DNA of 64,000 bases from Ectocarpus siliculosus (taxonomy: Eukaryota > Sar > Phaeophyceae > Ectocarpales > Ectocarpaceae). The notes below the pieces were generated by a model. The model was not told the origin of the DNA, made no database searches, and saw only the letters and a list, made by a program, of their open reading frames with translations. The position numbers and the translations under genes were made by a program. The stretch spans positions 3,835,774 through 3,899,773 of the forward strand of contig FN649740.1 of NCBI GenBank assembly GCA_000310025.1, given 5' to 3'. Positions 1-64,000 of the stretch are shown here, piece after piece; the first letter of the stretch is position 1; each line of letters starts with the position of its first letter.

Positions 1-1478
1 CGCTGGGAATCGTCTCGTCGCACCCGTCGCAGAAAAATTCGAGCTGTTCCTCATCCCCAGCTCTCTCGCCATCGTTTGCCCCTTCCCCTCCGACGATGTG
101 ATTTGGAGGTTTGTGCCCTGGCCAAATATCTTTCGGGTATCTGTGCGGAGGCAACGGATTGCAGTTTGCAAATGCGTACTGTCAAAAACTAAGGGAGTCG
201 AAAATGGGATGTGTGGCGGTATCGGCACTACTCCAGCACGCGTCATTTCGGCATAACAAGAGTTCACAGTCATGAGCGTTTTCAAACTCACAGGCCTGGC
301 CGCAACACATAGCTGGAATAGCACCTGCTTGAGAGCACTCTTTCAAAGTTTGAGTTCTTGCTATTGCTTCGACAAAAAGGTCGGCTTTCAACTCATGCTT
401 GGTTCGGAGACCTTGGAAGGCCTTGACGGTATGCATTGCATCATCAGTAAAAACAACTGCTCCTTAACATTACTGGTCCTCATGACAGAGGTCAACCTCA
501 CGTCATCGATACAAACAAAAACAGACCATACCATACATGGCGATATATCCTCTCTGACTACCACGCGTTGAGCCCCTCAGGGCGAAAAAATGGAAATCAT
601 AGACCTTGCCGAGGGTATTCCTCCACCCACACCCTTCGGCTTGTGGCACCTCCTCGTTGAGGAAAACAACCACGCAGTGCAAACACATGATGCGAAGGGG
701 CGACGCTAGCTAGCTTTACGGAATAAACGCGATTATTTCTCTCTTACCGATGTGTCACGTGCTCTCCTTCGCCAGAAGGGGGTATTGGCGGAGGTGCTCC
801 AGCCGGTGGGGGTGGCGGCGCCAGCTTCTTCCTCCTTACTACTGTCTCCGTCTTTTCAAAGCCCTTGAAGAGTCTGCTTGCTCCGACCGTGCGTCCGGTC
901 GCTGGTCCCCCTTCCGTCCCGCCAGGCCCGTCTCCACTATGACTACTGCTGCCGACAAAACTTCCACCTTGCACGTCTGAAGGCAGCTGTGCAGAGGTGG
1001 TCGATGGGTGGGAATTATCCCCTCCGTTCACTATCCCCGCACCACCGACAGGAGCGTGAAAGGTGGTGCTAGATGAATCAACAGAAGCGGGGGAGGGTGA
1101 AGCCGCTGAGAACGATGATGTAGATGCTGGCAGTGATGACGATGACTCGACACCGAGCAGACCGAGAAGCGCTAGTCCTGGTTGGCTAGCAGCATCTTCC
1201 CCACCATCATCAACGACGGGAGGCGGTATGGAAGGGTTTACGGGTTTCGCCATGTGGAACAGTTTCACCTGGGGCAAAGTGCCAATCGATTGCACGTGGA
1301 GCGGGGGATCGTGACCACTATTATTAACTCCTAAGAGCAAATCAGGCAACCTTTTCGGTGGTACAAGGTGCTTCCAATGGGAGAACTTGAGAGTTCTGGA
1401 GGGATTGCACGTTTCGGAAAGGGGAAGGGTGGCAGAGCTCAACGGAGATTGTTGAGCATATGCACATCTCGTACAGAA
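1..1478 (-). CDS. Partial gene, unidentified, running off the left edge
   Basis: Two stretches look coding on the minus strand. The first (about 1478 to 748) encodes a Ser/Pro/Gly-rich segment ending in a proline run and a good donor (CG|GTAAGA) at 747. The second (180 to 1) follows an acceptor (TTTTTGACAG) and in one frame encodes an acidic stretch ending FFCDGCDETIP, whose Cys spacing suggests the start of a zinc-binding module (ZZ or PHD type). Direct joining of the two exons does not give that frame, so a middle exon in 181-747 is expected; a candidate around 540-690 could not be placed in phase. No start codon was found; the first stretch is open back to a stop near 1490. I do not recognise the protein. 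Confidence 0.4.
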
Positions 1479-1540
1479 CCCACAGAAGGTTCAGGTATGT
1501 TCACATACATGCATGTGTACAAAAAAAGTGAGTTGAGCAT

Positions 1541-1745
1541 TGGAAGTGTTACGGAACTCACAGGAAAGTCTTGGGTAGGGTGGTTTAAGTGTAACAGAAC
1601 TGAACCGAAGTAATCTGGTAGGTGGGATTCAGAACAGTCACAGAAGAAAACGGGCATGTTCACAAATTCTTGTAGAACTCACAGATTTTCCGGGTAGGGT
1701 ACTGGAAGTGTCACAGAACTCACATTAAATATCGGGTCAGGGTGC
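1541..1745. repeat. Degenerate tandem repeat, about 40-43 bp unit
   Basis: Five imperfect units share a core like GGAAGTGT(T/C)ACAGAACTCACA followed by CGGGTAGGGT. Clear unit starts are near 1541, 1584, 1627, 1668 and 1702. It lies just upstream (on the minus strand) of the partial gene at the left edge. Confidence 0.55.
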
Positions 1746-3389
1746 AATACATACCCAGGAGAATACCCCGGTCATACATTACTCGCCCACGTACAACCTC
1801 TATCCCCGATCTGGGTATTCGCCCGTAGATCGCCCCACACCGGTCCAGAGTAGATGCGACGAACAGCCAGACAAGCGTAGCTTCCAACAGCGAGAACGAA
1901 ATAATACAATTGAAATACTTCGCTCACACACTTGTCAAGTCCCACCCTAACGGCTTCCGACTTACACAAGCGAGGAGCAAGAGCCCTCCCATCCGACTCA
2001 GCTGAAAGCTGCAACAACAACCGTGGGCGCACTTTCAACGATTGGGATCGGAAGTAGGGTGCCCGCTATTTCCCTGTTTTGTCAACACACCGGTGCTGCT
2101 GTGTCCTGATTGGTCAATGTTACTCGAAAAACTGCTACGGAGCCCCGCCCCTCTCGTATTCAGTCCTCCAAAAACTCCTAGAGGGCCCCTTTCTCACATA
2201 AACACCAATGCGGCGCCTCTCAGTCATCGACTGCTTTCATACACACCCCGCGTCACTGTCATGCATCGCCCCTCTCTTGTTGTGGACGGGCACCAGTCTC
2301 ATTCGGGGCAAGCCTGCATCACCGTCTCCCGCACCAACTAAATGTATCTCTCATTCGTCCGCTCCTGCTGGTGGCGTTGGAAAGTTGCCGTAACCCGCCT
2401 CTACCCCTCTCGATGCTACATGTGGATGTTTGAAGTTAACCCCTTTGGGTCTAGCTCTTTTTTTTTCGGCAAAAAAAAAAAAAACGGGAGGAGAGAGTGC
2501 GGGAGAGAGAGACAGAAGTACAGCAAAAAGAGACGAGTGTACTTCTGTAGACGCAACAGCTATCTCCACCCATAGCCCATGAGGGCTGCCCGCGACAGGA
2601 AGGTGGGCACAGACAGGGTCATAGAAGGGTTGATGCGTGGTCGCGGTGCGGCCGGTAGGGCAGGTTAGGCTTGTAGACCTCGAAAAGATCAGTCGTCAGA
2701 CCGCCTACACTACTATATTCAAATGATCAGTGAAAATGATCAGTGAGAGGGCTTGTAGACCCATAGCTGGTTCTTGTTCTGTACTTCTCTGTCCCCTCCC
2801 CAATATGAGCCCTGCCGGCTCACTGCAGCTCTCTGTGATTTTCTCACAATTCCCACAAGCACGCAAGCACACCAGGACACACCTACCTTTGCACCAGTGG
2901 CTCTCTAGGTTCGGGCGAGGGTATGTGTGGGGCTATGATGATAGTGTATGTGTCATAATAGCCCGGGTGTAGCCCCGGCCTCATCTGAAGCCCCTTCTCT
3001 TGTTCCCCAGGGAGGGTATGTATGTGTGGGGTCGAGGATGATGTAGTTGGGGGCGGTGATGAAGATGATGGAGAAGTCCATCCATGGATGGATGTGAAAT
3101 GAAAGAAGAAGCGAAGAAGGACGAAGGAAAGACACACCATTTCTCCCCGTGCTCAACCTAAAACCAACTCACTCGACGTCCGCATGAGCACGAAATAGAG
3201 CGGGCAAAAAGACAGGGCGCCGTCGGCCGTGAGCATGGTATCCATCGTCGGCAATAGCGGTAAGGCGAACATTTGACGGGTAGATGGAGAAGTACCCCGG
3301 TGGGCAAATACGGGAGAGAATGACCGAGGGCAGCCCCGATGGTTTCACCGGCGGTGTTAAAGCGAAAGTTGGTTGTGGAATTTATTTTT
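1746..3389. other. No gene recognised
   Basis: Only short open frames without convincing splice sites or protein-like composition. It holds a poly-T/poly-A stretch and a purine run (about 2457-2520), and a short direct repeat of TGATCAGTGA near 2723-2745. Confidence 0.5.
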
Positions 3390-3885
3390 GGGAAATGGAC
3401 AAAAGTGGGTATACCCACGCCATTCTCGGACAAAAGTGGGTACTCCAAAATCCGGCGCGCGCGCCCTCCATAGGTGACCCCCAAACGACCCAAAACCCCA
3501 TTCTGACACCTGGGCGACACAGCCAGGGACCATACACAGCACGGGCATCGTTTTTTCCCCACTTTCAGGCACACCTTTGGCCCTAATACCGCCTAGGCGC
3601 GCAAGGCCTCACCAGAGTGCCCACTTCTGTCCGACATCGCGGTGGGTATACCCAGCGGCGCCTACGACTTTTTTCATGTACCCACTTGTGTCCATATTTT
3701 GACCCACTTTTGTCCAAGTTGCACCCACTTTTGTCCACTTACGGACAGCGGAAATCGAGCGGAAATCGACCTCCACGTCACCGCACGGCACAACATCGAA
3801 TAGCCTCGGAACGTCTCAGAATCTCCCAACACCGTATCCATGGCATCTTTCCTATCCATGGCTGCCGACTGCGGACCGACCGCGG
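3390..3885 (+). repeat. Left arm of the foldback element
   Basis: Reverse complement of 4224-4719. Differences include GTCACC versus GTCGCC and AGTTGC versus AATTG-type changes, so the arms have diverged slightly since they were formed. The matching open frames on both arms are mirror images and not independent genes. Confidence 0.85.
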
Positions 3886-4223
3886 GATATCGGGTCGGAT
3901 TTTCACTTGGTATATACATACATGTAGTGCATATGAATACCCTCTTTTTAAACATGACGTAGTTGCGTGGTAAACTGCCTCGACCAGCTGCTGCTGCCCT
4001 CACGAGTGAGTCGGTGTGCACTCGTGGTGGTGGTCGTTGTTTTTTTGTGTGTGTGGCGCATGTGTGTGTCTGTGTTGCTGTATGCGCGCCCGTTGGCTTT
4101 GTTGTCCGTTGTGTGTCACGCCTTTATTTGTGGCGTGCCGTTAGTGCGCTGCTTGCCGGGCTTGCCGCGGGTATCTTCCCGTGCCGGTACCGAAGGGGTC
4201 TGGCATGTTTCTGACATGTTCCT

Positions 4224-4719
4224 CCGCGGTCGGTCCGCAGTCGGCAGCCATGGATAGGAAAGATGCCATGGATACGGTGTTGGGAGATTCTGAGACGTTC
4301 CGAGGCTATTCGATGTTGTGCCGTGCGGTGACGTGGAGGTCGATTTCCGCTCGATTTCCGCTGTCCGTAAGTGGACAGAAGTGGGTACAATTTGGACAAA
4401 AGTGGGTCAAAATATGGACACAAGTGGGTACATGAAAAAAGTCGTAGGCGCCGCTGGGTATACCCACCGCGATGTCGGACAGAAGTGGGCACTCTGGTGA
4501 GGCCTTGCGCGCCTAGGCGGTATTAGGGCCAAAGGTGTGCCTGAAAGTGGGAAAAAATCGATGCCCGTGCTGTGTATGGTCCCTGGCTGTGTCGCCCAGG
4601 TGTCAGAATGGGGTTTTGGGCCGTTTGGGGGTCGCCTATGGAAGGCGCGCGCGCCGGATTTTGGAGTACCCACTTTTGTCCGAGAATGGCGTGGGTATAC
4701 CCACTTTTGTCCATTTCCC
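4224..4719 (-). repeat. Right arm of the foldback element
   Basis: Inverted copy of the left arm, starting at the inner sequence CCGCGGTCGGTCCGC and ending at the outer tip CCATTTCCC. Confidence 0.85.
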
Positions 4720-5931
4720 TTTTGCAATTCCTTGCCACAAAGAGGTCAACCCTCAGCGGGGGTAAGATTGGGCCCAGGCGTCTTTCCGTTCGGCGTGGCA
4801 GTGCTACTGCATGTCCTACTACTGCTGTAGAGGCGTGCAGGAAGACAAGAACGACCAGTTAATGGTGCAGAGAGAAACGGATACCCATACAACTGCTGTG
4901 GTCTTAAAGTCAGTTACGACGTGTGCACGGAGAAGGTGTTGGCGGGAAACCTGAAGAAGGGTCCGCCAGAAATTCTGTAGCTTTGCACAGCACAAGACAA
5001 TATTTAGGAGGTAGATGAAACGATCTCGGCGCCTAGTGCACTACCCTATGTATAAGGTTAAAAAAAACAAGAGAAAAATATGGGAAAAATAAAATAAAAT
5101 CTGCAATGGCCCCTCTCGGGCGCGGGATAACTCTCGCATACACCGGAGTTCCTGTTCCCTGTGCCCTGTTTTTAGCGAGGGCGATAGTACACGCCCGAGG
5201 GGCTCATCTTGGGGAATACTCGAGAGATGCACGGGATGGCAGAACATTTATCGTCTAACGCTTCCATGTGACCCAGGATCGGAGCGCTTTTAGACATCCG
5301 TAGCGTACCGCGCATCAGCGTTCAGCCAGAGAGCACGGCGGGCGAAGGTAAATAAATGGCGGGGGGGAAATGTCCAAATGCCTTCCAGTAGACACACAAA
5401 CCTGTTGTATTTCTGTCCTGGTTGCTAGAAACTGGAGAAGACACCGAGTTCGTCAGCAACACGTGCCCTCTCTGAGGCGAGAACGAGAAGGCTCAACCGT
5501 GTGTCTGTGTACTGTACGGAGTTCAATTGAACACCAAACTGCTGCACATGCTGTTGCTACTATAGTACACAGCAGACGCATACATACGAATGCACAATAT
5601 TTGTACAAAAGGCCTCCTCAATGCCAAACTCGACACGCCCGGGCGCTCTGGGAAGATCACATTGCAACGGATTCTCAAAGTTCCGATTAACCTTTGTGAG
5701 TATACAAGCAATGCACGCGTTGTGCGGCGACCTCAGAAACGCATCACGCTACAAATAGCTGGTGTGTGTAGCCTCCCTATACCAAATATTATGTACTCTA
5801 GAAGGGAAGCTGTGTCACCGTGTGGTGCGGCATAAAAGCTAACCTCTTCCAGCAGTTCCGCCGCGGCCCAGGATACTTGCCGCTTGCGCTTTCTCCCTCT
5901 TCCTTCCAAGGGAGTTGCCATCTTAGCCGCC
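4720..5931. other. Upstream region of the kinase gene
   Basis: No coding exon recognised. A loose inverted pair (GCCCCTCTCGGGCG at about 5108 and CGCCCGAGGGGC at about 5191) is present. The 5' untranslated region and promoter of the kinase gene probably lie in the right-hand part; no TATA-like site stands out. Confidence 0.4.
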
Positions 5932-6408
5932 ATGAAACGCAGCGTCACCAGCAACTTGCGCGGCCGACCAGCACTGAGCTGGTATGGTAAGTGCACTGTC
6001 AAGCAGAACTGCCCACAACACCAGACACAGCAAGCACGTTATATGGGGGGCGCCGCACACCATCTTTGCACCCCCCCACGGCCGCCGCAGCCTGTGCAAA
6101 CAGCGCTGCAGCTCAAGCAACTGCCAGGTCGTGAGACACCCATCAGCACAGGAGACATCCGCACCCTAGGGTGTTCGCGTTCGATGGCGCTAAGTGCGGC
6201 TCGAAGACCTCCATCGCTTGACTTAGCTGCTGTTAACCAACGTGTGGCACCAAACGAAGCACGGCAGGACAACGAGGTGATCGACCTCAGTTGTACGACG
6301 CCGCCTCATGAAGTGTCAACTGCAACCGATTTCCGAGACGTCAAGCTCCAGGACTTCAACTTAGGAGATCGGCTTGGAGCGAAGAGGGACGGTGGAGAGG
6401 GCTTTCAG
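5932..6408 (+). other. Kinase exon 1: presequence-like N-terminus and start of glycine loop
   Basis: The first 17 residues (MKRSVTSNLRGRPALSW) are basic, rich in Ser/Leu and free of acidic residues, as in mitochondrial targeting peptides. The middle is a low-complexity linker. The end reads DFNLGDRLGAKRDGGEGFQ, the probable first strand and glycine-rich loop. Donor CAG|GTCTGA at 6409. Confidence 0.6.
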
Positions 6409-9400
6409 GTCTGAGACATGTAATGTATCTATTGTTGGATTACTTTCGCGCCGATTGTTGTGCAGTCCAAGTAAACAAATCACGTCAAATTGACGCCGTC
6501 GCATCTCGCAAGTCTGTAACAACAGCAGTAGGTAGCTCCTGCACGTTGTACTTGGAAGTCTACAGCAGTAGCCTCGACCACGCCGTTCTGTTATAGCGGC
6601 ACGATGTACTATGTGTACTTCGTCGTATTTATAGTACTCCGAGGTTCGTAATAGACAACAATCCTGGTTTGACAGGTGTTGCTTCTACAGAGATTGGTGA
6701 ATGCCTGGCCGATGGAGAAGTAAAGAGCCTTTTGGTTCATATTTCCGCCAACATGTACATGTGCGCGGTGCCCACATCGTGTATGTTACAATATGCAAGC
6801 GAGCTGCTACAATTATTATGGACTCAGTCCGCAAGGGCCAGGGATATCACTACTGCTGCACTGCTGTTGTGTCTTCTTGAATGTAGTTAGTCCAACAGCG
6901 TCCAAAACCTTGTAGCACTACAGAAGACGGGAGCAGAGAGAAGTCCACGCTGATTTCGCCAAATGAGAACCGAAAATAGACCTTGCACCTGCAATTGCTG
7001 GAAGGGCATTCGGACCTGGGCCCCATGGGGCCAGTCGTGCATCTGGCCCACGCTTCCTTCCTTCACGCTTACTTCGTGGCGGCTTTAAGGGTTGGCGTGG
7101 CCCATGGCACGTGTTCTAGTTTGCGGCGTCTGTGTACTAAGCAATTGGGCGTGACTCTTCCGCTCGCTCCGTATCTGATCCATGGCAAACACAGCTCTCT
7201 TTTGACCAGACTTTTCCAGCTTGTAGCATGTGCACATTGTGATCAAACTTATTCCGTACCCGCCTCTCGTGTGCCACGCTACGTACCAACCAGGGGGTGA
7301 ACTCCCGCGTCTTCCGGGTAAGATTGTGTTCTCGGCGGCACGATCACGCGTCCAGGGGTCGTGCCGACGGCGCCAATGCCCACGCATCTTCGGTTGCATC
7401 ACATTCTCTACCTTCGGCAACTGCGGGTCCAGCCACGAAAAGTACCCGCCGTGCCGAGACACCGAGTTCGACTTCGCCTCCGAGCGGGAGCCTTGTAAAC
7501 GATCTCATGGGTATGGGCGAGCAGTTTTGGAAGGGGAGCTTTGGCGCTTGCCTTAATGGGAACTACGGCAGTGTCGGGCAGGGGGCCGCCAACGCGAAGA
7601 GATCTGCTGTGCCAGACAAGGTTGAAGATAAGCCGGCAGATACGGAATGGGCGCTTAAGATGGTGCTCACGTTAGCTGGCAAAGACCCATTGCAGGTGCG
7701 ATGTCCATAGCTAAGATGGAGCCCCATCCACAATATATATATTTTCACGACAGCCTACATTTAGTCTCCGTTGTTTTTTCAGAACAGCTTCCGGGTTGAC
7801 ATGCAGCAGTGCGCAGCAGTTTCAAACCTGCGGAGTGTTGCCTTCGTCTCGACAACGCCGTAGCCAAAACTCGTACAGCCATTTAGTAACAAGAACCTCC
7901 TCTACACGCCCTTCTCGCCGGCGCCGACACGACCAGGCGGAGCGGGAAATGAAAACCGAGATCGACGTGCTCGTCGGTGGACGTATCCCTCCGCACCCTA
8001 ACATCATGCGTGGCGTTCATAGCTTTCAGGTATGACGGCTTGCGATTTCCTCGACTCTTCAAAGGCCAGACACATTATGGTGGTAACCGTCGTGGGATGG
8101 TCGACAATGCCATACCTCCTCTCAGACTCGATGGATAAAAGGTCAACGGCGTATGATGTTGTTCTCTAGGATACCATTGGGCGTGAGCTTCAACCAAGGC
8201 TCTGGGATGGGCTTGGCCCTGACGCCGGAGGGACGCTGAGCCCTCGCACTACTTTCGTGGTGATGCCCTTGTTCACCGCGGGGTCTCTTCAGGTATTTGA
8301 AACATTCGAAGCAACCAATAATTCTGCAGGGGATCGGCAAGAAGTGCAGTACAATACCGAGTGGAATATGCGTGATTGCTTGATTTTTACAATCACAAGA
8401 CTCATGCGAGCGTTGGGGATGGTGAAAAGGTTGCAAGCAAAGATCTTGAATCAGGTGAAAGCGTAGATATTTAGTGCATATCGTGCCCCGACGTAGGTCG
8501 TGCTTGCGAAGGGTTGAAAAATTGCACCCGCTATGTCAACGCGCACGATGTCTCAAGTTTCCTTCGTAGGATGTTCTGAAGAAGTTACCCCCGTGCCGGT
8601 AGACGCCACATCAAGTGTTGATTCCTTGCTGCCCATGAGTCCCAGCTTGGTAGTATCTCAACCACATCCTCTGAACATGTGTCGTTCAAACAGGCTTTAC
8701 TGAACAAAAGGCGTCTACGATGCAAGGGTCCGCCGTTCTTGAGGCTCTTAGAAACAATGCGATTTCTTAAGCAGATGCTCAGCGCGGTTAGCCATCTCCT
8801 TGCTCATGGGGTCGCGCACAACGACATTAAACCAGGTGAGGCATATTTAACAATTCGTGTGAGTAACGGCGATGTTGACGTGTCTACCGGCGAATTTTCT
8901 GCTCCGCACGTGGGTTTCTGGACGCACCTCCGCCTTGGTGTCGCAACTTTGACCATCGCATGTCTGTGCTAGTGTTGAGACTCCTCGCCGCCTCCCAAGT
9001 GCTTGCGCCGCCAGCGCCCACTGGCGATGCATGATGAGCGCCGCCCAACACGTGCCTTTGGATGACGCTGGGACTCTTATTTTTGCAGACAACTGGCTTC
9101 TTTGCGCCGACCAGCGCACCCTCGTGCTCACCGACTTCGGCGCTTGCTTCGACTCCTCAAATCCGCCACAATCTTGGAGCACGCCGTCGCCTTCTTCGCC
9201 CGCGGTGCCGGTTTCTTGCTTGGACGCGTCAGCCGCAGTTTCCTCCACCGACCTGGAGCAAGCCGCAGTCACTGGCCGTGATTCGAACCCTTGCCATTCC
9301 TCGGGCGCAGTAGGCTCTGCTGCCGCTGCTGCTGCTACTGCAGCTGCTGCCACTAGTGTCGATTCCAACGGCACTGATCTATCGGGTGCTGGTGTTGCCG

Positions 9401-12367
9401 AGCCGTTAGCGAACGCGGTAACGGGGAGAAAGAGGCCCATGGAAGCGGGAAATTTTGTACCGCGCAGAGATTTTGGTTCCGCGAACAGGAAGCGCTTGGG
9501 TGTAACGGGCATGCCATCGTGTGATACCGGAACTCACGCTGACAGTGTGCCTGGCCCGCAAGACAGCAAGAGACACCGGCTTGGCTACGGTGATCAAGAG
9601 AGGGATAACGGGCGCATAGGTTCGACGACGGGTACCGTGTGCTCCACGGCGAAAGTCTCCTACGAGATGGTGATCCCATTCAGCAATTACTGTGTGGCAG
9701 GGGCTCCGAACACACTCGCTCCCGAGCTCGCGCGAGCGTGGGAGGAAGAAACACCTCTGAACTTCAAGCGAAGTGATGTAAGTCTGCCGTTTGTCTCCAG
9801 TCCTTAGGGTCGAGACTAGGCACGACATCTAGCGCGTGCTCACGATTTTCCCACTACTTGCACTGGGTTGAAATGCTCCCTGGTTTTGTATGCAAGCGAA
9901 ACTGCGGGTGCTTCAGATTACCGACAAGACACGGGAGAGCCATTGCCGTTGTATGCATCAATTGCCTATCGGAATTGGTAAAGTGGCTAACTTCTCCGAA
10001 ATCGGAAGCAATTTTGCAGGTTTCACGGCCGACTTCTCGGCAACAGCACCCTTTCATGCTCCTGAAGGTTGTCCCGTCACAATGCTGCTGCCATTAACTC
10101 CGGTACGGTATTCGTTTCTTTCGGGTCCTAACGTCCTGTTGCCAATGGTTTGCTACCGCCCATCAGGTATTTTCCGTGGGCTTATGCATGTATCGGATGC
10201 TGCGTCCTGACTCGGTTATCATCGACAACGGGACAGGGCTGGAGGAAAAAGGTGTGGTCATCGTCACGTCATTGTTGTACCTTCCATTTTCTCGTCTACT
10301 ATGCGTTGTCGGCATATTCCGACACGCGTTTCTAGTCTACCGATGTGGAGACAGCAACAATATTTCTCGAGGATACACGAGATTTCCGTAGTTCTCACCC
10401 CTCAGTCTATGAACGCACGCATGTCCTTGCCCGTTGACGACGAAGATGGTGAAATCCACTGACCACCTCCGTGATATTTTGTGTGCCGCAAAGCTTGATA
10501 CGTCGTTGAAACACGTCTGCAGGAACTTTGCTTTCCTTGTGTGTGTAGCCGTTATTCGTATGTGTTGCTGTCGTACGTTTCGCCAACCGTGAACGCTTTG
10601 AAATTTGGCCCCTTCAAAAATGTCACACACGTCACATCGGCGTGTTTGGTTGTGTCTGGCTGAGGCAGACCCCTTGGAGAAGACCAAAGGGCTAACAAAC
10701 CAGGAAGCCTGGCCGCTGCCAATATTCCCGGAGAACAAAGGAGGCTGCCCGTTCGAGGTACATGTTGAATTTGGTTCCACGGTGACGAAATAATCCATCT
10801 GCTGAATAAGGGGGCTTGTCGCTCCTGGCGTACAGGTTTGAGATATCTGGTTGCATTTTTTGCGGCGCGTGGATCGGCAGGGTTCATCAATACCGCTCAG
10901 CGACGTGACCGCAGCATATTGTAGGACGTTAGTGATTGATGAGAGTCACAAACGTTTCTTTCCGGGAGTGCAAGTTTGCTGTTCATGGTGAACATTTGTG
11001 CTCGAGAGAGATCAACCATGCCAATTTTGTGACACCAAGCACATGGCACACATGGCGTTCGCGGAACGCCATGAGCACTTGCTCCGTTTTTGCTTTTCAT
11101 TTGACATGGGTTTGGCACGAGGTAAAAGCTTTGGGGGAAAAGGAGAGATTTCGCCTGGGCGCACGTTGGGCTCCCACACCGCTGTATCATTGTCTTTGTC
11201 GTAGCATACATTCCGTTTGACTTCTCCGGTATATCCTCCACTTTCCCTTATTTGTCACGGGTCATACAATGTCGCCGCAGGTTTCGCAACTGTGCCGTGG
11301 ACTCCTTCTAGCTGATCCATATAAACGGCTTGCAGCTTCCGAAGGGCAATCTATTGCTTCAAATTATGTCTCCCGCCTCGAAGATGCTGACGGGAAAGGA
11401 CAGGACGCCATGCAAAGAAGTGCTTCTGCCTCTGGTTCCGCTGGCGCCAGCAGGACCCGCTATCAATTTGAATCGCAACGCCCCACGGACACCGGTGAGA
11501 TTCACGGTCGAGAGACTCGAGCGGACCATGCTCTCGCGCGTAAACATGAAGGGCTGGGTTCTGTAAAGAACCCCAAGAGGGGACATTCTGCTGCAGTTCC
11601 TCCCATCAAGTCTCATAGCGCCGTCCATGGGATGGCTCCACCGCCATCGCCGGCGGGCGGCCCATTGAACGACGGTTGCCGTAGAGACCGCATGTTGCTG
11701 TTCAGAGGTGCTGGACGTATCAACGGCGAACGAGGTGGTGCGGAAGGCGCGGCGTCGAACGGGGCTGCTGCTGCAGGAAGATCGTCCAGCGAAGAGAAGC
11801 AACTCCCGACAGAAGTCGACGAGCTTGTTAAGTGAGTCTTGACTTGCTAGGTTGGCGCAGTCAGATATGAGTTGCTGCATGTGCGCGTCGTGTTGTGAAC
11901 GACTTCTCTCCTGTGAAAAGCTCTTGTCAGGAATTTGAACTTTAACTTTATATTCCTGGCCGAAGCGCCGATGTAGACGCGTATGAGGCGATGCGCATCC
12001 GCTCTCCACCTTGTGTCGATTTCATTGCACTGTTGTGTCTTGCATTAAACGATCGAACCATTGCCCCCGCCTTTTCTGCAGATCCGATCGGATTTCGCAA
12101 ATGCGGGAAATCTTTGCTAGTGCCGCGCCCGAGAATCTCTTCAAGGCGCTAGACACCAAGGATTGGGACGTCGCCGCCGCGTGCGCTGTCTTCGGCGACA
12201 GTACGAGTGGGGATAGTCGACCAAAGCTTGATGTCGCACGGGCTAGCGTGCCGGGAGCCTCAGCCACAGGATCACGGTCCGGACTGTTTTTCGGTGGCGT
12301 TGCACAGGAGTTGAGAGGATTGCAGGGTTTGGATGCGTGGTCTTTCCGCCGTCGATCTTCGATGTGA
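5932..12367 (+). CDS. PINK1-like Ser/Thr protein kinase, about 940 aa
   Basis: Exons that join in phase: 5932-6408, 7525-7695, 7783-7845 and 7937-8029 (this pair less sure), 8170-8292, 8694-8835, 9089-9777, 10167-10251, 10669-10757, 11281-11831, 12082-12367 (stop TGA). Start ATG in GCCGCCATGA. Seen: kinase lysine strand EWALKM; HPNIMRGVHSF; hinge TTFVVMPLFTAGSL; catalytic loop HNDIKPDN; DFGACFDS; APE; helix F SDVFSVGLCMYRML; and a C-lobe stretch QEAWPLPIFPEN before CRGLLLADPYKRL. Spacing, the LQPRL..GLG stretch before the hinge, DFG followed by A-C, and QEA.LP.(I/L)P(E) all resemble PINK1, the mitochondrial ubiquitin kinase; this assignment is inference. The Arg of HRD is Asn. Exon 11281-11831 could instead stop at TGA 11833. 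Confidence 0.7.
9089..9777 (+). other. Kinase exon with long activation-segment insertion
   Basis: The exon starts DNWLL (metal-binding Asn) and reaches DFG at about residue 16 and APE at about residue 213. Roughly 190 residues lie between the two motifs, where kinases usually have 20-35. The insert is Ser/Ala/Thr-rich, has an alanine run, and a basic patch GRKRPMEAG. Confidence 0.75.
12082..12367 (+). other. Kinase last exon: CUE/UBA-like helical segment
   Basis: After acceptor TTTTCTGCAG the frame reads ISQMREIFASAAPENLFKAL, then DWDVAAACAVFGD. The M.EIF......L..AL....DV..A....F spacing matches CUE-type ubiquitin-binding domains, which are three-helix bundles. The exon is reached only if AA|GTGAGT at 11832 is used as a donor. 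The residues after it are Gly/Ser/Arg-rich up to the TGA. Confidence 0.5.
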
Positions 12368-14826
12368 ACAGCCAAATGCCGCCACAGAGGATTGAAAGAC
12401 TGGATGGATACGTTCTTGATGGAGTGAGACCTCCTTGGTAGTTGCCGATGCTACGCATTGCGCGCTCGCCAACGGGACTCCGCTTTGCACACAGGAATGC
12501 ACTGCTCTAAACCTCGATAAGGCCGAACAGAGGGGGGCATGGTAGAATCTGCACAAGCTTGTCGTTTGTAGAAGATGGATTGGGTATGGAAACAATGAAA
12601 CCTACACCTGTTCGTGGGTCTGTTGTATGTAGGATGTGGTGTATACTTAAAATGATTTTTCGATTTAGTTTTTGAGATACTTCAACCTGTTTAATTCTGT
12701 ATAATGTTGTAGAGCGGGATGCCAAACTTCGATATGGCCTAAAATTATCGAACGGGTGGAGAGTAGCAGCATCCCTGTGTCAACAGCATTGTTGTAGTTA
12801 TGTGTTACTGGGAAGGGGGTGCCAAAAGGGAGCCATTCGTATGTTTTCTGTACAAAGAGCAGGGGAGCTGACGCTCCTCCTCTAGCCAGGGCGGGCGGGT
12901 GCTAAACGAAGTGATGTTGTGTGTTCTTGCACTCTACGTGTTTGGCGTTGAGCACCCGATGTAAATGGTCCGGGTCTCGACGAGGTATATCGTCCAGGTA
13001 CAGTAGTTGTACTGTCGTGTTAAAAGGATTGGCAGTGCAAATTTAAGATTTATGTTCACTTGATGTGCGCATGAACTTTGTAAGGTGAACATGTTGAACC
13101 TCCCAAACTGCACTCCTTGCAGGCATGTCCTTCGGGTGTCATGTGAAGTAGTCCACGATAAGAGTAGCACAGCCGTTGATGTACATGATGGCGTAGGCAT
13201 CGAAATGCGTAGTAATTTGAAGAGTCGTATGCGATGCACTTTTGAAGTCCCTGCTTATGCATGTCGTTCTCCTGTTCTTGCGCGGTAGGCAATACCGAGC
13301 GAATAAAGAAACCAGAAACAGGTTGTTCAGGGTGTATCTCAAAGAGCAGCAGCAGGGATACAGGAAAATGGCGGCAGAACGATTCCTCCCCGAAAAGACC
13401 CGCAGACAAATTCGGATCGCTCAAATTGTTTGTCTTCTACTACGTGATAGTAAGGAGTGATGCGTTCTGAACGATACTCCCCCTATCGCACTGAGAGCCC
13501 ACCGCGCTATTGAGTCATCGATGGACATTGTCTCCTTCATAAGATGAAGTCTAAAGGGGGTAGGCTATGATGTAATTAGCATTCTGTCGCATGGCGGACG
13601 CCGAACATGGTACCACGACAGTGCTCTGCTCATGATTCGTCGGGCCGGACAGACCATGTAGACTACTGCTGTAGCCCGACAACGCGGGCGGCACCAGGGG
13701 CGTTCCAAGAGGATGGGTGAAAGTGATGGGGTATGGAGCGCCTCCGAGTCGGCCTACCTGCACGCCGTCCCCGGGCCGACGACAGAACAGGCTGCATGCA
13801 GGGTACTGCCGTGCTTGTAGCCGACGACTTTTTTGCCTGATTTCTTCGCCCCACCACGATCGAGGACGACAGCAACAGCAGCAGCAGCGACGAGCGGAGT
13901 AGTCTCGGGAACACTATGACGACGAAGAGGAGGTAATCACGACCAAGAGTCCTCAAAGGGGAAATCGGGTGAGTGCCCAACAGCAAACATGCTACAGTAG
14001 CTCTGTTTTTTGGCGCAGCCAAATTGATCACATGGGCCTCCATGAACGGCTGCACTTTTGCGGATCGACTGCTGCCGGCCCGACAGACACCGATGCCAGA
14101 CACACGGACATATAGAACAAATGCGATAGCCCATGGTCGACAACGCACAGCCATATGGAGTATGGGAAGGTGATTACATGTACCAGAGCTGAGAGCACAG
14201 CATCTGTAGGCTCTCTACAGGTCTATGGACAGCACGGCAGCGGACGAGCACACGTTGTCAACAAGGCGGCGTAACCTCAGATGATGTCAATGTGCCGAAC
14301 CGTCAAGTGAACTCGCTGTGTGTCAGATGTCCGCCTTCCGCGTTTCCGCCTTCGTCGTTTGTTTAGTTTGCGCGGCGGCTAGTGTCTGGCGCTGGGGGGA
14401 GAATTTAAGCGATGAATCATCCGTGAGAGACTCGAAGCTGCCCGGAGATTGTGTGGTGAACATGGACGGGAGGAGACCTCACAGGCGGGTTGCAAGGCCA
14501 AGTAGCACCATAACACAAATGACTCAAACACCGCCGCGGCGGTTTCACGAAGCGAGTACTACACACGGACATACATCTAGCTCCTGACTCTAAAGTTTCA
14601 TACACCCTTGATACAGCAAATAGGTTGTCCACACGTCGGTGTTGTCTCTTCGGGAGTGCTGGTGCGTTGGACGGCGGGGTTGCTGTGAACAACCCCAAGA
14701 CCGCGATTAACGAAGACGCCGCCCTCTTGGCCGGATGTGCAGTGTATCCAACAGGCAAGGATAGACAGCAACAACGTGCGGCGGATTCGCTGTGATGAAC
14801 GAAGGGTAGCCGGCGGATAGCGAGCA
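12368..14826. other. 3' flank of kinase and intergenic region
   Basis: Starts with the likely kinase 3' untranslated region. Open frames on both strands are short and lack supported splice sites. Apart from the small frame at 14327 I see no gene. Confidence 0.45.
14327..14587 (+). CDS. Possible small secreted protein, 86 aa
   Basis: Opens MSAFRVSAFVVCLVCAAASV, a good signal-peptide pattern (basic residue, hydrophobic core, small residues), followed by a polar, Arg/Ser/Thr-rich tail. No homologue is recognised, no splice sites are needed, and the frame could be chance. It precedes the LRR gene on the same strand. Confidence 0.2.
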   Translation: MSAFRVSAFVVCLVCAAASVWRWGENLSDESSVRDSKLPGDCVVNMDGRRPHRRVARPSSTITQMTQTPPRRFHEASTTHGHTSSS

Positions 14827-16000
14827 TGGGTGTGTTGTCGTGTGGTAGAACAAAAAGTCGCGCAATGGAAGGAACTGCAATCAATTCTGCCACGCAAGGG
14901 TACTCTCTTCGAAAGGATTTTGTCAGTTTGACTCAAGAGGAAGAAGGCAAGGCGGGCCGTGTCCTGTCTGTCCGAATCAAGACGAGCTATCCTGGATATC
15001 ACCCGAACCAAGAAGACGAGAGAGAAACACGCAACGACGCCCGGTTACTACCGCCGTCTAAGCTACCATCTTCGGGGAGGGGCGTCAGCACCGGCGAGAT
15101 ACGGAGGGTGGATTTAGTAGGCCAGGCAGTCACCTCCTTGGGCCTGGCAGATGTCGTTGAGGCTACACTGGGTATCCCGACGACACCCGCTGCCCCTTCG
15201 AGGCACGTTGACGATACGAAGGAACGGAAAGATATGTGCGACCCGTTGCTTTGGTCATTGACCTTCCGGCAGTGCCAGCTGGAGTCATTACTGCCTGTGG
15301 CAGGCTTGCTGCACCACCTGGACGGCTTGATTGGCCTCGGAATTCACGGGATAGATGGGCTAACCCTGGCTGGGGTCGAGCGCGTGCTGGCCGATGCAAG
15401 GTGCCTATGCACGCTCACTATCCGCCACTGTCGCCTAGCACGACTGCCTCGCCTTCAAAGTGGATCGATCGAGGTCTTAGACATAAGCAACAATGCCATC
15501 GAAAGCGCCGCAGGCCTAGAGACCCTGTTTCGCCTCAAAGAGTTGAATCTGGCAGGTAACCGCATACGCACGCTATCGGGTTTACGACCGTTAGTGCCAC
15601 TGGGGACTGGCCGCCTACGGGAGCTGAACTTGGACAGCAATCCTGTGCAAAATACTCCAAGGTCAGTACGACTGACGCCTCCATAACGGATTGTGCAATA
15701 TCCAATTGAATCAACTACGTATCCTCTTGACCAATAAACTGAACGCATGCTTGTTGTCGACGAACCCTCAGGCCTTTGGAGGGTGTGCTACTTTCAGCTC
15801 AAGGGTCACCAACACATCTACTCTTTTACATCATCCTTGCCGACCGGTCTTCTATGAAAGCCTTTTTCCCCTTCGCCTGTGTTTACGTATGCAGGTATAG
15901 GGAGTCGGTCTTGGCGGTCTTCCCATCTATCCAACTTCTCGACGGGATCGCAAAAAGCCAAAAGTGGCGGATGCGAACGGCAACAAAGACAAACACGTGA
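14826..16000 (+). CDS. Leucine-rich-repeat protein, SDS22-like with LRR cap, 313 aa
   Basis: Exons 14826-15661 and 15895-16000, joined AG|G in phase, stop TGA 15998-16000. The N-terminal 130 residues are polar and unstructured in appearance. Residues of about 140-275 contain repeats with L.L..C.L..L and the SDS22-type pattern IEVLDISNNAIES, LKELNLAGNRIRTL, LRELNLDSNPV. Exon 2 supplies YRESVLAVFPSIQLLDG, a classic LRR C-terminal cap (as in U2A' and other SDS22-like proteins), which supports the exon join strongly. Such proteins are usually scaffold or adaptor subunits; no specific role can be assigned. Start ATG 14826 is the first in frame, with a second at 14865. The alternative donor ACAC|GTGAGC just before the stop is not needed. 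Confidence 0.8.
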
Positions 16001-17884
16001 GCGAAACGGGGGGGTGGAGGAATACCCGGCGTCTTGAAGAAGACGGCACCGATTTTCAGCCTTACCAAAAGTTCGAGCACTGTCTGTCGCCTTATTCACG
16101 TGTTCCCACAATATACCGCTGCTGCGGCGGTGTTACTGTGGAAACAATCGCTACGAATAACCTACCAAATATATAGACACAAGCAAGTATGGATGGCGCT
16201 ATTTCAAGCGTTGTTATGGAAACAACTGGTCGACGTTGCGCGTCGCGTCTGTGGCAAGCGCCAAAGCTGGCAAGGATTCTGTTTGAACCGTGCAGATAGT
16301 TGTATGAGCTGCCAATATTTCCGCTGAGAATTTTTTCTCCTAATATTTCGGTTGAGAAGAAAGACATTGGCGGAGGTTTCCCTGAATGGGTCACTTTTCT
16401 TGATGCCCTCCATGTGGCTGGAACCGTGCCCCTTTCGCAGGGTGGGGGAGGAAGGTCACGACAGGAGAGCGTGCAGTACACCACCGAGAGTCAGGAATGC
16501 CTTCTCCGAAGGATATTTCAGCGATGGTGCGACTTGGAACTCAAGGAGGGCAGGGCTGGCGGAGTATTCGACGTGCGGCTCGGAAACCCACACTAGCCAA
16601 GTGGGTCATGTCATGTAGTACTGTGTACAGCTACGAACAACGCTGTAGACTTACAAACGTTGATCAAAATAAACTATCGGCTTCGGTAGGGGCGCACCGG
16701 TGAACTCGGAAACCGTAAGCCGGAAGCCGGTCGTGGATGTACGACCAGTTGTGAAGCAAATGCGGGTCCCCCATGTGGGTAGGCCGACGGTGTCATGGCA
16801 TGGTCGGCAATCGCGTTGTTCCCTTTAGCAACCCACTAAACAGCAGGCAGCAGCTTCATATTTCAGTGGTGACAAGCTCGTCATATATCATACATGTGCT
16901 GAATGGGTTCTCTCCTGCCCTTTTTCGAATAACTCCTCTCAACGTCCGGGGCATGCTGTATCCTTCGACAATAGATGCTTCCTTCTGTCGAGCATATTAG
17001 AAATCAAGCATATATGACCCTCTTTCGCCTACAAATCTGTTGAGTGGAGCGTTGTTGGTTGCGGTCGTTCTTGATTGTGTTACAGGACGACTTGGACGAG
17101 CACCATGGTTTCGTGCGAGGTCTGGCTGGCCTAGGTAAGGATTGTGCCTGCCGTTCTACGTCTTCGACATAGACAGATACCTTCAAGCAGTCCTGTGTGT
17201 GCTGCACCCACTAGACGACGTATTCTCTGACCCGGTCCCCACGTAAGCCTTGACCAATTCCTGTTTTTTCCTGCCTGTTGCGTCATACTCAAAAGCCCAT
17301 CGTGAGGTCCTCTCTGAGCACCCCTATTTCGCGTTCTTCGGCCGCAACACGATCGTATTAAATAGGGCTAATTTGGGGTGGGGCACCACGGCCTCGTACT
17401 TCCCCATCCTGTGGCTCGTCACGTGCGAGTTCATCACCCGCAAGGGTACGGACCCCGCGAGGTCGAAGTGCGTCGGTCGGAAGCAGCACCTTGGAGGGTG
17501 CTCTTGGCGAGATCCAGCGGTCGGAAGGGCTTGAGTTGGAATGGCCATCAGGGAAGAAGCGTTGCCGGGTACCTTCGCCGGAGCGATGCCGTCAAATAGA
17601 GGGGGACAACGCTCGGTGAGGCTGTCCGGCGAAGAGGTTTTGGGACGGAAACCTCTCCACACTAGAAAGCGTTCGTTCGAACCGTTGTACGAACCTGCCA
17701 CTATTGGTCACTCTTCCAACTTTTCTTACTCCTCTGGTGTACCAACCCGGCCTTTGTAAGCGGCTTCGCAGGACAGTTCTTTTTAGAAGTTGGCCGCCGA
17801 GGCACGATCGTTACATCATTTGTTTTTTTATCAATGATTATGATCACTGACTCCGTATCCACGTTATCTTTTGTTCTATATCAG
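16001..17884. other. Mostly unassigned; possible exons of the downstream gene
   Basis: Three stretches look weakly coding: 16360-16590 (contains FPEWVTFLDALHVAGTVPL), 17087-17135 between a good acceptor (GTGTTACAG) and donor (G|GTAAGG), and 17304-17490 (contains EHPYFAFFGRNTIVLN). I could not join them in phase to each other or to the EF-hand gene, and recognise none of them. Confidence 0.3.
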
Positions 17885-20800
17885 GTCACAGCCAAGAATT
17901 ACCCCAAGATCAAACTCCAGCTGGCATACGCGATTTCAACAACACCAGCAGCAGGAATCGATCGCCAGAACAACTGTACAGGCGAGGGACGCTCGTTTCT
18001 CCCGAGATCGGCAAAAAGCATCCATGAGCCGACTGGCTCAGCCTACACGGTAAGACGGACACTACGCAACCGGTACATATCCGTGAAAAAGCCTACGAGA
18101 CACTCGGATGGTCACGCGATGACCACGAATGGTAGGTGTGCACATTCAAGCATCGGTACTCTCGATGAGGGCATTAACGGCTGCATGTAAGCGTTGCCCG
18201 GGTTGCAGGTATCGGCCAGATGTCAATCGTTACTGGGTCGGGTGCTACATCAAAAACCCCTCTACACCGACGAATTATGTACCCTCGCCCTCTTGCCTCC
18301 CGTACGTTTCAGGCCGCTTCGACTGGTGGAAAAATCCACCCGTGGGGAGAATTCATCAACCAACAGCAGTGACTCAGACCTACAAGCGTGGCACGCATTA
18401 TTTACAGAAACTATTTTAGCTGAGTCTTCCGGCCTTTTGGATCGCCCCACTGCAGTAAAAGGTCCGGACGGACAATGGCAAGGGGTACCATCGACGAGGG
18501 CTCGAGGGAGAAAACCGGTGTTAACGGTCAGCAACCTCCGGGACGTGAGTCCCACCGCATCAGGTGGGGTACGAGGGTTTGATGGATGGATACGATTTGT
18601 TCGGCGAAGCGAAACCTCGGCCTGCATGGCGTCGTTTTGGGGGGGTAACTGTACCCTTCTTAAGCAGTTAGTTGATAGACCTACCTCATTTTTCGGGAAG
18701 CTGTGAATAGTGTTTGCTTTGGTTGCCGATAGAAAGAGCAGAGTTTGGACAACCTGGCCGTGGTATACTTGTCTCTTTTTCTCTCTGCGCCCGGACGCAC
18801 GACATTTTAGGCAAATCTCCCCGGAGAATATCTCGTATTTTCAATGATTTGAGCAATCTGCGTCTCGAGTTCAGAATATTCTCTCTTTTTTTGGTCTTCC
18901 AGAAACGTTTTCACAGAGATATATCATCATCACCTTTCCCTTTCGCCAGGGTAAAGTCAACGTATATCAGCAATAAGACTGCAAGTTTGGATGTGCGGTC
19001 GCCCCGAGAAGGTGTTCGTGGTATCACTGCACAAATATTCCTTCGAGCATACTGTCAGCGGAAATCTTGGGCGATATCTGGAAATATTTCTGCCGAACAC
19101 ATCGAAACCTACTCGCTGGGAAAACCATGCCTAGTTTCGGAACATCTCGATGAAAGCTACAAATTTTCTCGCTTAGAGAAGGCTCACCCTGAAACATGCG
19201 CACGACAGACAGCCTAAAATCCAAAAAGACAAAAAAAAATCGCGAGGGTAATACGCGGACACTGGGCCTATCGTTTGATGCCTGTCTCAACACTTCTCCT
19301 GATGCTCAAGTGGCTTTCTCTCACCGTGCATATTTCTACTTCCCGTGTTGGAAGAAGTACGCTCCGAGGGCAATGGCAGCAATACCTTCAGCAAGTCGCA
19401 GCACGACCGACATCCTTGCTCTTTACCGTGGGGGGCACCAACAGATCAAATGGGGGCATCACCGTCCAGATCAGCCCCTGCGGAATCGACAACCGTGGCC
19501 ACGGAATACGTGTCTCACGCTCGAGTCGAGGGAGCTACTACTCGTAGTGAAAGCGAGATATCAATTCCAAGCCCGGCGCCGCAGAAACAAGATATGAAGG
19601 CATCATTCTTATCGCCATCACCATCTCCATCACCGTCGCCGTCGCCAACGGGTGGATCGCTCAGTGCGCCACCCCGTCGGGCTACCCTGATCCTTTCGGA
19701 CAATTTGGCGTTGAAACCGTCCGATGGGGAAGGAAGTTGCCCTTCAAACAAACAGGGTGAACGTCTGAGCGCTGTGGAACAAAAGGGCACCTGCCATGGC
19801 CTGCTGCGACCCCCAGGGAATGGCCGTCGATGGTCACCTGCGAGTGGCAGCGAGGACACGGTGGACGAAAGAGCAGTGTCGTCACCAAGATCGGAAAGGA
19901 GCTGTCTCGGCGGCAGGGCTCCCAGACGAGAGGAGAAGCCGGGATGGAGACCAAGTCCGGTGGCCGTGGTCAATTCACCTCGGCCAGTGCGCACACCACG
20001 GGTTTTGAAAACCGCTAGGGATTTCGCACAAACAATTCGACGGGTCTACAATGTGGGTGGACAAGGCAATTGCCCATTTCGTCCAACAGATTTAGAGTTC
20101 CGCGAGTTGTTTGTTTCCTCCGTCCATCTCATTCTTCCACGAGGACGTTACACCAACCAACAACAAATGCACCACCAGTAGCTTAAAGGTTGGGACGTTG
20201 AAGAGTGTCTCCCTCAGCAGCCCAGAAGGAGATATCACGGGTGCCACTCCTCTATTTTGTACCCGCTGAAATTCTGTCAACGTACCCAGTGAACTATCCC
20301 GTTGGTCCTGCACCAGAGTATTCGTTCTTCTCACAATGGTATCCTGGATGTGTCGGACAGGTTGACCTAAGCGGGGAAGAGGCGCGTTGTCTCTACCAGC
20401 GGCTCGACTCGGATCGCGACGGCGCTCTTGGAGCAGAAGACCTCTTGAGGGGAGCTTCCACCGTAGGTGCGGTGCTCCTCGATCTGGATATAGAGTACGC
20501 TCGACGAAGGCGCACGTGTTGGGACAGGCAGCCTGGTAGACAGTATCTTCGAGGATACGTGCAAATACCTACCAAGGTGTGGATGCCTGAGGTATCCATG
20601 GTAGGAATGCAGACCCTACAATGAGCCCCCATGCACCATTTCCTTTTGTCCAGCTTCATTCTTCGCGAACCGGCAGCGCATCAGCAAGGACAAGGCGGGT
20701 CGCCAAAGGGAGGGGCACAAAAGTACGCTAACCTGGTAAGACCAATACGGAGAAAGCTGATACGATAGAAACAATTCTAGTTCCACCTAGGAGGTGAACA

Positions 20801-20948
20801 GACTGATTTGCGGCCCCAGCACGAGTTGAAGAGGACTGCCAATATCAGGGACGATATGTCGTCCATTCGGGTGGCTTCCAACCTTGTACAAGCAAAGAAT
20901 GCAGCTACAAAATACAACAACATCTCGCCCGCGAAGAAGGCTCTATAA
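17885..20948 (+). CDS. EF-hand protein of unknown function (5' part uncertain)
   Basis: The last four exons join in phase: one ending 20052 (TACAAT|GTGGGT), 20361-20466, 20677-20735, 20781-20948 (stop TAA). The 20361 exon encodes one EF-hand calcium loop, DSDRDGALGAED (Asp at positions 1, 3 and 5, and Asp instead of the usual Glu at position 12), preceded by EEARCLYQRL. The exon upstream (acceptor somewhere in 19345-19560) is Ser/Pro-rich with an (SP)n run at 19611-19650. The C-terminus (RTANIRDDMSSIRVASNL then SPAKKAL) looks helical. Exons 17885-18049 and 18209-18544 are in phase with each other (acceptors TATATCAG and GGTTGCAG), but another frame is also open there, so the 5' half is tentative. 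Calcium binding is likely; the pathway is unknown. Confidence 0.5.
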
Positions 20949-23900
20949 TACCATGTACATGGTAGAAAACAAGGAGGTCTTTCGTTAATCTCGCCCCTAG
21001 CAGCTTCCCCGACGTGAACGCCTTTGGCCCTCTCCGTGCCAGCATAGAGTACCGCTTTGGGTGTTATATGGATCGTGGACAGCAGGTCTAATCGTGCTTT
21101 ACACTTCCGTTTCGTTGCTTGTTCGTATTGAAAGGTTGGCCGAGAGGAATGCTACTCTACAGAATGGCGAACCCATGAGTACGCAATTTCGAAGAAGCGA
21201 TGCTCGTTCTTCGGAATTGAGGCGAAACAATCACGTTGAATCAAGATACGCTTTCGGAGGTTGAGGTGCAACACTGATAGCATCTCTCCGGAAGGTGATT
21301 CGCGCAGAATGATTCGTTTCATCATCTCAAAGCCGACTGTCGTCCCATTTGTCCAAGCGCCATACTCAGGCTCTCAGGGGAAGAAGCGTGCCGGTAATCG
21401 TTGTTGTAGGTGTCGAATCTCAACCACCCTCTGCAAAAAGACGGTGAAACTTCCCCCTAACCCTATTGCCCCACATTTCTACCTATTTTTGTCTTCCATA
21501 GGTATCGACCCCACGAAGCTGTACCAAGAGGAGTCATCCTTGATGGATACACCGAAGCATCTAGCGCCGCTTGATTGTTGGTCCATCGTTTGAAAATCTG
21601 GCGCACATCCTAGTATTGTACTCCGACTGGGGCTGCGGGATGGCCTCGTCTGCGGCCCAAGCATGAAGGAAGAATGTACAATGGGTCAGGTTTCGATGTA
21701 ATTTGTGAGGATTGGTCATCATGCGGCTTCGAAGATCGACAGCGGGCAATATGTGTGCAAGTATGGAAGTTGGGAATCTCGCGATTACGTCGGGGATCTT
21801 GAACACAGAAAACCCTAGCTAGATATGTAGGTCATGGACATGGAAGAAAGAATGAAGCTTGTCACGTAGGTTGCGACAGTGAACCCGATCGTTGGGGGGT
21901 AGTCAGACTCGGTTTCACACCGGGACTTCGGGCGCAGGTATCCCTGGATGTGAATGTCACGTTTTCCACGCATTTCTTCTCCCAGGTTTCCGAACAATTA
22001 CTGAAATTTCAACCCGAAACTGTTCCACCAATAAACGACGAATATACTTCCAATTTCACGACTGTGAACCAGATCTTTCGTTACAACGCCCGGCAGTATG
22101 TTCGAATGCGATTGTGATCTAACGAGGGAGACATGTGCGTGGGAGTCGGGACTTGGGTTCACAAGGGGATCTGGGGCACAGAAAACTTTAGCTAGATGTG
22201 AATGACATGGGAATGGAAAAATTGTGAAAAAAATCACGTAGGCTACGACAGTGAAACCGATTGTTGGAGGCAGTCGGGACGCCTATAGATAGAAGCTGGC
22301 AAAGGGGGTCACCCTCCCCGAGAGTGAAAGTGACGGGGCTCACGAACCCCACGACTAATAACTTTTGTAGAAGTCGAAACCAAACCATTGATTTGATTTC
22401 GGCTTCTAAACGCCGGACTTGGGACATCGAACACCCTGGCTATGAATATCGTGGGGAGATGAAGGAGTGAAGTTAGTGATGCCCGCTTCGGTGGAGCCTA
22501 ATTCTTCAACGATCCATACCATTTTCGTTGGGATGTCACACTATCGAAAACATTTCATTTCAATTTCTTCAACAACGTCGTATTTGCTGAAACCGCAGAG
22601 TTTGGTCTCAGGCGCATGACGATGCCCTCAATGAGGAAGCCTCGTCGCCGCTGACAGTGAAACAGATACTTGACAACGACTCCCCGCAATTTGGTGCTTC
22701 TGATGCGATCCAACTAGGGATACATGCGTGTCGGAGTCGTGACGTGGGACACCGACCACCCTGGCGATAGGAAAGGAGCTTGGGTGTTTACAACCCTACC
22801 TCACGCGCAACATCCAGCCCTGTTATCACGGGCTGTGAAGTCTGCAAGAGACGAGCAACCTTGTGGGCGCGATACCGAAAGAGTCCGTTTCGCTTAGAGC
22901 CAAGCATTTTCATCGTCGCTATGCCGACTTCAGCATTGCGAGACAACGGCATTTGTCACCACAGGATGGTCTTCCTAAAACGTTCGGAAGCCTCTCGGCG
23001 CTCTTTTTTTACCACCGATAAACTTATTCTTGGCTTCCGCTTCCACTCAGTCAACAGAAAGTCTTTTACCCGCCTTCATTGTTTTCTACATAATTTATCA
23101 AGCTACAGATTGCCTAGACTACGCACAAAATGACACAAATGTGGACGAGGTGTACCAACCCAGTACATCCGTTTCTCCCCACCAAGACAAGAAAGGGTTC
23201 CTTCAGAAAACGACCGCGACCTTTCCACGACCTTTCACTAAACACACAGCAAAATGTTGATTCGGGCAGCGAGTACCAAGCCCGATATCCCTCAAAGTTA
23301 CGGCAAACAGCACACACCTTGCGCCACGCTTTTTGGGGTGCATCTTTACCTCCAGCCTGCGCGATAACCCTGGTTCTGAGACAACGTAGCACTTTGAAGC
23401 TACAAACACTCAATACAGAAAAATACGTTCTTGTGGGATTTCGGTTCCTGGGAGTCGGGACATCGAAACCGAGAAAATATTTCGTCCGCAGGCGAAACCA
23501 CAGAGAGCAACGGAAATCGTCCTACTCTACTCCGCCTACTCGTGACTACGAGCTACCTCTACGCCCTTGTTCTCAACTGAAAATGCAAACAAACCGTCCA
23601 ATATGCTAGCACGCTCGGTCGGTGGATCGGTTCCTCAAGGAACGAGTGCACCCCGAGCAAGCCATGTGCCCGGATACAAAAAAGGCTGGGAAAACACTGA
23701 TGTATACAGATACCTTACAAAACAAACAATAGGTTGCGCTTCAACAAAAACGCCTGATACTTGAACGAAGCGACTCCTTCCGATCCACACGAAGAAGCCT
23801 ATACAAGCAACAGTCAGCGCAGCAGGGAGGTCAGCAAGACAAACAAAAACCACTCGGCCGGAACATGAAAGGCGCAACACAAAAACACCGCGGATGATCC

Positions 23901-24284
23901 CCATTCGTTCTCCAACACCTGGCCGCTGCAGAAGCGACATTCTCCGAAAAACTAGCGCGAACGCAAGAGACGAGCGTCAAGCGTCCGTGCTGCTGTAACT
24001 TGGTATACCAGCAAGGCATATGAAAAACAGGGCATGCTTCGAAAACACATGTGGGCGCCGCATTCTCCATGAATCGTTGGTTCGATTGGCAGGCGTCCCC
24101 ATCAGCACTGTCACCCTTTCCCCGCAGAATGCGCGCTGTCTTGTAGGGGAACAACACTTTGCGTGTGGCCTCTCTTCTCTCTGCAGCCCCTAAACGCGAC
24201 GCTTGACCCGGCTGCCAACTATACCTTTCGCTGGTTACTTGTTTTCGGATATCTCCAATCGTCCCGTCACGAGCGTCTGTGTGA
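20949..24284. other. Intergenic between two converging genes; no gene recognised
   Basis: Only short frames without domain features. It contains the diverged repeats at 21797-22790 and the probable 3' untranslated region of the minus-strand lipase gene at its right end. Confidence 0.5.
21797..22790. repeat. Diverged direct repeats
   Basis: The segment at 21797-21912 (CACAGAAAACCCTAGCTAGAT ... CACGTAGGTTGCGACAGTG) recurs at 22167-22280. A second pair is GTGGGAGTCGGGACTTGGG near 22138 and GTCGGAGTCGTGACGTGGG near 22731, each followed by a short A/C-rich tract. Unit length is roughly 370-600 bp and identity looks like 70-80%. Confidence 0.45.
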
Positions 24285-27200
24285 CTACAAAAGGGCTGGC
24301 TCATCCTCCTTGCGCCTTCTCCGCCTGCCCTTGAGCCATTCGGGCACAAGCGTGGGGTCCACCTGGGCCGGCCGTCGTTGGCGACGGGAAAGGGCAACGA
24401 AACAGCAAAACACACACGCCGTGAAGTAAACAGCAAGACACGAGCAAAACTCCGCCCTCCACACAACAAAAAATCGATCCATGAGTTAGCCACTGCTGTC
24501 GAGAGTAAAAAACACGCGGCCGGAAAAGTCCAAGGATTTTCGTTTGCAGAAGATGGGAATCCTCTCTGTCTCACCCCAATGCCCCTACTGAAGTAGTCCT
24601 CCAGATCCGCCTCTTCCATGCAGGCCTCTAGGCATTCGCGGTACTGGTTCAGCAGGTGCGGAGTCAGGCTCGCGAGCGGCTTGGCGCCGAAGGTTTGTTC
24701 CACCTAATGAAACCGATAACAATGACAAGATTGGCATTGACATACTGTGTGGAGTACAGGCCCATCGTGGCTTTCGCGAACAACAAGAACGCACGTGGCC
24801 ATTGCTGGACACAGCAGAGCACACTACCCATGACAAAAATATTGACGCTGTATCGACACGTTTGGTGGGCGGCAGCCGGAAGCGTTGTTAGAAGATTTAC
24901 AAACACCACGAGAGACTAGATCCGTTCCTAAAAAACATGAGAGAGGCGAGAGGGTGTGTTTCAGTCACGGTGAGGGTTGAGTAGAACCCGCTGGACTGAA
25001 AAAACCGCTGGAATGGGTGTCCGGTTTATATCGCGGGTGGCCACTCGCAGGTCGCGGTTGGACAGTTGACAGTCAGTGGGTCGATCGAATCCCTTCTTAG
25101 GCTACCAGCACCAGGACACAACTACCGAGACGCAACCCGGATGACAATTTCACGCGAGTCTAGAGCATTTTCGGGCGCATATTCCGAATACCAGACAGTA
25201 TCCAAGGTACCGAGCGACATCACCAGCCCAGCAGGGAGGTAAGTGCGTGTTGCTGCACGTCTGCATGGAATTCTCACCAGCGTTGGCGCCACGATGAAGT
25301 TGCCGTATCTCTCCGAGTCCACGACGACCTTGCAGCCTGCGGAGAGCACAAACAAAACGGGTCCAAAAAGGCGGAACGACAGAGCATGATGAGTTGGACA
25401 GAAAAAGGCCGGACCGGGAAGGGAAAAGAACAGTCTCACACACGCGTGGGATAACTCCTCGAAAAGCAACGCAGGGTGCTCGAGAGGTAGCCCAAGTAAG
25501 CGCGTAACGACAGCGAAGTTCGTGTGGAGACTTGTATGTGCAGCAGCAATCGCAACAAAGGGCAAACTAAGCGAGCAAACCACAACAAAAACAGTCAGAG
25601 GTGAAAGGAGGGGAAGGTTCTCAGGCCCCCCTCCCCCCCGGCCCACACACATGTGCCTGGTGGTTACGGAAGCAGAAAAAACGAGACCCGTTATGAGAGG
25701 CGACCAACTCTAGGCTCTTGTGAAAAAATGAACGCCCCGTGTTACGGAACCACCCGGTTGATCCCTGCGGGGTTCGGTACATCCGGATCACTGATGTGCT
25801 TGTGGTCCACCATCTCGTGGACTTGGGATGCTGGGTTTTCCAGAGAGCGGGACGCTCTCGTAGGCATGGAAGCTCGCATACGTAGCAGAGGGGAAGACAG
25901 CTAGCCATGGTGTGGGGTAGGGTTGGAGTAGGGTTGTTCCTCTCGCGACCATTCCCGACACACCCTCTATTTAAGAACGTGCTCACGAGCAACACAAAAC
26001 ACCTGCCGTCGATTTCTTCCTTCCATTACAATCAACATCTCATCGCGCCAAAGACATTGCCATGTTGTGGTATGCACAAGAGAGATCAACGCCAACACAA
26101 CCCCCCATCGTTTCCCGTCTCACGCAGCAGTTCCCATCGGCATCATCTCTCATCTCGCCTGCATGCTTGTAGGTCCCGAAGAAGCGAGGCAGAGCCGTGA
26201 TGAGGTCACCGTCGTTGACGAGGCGGAAGTGGTGCTTCACCCTGCTGTCCAGCTTGCGCGCAAACACCCCGTTGCCAACGCGAGGGGATCCAAACCTGTC
26301 ATCCGGTCCCAAAGATCGAATGGAGGTCATGGCAAAGCCGCTCGAATTGTAAGCAGTCCTGGGGCTCCAAGTTGGCTCGGTTTTACGAGAAAGGTTACTC
26401 ATGCGCATTGGCTTGGTTTTGAGGCTGAAGGCCACAGTCGCTGGGGCCTAGGGTAGCGCTCATGCTCAACTTAGTTTATCGGCAATGGATGGTTTAACGT
26501 CAACGTCATACAACGGCATAGAGTACACCCTGTTTCCCTCCTCCTCCCCTGGAGTGCTGTGTGGTGGCATCACAGGCGCCGGTAGCAGGAAGCGTCGCAC
26601 TCACGTGTAGAGCGTCGTTGGGTCGGGCAGCGTGAAGTTCTTGTCGATGTCGTAGGCCGCCAGAGAGGCAAGCGCGCCGCCGAGGCTGTGTCCGGTCACG
26701 TACAGAGGCCGATAATCGTCCTGCGCGATTGATCGTTGGCGGCGACAGTGATGAGACGGGGGGAGAATGTGTTGAACAACCGATGCGAAGGCTTCCAAAA
26801 ATTTAGTCCAAACAAGAGCCAGATGATGATACATCAAGTGAAATAAGTGCACACCAGGGTAGTCCTGCCAACACCAAGGCCTAAATTTTGCTCGCCGTCC
26901 AAATACCCTGCTGCACCCGAACATGCTGAGGCGTATGCTAGGCCGAAACGTAGGCGTTCTGTCCCCTGTTGCGCAACTAACGCACCCAACGTTTATCGCC
27001 AAGACCCCAGGGATGACTTCGAGGCGCCTTTTGGTACCCTCGAGGGTTGTAGCAGTGCTTGACCTCCCCCCCCCCATTTCTCCCGACCATCCTATAAACG
27101 CATTACCACAACGCTGATGTAGCACCACATCTAACCACTCTCGGTAAAAAAAAAACAAAACACGTCCCCCCCTTTCACTGCACCTTTCACCTCCCCGGTG

Positions 27201-29933
27201 TTTGCCATCGGGGTTGGGTTTTCGTCGCTTGGCAACGACGCTGTAAAGCAAGTCGCCCTGCCCGGTGTTTGCCATCGGGGTCGGGTTTTCGTCGCTTGGC
27301 AGCGATGTTGTAAAACAAGCCGATCACTTCGTGAGCTCGGCAACCAGGTTACCGTTTTTTTTTGCCTTTGTTTTTTTTTTGCGGTAACCATGAATGGTGG
27401 TCGAGTAGATTATGTTATTCGGGGTCGGGAACCCTCACTCCGCGCAAGGGGGATAATCGCACCACGTTGTGTTAAAATTGGTCAAGCACCCTCGAGGCAG
27501 TTACACAGAGCTTACAACTGTCTCTGGAGTGAAAGCACCAGATAATAAATTAAGTCATACGCAGCTGTCATCCGTACGCAAGGAAGTAAGCACAAGATGC
27601 CTAACACCCTTAGCAGGATGCAGCGCACCCTTCATGCGACTCGCCCAACATCTCACGGCGCTTCGCGCTTGGTGATGTGAGAGCCTGGTCCGGTGAGAAC
27701 CCGGCGTGCTCCGTCCCGGGCTTGTAGGGATGCGAGTTCAATGGTCTAACGACTGCGGCATGCACGACTCCCCCACTTTCACTGAATCAACCCTCTTTCG
27801 GTCTGACACCCGACCGTAGGCAACAAACGACAACACACCTGCATCTCCGCCGCAAGTGCCGCCAGCACCCTCTCCCTCAGCACGGAGTACGCCTCCCAGA
27901 AGCCGCCATGGACTCGGGGCAAGGCTTGTCTCGCCACGGGGATCCTATTGTACACGGTTGCCAAAAGAGTCACGACGAAAACCCCAAGTGCAAGAAGACA
28001 TTAACAAAAAGGCCTCTGGACGGTGCCGGCGGGTGTCGCAGTGAACACACACGCAACGCTTAGCTGCGAAGGGATGCATCCGTCGCTGCCGACTTTGGTG
28101 GAACGCAACGTGTTGTTGACGCGTGCAGCAGGCCATGACGGGGGTAACGAGGGACATGTGTGTGCCGTCCATGCCACGCTTCCGTGGCGCAACGACCGAA
28201 AAACTGGACCAAGCTCATGTCGATTGCCACTCCGGCAAAATCGTCACCGCTGTGAGGACGCGCAGACCCGCGAGGCCAGATGCGGCATTCGACGATAGAA
28301 CGCTATGGTGTGTGATGGCGAACATCGCCAACAGGACATGCATATGCCACTGACGACAATCGGACAAAGAGGAATCGTGCTTTGTAACCTGTGACCATAG
28401 CCTCAAATCTGAGATTCCTTTCAGCCGAGAGAAGACCTTGAAGAGGCTGCGGCCGCCAGTCGAACGGCGACAAAAAGAAGCGTTCAATTACTCCGTTTGG
28501 AGGGGTATTCTATGTCGTACACGCCCGCCTGAAAAAAAGAAGAAGCTGTGCACGTGCGCAACCGTCGCGTTCCCAGTTCGCAGCTCTATCCAGGGTATGC
28601 AGTTCGGACTTTCTCCCCCTCTTGGTCCCCCCCCGGTCCGAGTCGCACGTTCATCGCCTCCCCAAGTATGGTATTTGTTACGTACCTGTGTATGACTGCC
28701 TTGAAGCAGCGCGCCGCGGTGGTGGTGAAACTCCCGTCTCCCCGGGGATCGATGTGGAAATCCCCCTCCCCAAAGTTGCCACCAGCTGCTTCCAAATCGT
28801 CGCCGTCGCCAACAGCATCGTTGTTGTACGCATCTGGTGGGATTTTTGCGGTTGACCAAGAGCCGCAGTCGCACGGCGTGGGGTTTACGATAAAGGGCCA
28901 AGATTACCACAATGCAATCACACAACAGTCGCGTTCGTCAGCGCAGCAACCAATCATGATTGACAACGCTCCAGATATCGGTTTCTCGGCATGGCATGTT
29001 GGGGGCCGGGTTCTTGGTGTCGTCACTTTACCACTTGACCACGGCAGGGGTGCTGTGTGTCTATTGTACGGTCAGACCGACAAGGGGGCACGCGGAACGG
29101 TGGACGTTCCGAGGCAAGAGCGTTCCTGTGAAAGCTCCGACGACAAGCCAAAAACGTAGGTGATACAAGATACCACACCCCCTGGACCGTTTCTCAAACC
29201 TCGAACATCCACAACAGAAAGAGCGGCGGTGCCGAAATGGCGGCGTGCGAACCGCCTCGTCGAGATCTTTCCGAGAACACATCAATGGTGTTCTGGCATT
29301 CTTGTTCGTGGAGTGGTCGAGCTTTGAAAATCGATCTATGGGGCGTGAAGAGCTTCAACGACAAGCCAATAACCACTACAACGATGACGACGTCAAACCA
29401 ACAGCAGGGCCCGAGTTCAGGATCAGTGAACCGCTGCTGCGTATTGGGCGAGGCTTCCGGCCCCAGGCTGTTTTCTCAACTCGCACATGCGCGACAAGTA
29501 CACTCCTCGGCGCCTGTCAGGAAGTCTCCGGCATCTTGCGACAGCAGTGCTGGCCCTCTAACAATGAGAGGGCAATCTTCCGGAGACAGAGGGAGGCCCG
29601 TCAAGACTGTCGATCTCTATCAAAGTCGATTATTTCAGCCCTCGCAGCAGCCAGTTCCATGTGTAACATGTCCGTGATCCGGTTTGGACCTGCACAAGGC
29701 GTAATGCGCTCACGTCCGAATGTTCCCCACGCCGGCGCTGGAGAAGGAGGGAACCACCGCGCATAGCCCAAGTGCAAACTCGAAAGGGCCGTGGAAATAA
29801 TATAGTACCCAACCTGATGCATTTTCCTAATGGACGTGCGAAGACGAATGTCATGTCTACAAGGCCATCGTACAAGCTTTGCCAACCTTGCTACCAGTAA
29901 CCGTTGCCTCCCACCCGCAACACACAAAGTGGT

Positions 29934-29967
<34 letters not shown>

Positions 29968-30764
29968 CACCGCCTCCGAACTTGCTTTCGCCGTCGCTGT
30001 CACCCCCGCCGCCTACCGAAGAACCATCAGCCCAGTGCTGTCCCTCGAGCCCCTGTCCCTCTTCTTGCCCGTCTCCGGCCGCTGGGACGTGCTGTTGAGC
30101 GTCGGCATCGGCGTCACCTTCGACATCGACATGCCCGTCCTTGCTATCATTGTCGGTACCGTTGCCGCCGTCAGCGCTGTTGGTACCACTGCCAACGTCA
30201 GCGGGGGCGGAGGCAGCTGCGGACTGACTGTCAACAACACGACCACCACCACCACCACCACCACCACCATCACCACCGCCACCGCCACCAACGGTGTGTG
30301 CTCTGCCGTTGCTACCGCCGCCGCTCTCGGACATGAACAATCGGACGAGGTCGTTCGGGTTCTTCGGACGGGACGGGGCGGGAGCCCCCGTCGCAGCCGC
30401 CTGTTCCGGCTTACATGTCTCATCATCGGCAGCATCACCAGCACCCGGCTGCTTCTCTCTCCGTGCCACAGACTCGTCGCGTGATACTCCGCCCTCCGAC
30501 CCTTGCTCCTCCCCGTCCGTACCCGCACCCTCACCCCCACCCCCGGCCTCGGCTACCGAGGGCGTCGCCCCCGCTTCTGGCAATGACGACGTCGCCCCGG
30601 ACGCGGCTCCACCATCACCACCGCCGGGAGCAGCAGCACCAGCGGCTTCCTCTCCTTCCCCACCTCCGCGGGAGGCACCGCCGCCTTCGGGAGCGGAACG
30701 CCCCTCCACACCACGCGGCGTGGAATCCGACACAACCTTCCGAGGAGAAGCGGGAGTCTTCGTC

Positions 30765-30798
<34 letters not shown>

Positions 30799-33700
30799 GA
30801 CGATTGGTCGGGGACAAACCTCGGCCCACTCGGGCGGGCGAGAACCTCGCCGCCTCCGCCCTTCTCGCTCCGCGGGGAGCGGCGGCGGTGGCCGAGGAAC
30901 GCGCCGGAGAACGGGAGCGCGAAACGTCCGAGCGGGACCAAGAGGGGCCGTCACCGCTTCCAACTCCGCCGTCGAAGTTGCGGCTGCGGTTGCGCTTGCT
31001 GGTGCTGTTGTTGGAGTACGAGCGGGAGTCCCTCTGGGCGTCGTTATCGCTGAAGACATTGCTGTAGCGCCGGCTGGTGTGTGTGTTTGTAGGCAGAGGA
31101 ATAGGGGGATGGGGCGGGCGGTGTCACGACTGACGAAAGTCCTATTTGAAGTACTTCAAAACCGCCCTCAAGTACCGTTGCCCTGGGACAAGGTTTCTAT
31201 TCGCCAACATCTCAGGGCTTGCGCTTGGCGTCACGGCTCCCTCATCGCCGAAACCTTCTCTCGCCACTGGTAGAGAAACATGTCGACCGGCACAGCAGAT
31301 GGCCTAGGCGAGCGGCAAGCAGCTAAAACCGAGCTTAAACGCAGAGAACCCTGTGGTAACCACATATGCCCAAACACACCCCTACACTGGAAGATGTTTT
31401 CATTCGAAACTGAAACTCTAGCGTTGGCCTCAATCGTTCCTACCCAATACCTTTCGGTAGCAGAGAAAAGTTGGTTCAGTGGTGATGATGGGACTTCGGG
31501 GGGGGGGGGGGGGGGGGGGGGGGCCAAAGGGGGCCCCAAAAACCCCCCCAAAAAAACCCCCCCCCCCCCCTAAAAAAAGGGGGGGCCAACGCGTTTCCCC
31601 AAAGGCCCCCCCAAAAGGGGCCGAAAAAACAAAAGGGGGGGGGGGCCCAAAAAAAAAAATTTTTTTTGGGGCCCCAACCCTCCCCGAAAGGGTTTTTCCG
31701 GGGAAGCGGGGGGGGGAAACCAAAAAAAAAAATTTTTTTGAAAAAAACCCCCCCCCCCAACCCCCAGGGGGGGGGTACCTTTTTGCCCCTGGAAACTTTT
31801 TTTCGAAGGGGTCTTTTCCCGGGGGGGAAAACGGGGGGAAGGGAACCCGGCAAAAAAGGGGAAAGGGTTGGGGGGCCTTTTAAAAAACCCCAAAGAAAGG
31901 AAAATTTTTTGGAAAAAGGTGGGAACGGGGGGGNNNNNNNNNNNNNNNNNNNNNNNNNNNNNNNNNNNNNNNNNNNNNNNNNNNNNNNNNNNNNNNNNNN
32001 NNNNNNNNNNNNNNNNNNNNNNNNNNNNNNNNNAGAGAGGAGGAAAAGAGGGAGACAAAGGGGAAAAAGGGGGGGGGGGGGGGGGGGGGGGGCTCAACGG
32101 TGCCGCACAACAGCCACACACAGTAACCGCCGCAGCACCATCAAAGTAGCGGGGCCAACACGATTCACACAAAGCAGCACCAAAGAGGTCGCTGAAACAC
32201 GAGAGTGCCTGGTGCCACAAGCAGACGATCATTTCAGTGCGCAGCAACAGTCAGCGAAGGAGTTTTCGAGCGATAGCGTAGGACGTAAGCAGAGTAAAAA
32301 CAGTTTTTGACAGAACAGCGCATCGCCAATCACCGATGGTGTGCGTACCTGTTGCCGTCTGGAAGCTGTATCTCGATCGGCTCTCTTCCCGGGGGGAGAA
32401 GCTGGGGAAGTGGAACCTGCGAAAAACGGCGATAGGTTAGTGCGGCCTTTCAGACAACCCGAATGAATGGAACATCTCTGGGAGACGGTCGGTACAGGCG
32501 GTAGCTGAGCAAAGGGCATCTGCCTTTGATTAGGGTAGGCCGCTTCTTGCGGTAACGAACGGGAGGAAGGGTGTATTCGATGTGGTTTGCCAAGCTGTTG
32601 GCTCGTCTGCCCAAGAGGAAGGGTGGAACAACCAGCGGTCTTGTAACTGGTTTGCTTCTTTCGCTTGCCGACTGGCCGAATAGGCCACACACACCAAATA
32701 GTCGCTCGTCCGCTCGTACGATATTCTATTCTTGGTTAGGTATTCGGTGAAACACAGGCTGGTTGACCACAGCCTTTCATCGTCCACGAGACAACAATGC
32801 TGCCAAACGCCAATTGCTCATCGTGAGCAAATTTGGTGCGGATCGCACTAGATTCCTTGTTTTGGGGGTCATTGGCCGGTGCCAGCATGATTCACTCACC
32901 AGACGACTGAAAATAAGTCTGCGTTGCCAAAGGTGTTTCGTAACTTTCACCAAGCGTCAGATGGCGTACTTGCGGCCACCTAGTCAGCCGCCACTGCCAC
33001 AAGCACGGTTGTATTGACGTCTAACCTAACCGGTTACCATCATGGAGTTGGTAGGTTGCATGCAAAAGAACTGCGGTCCCAAAAGAAAACCAAATGAACC
33101 CAGGGAAATATTTCCAGTAAGAGTAAGCAAAACCAAGAATACAACAACAACGACAACAACAATATGCACGCAAAGGCATTCGAGCAAGAGGAAACACAAC
33201 TACAAGCAGAGGCAGAAAACAGCCAAAAAGGACAACCATGAAAGAACGGCACCTGTACTCCTACCAAAATCAGCAAGACGTGCACAGATTCTTCACTCCC
33301 GTGCAACCACTCCAGTTGCAGTTGCACCCTGTTACCTGATGAAACTTGAGATCCGTCATGAGGTTTTCCATCCTGGCGGTACCACGGAAGGCGAGAATGA
33401 GGCGGTCCTCTCCTCGACAGAGGATGGCTCGGATCTCGTGCTTCTCATCGTTGAAGTATGCCTGCCGTCGGAAGCATCAGGCGTAGAAAAAGGATGAAAA
33501 ATGTCAAGGTTGTGCCGCGTGTTCCATCACAGTTCGGTCGGTTCGCATTTCACTTTTCTTTTGTTCGAGCTTCCCGTTGTCGTATTAGTCGTGTGTGTTT
33601 CGTTTTTATTAATGCATTTCCGAGCTATTGGATTTGCTACTGTAGTACCCGTATCGATACATGGACACATGATCGTTCCATTCTCTGTATTCATTCCCTG

Positions 33701-36700
33701 TTTGCAACACTCACGTTCACTTTTCGATTTTACTTCAAAGAGCAAGAACGAGAGGCAAAAGGAACGACATGCCGCACGAGTCGCTGTCTTCCATTTCGAA
33801 CATGCCAAGTGTGGATGGAAACGGGGGTGTAGAGGTGAACATGCCAAGACAACGGGCACGCATATTCGTTTTGCCACAACGACAAACGGAGCGGCATCAC
33901 AAACAAAATGACCTTCGGCATCAGACGAGGACAGAGCAGAATGGCAGCCGTAGTCCCCCCCCACCCCCCGAAAATCCCGTTTGTACAAATAGCACTCTAT
34001 CAACGACCCTACATGGCCACAAGCGGAGGGGTCTCCAGTTTCGACCAACAAACACGCCCTGCTCGAGTTCTTGGGCCTTATAGAAGTCAAGTAGACCGCC
34101 ATGACATCAATAACAATGATCACAGCACCAGCGGCGACACAACGACAACAAGACACGAAAAACAGCAGCTACCATAGCTCACCACTAACTCGAGGCCGAG
34201 GTAGGACAGGTCCTGCCGCCCCGGCGCGACGAAGTCGGAAAGGTCGACCTTGTGGGGGTCGTAGTACGCCTGCCATGCCACTTCCACCAGGAAGCAACTC
34301 GTCTCCACGCAGAATAGCGGGGACAGCTCTTGACTGTCCTTGTACCTCCTCACCACCTCCCTGAAAATTCAACAGATGACCGCGTCAATGAAAGACACCG
34401 ACATATGACGGCTTTTAAGTGAAGTTGAATTTATAGCCGACCAACATATTCATCCGAAAAACATTCTTCCAACTATCATTAAAACCTGAGGTAATCATAC
34501 TCGTCCCGTGCATGACTCTGGAGAAACGAGGCAACAGATGACCGCGTGAATGAAAGGCACCAACAGATGACGGAAATAAGTGGAATTGAATGTATTGCCG
34601 ACCAACAATTTTCATCCGAAAAACATTATTATCCAACTATCACCAAAACCTGAGGCAATCACAATCGTCCCATGCATGACTCTGGACGCGAGAAACGAGG
34701 CAACTCCAGGGAGACGAACGCATCATCTATGTACGACGTGAGGGAAAACCGCCCCAACTCTGCAAGTACAACCGATGTGGTTAGTGGTTTGAGCGATGCC
34801 GATGATAAGAACGAAAAAATCAACGGAACGACTGTTCACAAGAAATGCAGGTATGCAGCGTGCATGACCAGTGATTGCGATGCCAAAGGCACCAGCAGTA
34901 AATCTCGAACAAGCCGCGATGATGTACGTCGTGCGTGCTCCGCATGTACACCCCAATCCGATTTGTACGACGTAAGGCTCCATCTTAGAAGAGTTTCTGC
35001 GCTTATGCCGAACCATGGCCGTCCAAACATGCTACAACGACGGGCAGGAAAGGCTCAAGACAACACCCATCGCAAGAGGAGGCCCTTCTCACGATACTTG
35101 TACCCGATGCAAATACCTTGGAGGCATGTCTCTCTCCATGTTGATGTACATGCGGTCGAAGAGGCGCTTGACGGAGTGTGTCGGGGGCAAGAAGAGGTAG
35201 GCCACGTTGTAGCAGACGGCGCTCACCAGGATCAGCTTCCCGAGAGGCTGCCGAATGCCGCCCGTCCAGGCCGATAGTCCCGCCGCGGCGCTCGTCATGG
35301 ATTTCTGGGAAAAGGAAAATATTAAGTTGTAACGTTGTGAATGGTAGGTCTCCGTGGTACCTGTCTGTAATTGGTTCGCCCGCATGAGCACGTAGACAAG
35401 GGTTCCACGAAAACTCATTCCGGCGGTGGTGGGTGGTGGAGATACCATCCGCCGCTGGAAATGTACTAGGCACATTTTTTACCATCTTGGCGAATGAAAA
35501 GCGTATTTCCCTCGGCATGTATTGTACGATACGCCCGTTAACGCCGCTTGCCGAAGTAAAAAAAAAACGGCGTTCAAACCTTGGCTAACACGGGTGGCGA
35601 AACCCACCCACCCGCGATTCGTTCCTAACTCTTTGGGGACGACGATAAGGGCTGCCAGACTTCGGCCATGCATCTACCGACCTCGGCCTTGCATGCAAAA
35701 TAACCGCCCCCCTTGTAACCCCGATTCCGTTGAAGAAATCCAGACTCACCAGGGTGAATCCGGTCGAGGCGCCAACCACGACCTGCTGCCTCAACAGGTG
35801 CCCCACGAGGTAGAAGATGTCCACACCCACCGACATCCCGAAGAGCACCGCCACGAGCATGCCCTGCATCACCATCACGCGGTACGACAGCTGCTGCCGC
35901 CGCGTGCCGAAGAACGGCTGGCCGCGCAACACTCGCCCTGCCGCCGCGTGCGCCCCCCGCGCCGCGAGACACGCAACGAGGCCAAAAGAACACCAGAAAG
36001 AGAAAAAAAAACGTAGGGAAGCGTAGCGATCTGTGAGCGTGGGGGTATTCATTTCATATGCAGAAACGGACGGTGTGTGCATTCGTCCGCGGCAGAGCAA
36101 AGTTTCCCGGGCAGGGACGCTCAAGAAGGTTAAACGCATAAATAGTTGTGAATATTCGGGCCGACACGAGCAGCCGTTTCTCAACGGAACGGTTCGCACA
36201 AGGAACGCACAGTGTAAAGAGAACAACGGCCAACATGCAGGCTCACACAATGAAACCAGCAAATGAGTTTCAACTTCAATTCAAGGAAGTGTGAAAAGAG
36301 GGAATCGTCTTCCACAGACGTTGGGGAGATTGTACCTTTATCAAGGTGGTCTCCACATTACCCCCCCTTTTTCGAGACTTCTTCTTGGGGTAAAGGGAAC
36401 CCGACCGGCTGGCGGCGGGGCGATTCACGTTTCTTCACAATCCTCTGTGCGTGAATACACGGGTTCGCTACGTCCGCCACGTCATCAGAAGTTCCGAGCT
36501 CGGTACCCAGTGCGTCCTTCTTTGGCCCACCCACCATTTTTCTTTTTCCGTTGTCTGGGAGAAAAGTTGGTGAGCGCGGGTTTTGAACCCGTGTCTTTTG
36601 CAACCAAAAGCAGACACTCCGACATCGCTGTCGACGCCATTGTGAAAAGAGAGAATCGTCCTCGACAGACGTTGGGGGGATTGTACCTTGTGAAGGTGGT

Positions 36701-39700
36701 CTCCACAGAAGTGGCCAAACAGACCCGACACAAGATGAATCCGCGCGGTGCGTCGACACTCGAGACACCACCGGAGGGCCGGGGAGAAAAAAAAGAAAAG
36801 CTTCCGTTGGTGGCTCCTGTGCGTCCAAACATGAAAAAACGTGCAAGCCACCGCCCAGAACCCATGGAAAGACAACATGCGCAACACCCTCTCGAAATTG
36901 TGGACACCATAATGTAGACATGGGACTCACCACTAGTGACGGCCACAGCGGCGAAATACATGGTCCAGCCCAACCACAACAGCCCCGAAACCATCGACAT
37001 CATGGCGTACGATAGCTGCACGCGCAGCACGCACACACCACACACACCAACAGGCACCGTCGAGGAGAGTGATTGCGACACAGAAACACACGTACGATCG
37101 GTTTCCGCACCGGCGACGTGCAGCAAGGGACAGGGAAAAAAACGAGCGCTCGTCGAAAACGAGAATAAACGGCCAGCATGTAGCAAAGGCAATCAAAGTA
37201 AACGTGTGTAGGCAACATATTCGATCTAGCGGTATTCGTGAATCTGAGAGTGCTGCCAGTTCATACGTGTTGTCATCAGCGGGTTCGACGCAACGGACAA
37301 AGTTACAGCGAACAAACACGCGCGCCCACGCAAAAGACACACGCACGTGCGTGAGATACACACGGCCTACGGCCTGCCCGCCGCATGGGGAAGAGTTGTA
37401 GTAATGAAGCAGATCGACTCTACTCCGAGCACAGAAGTGCCATGCCCAACCCAGAGCCACCAAACCGCACGAAGGACTACCGGCATCACCGCACTTGCGA
37501 CGCCCTACTGCAACTGCGCCTCCAATACACGCACCGGTGCCGACAGGCAGCAATGAGAGAGAAGACAGACAGCAATGCGAGAGAAGACAGGCAGCAAGGC
37601 GATAGAAGACAGACGGCAAGGCGATAGAAGACAGACAGCAAGGCGAAAGAAACACATGTCACAGAATCACCACGGGTCTACAGACTCGAGCCTTAGCGGG
37701 AGAAAGAGAGGCGGGAAGAGTTAAATTAAATGTACACTGAAATTGTAAGGCCTACCTCGAACAGCCCGTTGAGCCAGTCGACTTGGTCCAGACGAGCGAG
37801 ATAGGGGTGGCGCAGCAGCATCACGGCCACGCCCACCAGCAGAGAGAGAAACCCATACAGCACCTTCGGCAGGATGAAGTCGATGAAGCTATCCGACTTG
37901 GGGTGGTGAGGCGGGTACTGCATATTTTCGTTGTCGTGGTGGTGTAAATAGCAGAACCACAGAGCGGCCCAGACACAACAACGTCCAGAGAAGCCAGCAA
38001 AGGAGAATGTCGGGGACGGGGACGGGGACGGGGAGTCGGAAATTAGCAACAGTTTGGAAGGGGAGTGGTTCTTGGTGGTTGTTGTACGATCTGGAGCAAT
38101 GCATTTGATCGCGCGGCTCAGCGCGAGAAGGACCACTAGTCTCGCCGTTTTCCAACACTCCGGCGGTGTACCTCGCGCGTTGTGCCGTGTTGTAGAGACT
38201 GCTGAATCACATCGTAGGTTTCACCAAGGGGTATTGTATGCAGGAGGGAGTATCTTCACGACTGAGCACACGACAGAGCGACCAAAAGAGAGGGAGAAAA
38301 AAAACTGCAAGCAAGCGCGCGAATGGACAATCGTCGCACAAGGGTTTCCGCATCGGGAGGTTGTACCTCCCACCGCCCGACGATTCGAGCTGCCAGCCAC
38401 ACAGCCAACTTCACTCACATCGTCTTTGAGGAAACAAGGGGACGCGGCGGATTCACCCCCTTTCGTATCGACCGAGGCGTCTCCATCTTCTCCAGCCACT
38501 TGCCGGTAGGCAACGCCCGCGGCTGTGGCACTTCCGTCGAAAGAGGAGTCCGACCGTTGAGACCTACCGCGCAACACAAACATGTGCACAACACACACAC
38601 ACACACACACAAGATGGCATTGTGAGCAAAGCCTACAAATTGTCGATGTTCGTGGAGAGTACGTTCGAGAGGAACAGCCAGTATTGTGAAGCACGCTGTT
38701 GCTCTACCGGATAAAGGAATGCCTATTGTACGGGGTAGTGCGACCATGTCGGTTGTCAAAATCCGTTGAAACATGGCACAGTAAGACTGTATACAGAATT
38801 GCACATTTTCTACTAGTTCGTTGAGGTTCGCCGGGCTGTTCGAGCCAAAGACACGTAATGTTGTGCACGTGTTTGTGCGAGCTGTTGAGCTTGGGGAACG
38901 TCCCACCACAGCTGGAAGCCAGCTGTGGGTTGGCCCAGCTCCCTGTTTTATTTTCATCTTGCACCAACCCTTGATGATACCGTGCTCTCATGAGCCCAAT
39001 CCGGAGGTATGCCGGCATGTAACAAATACATTACAAAAATAATACTGCCTCGGAGCAGAGGGGTCCCTTCTTGGAGCGCCTTAAAATACAGAAGGCCAGA
39101 GGCTCGTGATTTTCGTGCGACATGTCTCACCTCTTTCTCACGAAGTGCTGCCCATCCATGAGACAGATCCAGCACAGCCACATTACCTGTCGATAGTTGC
39201 GTCACAAAGAGCAAAGTAGAGGGCAAATGCGGAGGTGTGTCTACTACGGGAGGTGTTGAGTTGGCCTTGAGGATACGGGAGACGCTGCAACACAAGGGCG
39301 TTAAGCGACGGTCGAAGCTGTTGGTGGCAACAACGATCTCCGCGAAAACCAAGCAATGAGGGCCCTGTGCAACTCTCTCCCTCTCTCTCTCTCATCATGA
39401 TCTTCATGCTCTTCATGCTGGCCATTTGGATATGAGGGCTTGACTTCGCTCTACGGCAGATTGCTGTACATCGGTTTACTATTCAGAACTAACCATCATA
39501 CCGACTCCTGCAAATTTTTCAGAACTCCACAGCAGCGGCAGGCCGCCAGCCTTACAAACGCCTCACCCCCGACCACACCCATACGAAAAAAAATACGCGA
39601 CGGGTTTTCTACGACGCCAACCGAGGCGTTTTTTAGTCATTTTTTCACAAGAAACAAGTGAGCTCCTCGCGAATTCCTGAGACGAGGGAAAAACACTCTA

Positions 39701-42700
39701 GCGCGATGTCGGCTCGAGAGAAAATACAACTGCATAAAATACAGTTCGGGACACCGTACCTGCATGCCGGTAAACTGGCAGAGGTCTCTGCATAGCTGCA
39801 CCCAGCGCCATGGTCCGGTGTCGAAGGAGGAGGGCCCGAGCAACCAGTCTTCCACGGCCATCACGGGGTTTTGCCAAAGCAACAGCCCGAAGAGTAGCAT
39901 CTACGCCATCCAAAGGAAGGGGGGGGGGTGATCGCATGATCTCTTCAGCGTTCGGGAGTTGCATGTGTCGGCTGGAGGGGTTGCATCAGTGCGGCATCGT
40001 CGGCGGGTCTAACCAACCTCTATTCACGGCAGCAAAGAGCAAAGGAGGGCAAACACTTTACCATCCTTCTGACTGTCTGAGCTTGTACTTCGAAGTATTT
40101 GTCCCGTGGTGGTTGATGCCGCCCTCGCACTCTGGCGTGATCACGTACTGTAGCCCCCTCCAGCCTCACACTCCTCCCCCTTGGAGCTTTGCCTCTATTA
40201 GTATTCTTTACCACATACTAACAAGTACTGTTTTTCCTGCCTCACCGTGATGTAACGTCGTTCCGGCACGATTGCAGACGGGGCCGGGTCTCGCTCCCCG
40301 CCGGCACCGCCGAACCCTCGCGTCATCCAGTACAGCAGCAGAAACGCCTGCAACGGAAGTTTCGCATGTTCAAACAACTTAATCAGAGTCGCAATTGGCA
40401 CATTTCGCACCATCGGAGCGAGTACGAAGAAGCATCACCAGCGCCGCAACCACCGACAGCGCTACGAGCAGCAGCAGAAAACGAGAGTGGCGACAATCAA
40501 CAGGATGCTTCACCGCCGCCCTGCTTCGCGAAGGGTCGGCGGGCAGTCCGGCGGGCAGTCCGACGGGCGGGTGGTTAGACGAACAACCGCATTCGTTCAG
40601 CACCGCAAGAGCGATCAGAGAGTATTCGCACGAGTATACAATACAAATGGAAGGAACGGTAGGACGGGTATTTTGGCTTACCGTAAGGGCGAGCAGCGGA
40701 AGGCGCGCCATGGATCGGACCTCCGAGTAGACGCGGCTTTCCGTCTCCACCTTGAATGTCGTTGACCGCGCTACAAGACCGCCCCCACCCAGAATAGGCT
40801 GCCCGCCCTGTTGTTGGCGGCGGAATGGTGCGTGCATGGAGCAACAGCAGCAACAGCAGCAGCAACAAACCATTCCGACAGCGACAGCGACACCACCGCC
40901 AACAACACCAAGTAGTCAGGAAACCACCAGGAAGAAAATAGCAGCAGCAGCAACCGCAACAGCTGCAAACGCGACGACAACCTGAGTGTCCGAAACATTG
41001 TAAACGACAGGAAGAGTGTGGTGTGCGATGCAACCAAAATCTCGCGCAGCGGGTTAGCTGCAGCGCGTCACAGCTAGCATGGGCGATGTTTTTCGTCATT
41101 GGATTGGCTGAGGCCTACTGCTTCCCAGAACGCACGAAAACGGCCAGGTGTTGGGGGCGATCGTCTCAAAACCTCCTCAAAAACCGTGAGAACAGCTCCC
41201 GCACGAATTATTCCAGGGAGAGAAGCCACGTGTGTGTGCTAGTGACGGCGGCAAGCGGTAAAACTTACAATAGCCTGTGCTTGCGAAGCGTTGAGCATCT
41301 ATCAAACGTCCAAACGTCCCGTCAAAAGCTTTCGGTACGCAATCTGATTGACGCAACAACCCACACGACCATCTGTACTACGTCGACAGCCCTGCCTGCA
41401 TGCACCCCCTCAGAGCACAAGCATTCAAGTTGTTGGCTAGTAGCGGCCGCGGCCGGCGTTTGATTGGGACCGGAGACGACAGGAAGGCATTCAACATTCA
41501 GTGCTAAGTTATTCTCGCTGCCACAATCGTGAGAGATTGCCGAATCTCGGATTTCCGGTCTACGTCCGGTAGACCAAATAGTAGATCCCACCGCCGTTAC
41601 TACGGGACCCCGTACAACACAAGGTGGCAAAAATATACTCAGGTCATGGCATATCGTTGTCGCGGTCGTTGCACATGGCGGTAGATACTGCACCTGTATG
41701 GCCAAGATCGTCGCCTTCACTGCATACTCGGAATGGTGCCCGATGATTCCGATCGAGTCCAACACCACCCTCCCCAGCGTCGACGTGTCGCACTCCATTT
41801 CGCTAGGGTGGCAGTTCAAGATCTGATTACGGCCGGCAGAAACAAACAAACAAACAAAAAAGAAGAAAAACATGGATCGTGGGGTTTCGTGATGACCACG
41901 CATTTTAGAAGGAATCCTAATACGAAAACATTAGTCCACACGATGGCGTCATGACGACCCCGAAACACACAAAGAAAAGCATCAACTGGTGTTTCGAGAA
42001 CGAAATACCGCCAACGCGATGTGTACCTACCTGTAAATACGTGCTGGAAAAACCAGTTCCAGTTTGGGTAGAAACACGAAAATCCAACAATCAAAGCGAG
42101 CGAACGCGAGTGATTTTCCTTTGCAGACTTTCTCTGAATGGCATTCATGTTCAATGGCAGCTGCCCCAGTCATACGCTTTTCGCGTCCCAACAAGCGCAC
42201 TCACAACACAAGTAAGACACAGAATTGAGTTTGTGCAGTGCCAAAACTACCGAACGAGACAGAGATACAGACACACAGACAGAGACACAGAGATGCAGAG
42301 AGACAGACAGACAGCTAGAAATAGAGATAGAGAAGGAGGGGGAGAGGAGGAAGGTGCCAGACGAGACAAGGCCCGGAAACCTGCCGAACTTGCTGGTGAT
42401 GCTACGTACAAAGACCAAAGACCGCCGGATACCTGCACGTTGTCCTGGGCAGCGCAGCTGTACAGGGACTCCCACATCTCCGTGCCTCCGACCAGTCCTC
42501 GAATCTGAAAAAAAAAAAAAAGGACTTGTTTTTCCATCGTACTGAGCCCCTTCAAGACGTTGTGTCGATGCCATTGGCATCCATGAATGGGGGCAGACTA
42601 TTCCAATGGCCAGCCGGCGACAAATAATGCAGCATCTTGGGGTCACGGGACTAACGCTGCGATACAGTTCACCAAGCAGCATGGCTCGTGCGCGCCGTGG

Positions 42701-44723
42701 ATGAAAATTGTCTGTCTTCTGTCACCTCAAGAGCAACCCCCAGGGCAAGCTGTTCCACATCATCGTCAGCATCTTGCTGGACCCCCCTGTTCCGAAACGG
42801 CAGCATCAGACCCCTCCTCCGCCCCTCCGTCATCTCCTCGTCACCACCACCAACATCTTCGATGGCCAACCCTCGGCGGCTTCGTTGCCCGCCCGCACCC
42901 TCCTGCCCGTCTACAGCATCACCCTCGCCGCCTCCGCCGCCTCCGCCGCCGCCGCCGCCGCCGGTCGCAACCCCATCCGACGGTGACGGCGTGACGAGGC
43001 CATCAACCACCTCAAAGTCAAAGTCGCCCTTCACCACAAGAAAGCTAGTCGCGTAGAGAGATCGAAGTTTTTTCGCGTTGAAAGAGAGAGAGAGCACGTG
43101 TTGTTTTTCCGTGGCCATGCGGATAGTGAAGAGGATGGGATGGAATCGAGGAGAAAGGAGGGAAGGGAGGGGCAAGGGAGGAGAGGCAGGGAGAGGATGG
43201 GGGTTAGCACGCGTGCCGCTTGTGAGGTCGGATTAACAGAGAAGCAGCAGTGCCGGTACTAGTTTAGAGCAAGACCGGAAAACACAAGTCGTGCCATTTC
43301 GACCATATCGTGAGAAGCTGTGTGAAACCGGCCCATCAAACCACTCCTACGTTGCGCCATTGCTTGGGCCTACGTTTTGCCTCGCGGAAACAAGCCTTCA
43401 CCTGCCACGACATCTGGAATAAACACGCGACAACCGCTTGACAACAAAATGTTCGATCACATGTCGCACGCGACGAACACAACAAGCCGGTACAGCGGGG
43501 ACAGCGCCTACCGAACGCTACGGCGGGCGAGTGGGCTACGCGTAATAAAGCCGGCAGACCATCATCAACACACCGACAACTGCAAAATTCGGGCAAGTTC
43601 CGTCGTAGAACATGGTTGAGCGCAAGTTCCGTAACAATTCACGCTGCCGTACGGGACAAAAGCGTTGAAAACGACAACTAACACCTGGTATGTACTCAGA
43701 AACAAATATTGCTCCTCCTCACGAGGAATTTTTATTTCACACGATCGATGTTGTGTGCGGGGTAGAAACAACAGGGCCCCGCTTCCCTCTCTCCCTGGAT
43801 ACATACGTTTTACCAACCTGTTGTGTATGGGAGCGCCCGTAACATTCCAGCTGCAAACCCCGGAGTCGTCGCAGGCGTTACCCGAGGGGGGGAACAAGCG
43901 TGACGTCACGTCTAGCTTCCCCATATCAAGCCACAGCGCCAGAGCCAAGAGCCTTTGGGCCGTGTCGCACGCGGGAGGAGGCATGCACATGGTGAAAACG
44001 TCGGAACAGAATAGGAGGCCGTGCAGCAGTGTACCGTATACGGTGCCGACAAGCGATACCGACGAGAAGGGTGGGAGGGTACCAAACATGCGCAAAGAGG
44101 ATTTAAAGAAAGGCAGCCAAAACATAAAAAAAAACAAAAGAGCAAACGACACTGGGGCTCTGATTCCGCCGCATAGCGAAACCGAACGGGCATCGGCAAA
44201 AGAGTTCCATTCCGGGCGGTCTCCCTCGGCAACCCCTCGAGAGGACACCCAACAGTCATCTTCCCGATCCTCGCACCAAGACAGCAAGCAGCGCCTCACC
44301 AAGACCACAGCAACGACAGGGAGGCAGCTGGTTTCACAGCAGCAAGAAGGAGGCGTCCCGCTTCAGCATGGCGGCCAGAGCTGCACTGAGCCGCGGCAGC
44401 CACCAAGTTATACCCTACTCTCAGGCGCTAGCAGCCTTGCCCCAACAGAAAGCGACGCCCCAACTTTGGTGGGCCCACAAACGTGGGCGAGAATCGGCCA
44501 GAAGACAAAAAGATTGGCTTTTACGTGAGAAGGAAGGCGCGCATGTTGCCACTGCCACATACCGCGGCGAGCGGCGGGTGTGTGTGTGTGTGTGTGTGTG
44601 TTTTATTATTATTAGCATCGACCGCGCTAACCGGCTGACCAATGAAAATACGTCAGTCTTACGATTGTGCGGTTGAAAACACAAAACACTTCTATCTGCC
44701 ATGAACTGGGACCCCGTGAGGGG

Positions 44724-44762
<39 letters not shown>

Positions 44763-46081
44763 CTCACAGGTAAGGGAGGATGAACACCGCGTAGGTGGCC
44801 GGGCTTCCCAGCGATTCGAGCTGGATCTCTGCCGCCTCCACCAGCCGCACGCCGTGCTTGTAGAAGATCTGGTGACCTGTTTCGAATTCGGTTGTTTAAT
44901 GCGTCATTTCAACGTGTCAAAACAGGCGGTCCAAAGTACGGAGGTACAGGTCGAAAGGGATTGCTACTCAGGTGCAAGCGGGAAAAGCGGTGTGAAAAAT
45001 CCGCCGCCGAAACAGCAGTGTCACGAAAACGCAACACAGGAGGGAGGAATATACCGTGTTGTCGGACGGATTGTGGGGGGGTGCCGGCAACAAGACCCCC
45101 GTCCTGCTACTTGCGGCTTCATTTATCCGTCGCCCCCCGGTGCGGTTGGGGGACTCACGACGGAGCTGCCATGTGCGGGCGGTCGATGCAGGCCACAAGA
45201 GCGGCAGCAGCTGCAGCAGCTGCAGCAACAGCGGCGATGGCACAAGTAGCAGCAGTAGCAGCAGTAGCAGCGGCTTCGTACATTTCGGGGGTATTTGGCG
45301 CGGTTCTACAACCAATGCGCCACTATTTTGTTTCGAGGTGCGTTTCTGAGATAATGTAACAGCCTCAATTTGGTCCCGCCCGTCTCGGAACCATGTTGCG
45401 AGTAACGCTCCCTTAAGCTCCACCGTCCACTGTTTCAACCGACAGCACAGCAGATGCTCCCCCCACGTTCGTACGAAGCGCGTACAACGCGGCTCCGCGA
45501 AGCACACGTTTGGGGATAAGAGACACATACCCCTGCGAAACACACGCGGTTGTTTTCTTCCCCGTGCTTGAGTGGCTTAGCGGGGCGGATTCCAAGCAAA
45601 GAAACACAGGCAGAGACGGTCTTTCTTCTATTGCAGGTGCTCTGCATCCAGAGACTGGACCCTGTCGTCAAAACTCTTACACACCATGCCGGGGGAGCTC
45701 GACAGCTATAAGGTGTGCCCGGGTTTTTCGTCCCGCGATAAAAGGTCACGTATTTTCATTAGTCAGCCCGCTTCGCTCGGCGCGTGCTACCCAAATGCAA
45801 ATAACCACACACCCACGCACACAAGCACAATGCTATAGGTGCAAGCAGCGCACAGGCATCCCGGACAAGAAAGCACAAGCCTTACCCTGGTCGTCAACCT
45901 TGCGCCCTTTCGCAAACGCGGTCTTGGGCTTGTCCGATGAAATTTTGCGCTCGATTTCCCCCCCCCCCCCCCCCCCNNNNNNNNNNNNNNNNNNNNNNNN
46001 NNNNNNNNNNNNNNNNNNNNNNNNNNNNNNNNNNNNNNNNNNNNNNNNNNNNNNNNNNNNNNNNNNNNNNNNNNNNACGGG

Positions 46082-46114
<33 letters not shown>

Positions 46115-48118
46115 TTTTTAATGGGGTTTGGGAAAAATTTCCGGGGCCCCCTTAAAAAAAAACTTTTTGGGGGGGGGGGCCCCCCCGGGGGGGAAAAAAA
46201 CCAAAATTAATTTTGGGTTAAGGGGGCACCCCAGGGGACCCCAACAAAGATTTTTGGGGGATGGGGGGGGCAAAAAAAGGGGGGAACAAGGGGGGAAAAT
46301 CATTCCCCAAATCCCCCGGGGGACCCAAATTGGGGAAAAAAAAAAAAATTTTTAAAAACAGGGGGGAAAGGGGGGGCTTTTTTTTCCCTAAAAAAAATTG
46401 GGGGGAAAAAAAATTTGGGCCCCAAAAAAAAATTCTAAAAAAAAAAACCAAATTTTTTTTTGGGGGGGAAGGGGCTCCCCAAAAAAATTTTAAAAAAAAT
46501 TTTAAAAAACGCCCCCAACCCAATTATTAAACCGGGGAAAAAAACTTTTTTTTGGGAAAAAAAAAGGGGGGGGGGGTTTTTTTTTTTTTGAAGGTGCTTT
46601 GACCCCAAAAGAAGGGCCCTTTTTTAAAAAATTTTTCCCCCCCAGCGGGGGGGGCCCCAAAACTTAAAGGGGGGCCCCGGTTTTTTCCCCCCGAAAAAAA
46701 AGGCCCGTTTTTTTTTTTTTCCCCCCGCTTCCCCCGGGGGGGGCCCCCCAAAAGAAAAAAACCCCCCCCCCCCCCCCCAAAACCAAATTTTTAAGGGGGA
46801 AAGCGGCCCCAGGCCCCCCGGAAAAAAAAAAAAAAACCTTTCCCGGGGTTTAAACCCTGGCCCCTTTTGAAAAAGGGGTTTGGGGGTTTTCCGAAAAAAT
46901 TTTGGCCCCGTTTTCCCCCCCCCCCCCCCCCCCCCACGCCGCTGTCCCCCCACCCAGATCCGTAACCCCCGCCCGCACCAGCACGACGCAAGAGAGGCTG
47001 ACCAGCGCCCGACAACACCCCCCCCCCTCTTGCGACGGTGCCTCCCCGACCGCCGGCGCCGACGTTTCCAGCCAAGTGGCGTCTGCTTTGGGTGCCCGTC
47101 TCTGCTGCCCACCACGTGTTGCTGTTCTCTCTCTGGAGGCCACCGCCCCCGCCGTCGCCGCCGGCGGTCTCGAAGGACGCCGAGAAAGGGTTGACCGCGC
47201 TCTGCTCCAGCGGAGACCTCCACGTCGACCTCTTCTTGCCGCCGCCGCCGGAGGAGACGGAGGAGGACGTGGAACGCGCGACTAGGAAAGGGGAAGGCCT
47301 CCCTTCCGCCGCGAAACCTTCGCCGTTCCGGGGGGGCCCTCTCCCGCTCGCTCTCGGCCGTTCGCCTGCTGCTGCTGCTGCTCCCGGGGGTTCTCCCGAG
47401 AAAACACTCGACCGGGCGCTCCCACCGCTAGCGCTCCCACCGCCAGTCCTTGAACTGGCAGGCGCCAGCAGCGCCGTCCTCTCCGCACCCTGGTTCGAGG
47501 TCAGAGCACCACTGTCGGCGTTGGCGGTTATGCCTCCGCTGCGGCCGATGCCCCAGGACCCCCACCTCGACACGCCGCCGTGGGTCGACGACGACGACGA
47601 TGACGGCGACGCCGCCGCTGACAACAGCGTCGTTCCCACCGATCGCTGTGATACCTGCGAGCCTACCGGTCCTCGCTGCTGCTGCTGCTGCTGCTGTGCC
47701 CCCCTCGCCCCTCCCGTCGCACTCCGGCCGCCTTCAGACCCGACCTCAACGCCACCACCGCTGCCGTAGTCATCCCTTCGAATGACGGTAAGGCGAGGGG
47801 CGTTCTCAGCCAGAGGGGAGGCGCGGCGTCTCGGCGGCGGCGGCGACGAGAACACGTGCCCCGCCGGGGGTGGCGGGCCGTACCCCCTCCCCACTCCGCC
47901 GGACGGTGCCGCGCCCCCAACCCCACCGCTAGCGGCGGGGCCTGCCCACGCCGGCGTTTGGGCTTGGCTTTCGCTTTGACTTTGCCACTGCTGCTGCTGC
48001 TGCTGCCAGTGCCGTTGTGGTGGCTCGTCGCTCCTTCCATCCGGCGGGGCCCCCAACGTCCATGGGGCCGTCGGCAGCGCTACGTCCTCCTGTCGGGGGA
48101 ATGCGGAATTTTGGCAGC

Positions 48119-48151
<33 letters not shown>

Positions 48152-49049
48152 GAGTATTGGAGCAGGTCATCGTTGATCTCGTCAGAAATATCGCCGTGGA
48201 GATGGCTGGGTGTTCCTTGGCCCAAAAATAAACTTTAACCGTGCTGACTTCTGCGACGAAACTACAACAGCAGCATGCTCATGAACTTTTCAGCGGCCAC
48301 GTTCGTCGATCCTGGCGAGGATACCGACCAGCATTGTTCCATCGCAGACTTGGTCGCGAAACTGTGCATGGAAAATTAAGTCCCCACAACGTCCCGCATT
48401 CCCGCATCGCCGCGGCGCAGAGTAGTTTCTTATTTCCGAGCGGCCGAAAACTGCACTTTTGAAGAAATTGTTCCTCATTTATGGGTGACAGCATGAAAGG
48501 GATGGCTGCATCTTTCCCGCCATCTCCCGTGTCTGACAATCCATCAGAATTTTCGTCCCGGTTCTTATCCTCGGAATGAGATGCATGCACAAAACAACAG
48601 TTGCCTCACGTCTCGCAGTTTGTGTAGCCGCCAGTAGCACCGCCTGTTACGCTGTCTGTGTAGCCGCCCCTTCTAACAAATGTTCTGATTGAATCCTACA
48701 TTTCTTTCTCCCCTGCGAGAAGCCAGCCTCCCAACAAACCACGCCAAGCCCAACCGCGTGTACCCCCAGCAGTAGCAGCTAGAACACACCGTGCCACAGA
48801 CCAATCGGCACCCGCCGTCAACACACATGGAGAGCACTTATGTTCTCTGCATGTTGGACCCACCTTTCCCTTGAACAGCCCCCCCCAAGGGGCTTGAGCA
48901 CGCTTCTTTCGCCTTCCGCCGCCACCGCCGCCGCCCGAGGTGCCGTCCGACTGCTGCTGCGGCGGCGGCGACTCCGGGTCTCTGCCGGGGTAGTTGCCGT
49001 AGCCGCCGGGGATTCGAACCCGGGAAGACGAAGGCGGGCAGCGCTCCAT
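24285..49049 (-). CDS. Giant membrane protein: Wntless/TMEM181-like domain fused to class 3 lipase
   Basis: About 28 exons, at least 1,900 residues, read from ATG 49047-49049 to stop TAG 24285-24287. Exons in order: 48864-49049, 46936-48089 (into gap), 45886-45956 (out of gap), 44768-44876, 43818-44159, 42726-43044, 42433-42504, 41694-41822, 40682-40750, 40246-40347, 39760-39900, 39187-39284, 38419-38563, 37756-37917, 36931-37015, 35750-35937, 35117-35304, 34183-34360, 33336-33461, 32349-32416, 29971-31073, 28686-28833, 27839-27944, 26605-26720, 26159-26295, 25278-25336, 24575-24703, 24285-24362. Every junction outside the gap is phase-consistent, and the order of domains is preserved across all of them. 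The predicted enzyme cleaves acyl esters of lipids, most like sn-1 diacylglycerol lipases in being membrane-anchored. Transcript data are needed to exclude two separate genes. Confidence 0.75.
27181..27768 (-). mobile_element. tRNA-derived SINE-like element, copy 1
   Basis: Read on the minus strand, the head carries a box A-like sequence (TGCCGCAGTCGTTAGA) and, about 45 bp on, a box B-like sequence (GGGTTCTCACCGG) that can fold as a T-arm. The body is shared with the copy at 58.9 kb and includes GGTTACC...GGTAACC around T-rich tracts. The element is flanked by near-identical sequences, CCCCCCCTTTCACTG on the left and CCCCCACTTTCACTG on the right, a probable 15 bp target-site duplication. It lies in an intron of the lipase fusion gene, in the same orientation. 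Confidence 0.7.
27197..27328 (-). repeat. Two tandem 66 bp tail units of the SINE-like element
   Basis: GGTGTTTGCCATCGGGGT starts at 27197 and again at 27263. Copy 2 at 58.9 kb has only one such unit, so tail number varies between copies. Confidence 0.7.
29935..29969. repeat. (CTGT)n microsatellite at a 5' splice site
   Basis: About eight CTGT units. On the minus strand the repeat begins within a few bases of the donor G|GTGAGA of exon 29971-31073. Confidence 0.85.
31498..32092. other. Assembly gap (100 N, 31934-32033) with unreliable flanks
   Basis: From 31498 to 31933 and from 32034 to 32092 the sequence is a chain of stretched homopolymers bounded by poly-G, unlike any natural sequence around it. 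This looks like failed base calling through a G-rich tract. It falls in the intron between exons 32349-32416 and 29971-31073; the phase of those exons fits without an extra exon. Confidence 0.9.
34371..34703. repeat. Tandem duplication, unit about 162-171 bp
   Basis: Both units start AACAGATGACCGCGT (34371 and 34533) and share TCATCCGAAAAACATT and CATGACTCTGGA. The array begins 10 bases intronic of the acceptor of exon 34183-34360. Confidence 0.85.
36293..36709 (-). repeat. Repeated segment with tRNA-like sequence (probable second SINE family)
   Basis: The stretch GAATCGTC(T/C)TC(C/G)ACAGACGTTGGGG plus AAGGTGGTCTCCACA occurs at about 36300 and 36650. Next to the second copy, read on the minus strand, is a tRNA-like sequence: CAGCGATGTCGGAGTG (box A-like), CTTTTGGTTGCAAAAG (anticodon-arm-like) and GGGTTCAAAACCC (box B and T-arm). 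The acceptor-stem ends do not pair, so it is not a working tRNA gene. It is intronic. Confidence 0.5.
37541..37650. repeat. Minisatellite, about 22-23 bp unit
   Basis: About five units close to ACAGACAGCAAGGCGATAGA in an intron of the fusion gene. Confidence 0.75.
38587..38611. repeat. (CA)n microsatellite
   Basis: On the minus strand it is a (GT)n tract about 25 bases upstream of the acceptor of exon 38419-38563. Confidence 0.85.
44577..44602. repeat. (GT)n microsatellite, first tract
   Basis: About 12 GT units in the intron between exons 44768-44876 and 43818-44159. Confidence 0.85.
44727..44761. repeat. (GT)n microsatellite abutting a donor site
   Basis: About 17 GT units. On the minus strand the (AC)n begins directly after the donor GTGAGT of exon 44768-44876. 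Confidence 0.85.
45957..46935. other. Assembly gap (100 N, 45977-46076) with unreliable flanks
   Basis: Poly-C runs into the N block on the left. From 46077 to about 46935 the sequence is stretched homopolymers ending in another poly-C. No frame in it should be trusted. The gap interrupts exon 2 (or exons 2 and 3) of the fusion gene, probably in a GGN glycine tract. Confidence 0.9.
48114..48150. repeat. (CAG)n/(CTG)n trinucleotide repeat in intron 1 of the fusion gene
   Basis: About ten uninterrupted units. On the minus strand it is a CTG tract ending roughly 25 bases before the exon 2 acceptor (CCCCCGACAG). Confidence 0.8.
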
Positions 49050-51702
49050 CTGAAGCTGTCGTCGCCGCCTGGTGTCCGAGATGAGATTCCGTGGGTGGAA
49101 CGGGTGCGTGTTTCAGATTTCACGCCGGTCCGCATGCAAACAGCTGCGATTTGGCTAAAGTTGTGGCGGTGCGTGCCAAGAAGCGGGAACGAATACGCAC
49201 CCCGTGGTGTTGTACGCATGGTGGCGGCGTTTTTTGCAAGTTTTTCCGTCGGCGGTGGCACGTCTTTTAGATTGGGTTCTCCCTGTAAGTGCTGCGCGGG
49301 AGAACTTTAAAAAGAAATAAAGAAGTGTGAGGCAGCGATGTTCAGGCGGAAGACACAATACGGAACACAATGCGTTCCTGGCGATGCTGCTGCCGCGTTT
49401 CGCGTATCAACGGTTCAGTAGGGTCTAGAGAGCGAAACGAAGCAGCACTACATATTAAGGGCGCAACGGTAAACAGCACTAGTCTAAATAACGAGATCGT
49501 ATTCGAGGAGAAGAACAAATGGAAAATAATTTTGAAATTTGAATCTCCGTGACGTGCAGGTGAAATCGAACGGCGTCTCTCACATCCCGTTCGCCAGCAC
49601 CAGTACTGCCTCTACTTGAAGAGAGAATACGCTGGTGTTTCGATGACGCTTTTCCTTGTGGCGTGCCTGTTGCCCCCCGGCAAGGACTTTTGGCTGGAAC
49701 ACATCAGCAGCAGCAGCAACACAACCCACACTTCTGGCACTGCGGTTCCGAAGCAAGCATGAGGAGAAAAAAACTACACAGTCTGCTCCTGGTGTGAAGT
49801 CTATTAGTCTACACCCCGTGTTTGCAGATCAATCGTTCCTACAGCGCAGAGCGATTCGCTGGGCGCACGTGCGCAGAATTGCATCGGCCACGGGTGTTCT
49901 CCGTACGCAGCTGGCTGCGTGGCTTGCCTCTTTCGCCAGGACATTGCCTCGTGATGATTGATGAGACAAGAGACCACACAGAGGTGGCCGGCACCCACAT
50001 CAAGGAGGGAACCATGTACATCGTGCGTGTCTGCTTGTTGCTGTAGCCTCGGGAAACAAGAGCGGAGATGGCACTGCATCTTCAGTACACCCAAAGCCTG
50101 GACAACACTGGCTAGCATAGCAGGCCGTGTTGTGCTACCGATGCCGTGCCTCACACCCAAAGAGTCCGTAGTTCACACAACAGCGCCGGCGATTGGATTC
50201 GAAATATCGCCACCCCGCCCGTTGGTGCCAACAGCGTTTTCACCCCTTGAATTTGTGTGAGGCATATACTGTAAGTGAGAGTCTCCACGGCACCGCAAGA
50301 GTACTGCTCCGTGCACTATGCAGGGGAGATGACTACCAGAGTCCAATCACAACAGAATGACCCACCCAGCTCCAGAGGGCGCAGCAGGGGAAGCAAAGAT
50401 CAAGCTGGCATCCCCGCCTGAACGTATCAACAACACACGACAGAGCGACTCTTTGGTCTCTTAGCCACCGGTTCTGAGCGAGCTGTGCAAAAAGCTTCGA
50501 CTTCTCAATACCATTGCCTCAAAGAGATATCGTCTACAGTCACCTCTATAGCGTAGCTCTCGCACCTGTCTCACCCAACAGCCCACCAGGAGCACACCGT
50601 TTGACCAAAATCTCCGACACAAACCGCAGGAAAACGGGAGCGGGAAAACGCGAACTGAAACAAACAGGGGGTTTGATGCTCCCGCGGAGGCGTCAACAAC
50701 GGGAGGGGAGGGCCCTCATACAGATCGGTACGAAGAAGATCAAAGATTGGTTCGCTTATCATACATGCACCAGTTTCACCGCCACCAGCTCACGTCACAC
50801 CGCGCTACAGGTGACACCTTCCCATCGCTACAGATGCAATACGACCTGTCTGCTACCTGGTATGCACCTGTGTAGAGAGACATAACTGTCGCGTCAAATG
50901 TCTCACGCCCAGGCACATGTTCATCATGCACTTGCACGGAGGGGAGGGGGAGGGCGTGCACGGCGCACTTCGACTCTCTATGTAAAGTTGGAGCTGTTCC
51001 AGAAGGCAATTGACGTTTCAGAACTGTTATGCTACACGACACCCAAAAGGAGGACTGGTATTGCAGACAACTGCTGTGCATAGCGTAAGCTGCTGTAAGT
51101 CGCCGCCAGCGCGGAGTTAGACAGTAGTCTACTGTAGTCGGTTCGGAGTCTGTTCCTCGCTCGGTTCACCCTGGTGGTTTGCCTCGAGAATTCCTCTGGA
51201 AAGCGCCGGCCTGGATGCACCGATGCATACAACGATGGGCACGGGGTAGCACGCGGGAAGTCAGCGTAACGTACGTTTGTATGCGCTAGGGACAACCCCG
51301 ACATGCGGTAATTCATGTGACGGGAAATATGTTTAATTTCGGTTTGGACAGAAATACACTCTGTCTGTAATATACGGTACCCACACACGTAGCTTGCCTG
51401 TTCCATCGGCCCACACACCCCCCGCAAGCTATAGGGCAATATATACAATATTTCAACATAACGATACCGCCGGCCCATTCATGGCCAGCGGATATCAACG
51501 GGTAGGGCCCCCGCACACCTATTGGTACAACAAAAGGTGTAGCATATGATACAATGAAGAAGCAGAATGTTAATGTTTGCATGCCTTGGCACCAGGCAGA
51601 GAAATACGCCAAGACCCGGCGAAACCCGTTCAGACAGAAAATTGTGCGAGGGTCTGTACAGCATGGTCCGCGCTTCCTAATCTTCTTGCACTGCCTATAT
51701 TT
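49050..51702. other. Intergenic: upstream of the fusion gene, downstream of the ankyrin gene
   Basis: No supported exon. The promoter and any 5' non-coding exon of the fusion gene should lie here; CTTCAG directly before ATG 49049 could be a splice acceptor, which would mean an upstream exon exists. Confidence 0.45.
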
Positions 51703-54700
51703 CTAGGTGGAACACTTCCTGACTACTAAGATAGATATCGGCACGATACCATGCTGCTGTTGACATACTTTGCTAGCGGTGGAGTTGGCCCTTGTAAGCC
51801 GACGGTGTGCAGCAGCCGCGGATGCTCCAGCACTGCTCAGTGGGTTGGCGTGAGAGCCCTGGGACTGTTCTCCCGGCCGCGTTGGCTTAGGGGCGATCTT
51901 GCTGCACAGCCGCGCTCTCTCGTCCGCCGTTCTTCCTAGCACACAGGAAGGACATGGGCACAGCTCCGCCAACTGCAGTGTAACATGAGGAACCAAGCAC
52001 GCAGCAGACACGGGAAACGGCACGACGTAGGAGTGACATCAAGGAGTGGCTGGGAGAAGGGATTGTGATCTGGCCTGCAGCAGGTTATCATTAGTTACAG
52101 TATAGAGATTGATTGAAAGCCCGAAAAAAATTCCGAGTGCCCGTTCATTTTTCCCGGGCATATGCACAGCCAGCTGGTTTCGGGTCCCCCAAATACTCCA
52201 GCTTTCGTTTCTTCGATACGTCTCGAAAAGCTGTAGCTGTTGTCTTGCACTTTTTGGTGTGTCCATTCGGGATCTACAAGGACCCTTCACATTTGCCAAT
52301 AATTCAATGTAAGGTGCGACCCGGGGCCTCAGATTAGGACGAGCTCTCGTTCCCCCGGTCATGCTTGTCGCACATCCGTACCATACTTGGCTGATTTCAC
52401 AGCTTAGAATAGAATGTGATGATTGAAACCGAGGGCACTATCCACTCGTATTGAGTAGATCAGTACATATATTGGCTGCGTAGCTTAGCGTAGCATAAAA
52501 GCAGGGTTGCCACAGAGCAGCAGCAAATACAATGCCATCAACGACAACGGCGACTCACCCTTAGTGCGGCCGCGATAACCCAGGCGTAGCGGAAAGTGTG
52601 AGCCGCCGCAGTGGGCACCGCGAGCGCCTGAAGCAGTAGCAGAGCGGCTGAGTGTCGTCCCGCCCTCAATGCGGCCATCAGGACGGTATCCCCCAAACTG
52701 GTTTCGACAAGTCAGCGAAGCGTTTCAGAGGGAGGGGAGGAGATATTGTTGCACCATTGTTGGTTGATGTAAGGCGAGCGATAAGCCAGCACGCAAGTGT
52801 CTGTGCACCTTACAGCGGCGATGGTACCCAATGGAACATCGGAATTGGGCAGAAGACGACGGAGAATATTTTCGATGGTCGTTCCTGTACACATCGGCCG
52901 AAAGCATCGTCATGGACAGAGCAAGCCAAACGCATTGGGTTTCTTAGGCCCCGGAGAGTCATGAGCCCCGAAGGCAGGATGCACGAGTTTCCTCACGCAA
53001 AATCTTGCCAGAAGTATTTTGGTCCACACAACGGCATGACTAGCCACAAAGCAGAAAGCTTCGCATGGTTTCTACCTCGTAACACGTAGTGGCAATGGAC
53101 TGAAAGAAGAGTAGCAATCACGTCTCACCCATTCCTATACTCCAGCCACCCCAAGTCGAACGGTTCCCCTCCCCCCTTGGGAGACATGAGCCTCTTCAGC
53201 ACCGGCACTCCCCCACGCGCCATGGCTGTCACGTGCAGCACCGTGTTTCCGCCGCCACCGCCACCATCACCTCCGCAGGACGTTGTCGGGCTGACACCTT
53301 TGAGAAGGATGTCAATGCACTCGCGCTGGCCTCGTGCCACCGCTAGGGCGAGCGCGGGGACCCCCTCTTCATCTGTCCAAGCCAGGACCTCCTTGTCATT
53401 GTTGGTATTGTTGTTGTTATGGTCGTCATCGGCGATATCGGCGTCGTTGTCGTTGCCGTTGTCGTTGCCGTTGTCGTTGTTGTTGGTCAAGGGGGTGGGA
53501 GCATTTTTTAAAGTCGTCGTGTACGCGAGGGATGTTCACAAGTTAGCAAGGGGGGGAGGGAGCGGGGGAGGCGTGGGGAAGGAGGGAGAACATGAAGAAA
53601 CGGTGTTGGGTCCTTGGGAGTGAACATTGCCACAGAAACAACTCTGACATCGCAAAACCGGAAGAAAGGTGCATGTTTCGAAGAACACAGCGGAATCATC
53701 ATAGGTACACAATGAATCCACTAAAATCGGGCAGCTACTGTATGACACAGGCCCGAACAGCTGCCTACGCCATTACCACCACCTCTGACTGATTCAGCCT
53801 TACCTGTTCACTACAGCTCTCGGTGAGGACACGAAGGCACCCGACGTGGCCCTCGCGGATGGCCATGTGCCCGAGGTCGGATAGCTCCTCCTGCTCCTTG
53901 CCCTTGCTGCTTGAATGCCCAAGAAGCACAGCCTTCCTTATCTGAAAATCAGAAAGTGATGGGTACCGTTGAAATGTTCTGTGGCTCGTTCAAGGGTGTG
54001 TCAGTGGGCCATCATAAGTATGCAAGAAACATCAACACGAGCACCATGAAGGCCAAGAAAAAGGTCAATCCTGCAGACTCCATATAGTTTCTAGATTCAC
54101 ACTATATATTGTGGAGTATGAGAGTATATATTGTGGAGTAAGAGAGCTCGGCGGAGATACAGCGTCTTGACACTTCGTGTACAGCCAACTTTCGGCTTTG
54201 TCTGGAGCTCCATTGCGGTGGCGAGAGCTACTATATTTGTTCACTTGGAACGGGTCGCATGTGCTCACCTTCGCAGGTTTCTTGCAGAAGCACGACATGC
54301 ATTTTGCCTCAGTCTGTGCCTCCTCGTTCGACACTGAAAGACTTTGAGCCACGCTGAAAATTGGTGTTTCCTACTAGGAGGTCGGCACCGTAGTGCACTC
54401 ACGACAGTCTTTAAATATGGAGAGACTGTGAACATGCGTAGGCTGTGAACATTAATACCCCCTACCTTCATCAAAATACTGAAACTGATCATTCACGTCG
54501 TGAGTTATACCCGAGACGATTTGCCCACCATACGCTCGCCGAACGCCTGGCACAGTTTTTTTACGTGGGGCTACGGTCAACAAAACTGGCACCCGCGCGG
54601 TTTCTAGGTTCGGCAATGAAGAAGTTTCTCTGCCGGAATCGCGTTTTTGTTTTGATCCCACCTCTCGCAGAGCGCCGGCGCGACCCGCAAGCACCGCGCA

Positions 54701-57700
54701 CATAGCCGCCGTCTGACCCAGGCGGTTTTTCTTGGAAGGGTCAGCTCCTCGCCGGAGGAGAGCCGTCACCACCTGATAGGTGTGGGGCAGACAGGAAGGG
54801 AGCCGACGTAACTCTCAGCAGATTTCAACGGGCCTCATGTACTGGTGAACATTTCGTGGGAGGGTGAGTCGCTCTCGCCAAAGGAAGGCCGTCAGTAGCT
54901 GTTGGGGCACAACGGGGGTAATGCAAAAGCTATTGATGGCCCTGAGATGCAAACTTGGACCAAAGCTTGCAGAGTTGAGGGGGCCAAACGCAAAAACTGT
55001 TTGTCTTTCGGATCATGGTTGTATCCAACACCGAAGGAAGGTCGGTCTAGCCTGTTATATTGGAATCAGGCCTCATTTTCTGGCCACGGGGTACTTGAAA
55101 GAGGGATTTGAGAATGCGGGTCTAGGCGTAGGACGAAGGCGAAAGAGGAAGGATGAAGGTAGGCGCGCGCGCCCAGGACCACCGTCACCACCCGCCAGCG
55201 TTGTGTCAAGAAGGGCGATCGCAATTGTATCCCCTGGGAAAAGGATCTTCCGTAGTACGCTGCCCTCACGAGGACAGCCTCAGAGCAAACGTCGCTTTTC
55301 GAGAAATGTCGAGCCGCCCCTTCCTCGCCTGAGTGGTAGGTCCCCTCCCTTCATCGTCGCAGAGTGCCATCGCATCCTGCGCTTCACCGCTTGCTCTTCT
55401 GTCGCCGGAAAAGGTAGTGGTAGCGGTAGTGGTGCCCACGACCATCGGGGACGAAGTTGTCGACAAGGTCGATAGCGATGTCGACGCCAGCGTCGAGCCC
55501 CGCGAGTGGCCCTCGTCCATCGGGTCACGGGGTGCATTGGGTCCCACCGCCACCTGCGATATGGCACAACATGCGCCAGTCTTTGGAGATTCTGATCACG
55601 TGCGTGTGTTTATTATGTTTAGAGACGGCCAATCGTATGAACACGCACAGGGACAAGGACGAGGACAACAGCCACCAAACGTTTCCATCAACAAAAACCA
55701 TAAGATTGCGCTTACGTGAAGAGCCGTGTCACCGCATCCGTTTGCCACGGACACGTCCGCTCCGAGGTCGAGCAGGGAAAGCACGGCCCCGACCTTGCCG
55801 GAAGCGGCCGCTTCGTGAAGGGGACAGTTCCCCGATCCAGAGCACCGCACGTCCACCTCCAGCAGACCGCCCCACCCGGACGGGTCATCGCCCTCTTCTC
55901 CTTCGCTTCGGACCTCTCTACCGCCGCTGTCGTCGTGGTCGTCGCCGCCGTCATCGGAATGATTGCCGCCACTGCGTGCGGTGTCCCGCGTGTCTCCACT
56001 GCTGGAGGCCTTTCTGGCAAGTGAGCTCCTACTGTTGACGTTGGTGCTAGTTGAAGTAGATCCAGCTCTTCCTGTGTCCATTGCCACTCCTTCCGGCCGT
56101 TCAGCTTTGCCGGCGGCATTTGTGACGTCATGATGATGATGCCGGAGGTCCCGAAGCTCCTCGGTGTCCGCCAAAGACGGAGCCACGAATGCTGACAGGG
56201 GTAGCGGCGACCGTACGGAGGATGTCGCCGGTGTATCCGGGGCAGCAGCAGCACTAGCGACTGCAGCAATGTCGGACATCCTTTTGGCACCATCACCGGT
56301 ATTCCCGTCGGCAACCCCAGTATCGCCGCCGGATACGGGAATGGAGCTCCCACTGCCCATGCGCGCACCATTTTCGCCTCCGACGCCACCGGCCTGATCG
56401 TCGACAACCGCCGAAGATGCTGCCGTAACACACGACGACGATAAATCATCACCACTGCTGCTGTCATCGCCGCCGCCGCCACCCGCACCGGGCGCAGAGC
56501 TCGCGTCCTCGGAGCGAGTGTCCAGGGAGGCGTTGCCGGACCCAGTGGCCGCACCGCCGCTGCCGCCGGTGGTCCACTCGCTGTCAGCCTCAGTGGCGAG
56601 AAGAAGCACAGTGGGAGCTTCCCCTCTGGCGGCCATCTCGTGGAGAGGAGTGCGCCCGTCCCTATGTGTAACGTTCCAGGACAAAACGGACGTGCGACGC
56701 TTGTTGGTGTATTATGTGCACGGAGGGAGGGCAAGGGAACACACAACCAATCAGCCGATTGGTGTCTGCCGCAGCGAAGAGATGGTGGGGCCTGTGACGG
56801 TTGCCTGCCTAGACGGAGAGCTACAATGGTTAGCTAGGAGGGGGAGCGAACGAGCGAGGGCTCACTCGTCTGGGTCGCAAAGATCATCCACTTCGATCCC
56901 CGAAAGGCCTGGGTTAGCCAGAAGAAGAGCCGCCACCTCCAGGTCGTCCCGCACCACGGCAGCGTGCAGGGCAGACCTGACAAGTGTAAGCGATGCGGGG
57001 CTTGTCTCGTTACCCGCCCAGGAAACAGCCAGACATCGGGAGGTGGTTTGGAACACTCCACGGCCGCGAGATTGACCATCGAATGAAGTGTCAGTGTTCG
57101 CGTATACAGTATAATAGCCTTTACTCTCCCCGCCCGCGAAATGCGGTCCCGGCCAAGTTCAATTTGGTTTTACAAGAAGAGTTGTAGGTGGTGTGAATAC
57201 CAAAGAAGTTCGACAGGACCGCCTCAGCAGCCGTGGTGATGCATGCACAGCAGCACCGCTCGAAAAGCATAAACGGAGTTTGTGATGGTCCGAGCGAGTG
57301 AAGTAAAGGACAAGAGAAAGCGCTGGTGTAAAGAACCTTCTCGTAGCAAGGAGAAACAGGGTCGAGTCTGCAGAGAGGCTACTAGCCGGAACGCTTGTTT
57401 CACCAATGGAGTGTAAGCGACATCAACTTACAAGAATACGAGCAGCATCTTCTCCCGTCAGAAGGCATACGGAACGGAACAGATGGGGGAAACGAGAGGA
57501 ATAAGGAACGGGGGGCGCCGCCGCCGAACGGACGGAACGTTCTAGATGTTGCGACAAGTCGCTTGGTCACACCATAGCAGACGGGGCGAGGACAATCCAC
57601 GCCCTTCACTGCTCAAAAGCAACTACTCAGACCTTGCCAGGAGATATCTAACACTCGTGATTTTTTCATTACCTCCCCCTCCTGTTCTTCGTCGCGAAGG

Positions 57701-60700
57701 ACACCCCCGTTTCCAGACAAACCTCCAGCGTCTCACGGTCCCCCCCACGCGCGGCAGCGATGCCGATAGTGTCCCCTTGTGCAACGGGAGGGCAATTACC
57801 GCAGGTAATAGGGAGGCGAAAGGGGTGTCAGTAGGTTGTTGAGGGCGGGGGGAATACGCAGCCGACTAACACAGTCGACAAGTATCCCCTGCATGTGTCG
57901 TTTGGTGGAGAGGGTAAGCTCTCTCGAAAACTTGCACAGTCGATGGAAGTTACACATATTCATATCAGTGAAGAGCACAAGTCAATGCAGCTAGTCAAAT
58001 GCAGAGTGCGGTGTGGTAAACAAAACGGCAAAATACAACGTTAGCCTCAGAAACACGTTGGTGTTGACGTCTACACTTCAACCTACAAATCCGTCATATT
58101 GAGTTGGGTCAGGGGTGAACAAGAATGAGTAGTAGGAGAAGGGGAGAGTCCGTCATATTCGGTGGATGCGGCGAGCAAGTTCGAAATTTGTTTCTTCTTG
58201 TCGTGCGACTTGTCGTGGAATTCTTGATCAGCCTTTGTTCAAGTCTTGTTTCTCCAGACACCATCTGCTGGCGGTTTCAAAGTGTCCTACGGTCTTACGG
58301 AAGACATAGAAGTCCCTTACCTGAGTCGGGGTGTTGGCAGTCGGGATCAAGGCCGAGGGCGAACAGGCTCGCCAGGCACCACGCCTCCCCCCTCTCTGCC
58401 AATGCGACGGCACACCTGTGAGAAAGGGTGAAGTGTAGGTCATCCACATGATCGCCGTCAGTGTCGCTCCCGTTAACGTTATGGTTCCAGCTGGAGAGCA
58501 AACATAGTCTGCAAAGATGTGCGTCTGTGCTACAAGAAAACGCGTTGTACTTGGCCACCTGAAAGCGTTATTTTCAATATTTTTGTCAAATTTGCCTGGC
58601 GAAATTAAAGGGAGGGCCTAGGTTGTGTTTGATTGACAGGACAGAACAGACCGAATAACTAACAAATTTGCCGAGCAGGATGCAAACGGACATCCAGTCG
58701 TACCCCCGCGGCCCGCATTTTTCATTTCATCAATATGTGCTGTTTCTCCAGGATCTGGCGTCCCCTGGCTGAGTGTCGTGGCGTCTCGGTAGAAAACCAT
58801 GACTAGAAAATACAACCGAGTAGGAAGTTATTGAAAAGGCTGGGAAGCATTTATCTCTAAATAATATCCTCCCTCCCCCCCGTAGCGCAACGATGTTTGC
58901 CATCGGGGTTGGGTTTCGTCGCTTGGCAGCGATGTTGTAAAACAAGCCGATTCACTTCGTGAGCTCGGCAACCAGGTTACCTCTACGTTTATTTAGCCTT
59001 TTTTTTTTGCCTTTTTTTTTGCGGTAACCATGAATGGTGGTCGAGTAGATTATGTTGTGCGGGGCCGACAACCCTCACTCCGCGCAAGGGGGATGATCGC
59101 ACCACGTTGTGTTAAATTGGTCAAGCACCCTCGAGGCAGTTACACAGTGCTTATATAACTGTCTCTGGAAGTGAAAGCACCAGAAAATACATTAAATCAT
59201 ACGCAGCTGTCATCCGTAAGCAAGGAAGTAAGGACAAGATGCCGAACACCCTTAGCAGGATCCAGCGCACCCTTCATGCGACTCGCCGAATACCTCACAG
59301 CGCTTCGCGCTTGGTGATGTGAGAGCCTGGTCCGGTGAGAACCCGGCGTGCTCCGTCCCGGCTTTGTAGGGATGCGAGGTCAACGTTCTAACGACTACGG
59401 CATGCACGACTATGAGTACACCCCCTCCCTTCATTCCCTCCCCATACTAGGGTACCGAGTAAATAGAAATCTCGGGGCGGCACTTGTGCGGTGGTGGAAG
59501 TTCACTCGGTCTAAGATTTACAGCCGTGATTGGTACGGCTTGTGGGACGAGTACCGCGATCAGGTTCTGCAGTGTTCTTGGCTCATCGCTTTGCTGCGAG
59601 TTGCATTCTCTGGGCTTACTGCGGTTGGATGGCGTTGAAAGCAATTCGCACGGTGACCACGGGGAAACAGGCAACCAGGGGTCCAGAGATCAGCCGACCC
59701 TTGAATATAGAAAAAAGGTGGTACAGCAGTGACTGTATTACACAAAAGTCATGCCTTGGAAGAATTGCCTGAAAAGGTAGAACTAGCGTACATAGTGACA
59801 ACTCCGCGCAAGAGATCGTGCATGAGCGACACTCCTACACACGCGAGAGGGCAGCTCCCGCCGCAAAAGCAGAGTGGAACCAAGCCAGGAAAAATGGTTT
59901 ACCTGGAATGGCCAGCGAGGCAACAAATGAACATTATGGGCGACATAGGAATGAACCGCACTACCACAGGCAACACAGCTTACCGTATGTCATCGTCGTC
60001 CCAGTGTCTTGGAACAAGATCTTCCAACATGATGACGTTGAGGTCCATCTGGTCAGATCACATGACGGTGCATCGCATCAAATCGCAGGTCACATCCCAC
60101 CCGATATTTTTTGCGCGCATCATCAAACTGAGCTAGACTGTGCCATGTCCAGTTGGCCATCTATCAATCTGTATCGAACCGCATTTCTATGACTACGTCA
60201 AGATTCTCACATCATTACATATCGAATAAGGCCATGTGTTGCATCGTCCCTCATCCTGTTTCACGGCCAGTCATCGCTTGTACCACCAAAAATCTTGAGA
60301 TGTTTGAATGCCGAAAGTGTTTCGGATAGTAGGACCTCTGAGAATCACCCACCCCAGGTTTGGTGATGTTACTACTGGGCGATGACAAACGATGACAGCC
60401 TTAGCGGGGCCGACCATCACTCCTTTTGTGTTCGTGTGTGCACGTACCCTTCCCCGACATCTAATGTTCGTTGTCTCACCGCGACCCCAGCTTTCGAGGC
60501 CCGTCTGCTGAGCGCCTCAAGTGACGCAGATGCCCGCGAGCTCGCGTTACTCTGCACCGACACTGCGTCGCCCCCGCGGCCACCTCCGTCAACGCTAGCG
60601 TCGCTGCCCGTACTTCCTGCTTTTTCGCCGACAGTAGTAGCAGAGTGAGGCCTGCCGCCTTGCAATTCACTCGCGCCCCCGTCTGCCGCCCCCAAGCCGC

Positions 60701-63700
60701 GATCGCCACGAGCACTGCCCGCATCGTCCGGGGTATTGTGGTCACTGCCGCCCTCTCCAACAACAGCAGGCTCGGCGACATCTGCCGATGCCACCTCCGG
60801 GGTCGTGATTCCTTCAAGGCCGACGAGACCATCCCCCGCGCCCCCGCCCCCCCCAGCCCCGGGTTTCTCTGACCCCTGCCTCCCTCCACTCGCATCGTTT
60901 TGAGCGGTAGTGTCAGCAGCAGCAGCAGCAGCGTCCGCGGCAAGAGCAGCTGATGCTAGCTGCAACATCCTCCGCCCCCCGGGGCCACTGCCGACGCTAC
61001 CACTTGGGTGGGAAGGGTGGTGATTTGGCCAGGGGGATGGGAGGGAGAGGCCATTGTCATCAACTACTGTCGCAGTGCTCAAAGACATCAGGCGGATGAG
61101 GGAGATAAGCAATGGGGTTTACAAGCAACGATATTTTTTTCATCGTATGCTATATTTTTCAGAGCCGTTTCAAGTTTGGGAAATGTCAGCACCACCGTAG
61201 AGACCATTGTCATGAACTATTGTCGCAGTGCTCAAAGACATCAGGCGGATGAGGGAGATAAGCAATGGGGTTTACAAGCAACGATACTTTTTCATCGTAT
61301 GCTATATTTGTCAGAGCCGTTTCAAGTTTGGGAAATGTCAGCACCACCGTTAGACGGGAATGCTGCAGACGTTTCGCAGCTAGGAGGAGCACCGTCGAAC
61401 GTCAAGCGGTACGCCATTCAATGCCTCCATTGTGGCATCACTAATAGGAGAACCTTCTCCACGCCACTCTAGCACACAAACTGTCTGCGCTCAGTCTTTG
61501 ATGAAAAATCTGATCCCCTCGCCGAAAAACCAAACACTATTGGAAATTGTTGTACCCGCGGCTACTGGTGTTGCTGATGCGATTGACATTGTCTCCGTCG
61601 GTCGGCATGGCTATCTGCTGCTGCTCCTCGCGATAAATTCGCGTACGGTAGAGAATGGTGGCAATTCCGCAAACTCGAGTTTCTCTCCTCAAGGCGTCAT
61701 GTCTTCGTTTCATTCATTTTGCGGGTGCACCCAAGTCTACGTGAATCGGCAACGTTACATGGTGTGCTACTTGCTACTTCTGCCGTTGACATGGATGAAG
61801 TGCAGCACTCTTGCCCTACCTTCGGTTTTCGTCTTTATCGGCGTCGACCACCGGTTCGACGGCGTGTGTGACGCCCGATGCCATCGCCACCGCTGCGAAA
61901 GCGTCGATGGTTCGGGAGCGCTTAGAGGCCGTCTCCGCCGCCGAGAAGGCTTGGAGAAGCTTCTTTCCGGTGGACGCGTGGCCGTGGAGCATCGCGACAA
62001 CGGCTGGGACCTGATGGGTTTGTGTCGTGTCGTGTTGTGTTGGGGGCGTGCCCGGTTGGCACCGGTAGATGGGGAATAGCGAGCAACCACGGCCCAAACC
62101 AGGCATCGATCGTTCTGTGGTCGCGACCTCCCCACACAGAGCAACAGCGGCTTCGATGAAGTCCATACCGTCTTACGGCTCCGTTCATAGTTCCCATACA
62201 CATTAAAGGCTTGATTTCTACGTACTTCGAAGTAGGGGATAAGCATTGTCTTTGTGCAAGTGAGGTTGGCACACGTCACGATGAGCTATTCATTGGCGAT
62301 CTCCATCTCTTTTAGAGTCCACCATGCTACTGTAGACCACAAAAAAAAAGTACCTGGGTCAGGCTACGACGTGCTTCGGATGGAACACAACAAAGCGTCC
62401 TGTTTTGACTTGAGGGTGAACAAATCGGCCGATAAACATTGTGAAATATGCAGCAGAGAGAAAAACTGATTCATTCTAGAAACGACCGCGAAGATTGTAC
62501 GTAAGGCTAACAGCTTCACACGGGTGGCAAAGTAGAATAAGGCGTCACAACTTCCGATGGGTCTCAATTTTGTTTACCTGCCCCTTGTTGTTTTTGACGA
62601 CTGGCGAGGCGTTGTTCTCGAGGAGGTTCGTTGCGCACTTCTCCCATCCCCCCGCAGCCGCCAAGTGCATGGGGGTGACGCCACCCGCGCCGCCGACGTT
62701 TACCATTGTGCCGGACCGACTGGTGAGCAAACGGGCTAGCTCATCCCTCCTGCAGTGGTGACCGTTGTCGTCGTCGTCGCCATCGTCGTCGTTGTACAGT
62801 GTCAGGGATTGATTGTCAGTTGTGACGAGTGATGTACTGCAGAGCTGGACAAAAACGTTGGTTTTGGCACCGTTCAAATGCTACCGAATAGTAACCTTTG
62901 GATTATCCGATCAGGTGGGGTAGGGAGGCAGTGAAACCGCACGGCGGGGCCAAGAACTTGTAACACGAAGAACTCGAATTTGCTATGTACTTGGAGTCTT
63001 CCAAAGGCGCATGCCATACTGCAGGTCGTACCGCAGCGTTTCAGGTTTTCCTTCTCTTTTAACCATTTTCGACGTTGGATCCGAACTTGGGAACGGTCAC
63101 TGCTGGCGCGAACGTACGGGTGCGATTGTGAAAAGGGATTCGCGCGAACGATACGATATCGGTTTGGTGATGTGACGGCGCAAAGGACTAGCGGACCGGC
63201 ACCCTCACCCATTGTGGCAAGCGTAGTGCACCGGAGTCCAGCCGTTCTGCGGATCGACCCCGTTGACGTCCAAACCTTTAGACACCAGCTGCGCGGACAG
63301 GTGATGAAGGCCGAGGGCTGCAGCCTCGTGAAGAATGCTCTTGCCAGGTTGGTCTGAAGAGGGGGCGCGGGTTCCGCGAATTTTCATGGGGGCTTGCCCG
63401 TTCGACGGTTGATTATCGTGTGTTAGGACATGCTTGCCCTGTTGTTTCGACCCATCTTCAGAAGAAGCTGTGCACGAAGGATAAACACTACCTGCCACAT
63501 CGATTGGTGACAATGCATTCTCCAACTACGTCTTTGTCGAGGTGTTTCCCCAGGTCTACCCATGAGGATTCCAGACCCCCTTCCTAACCGAGGAAAATCG
63601 ACACGCATCAACAACTCCAACCTCCTCGTAAGGCTAGTGGGCGTTGTAAATCTTTCCGAACCTTTGCGCATCAGAAAATGAGTATCAACGCGTTACGGCG

Positions 63701-63890
63701 GCGACACAAGGTGCATACCCGGTTTACCGAAAAGGGTACTGAACTCGAAACCAACTCTCACCACTTTAAAAGCGACACCAGACACTCCGAAACCCTACCT
63801 TGGTTGAGACGTATGTTCGGGTGATTGACGAGCAAGTCCACCACCTCCACGTTCCTCCTCGACATGGCCAGCTGTAGCGCCGACTCCCCC
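51703..63890 (-). CDS. Large ankyrin-repeat protein, 5' end outside the window
   Basis: Sixteen exons in phase, about 1,300 residues: 63799-63890, 63209-63491, 62578-62836, 61820-62010, 60480-61077, 59984-60048, 58321-58415 (or to 58508), 57673-57775, 56866-56976, 55716-56661, 55329-55553, 54662-54772, 53804-53941, 53129-53391, 52559-52697, 51703-51972 (stop TAG). At least twelve ankyrin repeats are visible, for example ESALQLAMSRRNVEVVDLL, GWTPVHYACHNG, GVTPMHLAAAGGW, SALHAAVVRDDLEVAALLL, DGRTPLHEMAARGE, NCPLHEAAASGKVGAVLSLL, NTVLHVTAMARGG and GDTVLMAALRAG. Ankyrin stacks bind partner proteins; no catalytic or membrane domain is seen. Two long Ser/Gly/Asp-rich linkers split the repeats (exons 60480-61077 and 55716-56661). 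The last exon has a Cys cluster (CPCPSC) and ends SILVVRKCST. The stop separates it from the lipase fusion gene downstream. Confidence 0.85.
53413..53480. repeat. GTTGTC-type hexanucleotide repeat
   Basis: Imperfect units of GTTGTC/GTTGCC/GTTGTT. On the minus strand they precede the chosen acceptor of exon 53129-53391; if that exon starts further upstream they would encode an Asn/Asp/Gly run instead. Confidence 0.7.
54843..54893 (-). pseudogene. Probable relic of a duplicated ankyrin exon
   Basis: After CAACAG, the sequence CTACTGACGGCCTTCCTTTG parallels GTGGTGACGGCTCTCCTCCG, the start of exon 54662-54772, about 70 bases upstream of it; similarity continues for about 15 more bases. It then diverges and reaches a stop. 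Confidence 0.4.
58893..59412 (-). mobile_element. tRNA-derived SINE-like element, copy 2
   Basis: Aligns over most of its length with the element at 27.2 kb (same orientation). The head on the minus strand has TGCCGTAGTCGTTAGAA (box A-like, closer to consensus than copy 1) and GGGTTCTCACCGG (box B-like). It has one tail unit. It lies in the intron between exons 59984-60048 and 58321-58415. I could not find a clear target-site duplication. Confidence 0.7.
61047..61353. repeat. Near-perfect tandem duplication, 153 bp unit, over a 3' splice site
   Basis: Units 61047-61199 and 61200-61353 differ at only a few positions. Each contains the same acceptor on the minus strand (GATGTCTTTGAG|CACTGCGACA). 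The left one is that of exon 60480-61077. Confidence 0.9.
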
Positions 63891-64000
63891 CTTGTACACA
63901 AAACACCCAACCGCACCGGCGACGACAATCGAGAAAAACAACGACGAGGCGGTCAAGCAACACGAGCAAGTTCGGACACGTAGTACATTTTTGCATTCCC

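Follow-up and report, generated by a model that had tools for sequence, protein, structure and literature searches.

We found that a window of Ectocarpus siliculosus DNA (the whole stretch analysed, 64,000 nt; GCA_000310025.1, contig FN649740.1, positions 3,835,774 to 3,899,773) carries one gene that probably (probability of ~0.72) encodes a membrane-bound lipase, in which a first helix, a part on the lumenal or extracellular side, a bundle of seven helices of the Wntless/TMEM181 type and a linker precede a class 3 lipase facing the cytosol. The genome holds three paralogs of this gene, namely C24A and C24B (inverted copies on C24) and C138, in which membrane exons are likewise followed by lipase exons. 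Judged from sequence, a Wntless/GOST-type module is very probably joined to a lipase in this genome, in more than one copy. A photosynthetic alga appears to have a small gene family that combines a Wntless-like eight-helix module and a complete lipase in one protein.

The gene model comprises 22 spliced exons on the (−) strand, from 44876 to 24285, which yield a single frame of 871 aa with its stop at 24285. Specifically, all 22 acceptors are AG and 20 of the 21 donors are GT, the remaining one being GC (after 26159), which gives 20 GT-AG introns and one GC-AG intron. The preliminary description had counted 26 exons in one frame from a start at 49049; a frame of 22 exons with fitting phases held up, while neither the count of 26 nor that start did. 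Exon 49049-48864 ends in phase 0, but the exon confirmed after it requires one base left over from upstream, so one or more exons are missing between them, where low-complexity sequence and an N gap (45977-46076) are located. A split codon (two bases) opens both exon 44876-44768 and the helix-1 exon of C24A, and nothing in the window clearly corresponded to the N-terminal exon frame of C24A (best E 3.7). The exons are as follows.

48864 to 49049, (−): putative first exon with ATG at 49049; open, GT donor, phase 0 end; unjoined to the rest
44768 to 44876, (−): exon leading into helix 1 (AG/GT)
44300 to 44327, (−): micro-exon with the remainder of helix 1, tentative (AG/GT, phase fits, picked by eye)
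42726 to 43028, (−): lumenal region and low-complexity insert, 5′ end tentative (spliced model)
42433 to 42504, (−): lumenal region (spliced model)
41694 to 41822, (−): lumenal region (spliced model)
40682 to 40750, (−): part of helix 2 (spliced model)
40246 to 40347, (−): helix 2 and helix 3 (spliced model)
39760 to 39900, (−): helix 3, with an N-P motif common to the paralogs (spliced model, paralog comparison)
39142 to 39186, (−): helix 4 micro-exon, VMWLCWICLMDGQHF (AG/GT, phase 0-0; raises the profile score from 25.8 to 34.3 bits)
37756 to 37917, (−): helix 5, with PKV, also in C24A and C138 and LKV in C24B (spliced model, paralog comparison)
36931 to 37015, (−): helix 6 (spliced model)
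35750 to 35937, (−): helix 7 and QQLSYR motif, QLSYR in C138 (spliced model, paralog comparison)
35117 to 35304, (−): helix 8, with an LFLP motif present in all four copies (spliced model, paralog comparison)
34183 to 34360, (−): linker from helix 8 to the lipase, FCVET...AW.AY.DP...G.ELV, a motif common to C24A and C24B; contains no Met, with an in-frame stop two codons upstream
33336 to 33461, (−): lipase, LILAFRGT (spliced model, Pfam)
32349 to 32416, (−): lipase (spliced model, Pfam)
27839 to 27944, (−): lipase, VHGGF (spliced model, Pfam)
26605 to 26720, (−): lipase, catalytic Ser in GHSLGG, Ser codon starting at 26687 (Pfam, motif position)
26159 to 26295, (−): lipase, catalytic Asp (26207) and His (26165), GC donor (spliced model, paralog sequence)
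25278 to 25336, (−): lipase (spliced model)
24575 to 24703, (−): C-terminal exon (spliced model)
24285 to 24362, (−): last exon, with stop codon and basic tail (spliced model)

The weakest of these calls, both picked by eye, are the micro-exon of the first helix (44327-44300) and the 5′ end of exon 43028-42726. The helix-4 exon (39186-39142) ranked fourth by score among 216 candidate models, at 34.3 bits against 34.6, 34.4 and 34.4 for the three ranked above it and 25.8 without an insert, and was selected on the strength of its splice sites and its W...DG motif. It replaced an in-frame extension upstream of 37917, which as helix 4 would need a non-canonical or poor splice site. Likewise, a GT after 26124 was rejected as an exon end, as it breaks the phase to the next exon, whereas the GC donor after 26159 fits both the phase and the paralog sequence. 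A low-complexity frame of 410 aa (31123-29894) is probably intronic or optional, because its omission keeps the flanking lipase exons in phase and gives GNRIPVARQ, which matches the paralog sequence GINRIPILRQ.

A complete class 3 lipase with intact Ser, Asp and His had been described for this locus, and the analysis bears this out. The match to Lipase_3 (PF01764) has an E-value of 7.3e-29 for the whole protein and of 1.3e-29 for the lipase part (103.3 bits; Pfam cut-off 22), and the triad is in place, with Ser at 26687 (GHSLGG), Asp at 26207 (NDGDLI) and His at 26165 (KHAG). Among solved chains, the closest is the triacylglycerol hydrolase 1tgl (2.7e-15), a Rhizomucor lipase, with an alignment that spans the GHSLGG, Asp and His regions. 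The protein shares family, GHSLGG, Asp and His with class 3 lipases such as 1tgl, but differs from them in that a conserved linker attaches the enzyme to eight preceding helices.

Hydropathy of the 871-aa protein (19-residue mean above 1.1, overlapping ranges merged by hand) gave the eight helices claimed earlier; diacylglycerol lipases alpha and beta, which are also membrane-bound class 3 lipases, have four N-terminal helices instead. A ninth, weak hydrophobic stretch in the linker (residues 551-570, mean 1.11) was left out of the count. Helix 1, a lumenal region and then seven helices make up the GOST-type plan, with helix 1 resting partly on the tentative micro-exon; in Wntless, an N-terminal helix lies ahead of the bundle. 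The lumenal piece of the window protein, where a GOST protein would have a GOLD fold, had no match in Pfam. Basic residues follow helix 8, the loop between helices 6 and 7 has five K/R and no acids, and the stretch from helix 1 to helix 2 carries a strongly acidic composition, a charge pattern that fits a cytosolic lipase. Two loops depart from this topology model, i.e., loop 7-8 (lumenal; three K/R, no acids) and loop 4-5 (cytosolic; one K/R, three acids).

The kinship of the membrane part to Wntless/TMEM181, also proposed earlier, is supported through the paralogs and not from the window sequence alone. The membrane parts of C24A, C24B and C138 matched WLS-like_TM (PF06664) over nearly the whole model (1e-9, 1.8e-8 and 5e-8), all three passing the cut-off of 28.3 bits (38.5, 34.5 and 33.0 bits, respectively). 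None of five decoys (one reversed, four shuffled within residue classes) matched WLS-like_TM, the best decoy match to any family being 0.0089. Scored against a profile of these paralogs, the window membrane part reached 1.6e-8, compared with 0.055 for the best among 20,000 shuffles; without the helix-4 exon, it reached 6.5e-6 (best shuffle, 0.0037). Average dN/dS lies below 1 in both parts: it was 0.23 in the membrane part (323 codons) and 0.29 in the linker and lipase (309 codons) for C24A versus C24B, and 0.30 (323 codons) and 0.34 (239 codons), respectively, for C24A versus C138, with values for single exons ranging from about 0 to 0.69.

GOST proteins are widespread, and how they work is mostly unclear. 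In the protein proposed here, the order would be helix 1, the lumenal or extracellular part, the seven-helix GOST bundle, the linker FCVET...AW.AY.DP and the class 3 (alpha/beta-hydrolase) lipase, the last presumably on the cytosolic side. The Wntless-like module may bring the lipase to endomembranes or the plasma membrane and keep it there, and the lipase so placed would cleave acyl lipids of that bilayer; more speculatively, a lipid or acylated cargo taken up by the module might be passed to the lipase or activate it. At slightly less than even odds, the membrane part is an address label only, serving for anchoring or transport and uncoupled from lipase activity. In the literature on GOST proteins (PMC9711517, PMC12716839), several members are placed in Golgi and endocytic membranes, which favors such a label, and the counterpoint is an indirect one, in that the conserved linker might mean coupling.

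A more far-reaching proposal, which we put forward tentatively and hold to be doubtful, is that of an unrecognised Wntless/GOST family with a built-in lipase, whose module gates the cytosolic lipase, either by taking up a lipid or an acylated cargo or upon sensing a ligand. If so, 7TM-enzyme fusions would extend beyond the six oomycete GPCR-bigrams to another kind that acts directly on lipids. Slightly less likely still is a sense-and-respond receptor enzyme, along the lines of the one-protein module suggested in the preliminary description, in which the lumenal part would bind an outside ligand and switch the lipase on directly, by analogy with the oomycete GPCR-enzyme fusions. A 7TM module and a catalytic domain within a single protein, a form also seen in the six GPCR-bigram types excerpted from PMC5784254 (with PIPK, TKL, INPP, AC, PDE and aspartic protease as accessory domains), speak for such a receptor, as does the existence of several copies whose average dN/dS is below 1. 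Against it, the literature on these proteins (PMC9711517, PMC12716839) states that no molecular evidence of G-protein signalling by GOST proteins has been reported and presents Wntless as a chaperone of lipidated Wnts.

The membrane-bound lipase favored here is like the GOST proteins (Wntless, TMEM181, TMEM87, GPR107/108, GPR180, TMEM145) in its lumenal region, seven helices and N-terminal helix, and its paralogs pass PF06664, but helix 8 leads on to an entire class 3 lipase and the window copy is too diverged for a direct Pfam match. With the oomycete GPCR-bigrams, as far as excerpted from PMC5784254, it shares, by its predicted sequence, a single gene for both a 7TM part and a catalytic accessory domain; it belongs to none of the six types, its 7TM part being Wntless-like and its accessory domain a lipase. 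We rate the predicted architecture as a variant of known 7TM-enzyme fusions. The term "lipase" is absent from the main text of PMC9711517, PMC12716839 and PMC5784254, which deal with related 7TM proteins, and no published description of a Wntless-lipase fusion was among the matches listed in full-text literature searches. Such a natural fusion would link the GOST fold to lipid cleavage, with fatty acid release as a direct readout for asking if lipids can be bound, and a state passed on, by a Wntless-like bundle. Speculatively, the fusion may also indicate where an alga obtains free fatty acids for its lipid signals.

Comparisons that start from the window protein itself gave no sign of Wntless. 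WLS-like_TM was absent among its Pfam matches up to E = 10, with both the older model and the 871-aa model, and a search of PDB sequences detected no Wntless kinship. When the four membrane parts (older helix-4 reading) were combined into a profile, no Wntless chain turned up in the PDB set, and the sole weak match was a light-harvesting subunit (E 0.29). The genome has a canonical Wntless gene on C40 (PF06664 at 4e-28), which shallow profiles did not match by HHalign or hmmsearch. These negative results for the window copy and the shallow comparison, along with the class 3 lipase, would suit an ordinary membrane lipase of the diacylglycerol lipase type with a membrane part unrelated to Wntless, which we nevertheless consider improbable, given the eight helices, the long stretch that separates helix 1 from helix 2, and a WLS-like_TM cut-off passed by all three paralogs. 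Outside this genome, none of 99 pattern matches in viral contigs and none of 48 in genome contigs were confirmed as relatives, neither collection being built for eukaryotes.

The membrane and lipase parts of the proposed single protein meet at 35117/34360, where the junction is in phase. The frame of exon 34360-34183 has a stop two codons upstream of the acceptor, and its first Met is residue 90, beyond the first conserved lipase strand, so the lipase is unlikely to start on its own at the linker exon. The phases across the helix 8/linker junction fit in both the window gene and C24A. The intron that follows the helix-8 exon measures only 191 nt in C24A and 276 nt in C24B, hardly enough to hold the end of one gene and the promoter of the next. 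Although the corresponding intron spans 756 bases in the window, it is very improbable that adjoining Wntless-like and lipase genes were misjoined by eye and duplicated together, given the startless linker exon, the linker motif and short introns of C24A and C24B, and the in-phase junction; an arrangement common to several diverged copies also makes a one-off misjoin unlikely. The helix-1 exon of C24B has frame breaks, and among four scanned pieces of the C24A linker and lipase, the later lipase pieces being unspliced, two matched Lipase_3 and two did not.

We found that the window carries, with high probability, a real fusion of a Wntless-like membrane part with a class 3 lipase. The exons of this gene were picked by reading the minus-strand sequence and then checked for splice sites and phase. 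The features of the window (G000:C15:3835774-3899773) are as follows (window coordinates).

44876 to 24285, minus strand: final gene model, 22 exons in a single frame of 871 residues with a stop at its end
49049-48864, minus strand: an exon whose phase calls for at least one further exon between it and 44876
34360-34183, minus strand: linker exon without Met, with an in-frame stop two codons before its acceptor
31123-29894, minus strand: 410-aa low-complexity open frame, intronic, with lipase exon 32416-32349 on one side and lipase exon 27944-27839 on the other, close to an assembly gap
46100-46950 and 31480-31930: sequence beside the two 100-N gaps, becoming homopolymer-rich (by eye)
14799-15683, plus strand: 295-aa open frame, leucine-rich-repeat-like (by eye)

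Donors are GT at 20 of 21 sites and GC at the remaining one, and all 22 acceptors are AG. Hydropathy revealed eight helices; a further stretch, weak and located within the linker, was left out of the count. Confidence is lowest for the micro-exon of helix 1 and the 5′ boundary of exon 43028-42726, both set by eye, and for the helix-4 exon, ranked fourth by score of 216 candidate models. The core of the preliminary description is thus borne out, but its 26 exons and start at 49049 are unproven, because phase demands an extra exon before 44876, where an assembly gap and poor sequence intervene. The homopolymer-rich stretches by the gaps look like poor contig-end sequence rather than genomic DNA.

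The C-terminal part matches the Pfam class 3 lipase family Lipase_3 (E = 1.3e-29) and, in the PDB sequence set, 37 distinct sequences at E ≤ 0.001 (best, 1tgl, 2.7e-15). Alignment with a PDB lipase chain places Ser, Asp and His as expected, supporting the complete lipase originally proposed. The low-complexity frame in the lipase intron may be an optional exon. Elsewhere in the genome, a lipase cluster (G000:C10:3986905-4521031) holds six Lipase_3 matches, four with an in-frame TGA, and possibly includes pseudogenes.

Next, we searched the same genome (eukaryotic; 189 Mb, 492 contigs) for relatives and found two inverted copies on contig C24 (C24A and C24B) and one on contig C138, apparently cut off by the end of its contig, with no last lipase piece detected. 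In C24A, 11 exons reaching from helix 1 to the first lipase strand join into a single frame of 745 residues; the remaining lipase pieces of this copy were seen as open stretches outside the spliced model. Among four scanned linker and lipase pieces of C24A, two matched Lipase_3 (4.5e-8 and 1.4e-8) and two had no match. GC donors occur in both the window gene (26158) and C24A (G000:C24:1809184), at different exons. The helix-1 exons of C24A and C24B (G000:C24:1808513-1809183 and 1847631-1846963) share 98% identity over 172 residues with a dS of 0.02, versus 0.16-0.68 in other exon pieces, a pattern that looks like recent gene conversion.

The proposed Wntless/TMEM181 identity of the membrane part was supported through these paralogs, whose three membrane parts all exceeded the cut-off of WLS-like_TM (PF06664; none of five scanned decoys did), but not by the window protein itself, which had no Wntless match in Pfam; nor did its membrane part in the PDB sequence set. 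Against a profile of the three paralogs, the window membrane part scored 1.6e-8 (best of 20,000 shuffles, 0.055), and 6.5e-6 without the helix-4 exon (best shuffle, 0.0037). Identity to the C24 copies was 25-26% across membrane part, linker and lipase start (older helix-4 reading). Two motifs recur in all four copies, N-P within helix 3 and LFLP by helix 8; QQLSYR precedes helix 7 (QLSYR in C138), PKV precedes helix 5 (LKV in C24B), and the window gene, C24A and C24B share the linker motif FCVET...AW.AY.DP. A shallow comparison of the membrane part with the genome's canonical Wntless gene found nothing, which leaves the Pfam model and the paralogs as the basis for the kinship. That canonical Wntless/TMEM181-type gene lies at about 175 kb on G000:C40 (minus strand; stitched piece matching PF06664 at 4e-28), and further PF06664 exons occur on C11 and C19; the analysis of these loci for a C-terminal enzyme consisted of a tblastn search with the window protein.

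A single gene for membrane part and lipase is a far better reading of the sequence than two genes. After helix 8, C24A has an intron of 191 nt and C24B one of 276 nt. On either side of the junction, average dN/dS was 0.23-0.34 (C24A versus C138 and versus C24B; NG86 applied to codons aligned by tblastn, without error bars, with frame breaks in the helix-1 exon of C24B), and the highest single-exon values were 0.65 and 0.69, versus C138.

The charge pattern points to a cytosolic end of helix 8, which would put the lipase on that side; two loops, 4-5 and 7-8, fit this topology poorly. According to PMC9711517, Wntless chaperones lipidated Wnt proteins, and GOST proteins consist of a GOLD domain plus seven helices; PMC12716839 states that molecular evidence of G-protein signalling by GOST proteins has not been reported. 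On a modest reading, the Wntless-like part would place a membrane-tethered lipase; on a bolder, hypothetical one, a lipid, cargo or ligand would gate it.

Among the matches listed in full-text literature searches, we found no description of a Wntless-lipase fusion. The six types of oomycete GPCR-bigram described in PMC5784254 include none with a lipase. The window gene joins a 7TM part to one and may represent a further variant of 7TM-enzyme fusions, with a putative function.

With 87 hits to PF00504, the light-harvesting family, the genome is that of a photosynthetic eukaryote; dense arrays of light-harvesting genes, many with identical scores, lie on G000:C16 (100-282 kb), C92, C232 and C488.
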